A program made the position numbers and the translations under genes. This document shows positions 1 to 64,000 of a DNA stretch of 64,000 bases, piece by piece. The notes beneath the pieces were generated by a model. The model made no database searches, was not told the origin of the DNA, and worked only from the letters and a program-made list of their open reading frames with translations. The first letter of the stretch is position 1. Each line of letters begins with the position of its first letter. The stretch spans positions 2,170,001-2,234,000 of the forward strand of contig JAVTLE010000015.1 in NCBI GenBank assembly GCA_033439295.1, written 5' to 3'. The DNA comes from Deuterostichococcus epilithicus (lineage: Eukaryota; Chlorophyta; Trebouxiophyceae; Prasiolales; Stichococcaceae).

Positions 1-1871
1 TTGGGCCCGCCAAAGGCTATGAGCGCGTGCCGGAAGCCGGGCAGCTTGAGCTTTTTGGCCTCGCACACGCTGCCGCGCTCCGAGGTGCCCACCAGCAGGT
101 CGTAGCCGCCCTGCGGGTTTGCAGCATCGGTGCGCCGTCTAGCAAACTCGAGGCTTCGGTGGTCCAAGTGGTCCAAACCATGCAAGGCTGTGTGTCGAAA
201 ACGGACGTTTTGTTGCCTTCGGCAGCAAACTTCCATCGTGTTCTGCAAATCCTCTGCCCTTCCCTCCCCAGATGCTGTGTGTGCTAAGTTCCTGCGCCGC
301 TGTTTTAAAGCACTGATATGCGGCAGGCTGCTGGCAAACACCGTTCTGATGCAGACTGGGGGCCGTCGCCGCTGCAGATGCACACTGCTGACAAGCCTGT
401 GTTGCTGCGGCAGGGCCCTGACCCCGCGTCCCCTGATTGCACGCCGTCAGCCGCCTTCAATGTCGCCCAAACTGCGCTGCGTGCAAGGGAGCTGCAGCCG
501 CTTCCCAGCAACCTCACCTCGAAGGGGCACTCTGCCAGCGCGGCGGCCAGGCCGGACGCCAGCCGCGTGGTCGCGCCCCAGTACAGACCGGCGGCGGTGC
601 GCGGCTCGCTCGGCGGCCCCAGCCGCGCCGGCAGCACCTCGCCCTCGCCATCGGGCGCGGGCTCCGGCTGCGGCGCCTCCCCCATCGCCAGCGTCACCCG
701 CAGGCCCGGCCGCAGCGCCTCCGCCACGTGTGCCTTCTGCGATGGCGCAAGTGTCGAGCGTACCATACCGGAATGCACGAGAGATGCAAGTCGAATGGAA
801 GTCAATGAGCTGTCGCCCATGCCTGCTGGCCAAGTGCGCTGTCACCTGCATGCGCTGCATCGCTCCGTATTTGCCGTGTCCGCCGCAGAGCCCCTTAAGT
901 CAGAAGCCGTCAGCCGGCCTGGGCTGGTACTAGTGGGCTGCTGGACAAGCCTACTGCGTCACATGCCTGCAGAAGCGCCATGGAGTCGGACCTCAACTGG
1001 GTGCAGGGGCGAGATGCTTGCAGAGCAGGCAGCTCACCATGTCGTACAGGCCGACGTCGATGAGTGAGCCGGTAGCGGCGCTGCCATCGACGACGACGCC
1101 CTCCCTGTAGGGCCGCCATTCCATGGCGCGCATGTGGTGCGGCGCGTCCACGGGCGGCAGCAGCCCCGCCAGCCGCAGGTCCCGGTGGAAGGGCACCAGC
1201 GCCCTGCGGCCGGTTCAAAAAAATCATATAAACTTAAGATGCAGAGTTTCGGGGCATCAACACGGCACCTCAGGTGCAGGCAGGCTTTGCACGGAGGCGG
1301 TGCACGGGCTGCTGCGTGACGGCCGGTGGCAGCAGGCTTCGTGGACATTGGCGTGCGTTGTGTGTCCCATGACGCCTGTCACCGAAAAACCTCACTTGCG
1401 CAGGTACTGCGGGGTCTCCTGGTACTGCAGGATGCGCGCCAGGAAGGCGGCGCCCGCACTGACCGTGCCGTCGCCCGCCGGCTCCTCGTCGATCACCACC
1501 ACCTGCGTTCAGGCCGCTATGCAATGCGGTCATGCCGTGCCGCTGTCGGTTCTGTGCCTGGCCTCGCTGATGTGCCTTGAAGCAGTCAGCCCCTGATGCT
1601 GCGCCAGTGCACGCAGCGAAGTGTACCGGACCATACGGGCCAATCTCCTGAAGGGACCCCAGCAGCGAAACAGACACACGCGCATCATTCATGCCGCATC
1701 GGCAAGCGTTACACCATACTGACCTCGTCGACGTTGAATATGGCCGCCGCGCGGGCGATCTGGCCCGCCACGTACGTGGCGAACTCAGCGTTCTGGGTGT
1801 TGTCGATCACAGAGCCCGGCACCGCAATCGACACCGTCCACTGGCGGCCAGACGGCGCAGCCGCCCCGTTG
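1..1871 (-). CDS. SPOUT-family RNA methyltransferase, C9orf114/SPOUT1 type (partial, cut by window start)
   Basis: Five exons read on the minus strand with consistent splice phases: 1724-1871, 1396-1502, 1038-1203, 518-736 and 1-110. They give the family's conserved blocks in order: SIAVPGSVIDNTQ...YVAGQIARA, then FLARILQYQETPQYLRK, then PPVDAPHHMR...PYREGVVV, then YWGATTRLASGLAAALAECPFE, then YDLLVGTSERG and GFRHALIAFGG near the C-terminus. The family has a trefoil-knot SPOUT fold and uses S-adenosylmethionine; human SPOUT1 is linked to RNA modification and to the spindle. The final C-terminal residues lie before position 1. The N-terminal exon upstream of 1871 was not found, so the start is unresolved; it must lie before the COG7 start at 2477, making the two genes head-to-head. 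Family assignment is firm; the RNA substrate is not visible. Confidence 0.88.
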
Positions 1872-2476
1872 CTGCAGTGCAGAGGCATACAGTGTGGGAC
1901 TCTGGCTGTGGACTGAGAAGACGGAGCCCAAGACCAGCTGTCGCACTCTGCATCCGCCGATCTGAGGTGTTGCAGTCGTCAGCCTAGAGCGAGACGGCGC
2001 TGCACCATGCATGCAAATTTGCCTTGAGGAGAACTGGCATGCGCACCTGAAGGGCTGAGCTGTCATAGATACAAGAGTTTGTCGCCGCTGCGATAAAATG
2101 GAGATATTTGTCTGGTGGCCAGCGGAATCGTTTTGTGACGGACAGTCGTCCGGGATGGCCGAGGCGGTTTTTGGTCACTGCAGTGTGCGCGGTCAGCCAA
2201 TGCTTATTGACAGGCTTTGGAAAAGTTTCCTTTGTTTCTTGAATTCTTCTGGCGTGCGCCGCTGCTCTAGCTGAATTCCGACACAAGAGGCAGCAGGAAG
2301 CACTCGGCACGTGAGTGCAGTTGAATGTTCGGCTCGACGCTGCCTGGCGCCAGGCGCGGCTTGCGCAGTCAGGCAGTGTGACCTTCGCCTTTCTGAGCTG
2401 GTTTGCAGTTGCCACTGGTACATTTGCGCAACTTCGCATTTCGGAGATCAACGCTTGATCTGAGTGTCATGTGGCA

Positions 2477-5400
2477 ATGATGACAGACCTTTCACAGTTT
2501 GCAGCAGAGGGCTTCGAGCCGAAGGTGTGGATCAACGCAGCATGTTCCTCGGTTCCGGAGGGCGAGACGCTGGAGAGGTGCCATGTCGCGCACACAGCTG
2601 GCACCAGCTCCCCTGATGCGCAAAGCAGTCGCCCGCGTCGCAGGCTGGCATGAACGATACAATTGAGGCTCTATCACCGTCTGCTACTGCTCTCACCCTC
2701 TGCGGCAGGGCGCCGCCACTGTAGAGCGTGCACTCCCTGCACACCACACTCGCTCGCACAGCGCTCAACTGGGAAACCGCCGCGCAGGCACCTGGCGGGG
2801 CTGGAGATGCGACTGGCGCTGGCCGGCGAGGACGTGGAGGCCAGCCTGGCGGACGCCAGTGACAGGGCGCTGCGCCGCATTCCCGCCGCCGCCGCTGAGG
2901 TCACCGCCCTGCAGGTGCAACCACAACTTACTGGGACTGCACACAGCCCTGATCAGCGCGAATATTGTGCACAAGAACCATGGCGTTGACCCAGTGCAGC
3001 AAAAAACCCTGGAGTTCATGCTCGACGTGAGGTGCTGCATGCGCACATACCTCCAGTGTTCGTCCCCGTGTGCGGTCGCTTAAGCGGAACCTGGCCCCTG
3101 GCGCGATAGGAGGACGTGGGCGCGCTGCGGCGGGACATGGCGCGCCTGGTGCAGGACCTTGCGGTCCAAAAGGCGGAGGCGGCGGCCGGCACTGCCAGCC
3201 TGGCGGCGCTGGACCGCGTCAAGACGCGCATGGAGGCTGCCTGCAGCACGCTCAAGGTGGGCTCGCTGCGCCCACTTCACACTGCGCATTCGAAGTGCTT
3301 TGATACGAGGGCGTGTGGTGTGAGGCGGAACTTCGGAGGAAGGCGCTGGCAGCTCTCGATTGCCCGCAAGTGTGGCTGCGGTGGGCTTTGCTGCCGAGGC
3401 GCAGTCCGCCAGCTGCGACGCTGGGTCACCGGGTGTCCGCTGTATGCGCCCTGCAGCACGACTGCCTGAAGGGGTGTTCGCAGCCCAGCCACAGGTGTCC
3501 GGCCGACCAGCACACCAACGTCATTATCCGAACAGGAGGCGCCGGGGCTGTCGGAGTTGTTCCGCAACATGACAGGGGGATCTGCTGGGCGGCGACACGG
3601 CAATCGGCATTTGATGCAAAATGATCCCGTTGTTGCGACAGGAAGCGACGGAGCTGTCGGAGCTCTTCCGCCGCGTGGAGGGCGTCTTCGCCGGCGGCGA
3701 CGTAGCGGCCATTGCCGCGCTGCTGTCGCGCATGCGCGCCAGCCTCGCGCTCGTCGGCCATGTGCCCGAGTTCGCCGGCGGCCTGGAGCGACTGGAGGTC
3801 TGGCAGTTTTCATCCTACTCTTGTTGTCGTTCGAATCTGTATTGGTGTTCAGGCCGCGCCTCACAGCCGTGGCGTTGTTACCGTCTTTGGCACCACCTGG
3901 ACTGCACGGCTCGCCCCCGGCAGAGCCTGGCGGGACGCTTTGATGGCAAAACTGGCTGCGAGCTCTCAGTGTCCTGGTCAGCAGCCCGCCAGCAGCTCCG
4001 GCGTCTTTGTGAAGGACTGTTCTCTCTTGGGTTCAGCTCAGCGCCGGCGCTCCCTTCCTGCTCTACAGGCGCTGGAGGACCGGTTCCAGGGGCTGGTGGA
4101 GGGCAGCCTGGCGGCGGCGTTCGCCGGCCGCCAGGGCGACCGTGTCGCACAGCTGGCCGGCATGATGGCGGCTGTGGGGCGCGGCCCTGCGGTGCATAAG
4201 CTGTACACGGCTGCGCGGCTGCAGCCGCTGCAGGCGAGTTTGCTTCCTGCTTGTCTTTCCCAATCCTGCCACTGTCTGTAACCTCATCGTCTACTTCAGT
4301 TGTCAAACCCGACCCACTCAGCCGGGGCCCCGGCCCCCCTTCTTCGTGACCAGACAGCCCTGGCAGACGGCAGAGGCAGCAACCTCGCCAAGCATTGCCC
4401 TGCTCAGCCACGTCCTGCACCGGTCTCACATGCCGGGCAGCTGTGTGTTTCCCGCACGTTACTGGCTGTGCGGCAGCAAAGACGTGGTGCAATGATGCCG
4501 TACCTTCGCTTCCTTCGCTCCTGACGTGAGATGCGCCGCCCGCAGACGCACTGGGACGGTTTCGACCCAGCGGTGGCCGGCGGCTTCCCCGGCTGGCTGC
4601 CGGGCTTCTACGGGCAGGTGGAGGCCGCTGCGGAGGCGGAGTCCCGCTGGCTGGGCGGGGTGCTGCCGGAGCAGGCCGTGGCGCTGGTGACCGGGCTGCT
4701 GGCGGCCCTGGCCGCCCGTATCGACAAGCCCTTCCGCATGCGCCTCGCAGCAGCGCTGGCGCCCAGTGCGCACCGCCCAGCTGCCTGTTCCAACTGCGGC
4801 GTGACAATAGAATGCTGCATGGCGGCCGCGGTCCGCCGCCAAACACCACTGCACTCCTGCCACTCCCCTCCTGACAAGGCCCGGCTGTGCGACATGCTTG
4901 TTCACAGCTTGCCGCAACGTGCCTGCAAAGGGTAGGTTTTCGAGCCGCCACTGTGACAGCAGCCCCTGACACGCGCAGGCCCGGACCGGCCGGGCGCGCC
5001 GCTGGCGACGCTGGGTCAGCTGCACGCCTTGGCGGTGGCCACGGTGCGACGGGCGGCGGGCGCCATCGCCGGCGCGTCTCGCGAGCAGCTGCGCGCCTTT
5101 GCGGTCGCGCTCTACTCGCCCTTTGAGGCCCAGATCGCCAGGTGCTTGCCTCCTGCCTCCTGCTGCCTGTGGCGGGCACTGCATGCAGCTCGTGACGGCG
5201 GAAGCTTCGCGGGCCTGGGTCGTCAGAGCCGCACCCGCTGCTTGTGTGTCACGGACTCGAGACACTGGTTGCCGCCAACGACGCATGAGGACCAGCAAGG
5301 GATTTCTTTCTTGTGTCACGAGAAGTGTGCCAAGAGAGGACTCGCCCCGGAGCAGGTACGGCGACATGGAGGCGCGGCAGCTGACGGCAGAACTTGCGTT

Positions 5401-8400
5401 GGTGCCGCTGCCGGGCGCCGGCGGCGGACCTGCCGCAGAGCCCGCCGCAGCGCCCGACACGGAGGCGATGGTCGCGGGCCTGGGCGCCTCCACCGCGCCG
5501 GCCGTCGCGGCGGTGCAGGCCGCGGCGCACCGTGCGTCGGAGCTGACAGGCGCGCCAGCAAGCCGGTCCCTGCCGGTCGCCCCCCTGCTGCTGGTCTGCC
5601 CCGGCAGGGCGCCGCCCCTGTGCGCGCCCCCCCGCAGCCGCGATAGCGGCGCCCCCCGCCTGAAGCCTGACTGCGCGCACCGCACTCGCTGCGCCCGTCG
5701 ATGTGCGGTGTTACCCGGCCCCTGTTCAGCTGGCGCTGCCGGAGTTCGGGGTCTGGCCTGGAGATTTATCGCTGCATGGCGATCAGACATCAAACATCTT
5801 TGCGGCTGCTGCCACCCCGCAGGCGGTACCGGGCTGCAGGCGCTGCTGGCGGCTGCGGACACAGCGCTGTCGGACCATGTGGCACGGCAGGCCGCCTGCC
5901 TGGCGGCGCTGCGGGAGCGCGTGCTCGCTTCGGCGCAGCGACCCGAAACGTCTTCTGCTGTGCGGGAGTCGTCTGCACTTGAAGTGTTGCTGTCACATCT
6001 TCGTTGAGGGTGCCTAGCGGCGGGAGCCTCTGTCCAGGGGCCCCAGTCGTGGCACTGCGTTCCCCCTGCTGCACTGGAAGAGGCCCGCCTCTTTGCTCGA
6101 CTGCACGCGGCCCGGGGGCGCCGACGCTGGCTCGTCAGGTGGCACGCTGCGCCGCTCAGGGTCCAACCCTGAACCCGATGCCTGAGCCGAGTACCCCAGG
6201 GACTTCGCTCAGCGGCCCTGCTTGCTCCGCAGGGGTCGCCAGCCGGTGGGGGTGCGGGCGGCGGCGAGGGTGCGACGCCGCAGCTCAGTGAGGAGGGCAC
6301 TGCCGTGTTGCCGCTGCTGTCCGTCGCAGGTGGGGCGTCCCCACCCTCCTGCGGGTTGTTGTCGAGGTCAACATTCAAGGCCTGGCAGCAATGTTGGTCA
6401 GGTTTCGTGCATGTCCCACTCGCGCTCGTCAGCGCTGCATCACAAGCCAGGTTCTGGGCTGGCATCGTATCCAGCAGTGGCCTGTGACTTGTGTTCTAAT
6501 AAGTTTGCCCGCTTGCCGTCGACATGATGCCTCAGACGCCTTGCACGGGAGACGTGGCAGACCTTGGGTCGGTGCGTTTGTGCGCTGCTCACACACGGCG
6601 GCGGCGCTGCGCCCGCCGCCAATAACGTCCAAGTAAAGCTTCGACCTCCTCTGCTTCCCGCAGCCGGCGCTGCGAGGCAGGTGGGGCTGCTGGACGCGCG
6701 GCTGCGGGCGGCGGCGGCGGCGCTGCGCCCGGTGCTGGAGGCGGCGGCCGACCCGGGGCCTTCGGAACCGACGGACCCTGTGGCGCTGCGCTTGCAGGCC
6801 GACGACGTGAGTGTTTGAGTGTTCAGATTATACACAACTGGTGTTTGCCTGCTTTCCTGACCATGGGTTGCGCCCAGACTGCGGGCTGCGCCAGGGCGCG
6901 GGACGGCCGGCCGCAGCTGCCGTGTGTGGAGCGGTTCGTCAGGGTGGCCGAAGCGGTGAGGTGCAGCATGCCCACGCACGACGCAGCCGCCCTGGACCGT
7001 GCATGTGTGCCGACGGCTGCACAGCAGCTCGGGCAGGTCACTCGTTGTTGGACTTGCCCCCCTTTCTCAGGGCGCTGCCCTGCGGCGGGCGCGAGCCTTT
7101 GTGGAGGCCGCGGCGGACGCGCGCTTTGCGGCACTGCCGGGCTCGACGGCGCGCGCGGCGGCACTGCAGGCCGCCGCCAGCGCCCTCGTCTATGACGTCC
7201 TCATGGTCCGGGTGTGCTCTTTGTACACCGACTGTCCTGCGATTGAGCCGCTCACAGCGGCAACATCACCAGCAACATCAGCAGTGTAGTGGTCTCAGCT
7301 CGACGTCGCGAGACTGTGTGCGGGCAGAATGGCGCCGGCAGAGCTGCCTTCCATGCACCCTTTCCCTTGGCGCCGCACCGCCACCAACCCAGCAGCTCAA
7401 GGAGCAGCCCGCAGGCCTGAGTTCACAGCCGACGCAGGCCGCGCCCGCGCCCGCCACGCCTTCAGGGGCGGCCTTCCACCCACCCCGCCGTCGACGCTGT
7501 ACCGTCAAAACGATGCGCAGGTCAAGGAGCAGCTCGCAGGCTTGGCCTCGCAGCCGACCTGGGCGGCACCCGCCCCCGCCAACGCCTTCCAGCTTCCGGC
7601 CTTCTCCGCGTACCCAGGGCCCGCCGTCGCCGGCGCCGGCGAGTACCTCATGATGCTGCCGCAGCTGCTGGAGGGCGCTCTGGATGCCGCGGAGGGAGAT
7701 GAGGACGGCGGCCTCGACGGCGACTGGCTGGACAAGGTGCCTACCTTCAACCTGAGAACCGCCAACCTGACAGTTTCCAGCTGGAACAGTAGATGTGCAT
7801 TTTGAGCAGCTGGGGGGGTTGCTGGATGCCGCGGCACATGCACTTTCACGCACCGTGTCAAAATGCTTTCAAACTGTTGAGATCCTGGGTTTTCGAAACT
7901 TGAAACACCAGTCGGGCAGTACTGCGTGTCCTGAAGGACTACGAGCTCACACCGAAACAGCGCTGGGATCACTCACGGCGGTGGCCCCGGCACCCTGGAA
8001 GCCCTGGAAGTACCTGAACCCAGAAGTGGCGCATTTCCACGCCCAGGTGGCGGCGGGCGCGGCAGAGGAGTACCTAGGCCACCTGAACAGCATCGCATCG
8101 CTGTCGGCCGCTGGCGCGGGGCAGGCTGCAGCGGACGCAGAGTACTTTTGCAACGTGCTCTCGGCGCTGGGCGTGCAGCTGCCGCCGGCGCTCGGCACCT
8201 GGCAGGTGCGGGTACTGAACAGGAGCTGGGCTGGCACTTGATTGCGATTGCTGGACCTCGCTTCGTGGCTCCGCTGGCGCTTGGCAAACCCTTTCGGTAC
8301 ATGCGAACTTTCGAGTCAGTGGAGATGGAGTTGATGAACGTCAATGGTTCTCGGTCAGGAGTTTTGTGTTGTCCGCAGCTGACGGTGGGGCTGCCGCCAG

Positions 8401-8516
8401 ACGAGTTTGCGGCGGTGGACACGTCGAGTGTGCACGGCTCCACGCTGGCAGCGATTGCACAAAAGCGCGGCCTTGCTGTGCCGGGTGTCGGTCCCAGCAC
8501 AGCAGCGATGCCGTGA
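2477..8516 (+). CDS. COG7: Conserved oligomeric Golgi complex subunit 7
   Basis: Fifteen exons join in frame to about 754 aa, close to human COG7: 2477-2577, 2788-2914, 3110-3256, 3642-3797, 4069-4233, 4546-4765, 4979-5141, 5356-5549, 5823-5920, 6233-6329, 6664-6806, 7071-7211, 7521-7736, 8047-8205, 8379-8516. The start MMTDLSQF..GFEPKVWINAAC fits the plant COG7 N-terminus, and later blocks (LERHLAGLEMRLALAGED, FPGWLPGFYGQV, FSAYPGPAVAGAGEYLMMLP, YFCNVLSALGVQLPP) match the family end to end. COG7 belongs to lobe B of the COG tethering complex, which returns Golgi glycosyltransferases by retrograde vesicles. Introns 5 and 8 use GC donors (AG|GCGAGT, AG|GCGCGC). The exon 9 donor (5920) is weak and chosen by phase. 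Introns 3 and 12 contain decayed copies of the next exon. Confidence 0.92.
3535..3571 (+). repeat. Intronic echo of COG7 exon 4 start
   Basis: About 37 bp that repeat the first bases of exon 4 (3642 onward), including the preceding AG: echo GAGGCGCCGGGGCTGTCGGA against exon GAAGCGACGGAGCTGTCGGA. It lies about 105 bp upstream in the same orientation. Confidence 0.75.
7390..7480 (+). repeat. Intronic echo of COG7 exon 13 start
   Basis: About 90 bp duplicating the start of exon 13 (7518-7610). Translated, the copy reads LKEQPAGLSSQPTQAAPAPA against VKEQLAGLASQPTWAAPAPA in the exon. It is spliced out in the model chosen because the exon copy matches COG7 better. Confidence 0.8.
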
Positions 8517-8806
8517 GGGTCGCAATGAACGACCTGCTAGGGCTCACCGCCTGCAGCGTTCCTACGCAGCCTGTGGTTTGGACTGCCACCGTCGGGTTGC
8601 GCTTCAGTTCAGCAGCTCTGTGGGTTCAGGGCTGCTGCTGCTTCCGCGGTCCCGGCGGCAGCTTGTGGATTGTGCTGACTCACAATCAGGCCCGTGCCAG
8701 GTTCATCAAACCATTCACCTCGTGGCATCAGGAGTGACACGACTTCGTTTTAAAACTGGCATAGTCACGTTACAGTCCCAAGGAAACAAACCACTGACGA
8801 GGTTGA

Positions 8807-9873
8807 TCATCCGTTCAGCAGCTGCGCCGGCAATAAGGCGCAGATATTCGACATGCGCCCCGCCATGGCGACAAGTCCCATGGGCGAGGCACCGCCGGCG
8901 CCGCTGTCGCTGTGCGTGGCGCCAGGGACGGTGGCGGACGCCAGCGGCTTGCTGGCTTGACTGTCAGATCGGCTGGCTCCGGAACCTTCCCGACTGCCGC
9001 CGCCGCTGCTGGCGGCACAGTGGACTGGCGCTGCTGACATGGCGCTGTGCCCAGGGACGGCGCCCGTCCCGCAGTGCAGCGCGACCGTCGCCCCGACACA
9101 GGCCGCCAGGCTGCGGCTGTCCTCCTCGAAGCAGTCCAGCCAGGCGGCAGACTCGTCAAAAGCGGCGCGCGCGGCCTGCACGTGTTCCCGGTGCCACTCC
9201 GCGCCGCCCATGCCCACCTCGGCCGCCAGGGTGTCATACCGTGCCACCACATCCGTGCCCTGTAGCAGCAGCAGGCAGCTGCTCTCGATGCGATCCTGCC
9301 AGGACGTGGGCGCACAGGAGGGCGAGCCTGATTTCCGAGGTTGTCGGTGCATCAGCATGCCATTACATCCCCAGCTGGGCAGTGCCCACAGCTGGCAACC
9401 GCCATGCCGTCGCAAGCCGCCCAGGCGGCGGTGCCAGAGCCGCTGCACATGCAGTGGGAACGCGCCTCGCGGGTGCATCGCCGCAGGGTGGACACTGCAA
9501 ACCCCTCCACGCGCGGCAGCTGCGCGGCGGTGGCGCCCAGGCAGGCCAGGTGGCGCCTCGCTGCCGCCCTTGGCCCCTCGGCGCCGTACACCTGCGCCGC
9601 GGCCTCCCTGCGGCCAAGGGGCAATGAGATATTAGTATACCGCTTGTCTGCAGCAGGCCAGGTGGCACCGCGCTGCCGTCCTGAGGCCATCAGCGCCATA
9701 GACCTGCGACGCCGCCTCCCAAGGGAGCAGTTGAATCATCTACTCTTGTATTTTGCAGGCGGGCCAACAGCTCTGATGGTGTGGACCAGAACCTGTGTCG
9801 GAGCTGACGTCTCGTGAGGTGGCTCTCAGTGAGCAGCCCGTACATCGGCAGAGACATTGCACTGCCAATGGGC

Positions 9874-9935
<62 letters not shown>

Positions 9936-10191
9936 GATCCACGCTGCTGGCAGCCTCCCAGAGGAAGCAGCAGCAACAGCGACGACCCATGCCGCAGGAG
10001 CACCTCCGCGAGTTCAGGGCGCACCGCAGGCAGCGACAGACGGTGGCGACGCGCGCGACGGCGGCGATGTGGTGCATCCAGTGCTCGTGCGGCCCATGTA
10101 TACCGCACACAATGCGCGTCAGCAGCTCGCCAGGCAGGTCCTGTGGCGAGAAGCGGAGCAAGGTGTGGTCAGCGATGTGAAGGTTCTTCAT
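8807..10191 (-). CDS. F-box-like protein, substrate unknown
   Basis: Three phase-consistent exons (10004-10191, 9496-9607, 8807-9295) give 262 aa. Residues about 17-55 (QDLPGELLTRIV...HHIAAVARVATVCRCLRCAL) resemble an F-box, the SKP1-binding motif of SCF ubiquitin ligases. The rest is not recognised: YGAEGPRAAARRHLACLGA, then RIESSCLLLLQGTDVVARYDTLAAEVG, then a Ser/Gly/Ala-rich tail. Intron 1 (9608-10003) contains a run of 20 CAG triplets (CTG in the transcript) and a decayed copy of exon 2. Exon borders are inferred from phase and AG/GT signals; the F-box call rests on a short motif. It lies tail-to-tail with COG7. Confidence 0.5.
9655..9722 (-). repeat. Echo of F-box gene exon 2
   Basis: This stretch reads EAASQVYGADGLRTAARCHLA on the minus strand, nearly the same as EAAAQVYGAEGPRAAARRHLA of exon 2 (9541-9607). 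It sits upstream in the same intron, same orientation. It could be an alternative exon or a decayed copy. Confidence 0.75.
9875..9934 (+). repeat. (CAG)20 microsatellite
   Basis: Twenty uninterrupted CAG triplets on the plus strand (CTG on the strand of the F-box gene). In the model chosen they lie in intron 1, not in coding sequence. Confidence 0.97.
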
Positions 10192-11341
10192 AAGCACGGT
10201 GCACGTCGGTGCTTGCTGTGCGCTGCAGACACACATGCAGGTGTGGCGCAAGCATCTAGCAGCTGGATCTGGGCTGCCGACGCACCAGCAAGTGGACTGT
10301 GGCCTGATGGCGGTGTGCGACGTCCTCTTCTGTGCACCGCCGCTTTGCTGTTGCCTGGAAGGGTGCCATCTGTCTGAAACCTGCCCTGCAGCAGGGATTC
10401 TCCATCATCGCCGAGCCGAGCATTTGGTGGCCATGTACCACATAGGACGGCGCGGGAGTGCAGTCAGGCGCGGCACCTGAACACAGGCATGTGGTCCTGA
10501 GGACGCTCAGCGCAGGAACTGCAGATGCACCTTGGAATTTTCCGGAGGAGTCTGGCTGCTCAAGCGGCTGTAGTCGCGGCAGGCAGCCCTGAGACCTTGT
10601 GTTGTGTCCAATCTACGTGGCAGCAGTCTCGCAGCGCCTGTGGGCAAGCGTACTGCCTGGAGCGCAGTGACACGGCAGAATTCGATTCACTCAACGGTGT
10701 TGAATGAAGCAGCAGCTGCAAATGCTCGCCATCCGCGCTGTAATCGAGGAGACGGTGATTGTGCAGCCAAACACGCTGCAGGGTGGCCTTTTTGAGCCTC
10801 CACCCCTCTTTGACTTTCGAGGGTGCGCGGCAGCCGGAGGTGCGTGGAGCGGCTGCTTATGCGGACTCAGTGAGTCTGTCCATAATTTACATTCTGGAGA
10901 TTTGCGGCGCCAGGTACGTGCGTGATCGGCGTCAGCGGCAGTGGGTCGTCGTCCGTCACTATCAAACCTTAGCAGCCGAGCGCACTACCGTGAGACGTTC
11001 TGTGAGGTGCGCGCTGATCGTCTGATGCATGACGGTAGGTTCAAGAGCTCATGGGCACCGCCTTTTCAAGCTGGTCTCCGGATGCGAGATGTCGGAGACC
11101 AGTCGCGCCTTGCACCAGATTCGCGCGCCCAAGCATCACGCACATGTCATGAATATGAATGTTTGAATAGCATGCATGAAGTCTTGACGAAATCTCAGAT
11201 ATGTCGCGGCCGAGACATTCAAGTTTTGCCGCAGAGAACAATCTGCATGCTCACACTTTTCCGTGCGCACCGGCATGCCAGCAGACCGAACGGCTGAGCT
11301 GATGCATCGCTGAAGCATTATAATACCCTCGAAGATTGAAG
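10192..11341. other. Intergenic region between divergent genes
   Basis: Divergent 5' region between the F-box gene (-) and the secreted-protein gene (+). I see only short open frames without family resemblance and no RNA gene. Confidence 0.5.
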
Positions 11342-14108
11342 ATGAATACTTTTGGCGTTGGGCTTGTGTTGCTGGTGGCGTTGTGCTGCAGTCCGGCCTC
11401 AGCTGCTAGCCGGGTGCGCCCGACGAGTCTCGATGTGAAGTGCAGCCGACTGGTCGGCTTGAATCCAAAGGTCATGCCCGATTCGCAATGCACAATCATC
11501 ACTGTCAACATTTCGACATCGGTTCATACTCGCTGCGAAGCATGCCGACGCATCAGACCATAGGTCACCACCATGAGGACACACAAGTGCAGCAGCATGC
11601 CAGTGAACACTACAAGACTGAGGTGCTTAATCACTGGCAGGGCTGTGACTGAGTTGCCATGTAATCGTCTGTGCAGAGAGGCACCTGGCAGCCGACCCGC
11701 CGCTGTCGGCTACGGTCGAGATCAAGGATGTGCCGAAGATCGGACTCGCGCCGTTCTTCGTCGCGTCCGGCCCTCTGATGAACATGGTGGTGTCGTCCGA
11801 AGGGGAGAGCCTTGGCACTGGCGGCGAAGCGGCCGTGCGCGGCGGAGCTCTAGGCGGCAGCAGCGCTGCTCCTGCGCTACTTGGTAGCCACAACAATGTA
11901 TTCCCACCATCGCTGACACCGCCGGCGGGTCTGCCGCTAATCGCGCCTCCACCAGTGGCGACTGTTGCCCCCGTGTCCAAGCCAACTGCGGCTCCCACCA
12001 AAATGCTGACTGCTATGCCAACTGCTGCCCCAACGACCGCGCCTACAACAGCGCCGACGGCTGCCCCCATGCCGCCTCCGCCTAGCAAGGCGGGCGGGAT
12101 TGAGAGTGCACGGCCGCTCCCCCGCCGCCGTTGCCGTCGCCACCATCCCCGCCTCCGTCCCGCCGTCCTCCCCTCCTCCTTCCCCTCCACCTTCACCGCC
12201 GTCGTCTCCGCCGCCACCCCCACCGGCAGCAGTGAGCTCGCCAGATCGTTTCTGCAACCCAAGCGGCCACATTGACTCGCAAGACCACCACGCAGCTCAA
12301 CTCAGCCCTCTGATGGCATCAAAATAATCATCCCTGACAGACAACACTCGTGCATGTCCACCTGTTGCAGGCCACCATCATGGGCATTGCGTGGCTTGAC
12401 CACCGGAATGGCAGGGTTAACACAGATGGCAACGACTCAACACTGTCCGGCGTGTAGGTGAAAGCTTCTTGTCATGGCGACATCCTCTTGTTGGTTCTTG
12501 CCTTGCACGACTGCCCCAGGCCCACTGCTGTGCGCTCAGCTTGGGAAGGCAGCGACCCTTGCGGCAATCCGCACTGACAAAAGAGTGCTGCGGCCTGCAG
12601 GTGGACATCGTGGCCGTCGCTGCCGACAACACCACCCAAGTCACCGCCTCCCTGCAGACCGAATCGAGGGGTGCGCAGCTTGCACCACCTCGAGCTTATG
12701 GCGCGGTGCAGCACAAAGCCTATGGCGTGGTCTTTGATGCTGGTTTTCGTGCCTTTGTCAGTGTCGTGGCGCGTCCGTCCTGGCGAGCAGTCCACAGCCA
12801 TGATGGGGCGGCAGCAGCACGACGGCAGGCAAACCAGGTCGAATGACTCCCTGCCCTTCTCTGTGCAGGCATGTACTCGTTCAACTTGGTGCCATATGGC
12901 ACGAAGTACTTCCTGCAGACGACGCCGCTGCCGGGCACACAGCTGATGCTGAGGTTTCACTTCAGACGCAACAACGCCACTGCTTCCGCAGTCACATCGG
13001 TCTTCGTGCCCACAGCTGGGTTGAGTATGGACGTGCGGCTTCTGCTGCAGGATACCGAGGTGAGTTCCTCAAGCGCAGCCTCATGTGACAGCAGCACGTT
13101 CTGATGCGTTCTGAGCAAGCAATGGTGGCGCACTCTTCATCATCAGTGCGAGTGATATCTGGAATGTGGGTTCAGCGTAAACCCTGTCTATTGCCCAGCT
13201 GATGTGTCGGCGTCCTGTGTGGCGCACAGGCTCCTGCAATCACCTACGACACCTTGTCGCGACTGCCGACGGCTGGAGTGCCAAAGTTGCAGGCGGTGGC
13301 CCTTACCCGGTCCAGGCGGCTTCGACAACCCCTGGATCCAGGTAGGACACCTCCGTCCCAGGTGCGTATGGTGGCATCACGCAATGCGATACGACTGCTG
13401 CAATGGACAATACTGGTCCGGGTGTTCCCTGAAACGTGCCTACCCGATGCTGCTGGCAGGTTTCAAGCAGTGGCGCAATTCAAGTTTCTGATTGCATTTG
13501 GACCGGGCTGGGACGCAGGGAATGTAGCCCTGGTGAACACCACCACTTTCACCATCGCATTAGCGCCGCTGTTGCACCACTTCAAGTGCGACCTCGCCGT
13601 CTTTGACGTTGTTGCTACCGCGAAAGACAACCTGGGTACTATCACCACGCTGGGCGTCACAAGCGGCGCCATGCCACCTTTCCGTGTCATGTGAGTCGGG
13701 AAGCAGTACTACAGCTTCTGCCACCAGTAGGAGGCCTTTCCAGTCAGCTGACCAGGGTCCGGCATGTCTGAAGGTTCCCTTCAGCCTGCATGCCTTCATA
13801 TGCGTGCTTCAAGCCAGCGCGGTCCTGAGAAAAAACCTGTCGTTGATTCGTTTGCCACAGTTCCTATGCACTGGTGCAGGAGTGCGAGCAGCCTGGCCGC
13901 TGGCAACAACCGGCTGGCTCTCCGCCTGGCGCTCCTGCTGGCCGCTGCTGGCGACCCGCCTTTCGTAGTGACGTTCGGCGCGGAGGACCCGTCCGGCCGA
14001 CATGCCGTGGTTGAGCTGATCTTCAAGACGCCACCGCAGTCACTGCCGCCGTCCGCTGCTGTGCCGCCGCCAGGCGCAGTCGTCCTGATGCCGCCACCTG
14101 GCGCTGTA
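11342..14108 (+). CDS. Secreted Pro/Ser-rich extracellular-matrix-like protein
   Basis: The ATG at 11342 opens a clear signal peptide (MNTFGVGLVLLVALCCSPASA). Downstream exons, borders approximate, include 11660-12100 (ends in a Thr/Ala/Pro linker with repeated TAAPTTAPTTAP), about 12130-12290 (SPPPSPPPSPPSSPPPPPP, a hydroxyproline-rich hinge as in volvocine pherophorins), 12602-12660 (VDIVAVAADNTTQVTASL), 12870-13061 (YSFNLVPYGTKYFLQ..), 13229-13340, 13491-13694 (AQFKFLIAFGPGWDAGNVALVNTTTF), and 13862-14108, ending in PPPGAVVLMPPPGAV. The pattern of signal peptide, Pro/Ser hinge and beta-rich globular domains suggests a cell-wall or matrix glycoprotein. No pherophorin signature was found, so the family is not named. 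Exon borders around the Pro-rich hinge require a frame change and are uncertain. Confidence 0.55.
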
Positions 14109-14213
14109 TGAGGAGAAAACTGCGAGCGATGCTGCTGCCACCTCCACCGGGTGCTGCTGTGCCGCCGCCAGGCGCGGCCATCCTGATGCTGCCACCTGGC
14201 GGTGTATGAGGAG
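14057..14213 (+). repeat. Tandem duplication of the 3' end of the secreted-protein gene
   Basis: A segment of about 59 bp with the last codons (PPPGAVVLMPPPGAV plus stop, 14057-14115) recurs at 14155-14213 with few changes, about 98 bp later. The second copy lies just past the stop codon. Confidence 0.85.
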
Positions 14214-14228
14214 TATACCCTCTCCTCT

Positions 14229-14263
14229 GGGTGAGACCAGAGGTCTCACCCCAGGTCTCACCC
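14229..14263. repeat. Perfect hairpin plus direct repeat after the secreted-protein gene
   Basis: GGGTGAGACC (14229-14238) and GGTCTCACCC (14242-14251) form a perfect 10-bp stem with a 3-nt loop. AGGTCTCACCC is then repeated at 14253-14263. Confidence 0.8.
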
Positions 14264-15881
14264 AGACCTCTCGCTGCGAGCGATGTGAGCGCAGGAAGGG
14301 ATGTGAAAGGATACGCCATCGCATATGCTTTCTGAAGTCGGAGATGATCGTTGCGAAGAATGTAGCGGTTGGCACGCCAGCACAATGCACCAGACAGGCT
14401 TCTCTCTGCCGGTGCCATTCGTATGCTATTGTGGGTACCTATGTCTTGCCAAATCCTTGTTGATGTGAACTTTGGCACATGAGGCTGGATGTGTCATCTT
14501 GTCACACAGTGAGCTGTCTTTCGAAATATGTGCTGCTTCATAACAGACAATCTGCATGTGGAATATTGCCGCAAGCGGAAACATCTCCGCATGATGCGCC
14601 ATGTACACACGGGCGATTGTGGTGGAGCTTCAGTCGGCTCATGTCAATCACATTTGTTTAAATTCTTCCGCAATTCAACAAAACTGACAGTGTCGTTGCC
14701 TGCTAGCAGCAGCATTAGCCTGACGCTACTTTACACATCCCAAATAACCGCACCCCAACTGTTCCCACATGCACCCAGCCCGCGACTACAAGCCGTGGTA
14801 TCGGCCATATCGGCCATACTATCCCGATTATCCCAAAAACCAAGTCGAGGCCAGCGCCGAGGCCAGCGTCGCCGCAGTGCCACAGCGCGCCTCCCCCCCA
14901 CCCTCAGCGCATTGTGCAGCGCCGCATTATCCTCATATATGGAGGCAGCCAAGCACTTTGCGCCTGACCTTCTGCCGTCCCTTGTTCTGTTCGTAGGCCA
15001 CAGGGTTCCTGCAGGGCACATGTGTCGATGAGTGGCGGAACCATCACAACCACACTTCGATGCGGCACGATATACTTGTGCAACTGTGCGCGACAGCGGG
15101 TGGGAGTTCTCGTGCAGGTGATTCAGTCGGATCTGGAAGCGACAGCAGAACAGCCTCCTCCCTCTCTGGACATGGGGAAGGAAATGATGTATGGGGCGCA
15201 CCTCTTGAACGCCAAGGCGCGCTGGATCTTGCCCAGAAATCGCTGCACGACTCCAATGCTTTGCTCAACTGGCATGACTACAATATGTAAGATACGAGCT
15301 CAGGGCCTGATCACTCGCGACAAACCGCTGATTGCAAATCGGACGAGGCGCTGTCGCGCAGTTGCTGTAAGGTGAAGCTTGGGCTCAAATTAGGGTATGA
15401 GCGGCGTGAGAGACACTGAACAGGCTAACATTCCAGGCGCAGCCAGCATGCAAATGTCTCAGCTACGCACCAGCGCTCAGTACGACATAATTTCCAAGAC
15501 TCTCAAATTCAGGCAGCTTACCCTGGGTTATGAATGGGGAAATTGCGGCGGGAAAACCAGTGGCTCCTTGGCGTCGATCGCAGATGACATTGCATGCTTT
15601 CGCATTGTGTCAGGTTGACGGCACAACAGCGGCGTGAGCAGCAGGCCAACACCCATAACAGGTTCGAGCAGATGCTGTTGGGTACCTGCTTGCCATGCAG
15701 CGAAGCTGACAGCAGTAGTGCCATGGTGGCTCATCATACCAGCAAGGTCGAAAAGCGTGCATATGAAGATGCTGTGTTGCTGCCATGCCTGGCTCGTGCA
15801 CTTTCTTAGCAGTTGCACATGCACATAATCCCACCTCACCATGAGCATCACGCGCAAAGCATGCTGGTGGGTGCAGTCCAT
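14264..15881. other. Low-information region, possible unidentified gene
   Basis: A plus-strand frame from about 15000 to 15290 reads GFLQGTCVDEWRNHHNHTSM and ends NWHDYNM-stop. A Tyr-rich frame (RDYKPWYRPYRPYYPDYP) begins at 14769. Neither is recognised and no spliced model was convincing. The minus strand here should hold the C-terminal half of the SnRK2-like kinase but shows no kinase motifs. Confidence 0.3.
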
Positions 15882-17247
15882 GCCAGACCTTCGAATGGCA
15901 GTAGTCCAGGCCGATGACGAGCTGCTGGAAGAAGTAGCGTGCACGTATGTGTAGCCATGCTCGTCAGCTCAGGCTGCGATAAGCATCAACACCACCACCA
16001 GCATGTGGATTGCATTTTTGCAATGCGTCATTGAAAGCAGAACGCCCGTGCTCGTTCATGCCAGCATCGTGGCTGCCAATTCATCAATAGGGTTGACGTT
16101 GCGTGGGTGGTCCAGCCGTCGGCAAGGACGTGTCATAGTGTGGTGGGCGGGTTCGGCAGTGGTATCGTCTCAGCATCGACAGCCGCACAGCAGCACATAC
16201 CACGCTTTTGCGGAAGCGGCTCCGGCTGCGTAGAAAGTTGAACAAGTCGCCCCCATCTGCATACTCGATGGCAATCGCCAGGTGAGTCGGCGTCAGGTAC
16301 ACCTGTGTTCGCAGGAGGACATTGCTGCTGTGATTAGCGCGCGCGCGCTGGCAGAATCAGCTGTGGTCGGGGTGCATATCGGTTTTTGACATGTGCAGGA
16401 TGGAGGCCTCCTGCCGCGCGGCGATGTTTGCTCCAATGCTCATCCTGAAGCGGATGCTTGTCACACTCTCCAGGCACAGAGACAGCTGTGTTGTCGCTCC
16501 ACATTCATGCCAGCTGAGTAGGTCGTAGAGCTTGGTGCACGAGGATCAACTGAGCTGCACTATCTGACAGAAGACACGAGTTCGGCGACGTCAACCATGC
16601 TACCAACCTCAACAAGAATGGAGTCCTTCAGCGCCAGAAAACGATATCTTGGGAAACATCTAAACACTTCTCGGAATCGCACGATGTTCGGGTGCCTCAG
16701 CATGCGATGGATGAGCACCTCACGCTTGGCGTAGCTCCAGTCGAACTGCAGATAGTGTGAATGCATCATCCTGAGTATGCCGCCGCTGCACATGCGAAAG
16801 CTGGCTTATTGATTGACTGCCCTTTCGTGCATGGCGGGCATCACAGCAGCTCATCACTGCAACAGCGTCTGCATCAACGAAGGTAGGACATGCAGGGACA
16901 CAAATCGCAAATCCCGGCACTTCAGATGCGGAGGTGGCGGAGCGCAGACAGCAGCTGCTTGTGCGTGCGCACCTGCGCCCCCCTCTCCAGAAACTTGATG
17001 GCCACCAGCTCGTTCGTGACCTTGTGCCCCATGAGGTGGACGGCTCCAAAGCTCCCTCGGCCCAGCATCCTCACCTACGTACTTGTCACGTTAGTCGTCA
17101 GGCTTGCACCCTGCCAGCACTGCACCTCAAGAGAAGGACAGCGCGCGTGCTGCAGATCCGATCGACACATGGATGCATGGGGACATGCCACAACTGGTCT
17201 GTTGGGGGTTTAGTACTCACTGGCTCGTAGCTGGCCGCCACCGCCAT
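15882..17247 (-). pseudogene. SnRK2-type Ser/Thr kinase, N-lobe only (truncated or decayed)
   Basis: Minus-strand exons 17221-17247, about 17005-17074, about 16692-16745, 16204-16302 and about 15882-15943 give MAVAASYEP / VRMLGRGSFGAVHLMGHKVT..VAIKFLERGAQ / FDWSYAKREVLIHRMLRHPN..VRFRE / VYLTPTHLAIAIEYADGGDL / ARYFFQQLVIGLDYCHSK. These match the plant SnRK2 N-lobe through the helix before the catalytic loop, with the glycine loop and the VAIK lysine. The HRDLKLEN loop, the DFG segment and the C-lobe that should follow were not found on the minus strand down to about 15400, so an active kinase is unlikely from this locus as read. A distant further exon cannot be excluded. Confidence 0.7.
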
Positions 17248-17936
17248 TGCACCTCGGCTAATAGCAGAGCGGCGGTGCAGTCGGAAGCCAAGGTCGCCCC
17301 AGCCTGTGATCCAGGCGCGCATTGCGGGAAACAAGTAGGTCGGAAAATGATCCGCCAGGCACGATCGGACGCCTGAATGTCCGAAATCCGAATCACCGGA
17401 CGGAACTTTGGCCTTCCCGTGAAGCATAGGCGGGATATCCGGCGCAATGGGCGAAGCTGCTGCCAGTTGTACCGTGACTAGAGTTATGGCATGTCATGCC
17501 AGGCATGACGTGAGCGATGTGCGACGTGAGTAGTGCATCATGCGTGCAACACGATATTGCTCATGAGTCAAGATTGTCATTGATTAGGATCCTGCCTGGC
17601 CCTTGATTGCTAACCGATGACACGCATGATGCCGCCGCTGCGTCAAATTATAGGTAGCAGCTGCCTGAGCGATCTTATATATCAAAGGTGCAGCACCAGC
17701 ACACGCATGTATTCGCTTTCTACCTATTCAGCGCAACCAGCATGCAAGTGTCCATTTTGTGAGTTTGTCCTTCAGATGCTGCTCCACTACACCTGTCTTC
17801 GGTTTGCAAAAATAACAATGCGTCTTGTCGGCGCCAGGTAACTGCTTGGAAGTCTGCACATCACAGCTGCACGGTCAAAGCACAATACCGAGTGTGCTCA
17901 ATAATACATACACAAAGGTGCAGCTTGCTCCCAGGC

Positions 17937-20900
17937 CTACTGCCTGCGCGTGTATGGGTCTGGTGTAAAGACAAAGGCACCGTCGTCTGGTGGCAGGCTT
18001 GTGGCTGCCACATCGTCTGGAGGCACCAGCATGTTCCGCCCAGACTGCAGGGCCGATCTGAAAGCATCCGTCGCATGTATGACGCCCTCCACCCGGCACC
18101 CCTGCAATTTGCAAGCAATCTCTCGTGAGAAGCATATGTCGCCAGTGTTCCGCTTTTGAGCTGGCTGACCTTCTTGCTCGCCAACCCGTGGGCCAATCTG
18201 CTCTCTGTGTGCCCTTACACCTCTGGCATGCCAGAATGCACTCACACACGCTGAACCAGCAGACCGAGTCGTGCCACTAGGAAGTCCATTACCCAGACGC
18301 ATTCCGCACCTTCAGGCTGGCCGATGCCGAGCCATCCACCAGCAGTGCCGTCCAGACGCCGCTTTCGAGTCGCACACCCCGCATCTCCACCGCCGCGTCG
18401 TCCCAGGCGAGAACGCCGCCGACATTGCCGGCCAAGCGGCCGCCGCTCATGCACATGTTTGCAGCACCGCTGACGTCCACTGCTGGGCCCTTGCAGCGGC
18501 TGATGACACAGTCCTGCAGCGTCAGCGCCGCGGACTGCATCGCCAAGATGCCCTCCTCGCCGCACCCGCTGACCTCGCACCTGTAGGGCGTACCAAGGAA
18601 TCGACTACGATTTGACATGGTTGGAGATCTCCAACACCTCCCCAAGCTAGCCTCTGGAGCCGCTGTTTGCACTAGAGAAGTGCTTGGAGACAGCCGTGGT
18701 CATCGCCACACTAAGATCCATAGGCAGCAGCGGTGGTACAGCCTTGAGGTGCCGCTCACCCCTCCAGCGTGAGGTGCGCCTGCTCCATGACGGCAGCGCC
18801 CGCGCGGCCGCAGTCCTCAATGTGGCACGCCTGCAGCTTGGCGCTCGCCTTGTCGAAGGCGCGTACCCCCACTTTCTTGCCCTGCAGAATGAATCAGACG
18901 AGGCGTACAATCAGAGACTGAATCGTCCTCATGCGGGCTCCATTTTCTCAGCCTCAGAGGGCTCTGCTCAAGCAGGGACATTGCTGAAACGAACAGCCGT
19001 TAAAGAGGTGCCTGCGGTCAACACACGGAATGCAGTGAGGCATTTCTTCCATCAAGTCCAGCCTACACTGAGCAGCGCGCCTGGATGGTGCAGTCGTGAA
19101 AAACGGGCCGAGCATTGCCACAGACGTTGACGCCGTCATCCCCGCTGCACCAGCAGCAGATGCGCATGCCAGGCCAATCAAAGCATGATGTGTCGGCCCG
19201 AAGGGCACGTCTGGCGAAGCGCAACGGAATGGCAAAACGAGTTTGGACCTTTCTTTAAGGAAGGAGTGAGCGGCATACGAGCAAATGATGATCAGGCCAA
19301 GGCGCAATCCAGTGGAGGAGTTTCTGCCGCCGGACTTGCGAACCGAATTAGTCGCATCTAGACCAGACCGTGTCATCACGTGTCCTTTCGCCAGTGGCGC
19401 ATCCTTGCACTATTGGCTGGCGAGCCCGACGCCACACAAGACCGGACGCCAGCGCAGACAATCGCCCCATCACCTGACGATGCAGTGCTGGACGAAGGGC
19501 CGCACGGCGGCACCGCCCTCTACCAGCAGCGCCTCCCTGAAGCCCGTCATGTCGATGTCGACGCCGCGCAGCAGCGACGAGCGCCGCAGCCGGAACGCTG
19601 GCGCATTGGCGCGCTGGTCCAGCCGTGCCTCGCCCAGGGCGCCCTGCCCCTGGATCAACACGCGCTTGTCCAGGTCCACGGCCTCCCTGCAGATGACAAC
19701 GGTCTCGTCGCACATCCAGCGTTTTTTAACTACAGCCGCATGCAGATGACGCAGGTGGACAGCACCTGTTGCGCATCGGGCGGAAGCACCCATAGAGACG
19801 GAAACGCACCCCATGCCGTTGTGGATGCCGGCCAGCAGCAGGATCTGGTCGCCGTCGCGCGCGGCGGCCACCGCCCCCTTGATGGACCGGAAGCTGACGC
19901 GCTGCCGCACTGCAGGTGCAGCATCATCCGTCAGACCGTTGCAAGCCAAAGTTTTGCAGCTGGTGACCGGGTGAGTGTGCAGCAACATGCTTGCTGTATC
20001 TGCTGCTTGCGGCCGCCCTGGTGGTGACTGGTACCTTGGGTCAATCAAGCTGTGAACCATCGTGCACAGCTGCGACAATTGCACCCACTGCCGAGGGGCA
20101 CCTGTGCTGAGGGCGCCCGCGCCGCCGGCTGCCGCAGCTTTCTCTGCCACACCCGCCTCAGCGGCATCGCCGGTCAGCATGAACCCCGAGGATGCTGCCA
20201 GGTGGTCATTGCCGCCAACACAGTCAAGATCGGGGTCCTGGGGCGCCGCGCCGCCCAGCCAGGCGTCCTCACCTGCCGGCCTGACCTGCGGCGGGGTGGC
20301 GACATGCGCTGAGGGAATCATCGGCTCGAATTTTCAGCAGCTGCGCACGTTCACTGCTCCATCTGTGATCACAGTCGCCACACCAGGCTACAACCTGCTG
20401 CCCTTACTGCAGCACTGCAAGCATGGGTGGTCCAATCCTGCTGCGACTATCCAGCAGTAGGGAGATCGCCCAGGACTGGGGGTTGCTTCGAATTCAATTC
20501 TGCGACTGACTTCTAGGTGGCGGCCATCGAACCCTGCGTCGCTGCCCTCCAACGCGGCGTCGATGGCAATGGCGTCCAGCAGGGTCTCGAATTCGGCGCT
20601 GCGGCCGTGGCGGCCTGCGGACAGCATCTCGCCGGCGCGGCCGCGTCTGATTGCGGACTCCCAGTGCGCCATCGCAGCGAGGGCCTGCAGGCAGCATGGT
20701 CGACATTCGCCCAATAGGATTGCCAACCCAAACAGCAATTTCTCCGACATGTCTTCTCCGACATGTTCGATGGCCAAGGTCACTGTTGGCTGCTCTGTCA
20801 ATGGCCTTGCAGCGGAGAACAGTATGAACTTGAGCGCTTTTCATTCTTAGGCAGCAGCGCACGCTTCTAAAACATAGGGTGCACCTGGGCCCAACGAAAG

Positions 20901-21784
20901 AGGGGCTTCGGCCAGGACGGCGCCAGCTCCGCCGCCTTCTCCGCATCCATGGCTGCCTGCAGGCGCCGCAAGGCTTAACTGTCCCAACATCTCTACTGCT
21001 TCCCGGCATTGGCACTGCCGCCCAGGACTCGCGTCCAGGACTCGCGTCCAGGCGCCTTGTTCCTAGCAGCTGCAGGGGAAATCACACGAGTCTGCGAGTG
21101 CAGCGCTGCACAGCTCGCCACGAGGGGCTGCCCCATGTTCAGACCCGGAGCGCCGCCGTGGCGTTGCCGAGCGGTGCGCCAGCTTTCTCATTCCAGCTCC
21201 GGGGCCGCAGGGGCAGCGCAGGAATGGATTGTGCGCATTAACGGCCCTGCTCACCTTCAAGGGCTGCCCTGCCCGCAGGTGCGCGGCGGCGCGGTTGCTT
21301 AGCAGAGCGGCGGTGTGCGCCCGACCGCCGTCAGGCTGCTCGAGGCGCGCCGCCCGCAGCGCGTCCGTGTACTGCTGCACCGCCGCGGCCCAGCGGCCTG
21401 CATGCAAAGCCGTCACGGCGTAAGTAGCCCTCCATACGGCTGCGTCGCCATGGTGCGGTAGGAAAGTCGCCAACAGCACCACACAGCACAGCACAGCACA
21501 ATGCCGCATGGTGGCGCTGCAGGCTGTGCTGGTCCTTGGAAGCTGCAAGGCTTGTCTCAGCTTCACCTCTGTGACACAGCATATGCAGGCACCGCACCTG
21601 CCGCGAATGCGTCATTGCCGGCCTGCTTGAGCTGCGCCGCCCTGCCGGCAAGAGGTGTGACGTCTGCAGCTGGGCTCGCAGAGCCGACGGAGCGGCTGGT
21701 GCTCCAGGCCTCGTGATACGCCAGTTCCTCGCCACCTTCATCCGACTCGTCTTCGCTGAGCACCTCCGCAGGCTGCGGCAGCAT
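17937..21784 (-). CDS. TPR plus right-handed parallel beta-helix repeat protein
   Basis: Start at 21784 (MLPQPAEVLSEDESDEGGEE, acidic). Exons 21598-21784, 21255-21397, 20885-20956 and 20511-20684 join in frame and carry tetratricopeptide repeats (LKQAGNDAFAAG, RWAAAVQQYTDALRAARLE, LLSNRAAAHLRAGQPLK, DAEKAAELAPSWPKPLFRWAQ). Later exons, borders approximate, lie at 20045-20285, 19810-19915 (RSIKGAVAAARDGDQILLLAG), 19470-19695, 18755-18885, 18300-18590 and 17937-18140. They contain repeated short beta-helix turns (LQACHIEDCGRAGAAVMEQAHLTLEG, LQDCVISRCKGPAVDVSGAANM), the pattern of pectin-lyase-fold CASH proteins and FBXO11-like factors. The likely role is protein binding through TPRs with a carbohydrate- or protein-recognising helix. 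No catalytic residues can be assigned, and no orthologue is named. Confidence 0.7.
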
Positions 21785-22476
21785 GATAAAGAGGCGCCGC
21801 CAGTGAGACAGATGCCGATGATCGCCATACCAAGGAAGTTGCTGCAGAATTCGCAGCAAGAATGACGTGAGAAGTTGAATCGCTTCCTCTCCAAGCGCAC
21901 AGAATCACACATCATAATAACAGCCTAGCTCGCCTTGGCCTCGATTTTTGTTGGCTTCGAGGGGTGCACGTCCGCATCATCCAGCATCGTCGGACTTCAC
22001 GCTACAACAATGATGAAGCAGGCGCAACACTCGATCTGAGCGGGCTTTGGGAGATAGACTTGGGCTCCGCGAATCGCTCGTCGCAAGTTGCGGAGTTGCC
22101 AGGCTTCCGGAGGTTGGCCGCGCGCTTAGAGTGGCACACCAGAGCGCAGCGCAAGCACGCTGTCGGCACTGCTGTGATTGTTGTTGGAGCTTAAAGACGC
22201 GATGCGAGCTCGAGCTCGTCGCAAGGCAGATCCACGAAGCACTGAGATGAGGAGAAATGACGATCCAGCTACCAGTCGGCGACTGCAATATGCAGCAAGC
22301 TCAACCAACGTCACTGATGTTGCAACGCGATAGACTTCAGGAGGACAGTACTCAAGAAACCTGCAGAAGGTGTGTCAACCAATGGCAGTTTGCAACTCCA
22401 TGCTCAAGATGCAAACATCACGCTGTCCTACAATGCTGAGATCGTCCTTCTCTCTAGCGCACAATAACCCATCGCT
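21785..22476. other. Intergenic gap
   Basis: Gap between the LRR kinase 3' end and the TPR gene start, both minus strand. It should hold the TPR gene promoter. No RNA gene or supported ORF seen. Confidence 0.45.
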
Positions 22477-25400
22477 TCACACAGTGAACTCCTGCAGCTT
22501 TGACACAAGCGCCGCAAAGCTGGGCCGGCCGCCGACGCTTGGCTGCGTGCACTCTGCCGCCAGCGCCGCCAGCCGCTCTTTGACGGCTGCCGCCGCGCCA
22601 GGAACCGCATCGCTGCCACCAGCGGCGACATGCGCTGGCGCCGCGCTGACCGGCCAGAAACGTGTCCACAAGCCGCCGTCCCCGCCGCTGGAGATGCGGG
22701 CGGCCATGTCTGCCAACAGGAGGCCGAAGGCGCGCACCTCTTGCGCCTCAAATGGCAGGCTGCCCGCCTCGTAGAAGAATGACGCGCCTGCGCAGCACAG
22801 CTCACACGGGTTGATCCGAAGCTCAGTGCACATGCTAGGCGAGGGCATCCAGTCGTGGCAGGCGGGGCAGGAAGAGCATGCCTACGGCTCACCCATATAG
22901 GCTTCGTCGCAGACCTCGGATAACAGGCAGTCTGGGAAGACAGCATCGTGCATCCAGCGCAAGTGGGCGTCCGCTGCCGCTCACCGTAGTCGCACAGCAC
23001 GACGTTGCCGACGCCGTCCGCCAGCACATTGTGCGCATACACGTCGCCGTGGCAGATTCGCAGGCGGTGCAGCTCCGCCAGCGCAGACGCGACGCCGCTC
23101 GCAGCACGCAGCACGAAGGCCGGCACGAATGTCTCGCCGGGCGCCCAGCGGCAGCGCAGCAGGGACACCAGGTCCGGCTTGGCGGCCAGCGGCTTGCCGT
23201 CCACCTGTTGGGGCCAAAATCCGAAAGCCTGGAGTGAAGTGCAGCAGCAAGCAAGCGGGGCAGAGCGCCTGCCTAGTACTGGCCGACATGCCAGGTCCGG
23301 CTTGGCGGGCAGGGTGTTGGAGGACAGGGTCTTGGGGGCAGACTGGGTGAACCCTTGGAGTGTCCGAGTGATGAGGGTGCTTGGCATGGGGTGAGAGCAC
23401 TCGGCATCACTTGCGCAATGGCGTTTGCACATGTCTTGCGACTGACCAAGAGCGCTGCTGCGGCAGTGCTGCTCAGCTGCCACAGCAGCTGATCTTTACG
23501 ACACAGCAGCTCGCTCACAAGATCGACGAGCGACACTGACTGTGCCGATCAGCAGCGAAAAGAGAGAGCCGCACCTTGAGCACCACCAGTGCGTGCGGCG
23601 TCTCCACCAGGCCGACGACTTTGATGAGGTGGGCGTGGTCCACCGCGCAGGTGACCGAGATCTCGTCCGTGGCGTGGCCGTCCGGCGACGCCTCCCCCTT
23701 GAACACCTTAACCGCCACGTCCTGGCCTGTTGCACGGGAACCAAATGAATTGTCCCCCTTGGCCTGTGGGCCACGGCGGTGGGGGTTGCCTCAGTCGGCA
23801 CTCCGGTCCCTTCGGTCTGAGTTGCGGGGCCGGGGGTTCGCAGCAGTAGCCAGACCTCGGCCCCAGCTGGGCACGGCTCTGCGACAAACGTGAAACTTTC
23901 GGGCTGCCACTTGAATGGTGGATGAGCAGCTAAACAAGATCAGCAATCATCAGCACGGAGGCACAGCTGCCTCGCGAGCGCCACCCGCCTCGTTCTGGCG
24001 CGCACAACCCACCGTCTATGCCAAGCTACGAGCTGTGATCCGCAGAATCAGCAGCGGGCTCACCGTCCAAGGTGGAGGCAAACACGTCGCCTGATGCGCC
24101 GTCCCCCAGCGGCGCCCCCAGCTCCACCTGCTCTATCGTCACGTCCACGATCTGGGCTCTGCAGCAGAATAGGGCACGATTGACGTCGTGCTTCTGACAC
24201 AGGTCAATGCTGTGAAATTTTGCCATGCTTTTCTTCTTGAATCAGCAGTGCTGTCTACATTAATGCGAGCCTGCGAGACAATTTTGACAAGACTGCACAA
24301 CCTTGCCTCACACCGTGCACTATGAGAAGCAAAGATCAGGAACCCACACAGTGCGCCTCTGGTCCGCTGCCGAGGCCCGGCTGCATGGCGCACTGCTGAT
24401 GCATGGCCGCTTCCACATCCGGCCTCATTAGGCCAACCACACAGCACGTCTGCTGGTTCCATTGGATAAGTACCTGTGCGGCGGCGGCTGCGCGCAGATG
24501 GGGTTGCCGCCGAGCGACAGCCACGCCAGCGCGGGCGCGGCGCCCAGCCCCGGCGGCAGCGCAGCGATCCTGCAGCAGGCGACGCGGCACAGCTCCAGCC
24601 GTGGCAGCGCGCCCAGCCCCTCGGGCAACTCTGTCAGGTCATTGAAAGACGCCTGCAGCAGGTGTGTGGGTGGAGAGGGTCAGACGCATCTGTGGGCAGC
24701 AGTTTCAGAGGCTTGTACGCAGCATACTTCGTGACACATTGTGTCCGACGACAGAGAAAAGTCGTCAGCCCTGGGCAGCTGCTGTGAGTAAGGAATTCTC
24801 TGCTACCGCGCCTGCCGTGCAGGTACCATGCGCCAGGTGACAGCAAGGCTGCACACCAGCGCCTGCCGCCTTCCATAGGTTCACCGACGAAGCCGGCACA
24901 CTGATCGCACAGCATGAGGTGCTTGCAGGGCACATGCAGCACCCCAGTGTTCAAAACCATAGTTTTGGACTGTGCACCTGCAGCTTGACGAGGGAGGTGA
25001 GCTGCACGACCTCGGCGGGCAGCGCCTCCAGCCGGTTGTCCGTCAGGAACAGCTCCACCAGCGCCCCCAGCCGCCCAAGCTCCGGCGGCAGGCTGCGCAG
25101 CCTGCGGGAGAGGAAGGCGCGGCAGGCGTTCGGTGAGCGCGGCATGCTTCCTTCTCGCAGCCGCGCATCCCGATCAACCGGCCGAGCGTCAAGCACTTGC
25201 GCGTGCTGATGCAGCACGTGCATGGCCAACGGCACATCTACGCTCAGGGTCAGGGCACAGCCAGGGTGCTGTGCCAGTCCTGCAGCGCTTGGCTGGCCTG
25301 GCGTGGATCTCTGGCAGGGGCCTCAGGAAGGCGCTGACAACCTACCTGTTGCTCTTCAGCCCCAGGCGGTACAGCCGGCGCAGGTTGCCGATCTCCGGCA

Positions 25401-26255
25401 GGACCGCCGCCAGCTCGTTGGCCATGGCGTTCAGGTACACCAGACCGCTGCACTCGCCCAGCGCTGCCGGCAGCTCCGTCAATACGTTGCGGCTGACGTC
25501 CAGATCTATCAGGTTGGTGAGATTGCCGATTTCCTGCGGCAGTGCCGCCAGCTGGTTGCGGCCGAGTGCCAGACGCGTCAGGCTGGTCAACTGGCCGATC
25601 GCCGGCGGCAGGCCTGCGAGGCCGTTACCACTGACGTCCAGTGCCGCCAGGTGCGACAGGTGGAAGACCGCAGCGGGCAACTCGGTGAGGCCGGCATACG
25701 CGGCCCGGAGGCTGGTGAGCTGTGAGCATGCCGCCAGCGATGGCAGCAGATCGTCCGACAGCGACGCGTGCTGGAGGTCCAGCTCTCGCAGTCCTGCGGT
25801 CAATGAGTCTTGCATGAGGTTTTGTGCCGGAGCCGAGGCCAGCCGCCGTGGCGCAGCAAGGCAGACGCATTCCCGGTTGGGGGACCAGGCCGTACGTCGC
25901 ACTGCACGACATGCCTCACGCCCAGCAACTAAACGGACAGCGACAAGGCTGTCTTGTCAGGCAGCGTACCGGTGAGGCGCTGCAGGGAGGGCACGCGCTT
26001 GAGCAGTGGCGTCGGCTGCGCGGCGGGGGTGGCCTCCACGATTTTAACGCTGCGGACGGCGCTGTCCAGGTCAAGCGCCCTCCGTGCGGCTGTGGCGCTC
26101 AGTTCGCTGCTGCAGATCCATGCCAGGTCCTCCAGGCTTTCGACTTTGTGCAACCGTGTTCGCGAGTATGATCGCACCAGTGCAAAGGCGCCCGCTGCCA
26201 GCGTGAGGCCGGCTGCCGTGCCAAGCAGCGCATGGTGCGTTTCGCGGCTCTGCAT
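22477..26255 (-). CDS. Membrane-anchored leucine-rich-repeat protein kinase with HGDxYAHN catalytic loop
   Basis: Eight phase-consistent exons (25970-26255, 25346-25793, 24978-25101, 24474-24652, 24064-24158, 23575-23726, 22985-23204, 22477-22787) give about 604 aa. Order: an N-terminal hydrophobic helix (LLGTAAGLTLAAGAFALV); about ten LRRs of the LxxLPxxIGxLxxLxxLxLxxN type; then a kinase domain with glycine loop GDGASGDVFA, lysine in VAVKVFKGE, catalytic loop HGDVYAHNVLAD and a DYG motif in place of DFG. The last exon (FFYEAGSLPFEAQEVRAFGLLL...GGRPSFAALVSKLQEF) is the C-lobe. HGD-YAHN loops are characteristic, to my knowledge, of a bacterial-type LRR-kinase family rather than of plant receptor kinases. 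LRRs precede the kinase without a membrane span between them, so both would be on the same side. It is head-to-head with DPH1. Confidence 0.85.
23291..23325 (-). repeat. Intronic echo of LRR-kinase exon 7
   Basis: A stretch of about 30 bp beginning GTCCGGCTTGGCGG copies exon 7 sequence (23172-23204) within the upstream intron, same orientation. Confidence 0.6.
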
Positions 26256-26697
26256 ATTTGCTTGGTACGTCAGAACACTTTGTCGTCAGCTGCGATGGCC
26301 TGCTTGACCCGTACTTTGGTATGCTGTTGCCGAGCTGCAGCAGGTCTGTCAGATCCTAAAGAAATTTCACAGAAACGGCAGCCGAGACAAAGCTGCAAGC
26401 AACATGCGGGCTTGTGCCAAGCGCGCTTGTGCCAAGGGCAAGCTGCAAGCATATGGCGAGCAATATTGCAGGCAGGTTTGTGAGCCAATGATGTCTAGTG
26501 GCTACAGGGCGCCTTTTGGACAAGTACAGGGCGGCGGCTTCCGGTACTTGGTCATTTTGCCAACTGCAAGCCGGGGAGCACCTCTCTCTCTCAGCACCTG
26601 CATCGATTTCAAAATTGCATTGGCACTTGCGTCTCAACGGTTTTTGACGGTTGAACGGCTCGATGCCTCTGCCCTGACCGCGAAACGTCGAACACCG
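26256..26697. promoter_or_regulatory. Divergent intergenic region (LRR kinase / DPH1)
   Basis: The 442 bp between two ATGs pointing outward; it should hold both promoters. It contains a short run of near-repeats with GCTTGTGCCAAG (26408-26450). No TATA element was recognised. Confidence 0.5.
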
Positions 26698-29600
26698 ATG
26701 GCTGAAGTTCCGAGACCTCGCCGCTTCATAGGTATCGAATCGACTTCACAGCATGGCACTGGCATGCATGATGCCTACTAACGTTTTTCCTGTCATATGA
26801 TTACTGTCAGAAGCAAGCAGCCATCGCAAGGGATGCAGCACATGTGGCTGGCGGCAGCATGCGGCAGACTGGCTTAACCCCCGGGAAGCACTACCAAGCA
26901 CTACCAGCTCTGATATCTCAACAAGCGTCAATATGCTCAGCTCCATCTTTTGAGATCCCAAACCACCATTATCCGCTCTTTCCAACACCACATCCTGCAG
27001 GCCGGCGCGCAGCGGAGCAGCATGCACAGCAGACTGGCGGTGCCGCGCGGTCGGTTCGCGGCGACGAGCTGGCGGCCGTCCGGCCCACCGCCACCAAGCG
27101 CTTCGTCAAGCAGCAGGTTCCGGACGATATTCTGCACGACGAGGCGCTGAACGAGGCCATCGCCGTGCTGCCGCCGAACTACAACTTCGAGGTGCACGGC
27201 AGTGCCGCTCGGCCTTCATTCAGTGCTGACTACAGCTCAGTACTGCGCGGCTGCATAGCCGCCTCTGAGATGGGGCAGCAGTCATGGTCCCGAGCGTGGC
27301 CTTGAACTTGAAAGCGAGCAGCAGCTGGCACATGACAATGCAGTCATCAGCTGTCGAGCTCGTGGACCAGTAGCAGCACACGAGGGCTGCGTGAGATCAG
27401 CTCGCTGTCAGAAAAGCCGCTGGTGCACATCTGGCGCAGGTGCACAAGACGGTGGCGCGAATACGGCAGCTGGGCGCAAAGCGGGTGGCGCTGCAGTTTC
27501 CCGAGGGCCTGCTCATGTACGCATGCGTCATCGCCGACATCCTGGAGAGGTACCGTCAATTGCTGTGCCCATTTGCTGCAGCTGAACCCTTGGAGGGGCC
27601 CTTCCTGGCCACTGTGTCGTGGTCGCCCTCCCCCGTCCGCGACCCGTCGCGCCAAGGCCTGTATGCAGCTGCAGGAATGGCACACCTGCTGCCAGCGCGG
27701 GCCTGTCATGCCTCATTCCGCTTACGGCAGCCATGCCTGGCCAACTTCCCCCACCGTCTAAGGGGTAGCTGATGCTGCTGCCACCATGCTGTGCCAAGTT
27801 GCCTTTCCCCTCCGCAAATGTTCGGTCTCTTACACGAGTCTTCACACCACCGCAGCCACGCCGGGGTGGCGCACGCCTTTGTGATGGGCGATGTGACCTA
27901 CGGTGCCTGCTGCGTGGACGACTTTTCCGCAAAGGCGCTGGAAGCAGACCTGCTGGTGCACTACGGGCACAGCTGCCTCGTCCCTGTGGACGTCACCAAG
28001 GTGCGGCCAGGCTCAAAACCCTCAACCCATAAACCCTACAAGGCACCGGTGCTGCAACACTCCTCCACCTGCACCGTGAGCGGGCGGCTCGACGGCCACG
28101 CAGCCGCTGGCGGCGCGTCTGGCTGCGGCGACTCTCCTGGTGCCAGCTTCCCCGCCACAGAGCCGCTGCACGCGGCAAGCAGGTCCGCCTCAGGGTGGTG
28201 CGCATCCTGAGTCTCGGCCGCCGGACGCGCTCGGGAAGCCAGCAGACGCATCGCCAGGCCGCAGCCAGTCCGCTTCTGCCAGCCGGCAAGTCTGCATTGG
28301 CCTCACCCGCGCGGGACGGGACACCCAGCGCCAAATCAGCGCCGCCGTCGCGTCCTGCCGCTGCCGACTGAAACTGACCTCCGCCGGCGTACAGGTGCCC
28401 TGCATGTACGTGTTCGTGGACATCAGCGTGGACGTGGGGCACCTGGCGGCCACAGTGCGGGCCAATTTCCCGGCGGGCGCCGCCCTGGTGCTGGCAGGCA
28501 CCATCCAGTTCGGCTCCTCCATCCAGGCACGACGGCGCCTGCTCAAGCTTCGATGAATTGAAAGCCCTGTGATGATCGCCCCGGCAACAACGAGGACCTG
28601 TGGCGGCATCTGCCGCTGCTGCCGCACCAGCCTACTTTGAGACCAAACGCATCGAATTGAATGTCAACTTCGTCAGAGACGAGTGTTGTCCGTAGTTGCA
28701 GCCGCCACTGCACACTCAGCACCCGAGGTATCGCTGCCTGGCAACGCGCCCGCACCGCTGCGTGTCGACGCAACCTCCACAGCACGCTGGAGGCGGCCTT
28801 CCACCCGACCTGCGGGTGGCACCTGGCCGCAGGCAGCGCGGCAGCAGCTGGCGGGCGCATTCCCCGCGCTGTGCGTGCCGCAGGCGAAGCCGCTGTCGCC
28901 GGGCGAGGTGCTCGGCTGCACGGCTCCGGTGGTGCCGCCGGAGACAGACGCCATCATCTTTGTCGCGGACGGCCGCTTCCACCTGGAGGCCATCATGATT
29001 GCCAACCCGGCGATTCCCGCCTTCAGGTGCGGCTAGGGGATATTAAGGAAGTTCCTCGTGCGGCCGTGCCTGGTCGGAGCCATGGGGCTGCGGTGCGCCC
29101 TGACATTCGGCCGGGTTCTCCCTTGGCTCTCTCGGCAGAGGAGGCAGCTGTCGACTGTGCTGGTCGGACCCGCAGCTGCAGTCAAGGCCCTCAGGATGCG
29201 GCGGCCGGCGAGTCAGCCTGGATGGTCCTTCCGCCTGCGGGGGGCAGCCGCTGCGGCGCCCAGCCAGCAGGAGTTCCCGCCCTGCTGGGGCCCCTTGCCT
29301 GGCAAGCCATGGGCACGGACGCCGCACATGCACACGGACAGGCTCTTGCACGCCAGACAGCGTAACCCCTCGAGGCCCTGACGTCCAGCCCCTGGGGACA
29401 ACCTCATGCACCCTACACCGACCTCTGCTGCGCGCCGCAGGTACAACCCGCGCGTGCGGGAGGTGACCGCACCACATTGTACCTGGCCGGCTTTGGAGCT
29501 GGGTCCTCGGTGTCGCATTCCCCGCAACGCTTGCACCGCGGTGTGCCGCAGGTACGACCCGTACGCGCGGGAGATGACGGCGGAGCACTACGACCAGGCC

Positions 29601-31455
29601 GGCATGCGCGCGGCGCGGCGAGCGGCGGTCGAGGCGGCCGCGCCAGCGCGGCAGTGGGGCGTCGTCCTGGGCACCCTGGGCCGCCAGGTGGTGCCCCTTT
29701 GCTCTCAAGTGCCGCGGCGTCACGCCGGCATACGATGTTGGAAGCGCTTGCGCTTTTGCAGCTGCCACCGGTGTGGCGCCCTGTGCCGGCACTGGCTGTG
29801 GCGGAGTCGGAAGTGTCTGCAGCCGCTGGCGGGCGCCTGCTGCTGCGGCACTGCACAGATGTCAGTCGGCGAAAACGCCTGCCGCGGGGCGGCTCCAACG
29901 CGCTCAGCAGGCATGGCGCCGGCTGACATGCAACTGCAACATTTATGGCAAATGAAGTACATCTTTGGTCGATGCAGGGCAACCCGCGGCTGGTGGCGCA
30001 CTTACAGTCGGTGCTGGCCCGGCATGGGCGCACCTGCCTTACGGTGCTGCTGTCCGAGGTCTGTTCCCCCATACTCGCTGCTGTGAAAGTCTGCAGCCGT
30101 TGTGACAGTTCAGAAGGGGCTGCTGGGATGCAGCTCGCATGCACACTGCACCCAGATGGGAGCAGGGGCGCTTTTGAGGCTGCGCTGCATGAGATACTGC
30201 TCTCACAGAGGTCTCCATTGCCAGCCGGGTGTGCAGAAGGAGCATCAGCCGCTGTGACCGGACATTTACTGCCAGCTGGGTGTCAGGCCTTCTCGCAAAG
30301 ACATTGCGAAAGCACCGACAGTGCATGGATGTGCTGCAGGTGCTGCCGTCAAAGCTGGCAATGATTGGCGGCATCGAGGCCTGGGTGCAGGTACCTGCTG
30401 GTGTCTGCCCGTCATCTTCAACACAAATGGCAGTGGCAAAGCATTCCTTTGAGCTACGCAGCCAACATGTCTGGGCCGTCAACCAGTCGCACTGAGAATG
30501 GCAAGCCGTACAGCGCTGCGCGCTGCTTCGGCTGCGTCACCTTGACCCGGCACCTGCACCCCCTCCTGTGCAGGTGGCGTGCCCACGGCTGTCCATCGAC
30601 TGGGGCGAGGCCTTCACGACGCCGACGCTGACTCCGTACGAGGCTCTCATTGCACTCGGGGAGGTGCCACCCTGGTGGGCGCCGGAGGGCCGTCCGGCTG
30701 CGGACGGCTCGGCCGCAGACGCCGGTCCCGCTGCACCCCGGGCGCATGCCCAGCGTGATGCCGCACGCCCGCAGCAGCCGGCCGTCCAGCTTCCAGGGCA
30801 GCAGCCGGCAGAGCCGGTGGAAGGCCAGCGGCAGCCTGGCGGCGGGCCAGCGGCAGCAGCAGCGTGTCTGGGGGCACAGCTGCGCACCCGACCCGCCAGG
30901 GCAGCGCTGGCAGCCAGCGGCGCGGCGGCAACCGCGGACGCACAGTCGGTGGCCGGCGATGGCGGCGCAGAGGCGGCAGACGTGCGGGCGCGGCTCGGCG
31001 ATGCGTCGCTGGCAGACGTAAAGCTCGAGTGTGGGCGGCAGACGCAATGCGATGCGCTGCATCGGCCACCGGACATGGCACAGCATGCAGGGACGGGCGC
31101 GCCGGACCTGTCCGCGAATACAGCAGCCGTACACCCGCGTGTGGCGGCAGATAGCGGCGCGGGACCGGCTGCAGTGCCAGAGGCCGCCGCGGCGTCGGCG
31201 GCAGCGGCCCCAGACGATGCGGATGCGGAAGCCGCGGCCTCGACAGAGGAGCAGCGGTCGGATCCGCGACAGGGGCGGCAGCACTTTGACGCCTACCCTA
31301 TGGACTATTACAGTAAGGACGGTGGCGCCTGGAGCAGCTACTATGCACCGGCAGCGGGCCAGGGCTCAGCGGCAAAGCTGGCGGCGATGCGGGCGGCGCG
31401 GGCAGCCAAGGCGGCACCAGCGTCGGCGGCCGGCGTCGAGCAGGCCGTCTCTTGA
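26698..31455 (+). CDS. DPH1: Diphthamide biosynthesis protein 1 (2-(3-amino-3-carboxypropyl)histidine synthase subunit 1)
   Basis: Ten exons join without frame conflict to about 651 aa: 26698-26731, 27001-27191, 27440-27549, 27856-28000, 28395-28526, 28833-29026, 29552-29687, 29978-30058, 30340-30390, 30574-31455. Conserved blocks: [135 protein letters not shown]. With DPH2 it forms the iron-sulfur radical-SAM enzyme for the first step of diphthamide on eEF2; the expected cluster cysteines (GACC, ACTAP-like GCTAP, ACPR) are present. The N-terminus is a 34-nt exon fixed by phase. Intron 5 is GC-AG. The C-terminal exon adds roughly 200 Ala/Gly/Gln-rich residues beyond the usual end, closing with [17 protein letters not shown]. 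Confidence 0.93.
29429..29470 (+). repeat. Echo of DPH1 exon 7 start
   Basis: GCCGCAG followed by [10 protein letters not shown]-coding sequence copies the true junction [17 protein letters not shown] at 29545-29585. It is about 115 bp upstream in the same intron. Confidence 0.75.
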
Positions 31456-31932
31456 GTGAGGCAGCAGTGCAGGCGCCAGCATCTGGATGATGTGGGCGCT
31501 GTGAGGGAAGCCACACATCTTGACCTCGGAGCGCAGGCTGTGACGCACACTCTTGATGAGGAGGAAATGATCTTGAATCATCTTATCGTCAACTGGCGCA
31601 ACGCCCTTGTGTAGGGACGCCGTGTCACGAGGATGTTGGGGATGTGTGTGGCAGCTAAATAGTTAGCACGCTGATGATACTACGCAAGCTTGTGACGTTG
31701 AGCCTCCAACAGTTGCTGAGTAGCTGCACTGCCTGTCATGGCCACCTCAACGCCATGCCCATCAGATGTCGGACAACATACCTGAGCACTCGCAACATGA
31801 ATATGAACATGCGACGAAAGACCCTCAAGCATGCCACTCGCCACGTCTGATACTGAAGCCTGCACTCAGATGAGCCGCCGCCGACACCTTTGAGAATGAG
31901 CCGCCCCAACGCAAAGGAGCACACATAGCGTT
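31456..31932. other. Convergent 3' region between DPH1 and GH47
   Basis: Tail-to-tail gap, presumably both 3' UTRs. No gene recognised. Confidence 0.5.
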
Positions 31933-34900
31933 TTAGGAGCGGCCGCCTCTCAAGTTGTCCCCAGATGGCGACTCCTCTGCCGCAAGCAGCGCCGCCAAAA
32001 TGGCCTCGCAGGCAGCGATGTCCCTGTTGACGGCCTTGGGACGGCGGCTGACGAGCAGCCCCTCGGCGGCAGCGCGCCCAGCCTCCTGCTGCGCCGCTGC
32101 CGCCGCTGCTGTCCGGCGAGCACGCCAGGTGGCGACCAGTGCCGTCAGCGGGTTGCCCCGCTGGCTGACCTGCTCGCAGATTGCCTCTTCGGCACCTGCT
32201 ACATCTGGCCTGCCTGCCGCGTCTGCAGCGCCCACGCCGCATGCCTCTACTGCTGCTCCCGGCGCCCGGGAAGCGGCGTCGCCTGTAAGCTCTGCTGCTT
32301 GCGCATCTACTGATTGGGCCGCCTCCCCCACAGTACTGGGGCTGCAGCAGGTGGGCCCTTTAGCCTGGCGGCTGCTGCTGGAGCTGCACCCGCCACACGC
32401 TGCGGCAGGCGCAGCCCCTCCCGCCGTGCCCGCTGCCGGCTGCCTGGCCGAGCCGATCGCGTCTCCCACTGCATCAGCGCAGTGCTCCGCAGCGCACCTA
32501 GTGGCTCCTGCCCCGCCGCTGCCGCCGTCTTGGTGTGCAGCAGCGACATCTGCCCAATTCATGTACCAGCGCGCCGCCGCCACATCCGCAGCCGAGCCGA
32601 CAATCGGCAGTGGGTGCGCCTCAGTGTTGAACACCCACTGGTCCAGCGGCAGCAGCGCATCTGCATGAAGAACACTTAGTTTGGAAGGTTGAAACAGTCG
32701 AGTATCAGTGGTGACGGGTGGTCAGGTTCGTCAGGGTGATGCAATTGGAGTGTCTTGCTGCGACCGGCATCCGGCAATTCACCCACAAGGCAGCAAGTCG
32801 GCTACTGTGGACTGTGGTTGCAAAGGCAAGAGAACATCCGGAGAAGGCAAGCAAGAGCTCGGAGCGAGTGGTGAGAGAAAGCTGGCGCACCGTCATCGGA
32901 GAAGAGCAGCCACAGGTACTTCAGGGATTCGGCGAGCCAAAAAGACTCCATGCGGTCGCGCCGCGGCGGCGGCACGGTCAGCACCGACTCCAGCCCCGCG
33001 TAGCCGCCGCTGTCGACGCGGCAGTGCATCTTGAACGCCCTGCACGGGTCGGGATTGCGCAGGGTTGGGACGCACCGCCGAGAGTATGCACAACGCTCAT
33101 CGGCACGATGCAGTGTGCAACTTGCAGCCAATGGAGCGCTTCGCCGGCTGTGCCTCATCGGCTAGCAGACGCAGTGCACAGGACAGACATAGCTGCAGCT
33201 TTGCCACTTTCCCCGGTGGCAGTTCTCCAAGCTGAGTCTAGCATTTTTTATTGGAAGCAGCAGCAGCAGTGCTGGCTCACGGCAATGCCATGGATTTATA
33301 TGCGTTCTGAAGCGTGTGCGCCGCCACCGCACTTCTGACACCATATCATCCATATGGTTCCCTTTGCAAGCAGCAGCGCACCTGAAGATGAGCCAGCCCC
33401 ACTCGCGGTACAGCGACCGCCGGGTGACGCGCCACATGACGAACAGGCTTTCCAGCGTCTCAGGCCGCAGCAGGTTGTGCGCATCCTGCAGAAATCGCGT
33501 GAATTGAGCAGCCGGGCTTTGAAGCTCTGAAGCTGATCTTCTTGCTTTCAACATCTGGTGCGCCGCAGGGAGGACAAGTCGAACGCGAACGTTGCTGGAA
33601 CAGGCTCTCTTTGCCATCCTGTGCGGTACTCGTTGACTGGGAAAGTCGCACTACAGCAAGGGCACTGAAGCTCATTCCCAGGACGCTCTGGAGGCTTGGA
33701 AGATGTGCCGCAGGGAGGGCAACGCCACGTGTCGAACGCGAACGGTGCTGGAACAGGCTTTCTTTGCCATCCTGTGCGGTACTCAATGACTGGGCAAGCC
33801 GCACTACAGCAAGGGCACTGAAGCGCATTCCCAGGAAGCTCTGGAGGCTTGGCAGATGTGTCATCTGCGCCAGCAGTCCAGCGATGAGGAGTTGGAGGTG
33901 AACGGGCCCCATGCTAGCCCCAGTCCCCCATCAGCCGCGCTCCCAGACCGAGTGCTGCCGGCGAGGGTGCGACTGATGCGGTCTCCACGAAGTCACGTCA
34001 ATGACCCGCTGCGGGAGAGGGCTGGCCGCCAAGCCGCGTAATTGCGCATGCAAGCAGGCCACGACAGTTACGACCCAAAAGCAGCCCACTTGTGACTTGA
34101 CATAGAAGTCGGCGCCGCCGGCGTCCGGCGGGTGGGCTTTCGGGAAGTCGAAGTGGCCCGGCGCGACACGGAAAAAAGCAATCTCCGGCGCCAGGCCCGC
34201 CGGCATGGCCGCGTAAAGCTGGTAGCAGGTGGCCATGAGTTCCTCTGCCACCTCCAGGTCAGTGAGCTCCCCCTCGCGGCCTGGACAGTGGCGCCGGAAG
34301 GTTTCAGAGCAACTGCTGAGGACAGACCTGGCCGCAAACAGCTGGTAGCAGGCCGCAGTGAGTTCATTTCGCAACCCCTTGATTGCTGAGCTCCCCCTCG
34401 CCGCTTGGAATGGTAGCGGCACCGCTGCCGCTTCATGGAACAGGTCGTCCAGGCAGCGGCATTGGAGCAGAAACTCTCCACATAACAAAGACGCTCGGCA
34501 GAGGCAGCACGATGCAAGCTTGTGCCATGCTGATGACCAGGCATTCGAGGTCCCTCCAGTCAAACAGCTGCCGCTGCCCGTGACGAACCCATGACCCAGG
34601 TGTCACCTGTGTTCACGCCGTGGAGATGGCCCAGCGCAAGCAGGCCCGGCAGGAAGCAGACCAGGTGGTCCATTTTTGGGGTCTTCTGCCGGTCGCCGCC
34701 CGCTGCGGTTCCCGCCAGCTCCGCCACGAACAGCAGCCCGTCGCCTGCGCTGCGCTCCAGCAGCCGCTCCCGCACGCCGCGCATTGCTCGCTTGTACTCC
34801 CTGCAGTCAGCGGGGCAGCCTCGCGATCGCGTGCCCGCCAGCAGGCGCATAGGGTGGGTTGCTGACCGCAGGCGCTACTGCCGAGGCTTGAGTGCACAGC

Positions 34901-37900
34901 CCCAGAGCAGCTGGTTCTGCAGCCCTGTGCTTGTGTGCGGATGCTGCGACAGCGTGCCGGCCAGGCATCCGCAAGTCCGCGAGCTGTGTGATGACAGGCG
35001 GCGCAAAGACGTCTGTCTTTGTCTTGTTTTGACAGGGAAAATGTCTTATGTTTGCACGGTGCCGCTGATGCTTCTTGCTGCGGGGGCATAAGGGCCCGCA
35101 TCCTAACAGCCTGGCGTCGCGCGTGCAGCCGGCCAGCCTTCAGCAGAGGCCAATGATCCAAAGGCTGCAGACGACGACCAGGCGAAGCTGAGCCTGATGA
35201 TCCTTGTGACTCCCGGTCCTGAAGCAGGTCCCTGGGACGCAGCACACTCTCACCCGAGCAGCGTGGCGTTGCGCTTGCCGCCGGCCAGCCACGCCTTGAG
35301 CAGGTACTCCACGTAGCTGTCGCCGCGGGCGCCGAGGCTGATGGACGATCCCGGCGCCGCCTGGCCGGTGGTGGGGTCCAGCAGGAGCGGCGGCAGCCCG
35401 TCGGTGGCATTGGTGGCCAGGATTGCGTCCACTGCGCCGGCGGCCAGCCGCGCGAAGTTATTGCGCCCTGCGGCGCGGCAGGCGGACACCGCATGTGGGA
35501 CGGCATACACGCGGAGCTTGCCATGTCCCATGCCGGCCCACCCTACAGCATCAGCCCCGAGCACAGGGTTGATCGTGAGCTAGGCGGCCGTTGCCGGCCC
35601 GGCCAGGCGCTGCAATGCTTCGCACTATGGCGCGCACCGGACATGCGGTCGAGCGTGGCCCACTCCAGCGCGAGGGTGCCCGCCTCGCTCAGCGAGCTGT
35701 GCGGCGCCCAGGCGGGGCCCGCGGCAGCGCCCGTGCCCAGGTTGACATCGGACCACGGGATGCCCGACTTCGTGTCGAATGCCGCCTGCGGAAAGGAGGC
35801 GCGCACTGGGTCACAGGTCAAGTTTCGCGTGGCGGGTGCGGAGCAGCCTGGTTCCAGGACTTTAGGGGCGGCTCGCCAGGGCGGCCGCGCAAGGCATCTG
35901 ACCGTTGCAGGGCGCCAACCAAAGACTCGGAAATCTGACCAGCTGGTGCAGGGAAGGCCACTCAGCAACATCAGGCTGCTCGGCAGCGTGGCAGACGTGC
36001 CCCGAAGCCGATCAGCCCCAGCAGCGCACACTGGGGCGGATCGTCATGAGCAGCGTGTCACAGCGCTGCAGTGTGAGAGGCTGGTCACAGCACATCAGAC
36101 GAGGGCTGCGTGGGCACAATCAGGAACAGGCGTAGGTCCAGGGGCAGCGATGCTGATCAGGCCGCGATGCGCGAGGCTGGTCACAGATTCTGACACTCTG
36201 AAAACAGGTAGGTGCGTACCGACAGGCGCAGGCCCAGGCCGAGGGCGCGAAACAGGAAGACGCGGTCGCCGCCGGACAGCAGGAAGGCGGACTGCAGGCC
36301 GCCCAGCACCCGGATGGTCGTCTCGAACAAGTTCACCGACACGTTCTGCGATTGACCGGTGATCCCGGCTGTCAGGCACGCTGCGAGCGGCTCGGAATTC
36401 TGCCGAGCGACTTTACAGGCGCGGCAGCAGCACTAGCAGCGGCTTCAGCAACAGGGACGGGGGCTCTTTGATGGCGCAGTGCTGTTCGCTCCACTGCACC
36501 GTGCGTCCCCCAGTGGCAGTGGGGAGCAGGGGCGCACAGCTGCTCGCCCAACTGCCTGTCACTTGAGCAGCGGAGGGACCGGCAGCTTTGCAACACGTGA
36601 ATTTCAAGGGCGTCGGAAGCCGCACACCTGGTGCAGCTGCATGGAGTGCGCCACCCAGTGCCGCGCCTCTGCATACTCCGCGTCCAGGCCCATCAGCAGC
36701 AGCGTGTCCTGCACAGGCGGCGCGACAGCGTATTGACCGCACCGTAAAGAGTTTGCCAGGTAGCGCTGCAGGCGCCATGATAGTGCGGGCTGCAGGCGGT
36801 ACGATGATGCGGGTGCCACATTGCGACGCGCTGCCAGGTGCGCGACACTTTCGCAGTTCACACCCAGCTGGCCCCAGGCAGGGGCCTCGACAATGTGGGT
36901 GCACGTCGGGGGGAGGCGATGCTCGAACGCAGGGCCGGCACGGCTGTGCACGAGAGTGCCGCAATGCATTTGCCGGCCGCACACCCCCGGCCACCAGCTC
37001 CATGGCTGCCTTAATAAAAACATGATTCAGAGGCTCACACACAGCGCACCAGCGAGTCGACGATGGTGAGGCCCAGGCGCATCCACTGCAGCCCCTGCCG
37101 CGCCTCCGGCCGCAGTTCATCCTGGCCCCACGCCCAGGCCCTGCGCCCGCCAAGGGGGAACATTACTCTTTATACCCCTTGGCGCGGATGGAGCTGGTGA
37201 CACTGGGCAGCCTGAAGCCCAGCCTCTTGTTGTCTGTATACTCCAGCCTCCGCCGAGCCCCTCCAGGCCTCAGGCCGGCTCCGGTCCTGCCGCCCAGGTC
37301 CCGCGCTATTGGCGCACGCGACTGAACCACCAACGGCAGCTGAGTATCGCAGGACAGTGTATCATGCCTGGACAGCAGCAGCAGCTGAAGGCTTGGCACC
37401 CAACGCAGACCCTATGCATCGCAGAATGGCCTAGGCGGTTGGCGCACCTATAGCCACGCCAGGCCCATGCAGCGCCATCCCGCACGCGCTGTTGCCGGTC
37501 GGCTGCATTTGTGATGCAGCCAAGGCGGTCCCCTGCATGCACGGTCCAGGGTTGAGCACCAGCGCAACACCACACGTGACTTGCATGTTGCGCCGCCAAC
37601 CGCCGTTGCTGCTGCCACACCGTTGCTGAGCAGGCATTCCTGCCGGCCCAGCAACCACGAGCAGGGGGCAGACACCGTGCCTTCAGGTATGCAGGCTCCG
37701 GAGCCCTCGCAGATGCCGCTGCGGCGGCAGCGCACACTGACGTCCGTCGGCGCCGCCGCAGCTGCCGCCGCCGCCCCTGTCTGGTCATTGGCGCCATGCC
37801 ACCCATGCGCCTCCTGCTGCCACAGCCGGCGGCGTTCCGCCCATGCGCGACTGACGGGGCCGAGTCCCCATGTCGGTGGGCCGGAAGCCTGTTCCAAGAG

Positions 37901-38842
37901 CACGATCCAAGGTCATCACAGCCACCTGCCGGCGGTGCGGCTGAGGGCCGCAAAGCCGGGCCGACTGAGCATGCATCAGCTGCTTCGGCGAGAGTCAGGA
38001 CTGCCTGCTTGCGTGGGCAGGGCAGTAAACCGGGTACAACATCGTGGAACGCACGCAGCTCCACTCAAGATATGTGTGCACAATGGTGCGAAGCTCACAT
38101 TCTTCGGAGGCCCGGCATATGGCTCCTGCGCATTCTCCGCCAAGTGCAGCGCCACCTGCGTCGCCTGCTGCAGCGTCTGCTGGCCCGCCTGCCCCGCCAG
38201 CTGTCTGCCGGCACCGCCGGACCCATCCGCCGCATCTGCCGCTGCCGCGCCGAGCGGCTGCACGTCCAGTGCTTCCTGCGCCGCCGGCTTGCTGGGATCC
38301 GAATCCGTTTCAGAGTCTCGTGGGCTTTGGACGGCGTCCGCTGCCGGTGCCGCCAGCACCTGTTGCACGTTGCGCAGCATGCTGCGGGCCAGCAGCTGGA
38401 AGGCTGCAAGGCGACCGGCATCTGATTGCTCCTTGGGGGGTCCATCGTGGCCTGGACCGGCGGCAGCAACGGTGTCGTCAGCCACGCTGCCGCCGCCATG
38501 GTCGACCACCGCCCTCGCGGCTGCCATCCAGCCCCCTTCGTCTGCTGCTGATGCGGCCGCTGCTGCAGGTGCCGCCTCGCTGGTCGGCATGGCCAGCTCT
38601 GGCAGCGCCCGGCACGGCGCGGGTGAACGCGGTTGGGGGAACGGCGGCTGCGGCACCGCGCATGTGCCTGCTGCATGCTGCAGGTCCGGAGGCGATGCGG
38701 CGAACACCGTGCAGGCGACGAGCAATGCCGCACAACAGAGCGCCGCCGGCCAGCTCGCATGCCATGACCTGGGGGTCCGGCGGCCCCGTCTGACGCTTGC
38801 CGCCACCAGTCCAAGCGCTGCCGCTGCGGGTGCCCCTGGCAT
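31933..38842 (-). CDS. Class I alpha-1,2-mannosidase, glycoside hydrolase family 47
   Basis: Twelve exons join in phase to about 930 aa: 38099-38842, 37448-37488, 37050-37140, 36628-36708, 36220-36345, 35638-35785, 35254-35467, 34617-34800, 34090-34272, 33382-33485, 32891-33039, 31933-32660. The first exon has a type II signal anchor ([20 protein letters not shown]) and an Ala-rich stem. The GH47 barrel follows: [141 protein letters not shown], and the end of the barrel, [10 protein letters not shown]. The enzyme trims mannose from N-glycans in the ER or Golgi and is calcium-dependent; the TEAH threonine is the known Ca2+ ligand. The roughly 230-residue Ala-rich tail after NTEAHP is unusual. 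Whether it is Golgi mannosidase I or an ER form cannot be decided. Confidence 0.92.
33562..33859. repeat. Two tandem copies of a ~150-bp unit inside a GH47 intron
   Basis: Units 33562-33706 and 33707-33859 are closely similar over their whole length (shared CTTTGCCATCCTGTGCGGTA). On the minus strand both are open in one frame and encode a repeated peptide ([19 protein letters not shown]). They lie between GH47 exons 9 and 10. Confidence 0.85.
34320..34440 (-). repeat. Echo of GH47 exon 9
   Basis: AGCTGGTAGCAGG and GAGCTCCCCCTCGC recur here and at 34209-34280 in the same order and spacing, copying the start of exon 9 ([20 protein letters not shown]) into the upstream intron. Confidence 0.7.
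37220..37290 (-). repeat. Echo of GH47 exon 3
   Basis: On the minus strand CCTGGGCGGCAGGACCGG and following bases resemble exon 3 start (37140-37085), which codes [19 protein letters not shown]. Diverged, so less certain than the others. Confidence 0.5.
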
Positions 38843-39945
38843 ATCAAGAAGCGCTCAAGGGCCATTCCTCCGTCGCTTCACGGACAACCAGCATCATCTG
38901 GCGGAGACACAGGGCCAGCATGTGGCAGTTCATCCTAAGCGCCGGCGCATACGACGCCTTTCGCACATCTCAAGGCACGCACCAAATTACAGAGCTGCAA
39001 ATGTGTCACAATGACTGGAAATGACCCTAGAACTCGAACCGTTTCAGGACGTTCACTGCTCACTGCTAGTTCGACACTACATGAGCAAAGCCAATCAAAA
39101 TTTATTGGCAAATGAGTCGAGTTGGCGCTGCTTGCGAGAAAGATTCCTGGGACTCGCACCAGCACAAGCTGTCGGGCCAATGGCCAACTTGACCGAGGCA
39201 GCCTGAATTGTGGGTTACAGCGTCTGCTGACGCAGCGTTTGCAATTAAACCCTGGCCGATTGGTCACATCTCACATGCACACTGCATGCTGCACCATCCA
39301 GATTTGCTCGGCCGGAGGAGCTGCGCACCGCACAGCAAGTGTTGAACTGCATCCAGCGCTGGTACCACTCCGTTTGTTTTCTGCAAACGGTTGATCAACG
39401 CAGCCTTCTCGCGTGTGTTGGAAAAAGCAACTATTGGCCGGCAAGGCCAGCGTTGGGCGAAGGCATTTAGCCGCGCAGTTGCTTCATCAAATCCGGACTG
39501 CTGACGAAGGCTGTGCATGCACGAATTCTCCGGCAGGGCCATGGCTGGCAGTGTGCAGCTGCTGTCCAGCAGATCGGCCATTCTGCCGGGTGAGATCACA
39601 TGCATGGAATGCTAGGGCTTGCACAAGCCCAACTGACACAAGCATTGTTTGTATGTTTCGAGGCTGAAAACCTGTCGCACGACTGATCGCCCACTAGCGT
39701 CCTCGTCAAGCGCACACAATTGCTGCCGCCCTTGCGCGCAGACAGGTCGTTGACATCCCCCTGCTGCGTCCCTGCAGGCGTCTCAGAATTGCAGAGTTGT
39801 GCGAGCAGATGCCTGCTCAGGCCGCTGTGCAGACGGCAGGTGAGCAGCTGGATGCACATGCATCAAGCCTGCAGCATGATGCAGCGCCCGGCTTGACTGA
39901 ATCAAGAACAGGCCCCGAACACCACCGTCCATGGCTGCCGCACCA
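38843..39945. other. Divergent intergenic region (GH47 / KAS)
   Basis: About 1.1 kb, lower in GC than the genes. It should hold both promoters and possibly the first KAS exon. A short frame ATGCCTGCTCAGGCC ending in a GTGAGC donor lies at 39810-39841. No other gene seen. Confidence 0.4.
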
Positions 39946-42900
39946 GTGACGTGTGTGCGACGATCATGACTTTGCTTCGAGGCCGTGACAGCTTTGCTTC
40001 GCGCTGCATGGGAAACAGGCGCGGGGCCAGTGGCGCTGTGCAGCAGCAGCGGCAGCAGACGACGGCAGCAGCGGCAGTGGCGGCAACCTCCCGGGGCAGC
40101 GCCGGCGGGTGGTCATCACCGGCATGGGCGTCACCAGCTCGCTGGGGCACGATCCGTCGACTTTCTACGACAACCTGCTGGCGGGGCGCAGCGGCGTGTC
40201 GCAGATTGAGCGCTTTCCCACCGATGGCTACAGCACGCAGATCGCCGGCGAGATCAAGGATTTCGAGACCGGCGACCTGGTGGACAAGAAGGCGGCCCGC
40301 CGGCTGGATCTGGTCATCAAGTACCTAATCGTCGCCGGCAAGAAGGTGGGATCATAACGAATCCTCGACTTTCGGGTTGCAGGACAGTGTCCGTCCGTAG
40401 GGTTCGAGGCTGCCCAGGGTCCCGAGGCAGCCCGAGTACTTGGTGCCGGCGTTGCGGCAGCGCCAGCGGCGTGCAGCACTGCAGCAGTATGGCATCGGCG
40501 CAGCTGCCATCAGATTCGCTAAGCTCCAAGTCGGAGCACACAGCCCAGCCGCAGCGTAGCTCGGCAGCAGCCTCTGTCTAACATTCCACAGTATGTCAAC
40601 ACAAGAGCTCACCTGTCCAACCTCACGCAAGCAATACAAGTCCATCAGGCGCTGGCGGCGGCGAGTGCGGGTGTGGAGGCGTAGGAGAACCGGGCGCTAG
40701 ACAAAGCATATGTATGCGGTTTGTATTGCATGCATGGAATTACAGGCGCTGCAGCCGATTTGGGGGTTGGAGACGCCGGACATTGTGAGGGGCTAACCAG
40801 ACAGACATGGTTTTCACATGCATTCATGACGTGGCATCGCAGGCGCTGGCGGCGGCCAACCTGGGGGTGGAGACGCAAGAACTCGGGGCGCTGGACAAGT
40901 CGCGGTGCGGCATCCTGATCGGCTCGGCCATGGGCGGCATGAACACCTTCAGCACCGCCATTGAGGCGTTGCACAAGCAGGTGCCGGCCGACATGCTGTC
41001 TCGTATTGATGTGCCTTGGTCAACCCGGCGCGATCGGCGCACACTCGGTGCTGCACGACGGACAAGAGCACCGCCGTCAGGGCATTGCACAAACAGCTGC
41101 TGTTTGTCTGGCATGCCATATGAAATGTTGTCCGGCGTGCTGTCCTGCTGTGGTCTGTTCCAGGGATGCAGACCCCGTCAGCGCACACGCTGTGTGGTTC
41201 TGCCGACGGCACAATGTGCCGAGCAGCATACAAGACGCAGTGCGTCTGTCAGGCCAGGTCCTGGGATCGGCACTGTGGGCTGAACAGGCACTCCGAATGA
41301 AGAGTCGTTTTGAACTTCCAGAACCCATGTTGTGATCGTAAAGCTTTGTTCAAGTGGACTGCCCACGTAAAACGCCCCCCACAGCCGCGAGCAGGGCCGT
41401 GCCAAAGCGAACCTCTTCCCCACTTCCGCTGTTCATCCCTGTGCGCAGGGCCACCGCAAGATGAACCCCTTCTGCATCCCCTTCAGCATCCACAACATGG
41501 GCGGCGCGCTGCTGGCCATGGACCTGGGCTTCATGGGCCCCAACTACCCCATCAACACCGCCTGCGCCACCGGCAACTACTGCCTCCTCAGGTGGGCCGC
41601 CGCCTGAAATTCGAATGCCTCTCGAGACATATCTACCCCGTCAACGCCGGGGTAGATGCATCATTGGCAACTACTGCCTCCTCAGGTGGGCCGCTTCTGG
41701 AAAGCCAAATGCCTCTCGAGACATATCCACCCCATCAGCACCGCCTGTGCCACCGGCAGCTACTGCCTCCTCTGGTGGGCCAGTTCCTGTCTGCATCTTC
41801 CCACTGGCGGCAATCCCTGCCTGCTCAGGTGTAAATTCTCCCTGAACTCTGAACCCTAACCTCTCAACCCCTTTTATCGCACAGCTACCCCATGCCTCCT
41901 GCGCCACCGGCGACTACCACCCTCTGAGATGGGCCACGGCCTTCCATTCAGAACTCTGAAGCACCACGGCCTGTGCGGCCCCCGTCTGTTGCGCACAACA
42001 ACAAGATTCGTCTGTGCCACCGGCCAGGTACCTTTCTGGGTGTTGTCCGGCGCACAGCAGCCGGCGTCCGGCGCCGGCAGCGTATCGAGCGGGGCGACGC
42101 GGGCCCGGTGCCGGCGCGGCGGCGCAATCTCATCAGCGATGTGCAATGACGCAATTTTTCTTCGTCACTGCTGCCTGCAGCGCGGCGCAGCACATCGAGC
42201 GCGGCGACGCGGACCTCATGCTGGCGGGCGGCGCCGAGGCGGCCATCATCCCGAGCGGCATCGGCGGCTTCATCGCATGCAAGGCGCTGTCCAAGCGCAA
42301 CGGCGACCCGGAGGCGGCCTCGCGCCCCTGGGACAAGGGCCGTGACGGCTTCGTCATGGGCGAGGGCGCAGGTGAGGGCTGCTCCGCTCAGCCGATGAGA
42401 TGTGTGGCGATGAGAGATGGGAAATGAGGCAGTGGAGCACAGGTCCAGCAGTACCCTGCGCTGCCAGGATGTGCTTGCTGGCCTGCCCCGTTACACAGAA
42501 CGAGTCCCAGCATGGGACGTGATATTCATCAATGGCGGCCCGGTGCTCATGCCGATGCGCGGCTGATGAGAAGGTGCTGCCCAGGTTCAGACCTGCGTCA
42601 TGCAGACATGTTCGGGCGAGTGGACATAGAAACACGCCTCTGCCGTGCTGCCAGAGCGCACAGCGCCAGCGCATGGCTTCGAATGCTGTCGCCTCTGCGA
42701 CCTGCAAAAACCCGCAGGCGTGGTGCCGCTGGAGAGGCACAGGTGCATCTCCCCCGACACCCCGCCCCGGACCCGGCGGGATGCAAGCCTGCAGCGTGCC
42801 GCACCCTCGAGACGCGCAGCTTCCACGCACGACGTGCTGCTCCACAACTCGCACCCGCAGGCGTGCTGGTGCTGGAGGCGTTGGAGACCGCGCAGGCGCG

Positions 42901-44508
42901 CGGCGCCCCGATCCTGGCGGAGTTTGTCGGCGGCGCCGTCGGCGCGGACGCGTATCACCTTACAGACCCGCGCCCCGACGGCGCCGGCGTGCGCGCCTGC
43001 ATTGAGCGGGCCCTGGCTTCCACCGGCGTCGCCGCGGCGGACGTCAACTACGTGAACGCGCACGCGACATCGACCAGCGCCGGCGACCTGGCGGAGTACA
43101 GGTGGGCGGCTCAGCACCTGTGCCGCGCTGGTCACCCCCTGACAGCGTCAGCGGTGCAGCGCCGACGATGGGCCCTGGCGATTCAGGGTGCCGGCGACCG
43201 GCTGACGCCAGGGGTCGGGTCGAGCTCCCCATGGGGGCAACCGACTTTTCATATGGGGGCATATGTCCTGGACAGAGTCGCGCCCGCAGTCCGAATGTTG
43301 CTGGTGCCCAGGAGACCTGCCGGCTTGCTGGCACGCATCGCAAGGTCTCTCAGCGGCGGAGCGCCGCTCCTAGCAGCCTTGTGCGACACGACCTGGGCTC
43401 TGTGCAAGCAGCCTACTAGCGACCCAACGCTGGCCCCTCCTTTCCCGCCAGGCAAGAACCGAGCCGGTATTTCACCCACCAGCATCACGAAAGCGCAGCG
43501 CGAGGGCGGGCACATCAACATCAGCATGCAAAGCCATGTCGACGCTTATCAACAGCAAAGCCCCCCAATGCGGCCTTGTGCTGTGTGCAGGGCCATCACG
43601 GAGGCGCTGGGCGAGGGCGGGCTGCACATCAACTCCACAAAGTCCATGATCGGGCACCTGCTGGGCGCTGCCGGCGCCGTGGAGGCCATCGCCGTCGTGC
43701 AGGCGCTGCTCACAGGTGTGCCACTGGAGATTTGAAGTCATCTGGCACATAATATACCTCCTGCTTTATGACTGCAGAGGCCGTCGCCATGGTGCAGGGA
43801 GCTGCCTACCGGTGCGGGAACAGCAGTGTGTAGTTTGGATGCTGAAGTCATCCGCAACAATCCAGTATGCATCGGCAGTCTTTAGAATCTGCCAACGAGA
43901 GGGATCTACCCTTGCGAGCCTTGGACTGGTGCTGGCCTGGCGCCAGGTGCAGCTGCAAGAGGCTGCTGACCCTTGCGCAAGTCACGGCAGAGTCGCTGCG
44001 CGCCTGTACCTTTGCTAATGCTTTTTGCGCCGCATCGCAGGCAAGCTGCACCCAAACATCAACCTTGACGACCCCGAGGACGCTGTCGACACTAGCGTGC
44101 TGGTCGGGCCGCAGGCGCAGGACGTAGACGTCAAGGTGGGAGCCTGATCCGCTGTGCATGGCGCTGTGGTGAAGCTCTTGGATGTTATCCTTGCAGCGCT
44201 GCAGCTACCGGTTTTCCATCTTGGCTTCCCCGATGTCACATTTGGGGGTGCATAGCCTGCAGCCTGCTGCTGTGTCATAAATCTGGGTGCGTCTGCCGGA
44301 GTCCTAGTCGGCTGTGCTACTTTGCTGCTCTGGGCAAAGCTCAGGACATGCAGGGTGCAACTGCCCACATTGCATCATGTACATGGAGAACTTGGCCTTT
44401 CGCCATCCGTGATTGCTGTGCTTCCGCCACATGCAGGTGGCGCTGTCCAACAGCTTCGGCTTCGGTGGCCACAACTCGTGCATCATGTTTCGCAAGTACG
44501 AGGAATGA
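39946..44508 (+). CDS. Plastid-type 3-oxoacyl-[acyl-carrier-protein] synthase (KAS I/II)
   Basis: Exons (start unresolved)-40345, 40843-40980, 41449-41591, 42181-42371, 42861-43101, 43591-43715, 44041-44135 and 44437-44508 join in phase. They encode [47 protein letters not shown] with the active-site cysteine, [47 protein letters not shown] with the first catalytic histidine, [17 protein letters not shown] with the second, and the end [14 protein letters not shown]. The Cys-His-His triad is complete, so the enzyme should elongate acyl-ACP by condensation with malonyl-ACP. The core frame runs back to an Ala/Gly-rich leader and meets a stop near 39986 with no ATG, so the start (and transit peptide) must be in an upstream exon or spliced from the frame opening at 39966. 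KAS I and KAS II cannot be separated by eye. Confidence 0.9.
40649..40706 (+). repeat. Echo of KAS exon 2 (first)
   Basis: After an AG, this copies exon 2 start (40843-40899) at 42 of 57 positions by my count, with an in-frame TAG. A second, shorter echo follows at 40745-40781. Confidence 0.85.
41609..41940 (+). repeat. Ladder of echoes of the KAS active-site exon end
   Basis: Intron 3 contains three decayed copies (around 41665-41697, 41735-41785, 41890-41936) of the exon 3 end at 41555-41597, which codes for [10 protein letters not shown] plus the donor. The first two are embedded in a unit of about 95 bp starting AATGCCTCTCGAGACATAT. Confidence 0.85.
42058..42135 (+). repeat. Echo of KAS exon 4 start
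   Basis: ATCGAGCGGGGCGACGCGG here against ATCGAGCGCGGCGACGCGG at 42198-42216 in exon 4, with flanking similarity on both sides. Confidence 0.75.
43495..43550 (+). repeat. Echo of KAS exon 6 start
   Basis: GCGAGGGCGGGCACATCAAC against GCGAGGGCGGGCTGCACATC of exon 6 (43612 onward), about 107 bp upstream. Confidence 0.7.
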
Positions 44509-45458
44509 CACCCTGCGGAGGATCGTTGATGCCGACCCGCCGTCGGGCATACCTCCTATGCCAGTCGATGATGGCGGCTGAGGCACATCCTGAGGGGCAG
44601 GCTTCGGTTTGCAATGGCGGTTCTTGGGGATTCACTTCGTCATGAGAGCATCAGGCTGCGGTAGCAGAAAGGCTAGTATCAGACAATGCTACCGCGGCAA
44701 TGTGGGTGACTGCTGCCAAAGAAGGAGCAGCTGAGATGGACATCGGAGTGTCACTGAAGTTGAGAGCTGAGTGTGAGAGCCAGGACAAGTTGCGAATACC
44801 CTATGCCTGCTTGAATGTGAAAGTCCAGGCTGTCCATTGCCTTGCCGGTAAGAGGACAGCCGCCCACGCAGCACTGGGCATGGCAAAGTTCACGGCCAAG
44901 TATGAACCAGTCCTGAGGTGCGGGCAGTGCCTGGTCAAACCGCAACTGTAATCGCAGTTGCATAAATCGAGACACAGGGTAAAGTGACCATCAGATGAAT
45001 GAGTAAGTGACCTTGGTGTGCTGGGTGAGGAACCCATGCTGCAGCATTTTCATCACATGTCGTCCTCAGAGGGCGCCGTCACCCGGTCCTTCTCTAAGCC
45101 ATTGGCAGTGATGACCTCTGGCATGCAGTCCAAGTGTTCATGCCGTTGTCAGATAGCCGGCTGCCGGTGACAGAGAGGCGCGAGCCGGCTGAAAGGTCCT
45201 GCTCTGTGGTAGGGGACTAGGGGTAGCAGCTGCTGCAAGGATCCGGTCGGCGTGATCACCTTCGCCAGTCGCCAAAGGCTCTTCACCTGGATCCGCCAAG
45301 CACAAATCTGCAAAAAGACTCAGGTCGTCTTTGCGGCTCGTATAGCAACCGCCTGCAGGCCCTGCTGATGCAGCGGCCTCTGTGCAGCGGCTGCTGCTGT
45401 AGCCGAGTCGGCAGCAGCAACTGCGCCATTGTCGATACTGAAGCATCTGCTGCGCCGC
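44509..45458. other. Region without supported gene
   Basis: Presumed 3' UTR of KAS followed by sequence with only short unrecognised frames (one of 83 codons at 44700-44951, plus strand). Confidence 0.4.
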
Positions 45459-45579
45459 TGCGCCGCACCTGTGTACGCATGTCGATGGACTGCAGGAGGA
45501 TGCAATTGCCCGCCACGAAGAGCACCACTGTGTCATCCAGAAAGTGTACGCCGTCCTTCACGTCGGTCCTAAGTCCGAA
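45459..45579 (-). pseudogene. Isolated exon resembling CFAP57/WDR65 N-terminus
   Basis: On the minus strand an AG-GT bounded stretch reads HVFGLRTDVKDGVHFLDDTV followed by VLFVAGNCILLQSIDMRTQ. This resembles, from memory of the family, the first WD40 blade of the ciliary protein CFAP57 (FGLR-DVK--I-YLDE-TV--AGH). No following WD40 blades were found on either side, so it looks like a gene fragment or a remnant exon. The assignment rests on about 38 residues. Confidence 0.4.
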
Positions 45580-46259
45580 AACGTGCCTGCAGTGTTCATT
45601 TGTAAATTGATGCTTGTTGTTTGAAATGCTGAATCAGCTTTCTTCAGACGCTCACATTCCTCAACGCGTTCACATCCTGTATGATTATCTGACCTCGTCC
45701 CCAACTCGCATTGCTCGGGCACCTGCTCCACTTGCTGCGTTATCCTTGGCAAAAGGGCCGCTGCCGCAGACAAAGCTTTTCCTATGGATCCTACACCCCA
45801 CAAGCCCTTTTCTGCCCCCAAGGCTACCATCTGCTTTCGGCAGCAGCAAATGTCCCGTTGACAGGGCGCGCGCTTTCTTTCGTCACCGGAGCAAGAGTCC
45901 TTGACCGTACTCAATAGGTTCCCCGGCAACTGCGCTGCTGCCATTGGGCGCAGCGGCGCTTGGCGCATGTCCAATTACAGCTTCCAGGACCCCTGAAGGC
46001 TGCACTGCTATTTGCAGCCGCTGCACCCGGCTAACCCTGGTTTTGGGGGGTACCCGATGCGCTACGGCTTGGCGGAGCGGATACCCGCTTCGGATGACCC
46101 AGGTGATGCATGATCTGCTCCCAAGCATCGGGTTGTCGACCATGATGCAGGCGGCTGCAATAGTCTGCATGTGGTGGTACAACCAGCAGCATGCCGCACA
46201 TGCGATTGTGGCGGCAGCTAAAAGCAGCCCATGACATACGCGACATACTTGGGCTGCAG

Positions 46260-49192
46260 TGCTGGAGCTGCTGGACATGTGGGCTGCCGAGATCGAGCCC
46301 CGGATGGCCAGCCAATTGGTGCGCAGCATGTTGCATATGCTGCATCGGGTGCCGGCTGCGGCAATGCCGCCTGCTTGCCAGCCCAGCCAAACACTCCTAT
46401 CATCCATGGGGCAAATTGAAGAAAAACTTGAGGCTTTGACACGGCCAGCGTTTAACGCAGATGCGGACGCTGGCGGCCGTAGCGCCGCTAACCAATTTGC
46501 AACACCTAAAGCGCATCAGGTGCAGGCTAGCATCTTGCATCACTTGATGATGATCACACCAATCTGGCACGTCCTGCGAAAGACTGCTTGCAGCACCAGT
46601 CGCCAGTCAAGACAACGGCTGGCTTCGGTCCGAGATCGGGAGCAAAACACTGGAACACTGGATGCTGGGCCTGCCTGCAGGAAGGCGGATGCCTCGACGC
46701 GCCAGCAGCTGCAAATTCTCCTGTGTCCCGCCGCTGCCAGGGACACAGCCGCAGCTGCCGGAGCAGCTCCAGGCACGACAGCAGGAGCAGCGTTGGCCGG
46801 CAACGGTGCAGCAGATCAGTCGGCAGGGCCATCGCTCGAAGGCCTGGGGCTGGCGACCCCTCCTTCCACGCCGGCGCATTCGCCGGCGCGACTGCACTCC
46901 GGAGGCGCCGCAGCTGCTGGCGCCCGCAACGGCAGGACGGACGACATGGCCGGCTGCAATGGCGCTGGCAGTCCCCCGGACGAGGCGCTGCCTGCGGAGG
47001 TGGCCGCGGTAGTGCGCGAGCACATGCTGCAGCCAGCGAGGGTGCAGGTGCGCCGCTGACATGCAGGGTCTGCTCACTGCCTAGTTCCTTCCAGGCCCAA
47101 GTCCGAGGGCAGTGACGGCGACACAACAGCAAGGTGGACATCATGTCGTGGTGTATGCCGGGGTCGCGGTTTCGCTGCTGCTGTAGAGCCCTGCGCCGGG
47201 CTCAACTGACTAGTTTGGCCAAACTGCAGGTGCCGCGGCACGCGCCGGCAACAAAGGCACAGCGGGACGAGTGGGGCGCCGTTTGGCCCGTCGCCTGGCG
47301 GCCGCCGGAGGCAACGAGGCCCGACGAGTTGCTGCCGCTGACGGCGGCGGAGCAAAACGCCATGGTGGCCGCCATGGACGCAGCATTTGCAGCCGCGGCC
47401 GCGGCGGCGGCGCGGGGGCAAGCAGCGAACGGCGCCGTCATCGTGGACCCGGACATGGGGCGTGTGGTGGCAGCCGGCGGCGATGCCGGCCGGCTGCACC
47501 CGCTCAAGTGCGCCGGCTGTCGCGCTGTGGCCGTGATATCGTCGTTCTCACTGTAGCAGCTGGCATGAATGTTCTGGGCTTGCACCACCATGTCGGTGGA
47601 TTGTAGTGAACATCTTCAGTGGAGCACTGCATGGCTGTAGAGCCATCTAAGGTTCATTGAACGGGTCTTTGCGAGCTCCTCAGCGCCGACCGAGTTTGCT
47701 GTGGGGAAGAAGAATATCGAGCTGCATAGCCAAGTAGCCTCTTGTGTGCTTCCACAGGCACATGGTGACGGTGGCCATGGGCGCAACAACAGTGTGAACC
47801 GGATGCTGGGCTCAGTGCTGAGTAGTCATGTAATTTCCACAGGCATGCAGTGATGGTGGCGGTGGACGCAATGGGGGAGCGGGACCGGCGCCTGTGGCCG
47901 CACTGGTACCAGGAAGCGGACCACCAGCCACAGGATGGCAGCGGTGCGCGCGCCGGGCAGCCACTGCCGAGTGAGACCGTGCACGGAGCTGTTCATGACG
48001 CAAACACGAGCCCTTGAGACGGCCTGGACTACGCTTTGTTGCAGCATTTGGGGAGCAGGCAACTCCTGAGATTCTAGCGTTCTAGAGCACTAGAGTAAGG
48101 CATCATCAGCAGCCGCGGCTCGCGACATGCCAGCAAACCTACTTGTGATGCTCCGCAGCCGCGGCGCCAGAGGAGCTGCCATGCAAGCGACGGCGCCTCA
48201 GCGAGGACGCCAGCAGGTCGAGGGGCGCATCGCCCACCGCCGACGCCGCCCCGCCAGCAGCGCCTACGCGGGATGCATCACTGAGGCCGACCGTCCCGCT
48301 CGCAGCCTCGCCGGCGGGCGCCCTGCCGGCGCCAAGCCTGTCGCTGCGCCAGCAGCAGCAGCAGCAGCAGCATGGTTCGGGGGACGGGGTCGTGTCAGCA
48401 GCGAGCTCGCCTGGGCAGGAGGCCCTGCTGCAGAGCAGCCTCGCTGCGCCGTCGGTCGCGAGGGAGCGGGAGATGACGACGCTGCAGAATGGCACGGCGG
48501 CAGAAACAAAGCTGTCCTCCGCACGGCAACAGCCGGGGCTGCAGCAGGAGCAGAGCTACTCCGCAGTGGGAATGCATGCCACGCCTTGCAGCTGTGGGCA
48601 GCGGCTAGACGGCGACTGCAGCGGCGGCGGCGGCGGCGGCGGCGATGACAGGCCGCTTCAGAATGGCGGCAGCGCCGTTGACAGCGGCATGCCAGTGGCG
48701 GAGCCGAAGCCATACCTGTGCACCAACTATGACTGCTACGTCGTCCAGGTGAGCCTGGCACTTACGCACCATCACGCCTCTCATCCGCGCATCGGCTGTG
48801 GCGTCAGCCAATGGCCTGATGAAGGCTCTGCAGTGTGGCAGCGTGGCACGGAGGCGCCAAGGAATGGCTGCCGTCAGGCATGGGCCTGCTTCGTGGAGGG
48901 GCGCAATCCCATCTGACTTGAGGGCGGGTGATGTGATGGCGGAAGGTTCCTCGCGGCACATGCAGACGTTGCTTTTCCGTTGCAGGAGCCATGCGCAATG
49001 TGCGCCATGGCGCTGGTACACTCGCGGGTGCGGCGCGTGGTTTTCTGCCGCCCGGACCCGCGTTCCGGCGCTCTGGGCAGCCGTTACCGCCTGCACGGCC
49101 AGCGCAGCCTGAACCACCACTACCAGGTGTTCCGGCTGCCGCTGGCGGGCGGTGCTGATGGCGAGCTCGGTGGCGCGCACCCTGATACGTGA
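46260..49192 (+). CDS. tRNA-specific adenosine deaminase subunit 3 (ADAT3/Tad3-like)
   Basis: Exons: from 46260 (LELLDMWAAEIEPRMASQLVRSML), about 46800-47047 (ends LPAEVAAVVREHMLQPARVQ), 47230-47507 (VPRHAP...WPVAWRPPE...NGAVIVDPDMGRVVAAG), 47843 to about 47942 (KHAVMVAVDAMGERD), about 48110-48748 (ending PYLCTNYDCYVVQ), 48986-49192 (EPCAMCAMALVHSRVRR, ALGSRYRLHGQRSLNHHYQVFR). The zinc motifs HAV and PCAMC are present; Val in place of the catalytic Glu (HAV, not HAE) is the hallmark of the non-catalytic subunit that pairs with ADAT2 to make inosine-34 in tRNA. About 200 low-complexity residues (poly-Gln, poly-Gly, Ser/Ala) are inserted before PYLCT. The first exon and the ends of the middle exons are not fixed. 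Confidence 0.85.
47757..47795 (+). repeat. Echo of ADAT3 zinc-motif exon start
   Basis: CCACAGGCACATGGTGACGG against CCACAGGCATGCAGTGATGG at the true acceptor (47837-47856), continuing into GTGG-C-ATGG/GTGG-CGCAATGG. About 84 bp upstream. Confidence 0.8.
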
Positions 49193-49343
49193 TGCGGCTG
49201 CATCATTGGAGAACCGGCAGATCCCTCTCTCCGTTGGCTGGTATTACGCTGACTGCTGACCAGCATCAACTGCATGCGTGGGTCGAGACGGTTTGATAGC
49301 ACGGTCCTCATGTCGCATCATCGTTATGATCGCGCAGCCTTGA

Positions 49344-49676
49344 CTAATGAACATAATAACAATCCTGTGAATTGAAAGACTTAAGGCTAGGTTTTGAGAA
49401 GCAAGTACGACAAGCCCAGAGTTGCTCGAAGGAAATGCTTTGGCAATCTAAGGCACTCGTTGCCCTCTGAAACCTTTCATACAAAGCCAGCTCCTCCGGC
49501 GAGTCGCCACACGCATGCCTTGCCGCTAGTCTCCGCATAGCACGTGCATGTTCTGCAAGCCTTTCCCCAGTCATGACGGCCTCAGTAAAGGACGTGAACC
49601 TTGCAGACATAATTTTCATCTCATCTCCTCGACGGCGCAAGGGCTCCGAGCACTGCACAGTTGCTGTGGTCAGCAA
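49344..49676 (-). CDS. Small hypothetical protein, single exon
   Basis: An uninterrupted 110-codon frame from ATG at 49676. It is rich in Arg/Ala with an amphipathic middle (LAEHARAMRRLAARHACGDSPEELALYERFQ). TTATAA lies about 25 bp before the ATG. No family recognised; it may be chance. Confidence 0.3.
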   Translation of the reverse strand: MLTTATVQCSEPLRRRGDEMKIMSARFTSFTEAVMTGERLAEHARAMRRLAARHACGDSPEELALYERFQRATSALDCQSISFEQLWACRTCFSKPSLKSFNSQDCYYVH

Positions 49677-50056
49677 AATTGTTGATCCGGCGTCCTTCTT
49701 ATAAGCACGGGCGCGGCCGACTCATGGGACCGCGAACATGAATCTTTCGACCAGACAATATTGCATGAGATCACAATGCGATTGCGACCACCTTAGAGAA
49801 GGGCTGCCCATGTTTGTCCCGAGCGGAGATGGTCCTGCGGCCGCCGCAGTGTGACGGCAACCTTTCAAGATGACTGCAACTTCCACGACTTCATATCCGC
49901 GCGGATCAGCGGCCGGCTTTAGTCATTACGATGCGACGAGGCCCGTTCATTGCCACCAGCAACGAATGAAGGCTGACCACTAGACTGCCGACATCTGCTG
50001 CACAGCGTCACACCCGCCTTCGTTGTGACATTCGCTGATGGGGCATCAGCCATGTT
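49677..50056. other. Intergenic, nothing recognised
   Basis: No ORF with family resemblance and no RNA gene seen. Confidence 0.4.
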
Positions 50057-50423
50057 TCAGATGACGCCGTCCTTGTGTAGCGTCCGGACGATTTCGACAA
50101 CCAAGATGATGACCCACAGCGTGATAAACCACCGCTTCATCAGCAACTCGTTCTGTACGTAGTGCGGGCACAGGCGGATGTTTGTGCAACACAGGCGGAT
50201 GTTGGTGCAAGCATAGACCCTCCCCCTGAGGGTCTGGCCTAGCAGGAAGCTGACACTCTGCAGTAGCAACTCTTGCACCGACATACATAAGACAATGCGC
50301 AGCGCTTACACAGGTGTTGCCAAGCGCTGCCAGGGGGCTCTCAGCTTTGGGTCGCTGCTTCGCAGCTTGCTTCTGCAAAGCATCGTGCACGTCTGAGTTC
50401 AGTGACAACCATGTGCGAGACAT
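50057..50423 (-). CDS. Small putative tail-anchored membrane protein
   Basis: Two exons (50310-50423, 50057-50257) with a GTAAGC donor and CTGCAG acceptor join in phase to 104 aa starting MSRTWLSLNSDVHDALQKQA. The C-terminus has a single hydrophobic helix (WFITLWVIILVVEIV) followed by RTLHKDGVI, as in tail-anchored proteins. A short tandem repeat of about 20 bp (ACAGGCGGATGTT) in exon 2 codes NIRLC twice. No family recognised. Confidence 0.4.
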
Positions 50424-50813
50424 TACGGCTGTGGGCCACTGGTCGATGCAGTGGCGCTGCTGGCTGTTGCAAGACTGAGGCGCACCCTTGAGCTCGCCCG
50501 CGTCTTGCAAGTGCTGTCACAGCGCGGTGACGCTGCCTGAGACTGATGTCGAACGTCTTGCGTGGCAGGAACGGCTCCGCGCAGAACAGCTGCGGGGTCC
50601 TGCTGCGATTGCAGAGTCCTGGGATGCCAACTGCCGGCTGCTGTATAAGACTTATACTATAAGTACTGATCCTCCCGTTCCGACCGTCCTGATGCACTGC
50701 ATTTGAACAAATTGACTGAAATTTGCCGTTTGAGGGTTGACAATCGAGGATCGACGGTGTTGTTTCTGACGCTGTCTCGTGTCCGGCTGTGACAGCGCTG
50801 TCGGAGTTTCGGG

Positions 50814-50832
50814 GTTAGGGTTTAGGGTTTAA
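50814..50832 (+). repeat. Interstitial plant-type telomere motif
   Basis: TTAGGGTTTAGGGTTTA is about two and a half units of TTTAGGG, inside the chromosome segment. Confidence 0.8.
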
Positions 50833-51458
50833 ACCGGTTGAGACCCTTGAGGGGCATGAGGGCCGAGGGTTCGTGATTGACTGTGTTGCAACAATCCGAG
50901 TGTCCCCGCCGCTCGACTCACAAGGGTCGTTATACATACAACCCCATAGGGTCTAGTGCCGATCGAAGGATCTGCTTCTGCAGCTGCTGTTTGATAATGC
51001 TGAGACCTTCAATCTGATTCCTTTTAGATGCAGCTTCTACGGTACCTTCTGCAAAACGTGCACGTGACAATTAGTGGGGTTGATGTCACGGGACACTCTG
51101 CATGCATGCCTGCTGAATTGATGAGGTTCAAGAGTCTCGTTCGAGATTTGATCTAGCTGAAGGAAGCTACGTTGTACGAGCATGCTTATGAAAGGAGACG
51201 CCGGAGTGATCGAAGAGGGAGAGACAGAATTCGTTTGCATGATCGTTTTTCTAGTCTGAAATTATCCTGCAAAAATTTGCAACACTTAGCATTTCTCCTT
51301 CGTCTATCTCTAGCAACAGCCTTCGCCCGCCCACATGGGTACGACCGTCTGACCTGCACATAGTATCTGTCTGACTTTGCTCCGCGCTACCCTGCCACCG
51401 ATATTTCCACCCGGTTGTGCTAGTCTCGTTAGCGCACACCCAGACTCAGCACTACAAC

Positions 51459-51981
51459 TAGGGTTGGCAGCCAACCGGTAACCGGGGTTGGTCCTAACCG
51501 GGTAACCGGGGTTACCAACCAGTAACCGGGGCCGGAAATCCGGTTACCTCCCGGTTACCAGCCGTTCCCCATTCTAACTTATGTGGATTCTAGCTACCGC
51601 CAGGGGGTATGGCGGCGGCTCGGGGGAGTGGCGGAGGGAAATGGGCTTTCTGTGCCACTAAACAGCGGCAACACTTCCCGAAACAATTTTCTTCACCCCC
51701 CAAACGGTTACACACCACCAGCTGCACCTTGTTGTCCATCTGGGGGTCCATTACTGTCAGGTCCACGCCATTCGATGTCGAATTGCACGAAACTTTGGCA
51801 TCATGCAGTTTTGTCTCAGAGGCTCGAAAACCAGACAGTAATGATCAGCGAGGTGAGACAAGTCCATTTCCGATGAGTTTGGGCAAAAAGGGCGAGGTAA
51901 CCGGCAGAAACCGGTTAGTAACCGTGGTAACCGTAACCGGTAACCGTAACCGGTCCCAACATCCGGTTACTGCCAACCCTA
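51459..51981. mobile_element. Non-autonomous hAT-type DNA transposon (MITE)
   Basis: The 523-bp element has perfect 12-bp terminal inverted repeats, TAGGGTTGGCAG (51459-51470) and CTGCCAACCCTA (51970-51981). The identical 8-bp direct repeat ACTACAAC flanks both ends (51451-51458 and 51982-51989), the target-site duplication length of hAT elements. The interior has many GGTTACC/GGTAACC and AACCGG motifs clustered near both ends, as in subterminal transposase-binding arrays. There is no transposase frame. Perfect repeats and target duplication suggest a recent insertion. Confidence 0.92.
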
Positions 51982-52306
51982 ACTACAACTGCCTTCTGGG
52001 GATCCTGTCAGATTCCTTCCTCGCCAAGTTATACCTCGTACCCTGCCAATTTTTGACAGTACAACTTGCGGTGAAGTCGGGGAGGCCGCGCTGGCGCATC
52101 CGCATCACACGCTGTACCGTTGTCGAGGCATACTTCGAGCGCCCACATTGCATCAAGTTGCATCCGAAGCTCGCGACGGGCGGATCCTGACATGCAAGTG
52201 CTGCATCGCTGACGTCGGAGGGTGTGCCCTGCTCACATGTCAGACCGCTCTTGAAAAGTGCCGGCTGTCTGCATCCGTCGACGCCCGTGGTGCCAGACAG
52301 ATCACG

Positions 52307-55247
52307 ATGCACGTGGTCTTTGTCGCGCTCCTGGCTGTAGCTGCTGCCGCGCACGTCAGGTCAGCCGATTCCGTACTTCAGTCGCACAGTCAGCTGGCGC
52401 AAGCGCGCGTACGAATAGAACCAGGTGGCTGCGTGGACGTGCTCCTATCTGATCGATGGGAAGGTCATCATCTAGCCAGCCTGCAGCTCGCCGCGGGTTC
52501 GGCATGCGCAGCGACACAGTTCAGGTGGGGCAATAACTCGAGCCCGCCGCACGCTGGAGACATGACGCGCCCTGACGGATCTGCCACCAGGGAACGTGTG
52601 CTGCTTGGCAAGCTCACATAGTTTTCTGATCCAGTCGATACAATCTATGGTCTGGTCGGGGCGGCTGCCAAACACCGTGCGTGGACAGCATCCGCTCGAC
52701 AATGGTTGTATGCTTGTGGCCCTATGCCCAAGAACTGCATCGCAGCGAAATGTCAAGACCTACCCAGAACAAACGCCCCCGATGGGCTCAAGGAAATCGT
52801 GCGATGCTATCACTGCGCTCGGCGTTACCGCGCCACTGGTCGACACACCACAGCGCACCCTCAGAGATGGCTCACGCATACCACCTGTGCGCAGGCTATT
52901 TCATTCGGTGCGCCTCAGGTATCCAGACGGCGCCAGCGGCTGCCGGCTGCACCCGCAGCCGCTGTCCTGGCCGCCGGGTGTGGCGGACCAGGAGGCAGGG
53001 CTGGGCTGGCAAGGTCCAAAGGCAGCCGATCAGCTGAGCGTGCGGCCGCATCAGCAGCCTGACGCGCAGCATGCGCTTTTAGGCGGCCAGGACCTCGTTA
53101 TTCGCGTGCGCAGCCGCTGCCGCGCAGCTGCCGAGGTGCGCATCCAAGCGCAGCCCGTGGCGGCGCGGCGGCGTGGCGCGGCTGCGGCACTTCAGCACAT
53201 GCAGGAGCAGCGGCTGCAGCAGCAGCAGGAGGAGCAGCTGTCACTTCCGCTGCCGCTGCAGCTGCGCGAGGCGGGCGTCAGCGCGGCGCGGCGGCAGCTG
53301 CGGCAGGTGTCGGGGGCGCCACGAGATTCTGGCCCAGAGGTGTGCTGCTGCCCGGCGGGCGCGGACAGCAACGTCACCACGGTGCTGACGGACCGGCGGT
53401 CCATCGACTCTGGCGACCGGTGCTGCTGCGGCGCCTACAAGTGCGCTGCCGCCCCTATCTTGGCGGCAGCAGCGATGGCAGTTGCCTGAGCGAGCAATGC
53501 TTCCCTGGTCCTTCTTTCTGTCCAGCAGGCCGCGCTGCGAAGTGATGCACCAGTTTGTTCAGCTTGCCAACGCTGGCTACTGATAGTGTTGAAAGCTTCG
53601 AGAAATGGCAGCGACGCGTTGGCTCACTTGCCTGCCCATGCAAAGCATCTGACCATGGCTCGCCTGTCGTGCAGCAAGTGCTGCGCGCAGCCGTCCGGCA
53701 AAAACAACCAGCTGAGCAGCATTGGCGGCGGCAGCGGCGGCGGCGTGTGCGACGGCAGCAAGTGCATCATCATACTGGCGGTGCTCATCGTGATGGCGGT
53801 CGTCATCATCTCCTGCATCGGCTGCGGCATCTTCCTCTGCTGCAGGCATGGCCCCCTCTCAGGCTGCTTGCGCCACACAGCTCCCGACCAGCCAGCTGCA
53901 GGGCTTTGAGCGAATTTGATGTTGAGCTGATCGTCGCATGTCTTTGCCCTCCGCCTCCCCTGATTCCCTTGTAGGCCGGTGCTCTTCGTCCGACAGTGCT
54001 CTGAGCTGCCAACTGGGCACTGCGCAGACGCAGCCGGAGACAAAACCAGCCGGTGCTGCCGCTGCGGGGCCGGCGAGCGCGCCGCGCCCGTCCCGACCGC
54101 GGTGCGCACCTCCCAGCAGCTGGTTCCTCCCGGCGCTGTGCTGCAGCACGCGCAAGCTGATGTGCCTGCCGAAGCTGGGGTCTGAGGCAATCTGCACACC
54201 AGCTGCTGCGGCTGCCAGCAGCATCAGATGCAGCATCACGGTGATGTGTCAAATTAGGAGCAGGCCCAGACACCAGGTCTGCGCCTGCTGCCAACAGAGG
54301 CTTCCTGCAAGACCTCAGCTGGAGCTCTGCACGACCCTGCTCCTGGACACTGCTCCCTAAATACCGTCCCATGACCAGAATTTCCTCAGGCCCTGCACCC
54401 ACATGTCACATCACAGGTGACCCTGTCAAGGCAGCGGAGGACATGCGCACGGTCGTGAAAGCGCTGCCAGAGGTGGACTTTTTGCCGGAGCGCGATTGCA
54501 CCTGCCCCATCTGCATGGACGCCGTCGCCGCTGCGCCCGGCGCCTGGCAGGTGCGTGAGCGAGACGGCTGCTGCTGCTGCTGGACTGAAGAGAAGTTCCA
54601 ACATTGCAGCATGCGACTAGGACTGATCGTCTGAGGCCTGACGCTTGCTTGTGTGTGTGCTGCTTGGTAATCACGCATGGCGCCGTGATGGTTGGGGCAG
54701 TCAAAATGCGCTAACAGGCTTGCCTGGCCCGTGCAACACGCGGGACCAAATATTGAGCGGCGACTCGCCCTCAACCTGGACGGGCTCCCGAACAGATCGG
54801 CTGACCCCTAGGCAGCGTGCGTCTGCACAGGTGCTTCCGTGCAGTCATGGCATCTGCACACGCTGCTTCGAGACACTGGTGGCCCGCGAGGCGCGCCTCA
54901 CCACCTGCCCCCTGTGCCGCGAGCGCATCCTCAAGCCCAGCCCCGAGGAGGTCGCCGCCGCCGCTGCCGAGGCGGCAGCGGCAGCGGCGACGGAAGACGC
55001 CGGCCCGCCCACGGCAACGCCGACGGCGGCGATGGTGGCGGCGAGCCGCCCGCTGCCCCTCGAGGCGGCGCGGCGATCTGGCGCGACGGACTCTGCGCGT
55101 TCCTTTAGGGGCCGCACCCCCGCGGGCGGCAGCAACAGCGGCGGTGGCGGTGGCGGCCTGCCCATGTTCGGCGGTCTGACGCTGGCAGACTACGGCATCC
55201 TCCCTGCAAGGATAGGGGGCGCCGGCGCTGGGGAGTCGCGTGCGTGA
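52307..55247 (+). CDS. Transmembrane RING-finger protein (putative E3 ubiquitin ligase)
   Basis: Start ATG 52307 with signal peptide (MHVVFVALLAVAAAAHVRS). Exons 52307-52524, 52919 to about 53440, about 53675-53845, about 53975-54179, about 54434-54550, 54831-55247. The ectodomain is Cys- and Gln-rich and unrecognised (YPDGASGCRLHPQPLSWPPG; CCCPAGADSNVTTVLTD). Exon 3 has a strong membrane segment (CIIILAVLIVMAVVIISCIG) flanked by Cys. The last two exons form a C3HC4 RING: CTCPICMDAV, then LPCSHGICTRCFETL, then CPLCRERILKP, with an Ala/Gly-rich tail. A secretory-pathway E3 with cytosolic RING is the natural reading. Joining ectodomain, membrane and RING into one gene is inferred from order and phase; two genes (52307-53489 and the RING part) are the alternative. 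One intron (after 53845) uses a GC donor. Confidence 0.6.
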
Positions 55248-55251
55248 GCAA

Positions 55252-55282
55252 TGAGATCCCGGGCAGCTCAAGCGGGATCTCA
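55252..55282 (+). other. Hairpin just after the RING-gene stop codon
   Basis: TGAGATCCCG (55252-55261) and CGGGATCTCA (55273-55282) form a perfect 10-bp stem with an 11-nt loop, 5 nt after the stop. Confidence 0.7.
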
Positions 55283-56249
55283 CTTGGGGTGCTGAAATCT
55301 GGGCTGATAGTGGGGGGTTGAAGGATGCTTCACACGCCGGGATTGAAAGGCCTTATGCCGGTTGTTTTGATGGAGGCAGTTGTGTGGTCAGAGCTCTCTG
55401 TCTTCTGCAGCGGCAATATTGGTTTGTCCCTTTCAAGAATGGCTCAGGCAATCAATGGGTCATTTTACATTGCAGCATCGCTGCACTGAGTCTGAGATTC
55501 ACCGAAAGTTTGATTCGAAATGCCTAATTACTCCCTCGGCCTGTTGAGCGCAGTCAGAGCGGCAATGTGTTGTGTACCTATACTACAGTAGGATATTAGA
55601 GAGGCCCTGCCTGCTGTCCCTGAAAGCAAATGCGACAGCCCAGGGACAGCACCGCCAAAGTGTCTGAATTATGCAGGTGATGATTTCACTGCCCAGAACA
55701 ACACACTCCCGTGTCTGTGCCTCTTAACGTACGTATCCAGGCATTGCAATGCCTGTATGGACCCAACGGATGAACCTTCATATGCCCTACAATCTATGCA
55801 TCCAGGGCGGAACACGAGCAGATTCGTGCACCGCCGCAAGCCACGAGTTGACTTCTGAATATCAGGCGGGACAATCACGGCGGCGTGCGCGCAAGTTCAA
55901 GCCGGCTGCAGCTCGATTACCTGACATGGAAAGGTTGATGGAGCTAGCCCTCCACTCGTTCGGGGAACGGGCGCCGACGTTGGCGCTGCACCCGCCGCTT
56001 GATGATCTGTGTGTTTATCCGCCTGGCCTTCTCAAGCATATGAATCCACAGCGCTCGCACGCGTCGATCGTGCAGCTTCTGCCCATACAACGCGGCTGAA
56101 TCATGGCCGCGCTCAGTGCCTGGCTGCGCTCCTAGTCCTGAGAAAGCAGCGGAACGGAAAGTGTTAAATGAAAGTTCACCATGCAGACCCGCAACAACAC
56201 GCCCCGCCCAAATGCCCTGTTGCTGCGGCGCAGGCTTCGTGCCACGCAT
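55283..56249. other. Intergenic region
   Basis: A plus-strand frame of 116 codons (55749-56099) has no recognisable family. Nothing else seen. Confidence 0.4.
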
Positions 56250-57435
56250 CTGATCGCAGCCGATTCGCATGCGCTTCCATTTGTCAGCTGCCCATGGTCG
56301 GACTTTTGGCGAAGCGCACCCCTAGGATCGGAGCGGTGTCGACGGCGTCCGACAGTGCGGTGGCACCTCGTCGTGGCGGCCCTGGTGGTCGCCGCCGAAG
56401 CTGCGGTGGCTGCTGCGCAGGTCGTCGCTCGAGCGGTTGTGGCGCCTCTCGGAGCGCGGGTACAGCCCGCCGGTGTCGCCGCGCCTGTGCTGCGCCTGCA
56501 GCGCCACAAAGCGACCACAGTTGCTCGTCTCCTCCCGCCGTTCAGGCCCCTTGCAGCCTTCCTCTAGGCCCGTGCCGACTTGCCCTTCAGGCTGCGCTGG
56601 CCGTTACCCCGAGCCCTCATGCGAGTCCACGAGAATCCCAGGAGACAGCGGATGCGCACGGACCCCCTAAACATACATGGCTGGCCGCCGAGGACCATGA
56701 CACACACCTTGATGCGCGCGATTTCCGCCTGTAGCTGTGCAGGCGTCGCCTTGGGCTGGCGCCGTCTGAACGCCAACAGACGGGGAAGCGGTGAGCACAC
56801 TCGGCAGGAATGCTCAGGGACTCACGAGCGGCACCGTAGCGGCTGGCCAGGCAAAGCGCTTCACGCGTGAAGCAATACAACTGCAGCAAGGCACGTGTCA
56901 TGCGCAGGAAAATGTTGGCCTGGGGGCGGGTGACACGCGATCCGAAGCGGCGGGACTCACCCTCTGCCCAGAAGCTCCTGAAAAAACTGGATATCCTTCA
57001 GACTGGACGCCCACGCCAGGTACCAGCCTGCAGCGCATGGTACACATTCAGTGCTTTGCAAGGGCAGGGGCCCATGGCTTTGAATAATGATTTGCAGTGC
57101 AGAAACTGCTTGCGTGCACCATAATCCAATAGGCTCGCGGCGGGGCTGAGGCTTGGGTCAAGTCTCCAGTATGCGGGACCGCCAGCGCAAGGCCGCGCCA
57201 GCTTCAGAGCTGTCAGAAAATTGGACATCGCCCGCAGGTACCACTCACCGACGATGACGCAGGTGAAAATGGCGCACAGGCCCAGCAGCACGGCGCCGAC
57301 GCCCATCAGGTGCTCAAAATGGAGGGGCATCCCCCGGTCCAGGAGATTGGGGCTGACGAAGAGGTGGCGAAGTGCTCCGGCGTGAGCGGCAAAGGGCTCA
57401 TGCGCCCCGGAGTCCAGCAGCAGGAGCCCCAGCAT
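56250..57435 (-). CDS. Unidentified membrane protein
   Basis: ATG at 57435; exons 57249-57435 and 56961-57027 join in phase to MLGLLLLDSGAHEP... with a hydrophobic span GVGAVLLGLCAIFTCVIVGW that crosses the intron, then YLAWASSLKDIQFFQELLGRG. Later exons are less sure: around 56828-56915 (TREALCLASRYGAAR), around 56730-56775 (PAQLQAEIARIK) and an Arg/Ser/His-rich end near 56320-56510. No family recognised. Intron 1 begins with a copy of the start of exon 2. Confidence 0.5.
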
Positions 57436-58387
57436 GCCCGTCAGCGTCCGTGGTCAACGTTTGCGTGCCCGATTGGCACCGAACTGCCTGGCTAGGACTT
57501 GTATCAGGCTCGGCTGCACAACGCGATCCGCCTCTGGCCCTCTGGGTGAAGCTCAGTCCGGATTGTGAGGAATCGCAAGTGAAGAAGCAGGACAGTACAG
57601 CGGTGAGAAATACGTGCGTATCCTATGAAAGATCTCTTCCACAATCCAGTTGAAGATCGTTTCCCGCTGCTTTTTGTCAGCCTCGACTTTCAGCACCAGA
57701 ATTTCAGCGCTGTACATTGACGATGCGCGGCTGCGTGTAGAGCCCTCGTTACTGCTGGGAGCTCAGCATCCGCGACCAGCACCGAAGTCGCACATTCGGA
57801 GCGACGTCAGGTAGTAGTGCGTATCTTTGTACCGTGCATCATGACGTATGGTGTGATCCTGCGTACTACCAGCTCTACTTGGCGATAGGTTGTATAAAGA
57901 GCACAGCTGGTGAGGTTGATATTCCATGTTTCGAGTGGGTGTGCCGCTCTCGGGTTGAGGCTTCGACTCCTTTGAGGTGCCTATTTCGATGTTGATGGTG
58001 TGTTCCCGTTGCCGTCGCTCTGCGCTAGCTCGGCAGCCTCGTGTAAATTTCAGCGCAGAACCTACATTTGTGTGAACCTACCTTTTCAGTCCCCTCTCAA
58101 ATAATAGCGCCTCACCAGCATGCCCTCAGACCACCTCACAATGCCAAAATAAGAATCAGCACCATTGCAGATCACACACCAACTACCTAGTGCAAGACTT
58201 CCAACCAAATGCTTCCCGTTTTAGAACAGCTCGTGAGACCTCGATGGGTCCTCCAAGCAGCAGCCTGGCCAGTTTCGCAATGTGGCCTGTGCTCGCGCTG
58301 CTTAATTCAACGTGCCAGTCATGCAGCACGGACAATAGGTTATGTTTGATCATGGCCGTGCTGACTGGCTCATGGCGCTGTTGATTT
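57436..58387. other. Intergenic region, lower GC
   Basis: No supported gene. Presumably the 5' region of the membrane-protein gene and 3' UTR of the BBX gene. Confidence 0.45.
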
Positions 58388-60996
58388 TCAGGCTATGCGC
58401 GGCCTCTTGAGCGATGGCACCTCTGGCACAATGCTATCCCTGCCGCCGCGTGCTGGCCCAATACCCCCCGCCTTGGGCTGCGCCGCCGGTGCTGAGGATG
58501 GCACCGCGCTTGTCACCAGGGTCGGGTCCCGCACTGACACCACCGGGTCGTCGAATATGGAGCTGCAGGCAAGACAGCACTGGTGTCGGCATCCTCGACT
58601 GACATGCACACGCAAAGCCTGTCGGACTCCCATAGTTGGACATCTGCACAAGGCACTGAAGCTGCGGCCTGAAGTTGGGGCAGCGCCATTATCTTCGGCA
58701 ATTCGAAGCAGGAACGGCAGGCCCTGCGGCCCGCATGACACACAGTGCACGGCATGGGTGCACGACCAGGAGCTGAGGCAGGTGCGAGCACAGTGTATAA
58801 ATGAAGGCCTCACCCGTCGGCCGGCTGCGAGGCGCCACCGCCGCCGCCAAACCAGTCGCCGGCGGCGTCGTCGGGCAAGAAGCCGAGATCGGGCACCTCC
58901 AGGAAGCGGCTCCAGTCGTCCAAGTCGCCCAGCCCTGCATCGCCCCATGCCGCATCCACGTCCTGTGTGTGTGATGACGATGTTCAGACCCTTCCAGGTT
59001 GGACACCTCCAGGAGGCGGTTCCAGTCGTCCAGGTCCTCGAGCCCCGCGCTACACTGCGCCCAGGTGCCATGGGCGTGTTGCAGATCATCATCTGAATGA
59101 GGCACAACCGGCAGACCGAGGCCTCAGAAGTTAGCTGCCTGTTAGTCGCTGAACCTACCATTAGTCACCATTCCTCTCGCACATTTCTTCGCCCTCCTGC
59201 TGCTGGGCCGTGACGGCCATGGACGTCCGGCATGTCCTGAACCCGGACAAGACAAGACTGGGGTGACCTGCACCTTGGCGCTGTAGTTGGGCGGTAGCGA
59301 CGGCATGCCCAGCAGGTCTGCTGCCAGCGTGACACTGGTGCTCCGCTCAGCGGGTCCGGCAGAGGCACCACCGGCTTCCCTGCTGGCGCCTGCACCGCTG
59401 CCGCCGCTGCTGAATGCGCCGCTGCCGATGCCGCAGCCCAAACCTGCCTGGGCGCCGGCTGCATCCGGCTGGCTCGCCTGAGGACGGCACACACGCAGGG
59501 CGGTTTGAGGTGCTTGCTTCCTGCCATCTTCAGCACCCCAACTTAAAACCGACCAGCAGTCGCGGCATGCACCAGATTTCAAAACTTGAAAGTCCCGAAT
59601 GTAGGAAGCCGCGCCTGGAGCGGCACGGGCGCGTCGGCGGAGGGCGCTCCCATCAGCATCGCCCCCGTCGGCAGGCGCGGCATGTTCAGCAGCTCGCCGC
59701 TGCTGCTGGAAGGCTGTATCCTCGGCATGGCTGAGGCTCCGCTGCGCTGCATGTTGGTCGTCGTCTCCGCTGCATATACATGGGTCCAGGGGTTTGAGAC
59801 AGCTTTCAAAGGGTAGCGGTGACCGTGATGCTCCTGTCATGTGAGTCAAGGCCAGCAAAGGCAAGAAGCTGCTGAGACGCAAGAGGCTTTCTTGTCAGAT
59901 ACCTCTCCGAAGCCTGCCAGCCTGACATGCTGCAACTCACCGCGCCCGCCAGGGGCTTACCTGCCGAGCTGGCGCCTGAGCTTGAAGGCTCCGGCAGGCC
60001 ATGCAGCCCCGCCGCAACGTTTGACAGGATGTACCGGTGGTGCGTCTTGGTGAACTCGTTGGCAGTGTGGATCATCAGGTCGCAGCGCCGGCAGATAAGG
60101 GCGCGGTCCTCTGAGCAAAACATGACTGCTGGGTGCTCCTGCGCCAGCAGCGGCAGCAAGAGTTTCACGGGTGGCTCGCCCACGGCGATCTGCTCTGCCA
60201 TCTGTGCTGCAGGCCGGCGGCGGCCGTGAAGCCGCAAGCAGCTGGCGCCCAGCGCCGGAAAGATGCACAGACACGCGAGTTGCCGCTGCAACCGGCAACA
60301 TGAAGCTGTTGCAGCGCCGCCACGACTCTTGAGAGGGCGCATGGTCAACTAAGTGGTACATAGCTTAGCTTCAAGCTGCCAGGTCTGAGTTGCATCACAG
60401 CTGTACCTGGCAGATGTCGCACTGGGTAGGCTCGTTCAGCGGCGTCAGCGCGACGCGCTCGTGCTTTTGCCCCGCCTGCTTGGCGGCGTGCATCCTGCAA
60501 GACACACCCCGAGAGGTATATGAAGACTAGAAAACGGATGCAGGCGCACTCCGCGTTGAGAGCTGATCGGTTTCAAAGGTCGCGGTTGGCCAGGTTCCGG
60601 TCAGCAGCCAGGCCTTGCGATCCAACGGCATGAGCCACCGCTACATGGGACGAACATCTCGAGTCTATCGACAGAACATGAGGTTGCGACGCTGATACGC
60701 ACAGCGCATGCGGGAGCCACCCGACCAGGTACAGGCGGAAGCAATGCCGCGACTCGCTGCTGTTAAGCATGCGTCCTGGCCTCTGGCTGGCGCTCAGCTT
60801 TGCAGGTTGGTGACCACTAGACTGACTGCAAAGGCAGCTGCGATTGCGGATGATCTGATCGACCCTTCAACAAACGGGCACACCGACGACAAAGGCCAGC
60901 TCACCTGCTGTCGCAGGCGCGGCACAGCGACGCCTTGTCCGCGAAACAGTGCAACGTGGCGGGCTCGATGTGACATGCATCGCAGGTAAAGCCCAT
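58388..60996 (-). CDS. Double B-box zinc-finger transcriptional regulator (BBX family)
   Basis: Seven exons join in phase to 346 aa: 60905-60996, 60407-60494, 59961-60138, 59615-59769, 59274-59477, 58814-58962, 58388-58562. The protein begins MGFTCDACHIEPATLHCFAD with B-box 1 (ending MHAAKQAGQKHERV). B-box 2 follows (CDICQEHPAVMFCSEDRALI and CRRCDLMIHTANEFTKTHHR). Two adjacent N-terminal B-boxes are typical of plant BBX proteins that act in light and circadian signalling. No CCT domain follows; the C-terminus is acidic (LGDLDDWSRFLEVPDLGFLP) and ends with VPEVPSLKRPRIA, whose KRPR could be a nuclear signal. Intron 4 is GC-AG (CAG|GCGCGG...CAG|GCGAGC). The intron before exon 6 has an echo of that exon. 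Confidence 0.92.
59001..59072 (-). repeat. Echo of BBX exon 6
   Basis: Minus-strand AWAQCSAGLEDLDDWNRLLEV here against AWGDAGLGDLDDWSRFLEV in exon 6 (58895-58956). About 105 bp upstream in the same intron; the DNA is near-identical over GGCACCTCCAGGA-GCGG-TCCAGTCGTCCA. Confidence 0.85.
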
Positions 60997-61592
60997 GGCG
61001 CCGCCCGCTACAGCAGTACGCTGGTGGTGCGTGGGGCTCGCCTCGCCTGCCCCGCCCCACTCACTGCTGACCAGTAAGTCGCCGGGAAGCGCGCGTTAGA
61101 GCGTCGATCGGCAAGGACTTTGCTTACAAGCCTGCCGAGGCTGGCAGGGGGGTCCTTACAAAGCTTGCGGCCGTTCTGAGCCGAAAACTTTGCGCTGAAG
61201 CGAAAGCGAAACTGTGTGGCTCACGACGCAGTCTGTTCACAGAAAGCGAGATCTTCCCGCCGCCCAAAACTTTGTGTCTCCAGATTTGAGTACAGGTTGT
61301 CTCGCTCTAGACCAACTGTCAGAATGGTGGCTGAAAGTAGCGCCGAACATCAGCTGTCGTATTGCAGTGGCACGGTGCACAGATGGAGAGAAATTAGGCT
61401 GCTGAGGCTTGCGACTGCGAGATACATCCCCCGTTTTGGCGGGCCAACGACGGTCGTCTATACGGGCTTCACATTCAGTCTTGTTTTCAGCCAAACTATG
61501 CCAAAGCCTGCGTGCGGGAAGTCTCCAGCACGGCAGATCAGCCCTCTTGCCTCTGCCGCGGTGCCGCTGCGCGCAAACGGAGCGCCGCTCGA
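60997..61592. other. Intergenic region between CCT2 3' end and BBX start
   Basis: No supported gene; presumed BBX promoter and CCT2 3' UTR. Confidence 0.45.
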
Positions 61593-64000
61593 TCACCTTA
61601 AAATCGCTGCCACATGCTGCCATGCACAGACGCTGCAAAATGTGCAACACAGTGCACGATGCACCATGCCACACAATGCTCCAGATCTGAGACACGCAAA
61701 ATGCTGCTGCGCACCCTTGATGATCTCGTCCACTCTGAGCACCATCTCCGCCGCCTCTGTGGCCGAAAGCAGCACCGCCTGCTTGACCTGTGGCGGCATT
61801 GTTGATGAAACTTTAGCGCAGGCTGCAGGGCAATATGTTCTGCTGCAAGTTTCCACTACGCGCCATCAGGTCGTCCAGGGCCACCGTGCAGATGGTGGGC
61901 GTGCACGACCTCGCAGCGGCCCAACCCCCTCGGCGCCCTCCCTCCGCGCCTTCAAGGAGACTCCGCTGCCACATGTCCAGATGTCCATACTGGACCCCTG
62001 TCCAGCCCAGGACAACTCACGGGTTTCGAGATTCGACACCCACCTTGAAAGCCTCGAAGATGCCGAGCTGGGACATGTCACCCATGCGGCCGGCGAGCAC
62101 GTCGACGCCGGCGCGGCTGTCGCCGCCCTCTGCGTGCGCCGCCCGCAGCTGCGACACCAGCTCCGCTGAGTCCAGGCCTGCAGGCAATATGCTCAGGATC
62201 AATCAAGGAGGCAACAAGGCAATAATCTTGCAGGTGTTGCAACCACGCATGTCAGTGCATGCTATTGAGCAGGAAACCCCTGGTTACCTCCTTACAGAGC
62301 TCACTGCTGCCGCAATCCTGCACATTGGCGCGCCAGACAGCAAGGCAGGTGGTGCCGCCTGCGCCAGCCGTGCAGTGGCCTCCCTTGGCATACGGCACGT
62401 GGTAGCGGCCTGCTGCTTGCTGCGGCCGGGAACGGGCTTCATGCCTTCGCCAGGCGTGAGCCAGGGACGGAGTGCAACCTGGTTACAACATTGCTCAGGC
62501 ACAGCAGCCACGTGCCTGCATTGTCGGAGATGATTGTGGGGATGGCGCGCAGCGCGCGAGCGAAGGCCTCCATCGCCAGGCTACGCTTGCCGGGCGTCCG
62601 CGCCGCCAGCTCGTCCACCACCTGCAGGCATGCGGCGGGCTCAGGGTTTCGGCTGCCTACTCAAGGGCAGGGGTCCGAGTTCCCGCCACCCGAGCACGAT
62701 AGGCATTGGCGCAGGCTGCGCCCTGCGCACACGCTGGCTCTTGCTGCCAGCCACAGCCCTGTGTAATCAACTGCAAAAATCAATGATCAACAGGACAGAC
62801 GCCTGCACATGCCAACTCGGCAGGGAGTGCCATGGCCCCTTTGGCCGCTGCGTGTGTGCCACTGTCTTTGAGGCGCTGCCACCAGGAACGGCTTGTGAAC
62901 CAGCCGCCACACAGTGATGAGTGGCAGCGGGAAGGGACGGCGCGCGCCTTAGCCATCTGCATCTCAGGCCAGCCGCCGCCGTACAGCACGCGCGAGTCGG
63001 CGGTCGCGGCACTCAGCACGCACAGCGCGTCATGCAGTGACCGCTCTGCCTCGTCCAGCACGTGCGAGCCTGCGGGCACATCGGCATTCACCAAGGTTGG
63101 CCTTGGCTGCAGGGTTCGGGTACCAGCTTCCCGTTCTGTGCCAGCTCCCTGCAGCCGAGCGTGCTGAGAGGCAGGGCGCGGCGCGGCGATGCCACAACAT
63201 TTGCCGACGGCTGCTGCAGAACACAATGCGGTGCAGCTTGGCAGGTGGGCTCCGATGCATGGCAGCAGTGCAGCGCGACGGTGGCCAGGTCTGCACAAGA
63301 CTGCATGCGCTGGCGGCAGTGCCGGTCAGCGTTTCTCATGGGGTTGCATGGCGAAGTCACGCACTGGCGCCGCGCAGCACGATGGTGCAGGCCTCCGCCT
63401 TGGCGACGCCGGAGAAGTGGATGAGGCGGTCCTCGCCGATCATGATCTCCTCGATCAGCTTGCAGTGGCCCAGCTTGGTCGCCTCTGGGTGGTCGAAGGT
63501 GCTCGCGATGTCACCGCCTGCAGGGTTTATGACTCCAGCATGATGATCACAATCGGCGCGACAACATGGTCTCGATCGGCTTGCAGTGCGCCAGTGCGGC
63601 CACCTCCAGGAGGTCACAGGTGCTGGCGATGACGCCGCCTGCGGGGTGAGCACATTGGAAGGAACAGCCGTATGTCCGTAGCGTGTCTCAATCAGCTTGC
63701 AGTGCCCGAGCTCGGTCGCCTTCAGGTGGTCAAATGTGCCGGCGATACCATCGCTTACGGCAGCACATTGGCATGAGCACTTTGGGCGCAACAGCGGGAC
63801 TACACAAGTGAGATGGCGGTGTTGAGGCGCATCATTGCCGGGTGCTGCTGGCGAGCAGACGCGCACCGGTAACTAGGGCTGGTCTGCCACAGTGCAGAGA
63901 AACATGTGAGGAAAGTGCCAGAATGTCGAAAGTACAGACTGGTGCAAAACCAAGCAGGCGCGCACCGGTGACCAGGGCGAGGCGCTCGATGCCGTCAAAG
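61593..64000 (-). CDS. CCT2: T-complex protein 1 subunit beta, C-terminal part (cut by window end)
   Basis: Exons 63966-64000 (partial), 63365-63517, 62948-63069, 62516-62621, 62044-62177, 61715-61787 and a short last exon ending 61593 join in phase. Blocks match CCT-beta in order: [149 protein letters not shown]. It is one of eight subunits of the cytosolic chaperonin that folds actin and tubulin. The N-terminal half (ATP site) lies beyond the window. The last exon (giving IIKAILR) is weakly supported. The introns after exons 3 and 4 in this list use GC donors. Confidence 0.93.
63570..63760 (-). repeat. Two echoes of the CCT2 exon 63365-63517
   Basis: Copies at 63570-63646 and 63687-63760 align with 63449-63523 along their length, sharing ATC-GCTTGCAGTG and GGTCA/GGTCG ... 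GCGAT. On the minus strand they read [22 protein letters not shown] and [22 protein letters not shown] against [22 protein letters not shown] in the exon. Confidence 0.9.

Follow-up and report, generated by a model that had tools for sequence, protein, structure and literature searches.

Do introns of this green alga arise from tandem copies of the exon edges that flank them, or do existing introns merely lengthen in this way? A preliminary description of the 64,000-nt window (the whole stretch of DNA that was analysed) had stated that introns throughout it are built from decayed exon-edge copies, and had taken these as a sign of intron birth. We read 294 kb of the 46.8-Mb genome, namely the window and a further 23 stretches of 10 kb each. 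Genes were modelled ab initio with an HMM and without transcript support; of the 559 introns in these models, 125 were left out because they or their flanking exons were too short, leaving 434 usable introns (90 in the window and 344 in the other stretches). Within this sample, roughly a tenth of the tested introns contain a degenerating copy of the edge of an adjacent exon, hereafter called an echo. Our results suggest growth rather than birth: an existing intron would lengthen when a short tandem duplication spans one of its splice sites.

Echoes number 45 in 41 of the 434 usable introns, compared with about 1.2 (0.5 + 0.7) expected from random pairing of introns. One of them, L011, lies inside a repeat array; it is counted in these totals and excluded from the totals of 44 echoes and 40 introns, which belong to 22 genes. 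The reverse-complement control gave a single match against 45 direct ones, and at high scores the random-pair, same-gene and reverse-complement controls were all near zero. Within the window, a diverged direct copy of the adjacent exon edge is present in 13 of 90 usable introns (14%), affecting seven of the 12 genes that have usable introns, and eight if a CCT-like gene added by hand is included. The words 'throughout' and 'built from' were thus too strong, as was the count of at least ten genes. Splice-site-bearing duplicates are present outside the window too, with echoes in 28 of the 344 usable introns of the other 23 stretches. A scan of the window that uses no gene models found 49 ungapped direct segments at lags (offsets between copies) of 30-600, whereas dinucleotide shuffling, done three times, left 1, 0 and 1, and 7 were present at lags of 5000-5570; the claim that local direct repeats exceed shuffled controls therefore stands. 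So does the common orientation of the copies, since complexity filtering left 39 direct local repeats in the window, compared with 1 inverted repeat and with 2 at lags of 3000-3570. Three further candidates, at 7392, 55004 and 58886, have both copies in exons of the gene models. Echoes of the 3' edge are more numerous than those of the 5' edge (29 versus 16 of 45), an asymmetry that is not firm (26 versus 17 in a cluster-based count, p=0.22). Clumping of echoes by gene was not significant (p=0.18), and we found no correlation between echo presence and codon bias.

A few introns carry more than one echo, for example KAS intron 41592-42180 and that of the CCT-like gene. The KAS I/II gene lies on the forward strand, and its HMM model matches residues 2-252 of the 252-residue Pfam ketoacyl-synt profile. 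The 3' edge of the exon at 41449-41591 is echoed three times in the following 589-bp intron (41592-42180): at 41657-41743 (lag 94, 83% identity), 41729-41781 (lag 183, 92% identity) and 41895-41949 (lag 337). The same intron contains an echo of its 3' exon edge at 42077-42116 (lag 110). Five homologs confirm the KAS exon junctions; the homolog alignment runs on across the junction of the 41449-41591 exon, and the homologs have one copy of the echoed segment. When this intron was compared with the 46.8-Mb genome, it matched only itself and local sequence. Four more introns of the gene contain echoes. Intron 40346-40842 has a 3' edge echo at 40646-40704 of the exon start at 40840-40898 (lag 194), and intron 40981-41448 an echo of its 5' edge 40951-40984 (lag 116). 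Those at 42372-42860 and 43102-43590 have 3' edge echoes at 42710-42734 (lag 143, with CCGCAG|GCGT kept) and 43483-43511 (lag 111), respectively.

Elsewhere on the forward strand of the window, 3' edge echoes occur at 3532-3565 in intron 3257-3641 (lag 106), at 29427-29470 in intron 29027-29551 of a diphthamide-synthesis gene (lag 111, GCCGCAG|GTAC kept) and at 47750-47786 in intron 47508-47842 (lag 85, CCACAG|GCA kept). On the reverse strand, intron 9608-10024 contains a 3' edge echo at 9653-9720 of the exon start 9541-9608 (lag 112, 82% identity), which by eye lacks GCCGCAG at the acceptor; in the genome search this intron matched only itself and the local exon. Intron 23205-23574, also on the reverse strand, has a 3' edge echo whose exon copy is 23168-23196 (lag 123). 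A reverse-strand GH47 gene, with its domain unbroken over the whole Pfam profile (4-455 of 455), has three echo introns: 34281-34606, with its 3' edge echoed at lags of 123 and 124 (the exon copies being 34206-34255 and 34263-34285), 34801-35253, with a 5' edge echo at 35099-35138 (lag 152), and 37141-37447, whose 3' edge echo is weak (score 16, lag 160). At the right end of the window, the CCT-like gene (reverse strand, Pfam Cpn60_TCP1) contains three copies of an acceptor plus a 68-nt exon start within 63450-63754: the real one at 63450-63517 and echoes at 63571-63638 and 63687-63754 (lags 121 and 116). By our reading, a portion of the middle copy was called exonic in the automatic model, and these echoes are therefore outside the statistics. 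Finally, an intron-interior tandem duplication at 33578-33860 (no strand assigned) has a 153-bp unit that is 93% identical. It is the same kind of event as the echoes, located away from a splice site, and has no other match in the genome.

The lag is 85-194 bp in 42 of the 44 echoes (median, 122 bp), the remaining two being 261 and 393 bp; these two, with lags of at least 200, were also left out of the tests of splice dinucleotides, intron-side identity and anchored gapped homology. Among the 26 acceptor echoes, 13 keep AG exactly in place and 17 within 1 nt, so that 'usually with the splice AG' overstated the matter; the donor dinucleotide is exactly in place in 9 of 16 donor echoes. In these echoes at least, such exact placement indicates that the duplicated unit extends across the splice site. 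Identity spans 67% to 97%, confirming the earlier statement that segments bearing splice sites were duplicated in tandem in unrelated genes and are at many stages of decay.

Echoes are found predominantly in long introns. They occur in 1 of 246 introns shorter than 260 bp, 6 of 98 at 260-350 bp, 23 of 55 at 350-500 bp and 10 of 34 at 500-2000 bp, where chance predicts at most 0.3 per class; the single intron longer than 2000 bp falls outside these classes. Thus, 33 of the 89 introns of 350-2000 bp carry an echo. Echo introns measure 431.5 bp, compared with 221 bp for the 343 introns without any hint of an echo (p=1.1e-17). With one unit subtracted per echo they are still longer (290.5 versus 221 bp, p=0.0004), and one added unit is therefore not the full explanation of their length.

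We consider it probable that introns already present have their splice sites straddled by tandem duplications, with splicing continuing at the exon-proximal copy while the other decays in a longer intron. Head-to-tail tandem duplications with a unit of about 85-195 bp would recur in the genome, and a unit straddling the splice site of an existing intron would cause that site to be present twice. The spliceosome would then keep to the copy beside the exon body, i.e. the downstream acceptor or the upstream donor. With the exon-body copy still used, the protein would be unchanged; the other copy would come to lie inside the intron, which would be one unit longer, and would decay. Repeated rounds would bring introns to 350-600 bp and leave at least one echo in each. 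The intron would accordingly be older than its duplicates, and the copies may have been made by tandem duplication of the break-repair type. The spare copies presumably evolve neutrally, and a preference for exon-proximal sites would resemble exon definition.

If the unit straddles the splice site, similarity should be seen on its intron side. Full or nearly full units align in some cases, among them the intron-interior 153-bp repeat. Of the echoes, L013 (lag 85) aligns over 86 nt at 97% identity, 30 exonic and 56 intronic; the KAS echo with lag 94 aligns over 87 nt, 29 exonic and 58 intronic; and L009 (lag 101) also includes the intron part. The alignment of most other echoes is confined to the exon part, and their intron-side identity is near control level. 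By ungapped extension, one of the 44 echoes shows similarity that continues for 20 nt or more on the intron side, where neutral simulations, resting on indel rates and age ranges that we chose, give 21-50% depending on the indel rate; strict gapped alignment raises this to 4 of 44. A first local test of intron-side homology gave p<0.05 in 5 of 44 echoes. An anchored gapped test, in which the best of five shifts was given to real sites alone and the comparison was with AG/GT-anchored controls, did so in 9 of 42; z exceeded 2 in 24% of echoes versus 1.2% of 252 wrong-offset controls, which are soft because they were not anchored at AG or GT. At lags of 80-199, there are 43 exon-versus-noncoding events and 5 intron-interior events, whereas uniform neutral duplication predicts 1.8:1 (p=7e-5); 3 arrays and 49 clusters with lags outside this range were set aside from 120 clusters for this count. 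Lags are 85-194 in 43 of 52 exon-versus-noncoding clusters and shorter in only two, and 12 of the 24 listed noncoding pairs have lags below 85. Both the excess of exon-edge over intron-interior events and the faster than simulated fading of intron-side similarity weigh against the proposed mechanism.

These observations would be accommodated by a process specific to exon edges, through a hotspot or selection, that copies the edge and a few intronic bases, or by rapid erasure of the intron part of a competing duplicate splice site. The 43:5 count, the similarity ending near the splice site, the difference in lags and the missing acceptor in the 9608-10024 echo all favour it. However, the intron part is clearly included in the three full-unit cases, by the anchored test roughly one echo in four or five has homology on the intron side, the simulation parameters were our choice and spliced RNA as a template is unsupported; we judge such a process unlikely. 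A bolder form of splice-site-straddling duplication would hold that introns of this alga grow specifically and predominantly in this way: edges would be duplicated in preference to intron interiors, and competition between twin sites would remove the intron-derived half from the spare copy, so that exon-bounded fossils remain which date each step of growth. We regard this as possible, while leaning against it. The birth model proposed in the preliminary description holds that a coding segment bearing AGGT is duplicated, copy 1 becoming the donor and copy 2 the acceptor, and that later duplications enlarge the intron. It predicts that the intron equals one repeat period, its start resembling the downstream exon and its end the upstream exon. 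The splice dinucleotide in about half of the echoes, the tandem copies within some introns and 3 birth-type introns versus 1.2 expected at scores of at least 10 are in its favour, but introns as long as one repeat period do not clearly exceed chance expectation (5 versus 6.2 expected at scores of at least 8, 1 versus 0.3 at 11 or more and none at 12 or more). The lag is within 5 bp of the intron length in 1 of 45 echoes, namely the array echo L011. Birth followed by expansion would make an internal edge copy run on into the edge of the other exon, yet the echo flank matches the other exon at p<0.05 in only 1 of 44 cases, and echoes sit in the longest introns and almost never in those below 260 bp. 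Birth is therefore improbable as the source of the echoes. The same flank comparison does not support copies made by birth plus expansion or copies derived from mRNA.

Could the echoes instead be working alternative or mutually exclusive exons? Twelve of the 26 acceptor echoes still score above 0 on the acceptor matrix, and an in-frame stop inside the aligned exon part occurs in just 2 of 43 echoes, far fewer than 'echoes carry stops' had implied. Mismatch rates at the three codon positions are 0.18, 0.18 and 0.25 (p=0.006). This third-position excess is weak, first and second positions changing nearly as often as the third, and silent change in the exon copy could account for it; two coding copies would show a strong one. 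Lags are spread evenly modulo 3 (14, 17 and 13 for remainders 0, 1 and 2), and the KAS homologs have one copy. Coding alternative exons are thus disfavoured, and we think them quite improbable. An origin of echo introns as introners or other dispersed elements found no support and is scarcely credible: in a genome search that scored only the best candidates and skipped very common words, five echo introns matched only themselves and the adjacent exon edge, and one intron with an interior repeat only itself. Within the 294-kb sample, spacers and flanks match their own locus, apart from three matches of 25-27 bp. Chance similarity or faulty gene models might be suspected, given the ab initio models and one wrong piece in each of the automatic CCT and KAS models. 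Such an artefact is very improbable, as the model-free scan gives the same excess, the KAS, GH47, methyltransferase, diphthamide and CCT models match Pfam domains and the controls are near zero at high scores.

Intron lengthening is usually ascribed to transposons or slippage. If splice-site-straddling duplication is responsible here, the 33 long echo introns are a readable record of one type of mutation at one kind of place. Since selection preserves the exon copy, each echo would be the fossil of a tolerated splice-site duplication, with its decay readable against a fixed reference. Two questions thereby become accessible to testing: does splicing in this alga go by the site nearest the exon, and do short tandem duplications occur preferentially at exon edges? 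Exon-like repeats within introns are by themselves no evidence for intron birth. Among the matches listed by a literature search, with most subscription journals outside its scope, we found no description of introns becoming long through echoes of exon edges.

Introner elements, found in green algae and other protists, resemble the echoes in shaping the introns of a green alga. They differ in being dispersed, and none of the six introns compared here with the whole genome has dispersed copies. In alternatively spliced tandem exon duplications, too, an exon edge lies next to a duplicate of itself. In this alga, by contrast, the copying is limited to the edge, lags show no preference for multiples of 3, and echo changes are slightly commoner at third codon positions without being concentrated there. 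According to PMC8355091, tandem duplications are the commonest form of insertions below 100 bp in the human genome, and in mouse cells small ones result from fill-in of complementary 3' overhangs followed by end-joining; fill-in by CST and Pol alpha-primase was seen at induced breaks with 43-bp overhangs. Such duplications are local, direct and head-to-tail, as the echoes appear to be, and differ from them in that echo units are mostly 85-195 bp and concentrated at exon edges. Intron birth by tandem genomic duplication is described as established in other systems in PMC4974935 and PMC3443670. Vertebrate ATP2A1 and potato RdRp share with the alga the tandem duplication of a splice-signal segment within a gene, and a protein that can remain unchanged. 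In those cases a new intron arises, whereas here an older intron appears to have been lengthened, the birth signature being at chance level. In potato RdRp the duplication spanned an intron-exon boundary, and the new intron that resulted has a cryptic donor (PMC4974935); in the alga, the spare edge would have been swallowed by the same intron.

Predicted introns of this genome contain diverged direct copies of the neighbouring exon edge, here called echoes, far more often than random introns of similar length. Of 559 introns, 434 were usable (at least 90 bp long, with both flanking exons at least 25 bp). The last 45 exon bases and first 10 intron bases were compared with the remaining intron, and the mirrored query was used at the other end. 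At a score of at least 16, we found 16 echoes at the upstream edge and 29 at the downstream edge, against 0.5 and 0.7 expected from the random introns; the reverse-complement control gave one match. In a further control, on a set of 383 introns, same-gene introns behaved much like random pairs. The echoes sit in 41 introns of 23 genes; the window accounts for 13 of the introns. One echo from L011, a 10-kb stretch outside the window, lies in a repeat array and was dropped, which brings the totals to 44 echoes, 40 introns and 22 genes.

The genome comprises 46.8 Mb in 21 contigs, with the window on contig 13 (bases 2,170,001-2,234,000); the 294 kb read have a GC content of about 61%. Genes in these 294 kb were predicted without annotation or transcripts by our own small HMM gene finder, self-trained on the sequence, which yielded 65 genes and the 559 introns (median 223 bp). 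It learned the donor CAG/GTGCGC (about 10% GC donors) and the acceptor TGCAG/G; CTGAC, CTCAC and similar branch-site-like words are enriched 15-50 bp upstream of the acceptor. Eight of nine predicted proteins submitted (two of the nine in part only) had Pfam domain matches: ketoacyl synthase (KAS), CCT chaperonin (with B-box), RNA methyltransferase, diphthamide synthesis, GH47, TPP enzyme, nucleotide-sugar transferase and glycosyltransferase-90 (in fragments). No domain was matched by the ninth, the product of the small gene at 8964-10369. Among 120 homologs listed for the KAS protein, identity is highest for an unnamed protein (75%) and a transcript-derived protein (69%); the nearest of those with names are green-algal, for example Elliptochloris (67%) and Chlorella vulgaris (65%). 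Alignment with five homologs is unbroken over the echo-bearing junctions and reveals a spurious piece of about 29 residues in the KAS model.

The tandem copies reported in the preliminary description are partly confirmed by a scan of the window sequence that uses no gene models (ungapped diagonals, lags between copies of 30-600, score at least 18), which found 49 direct segments. Three shuffles yielded 1, 0 and 1, and control lags of 5000-5570 yielded 7. After complexity filtering, the window retained 39 near-lag segments; lags of 3000-3570 gave 2, and the inverted orientation gave 1. From 20 further stretches of 10 kb came 205 near-lag and 5 far-lag segments, with 144 of the 205 contributed by four loci (L011, 68; L015, 30; L014, 26; L021, 20). 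These four contain dense local repeat arrays, partly coding. Repeat lags peak at 80-160 bp. The scan also caught an ordinary protein repeat, a coding array of 69-bp period at 25387-25624, which by eye we take to be leucine-rich-repeat-like. A lower-GC stretch at 51461-51954 holds short tandem repeats in which GGTAACC and GGTTGGACC abound.

Lags are 85-194 bp in 42 of the 44 echoes (median 122; the other two are 261 and 393) and spread evenly modulo 3; segment identity ranges from 0.67 to 0.97. Of the 26 acceptor echoes 13, and of the 16 donor echoes 9, have the splice dinucleotide at precisely the matching position, against a mean squared identity of about 0.67, so that in these the copied unit took in the splice site. 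Mismatch by codon position is 0.18, 0.18 and 0.25 (p=0.006; 43 echoes), a third-position excess that may reflect silent change in the exon copy or constraint on the echo. The youngest echo, in stretch L013, aligns at 97% across the entire 85-bp unit, 30 of the aligned bases being exonic and 56 intronic. The CCT-like gene has three copies, each beginning at or beside an acceptor, and the intron ends ahead of both spare copies are similar by eye. A young 153-bp tandem duplication (93%) at 33578-33860 lies entirely within an intron of the GH47 gene. At a predicted gene end, 14036-14218 holds an 85-nt direct repeat (82%, lag 98), one copy mostly coding and the other past the predicted stop. Direct repeats at 58886-58938, 7392-7456 and 55004-55047 have lags of 110, 125 and 115, none a multiple of 3; both copies are largely exonic in the HMM models, and these are possibly further echoes that were mis-modelled.

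The preliminary description read the echoes as fitting a model of intron birth, in which a coding segment containing AGGT or AGGC is duplicated in tandem. With a donor from the first copy and an acceptor from the second, the intron should be one repeat period long. This signature was found 5 times versus 6.2 expected at a score of at least 8, 3 versus 1.2 at 10, 1 versus 0.3 at 11 and never at 12, and only 1 of 44 echoes runs on into the other exon's edge; intron birth is not supported. Introners were also considered as the source. A whole-genome search with five echo introns matched only the introns themselves and the adjoining exon edge; the intron with the interior 153-bp repeat matched only itself. 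Given no dispersed matches, introners are unlikely for these six introns.

Echoes are a feature of long introns. Median length is 431.5 bp for echo introns (without L011) versus 221 bp for the 343 introns that show no trace of one (score under 12). Echoes occur in 0/87 introns of 90-180 bp, 1/159 of 180-260 bp, 6/98 of 260-350 bp, 23/55 of 350-500 bp, 10/34 of 500-2000 bp and 0/1 above 2000 bp, with at most 0.3 expected by chance per class up to 2000 bp. When a unit is subtracted for every echo, the length falls to 290.5 bp but stays above 221 bp (p=0.0004), so more than one event per intron, or a bias toward longer introns, is needed.

Uniform neutral duplication fits these data imperfectly. 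It predicts about 1.8 exon-edge events per intron-interior event; this ratio is an upper limit, since the number of splice-site-crossing placements is itself an upper limit. With 3 arrays and 49 out-of-range clusters removed, the model-free scan at lags 80-199 held 43 exon-noncoding clusters, 19 with both copies exonic, 5 intron-intron and 1 intergenic or mixed. Intron-side similarity is below what neutral decay of the two copies would leave: 1 of 44 echoes extended without gaps for 20 nt or more, versus 21-50% simulated, the size of the mismatch being uncertain as the simulations used uniform ages and self-set indel rates. Strict gapped alignment reached as far in 4 of 44 echoes, positional identity was near control, and a local-alignment test gave 5 of 44 at p<0.05. 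An anchored gapped test came out more favourably, with 9 of 42 at p<0.05 and z>2 in 24% versus 1.2% of wrong-offset controls; the controls of this test are soft, as the wrong-offset ones lack an anchor at a splice-like dinucleotide, and against anchored controls the best of five shifts was allowed for real sites only. Selection against a competing twin site is a plausible cause of the weak similarity, and we offer it as a lead. By eye, the spare copy in the minus-strand intron 9608-10024 lacks GCCGCAG at its acceptor. A perfect (GCA)20 run at 9874-9934 is modelled inside the same intron.

We recognised no description of exon-edge echoes in long introns in the open-access literature searched. 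Tandem genomic duplication is one of seven proposed routes of intron gain in a review (PMC3443670). In potato, duplication over an intron-exon boundary gave a new intron (PMC4974935), and in mouse cells small tandem duplications arise by fill-in and end-joining (PMC8355091).
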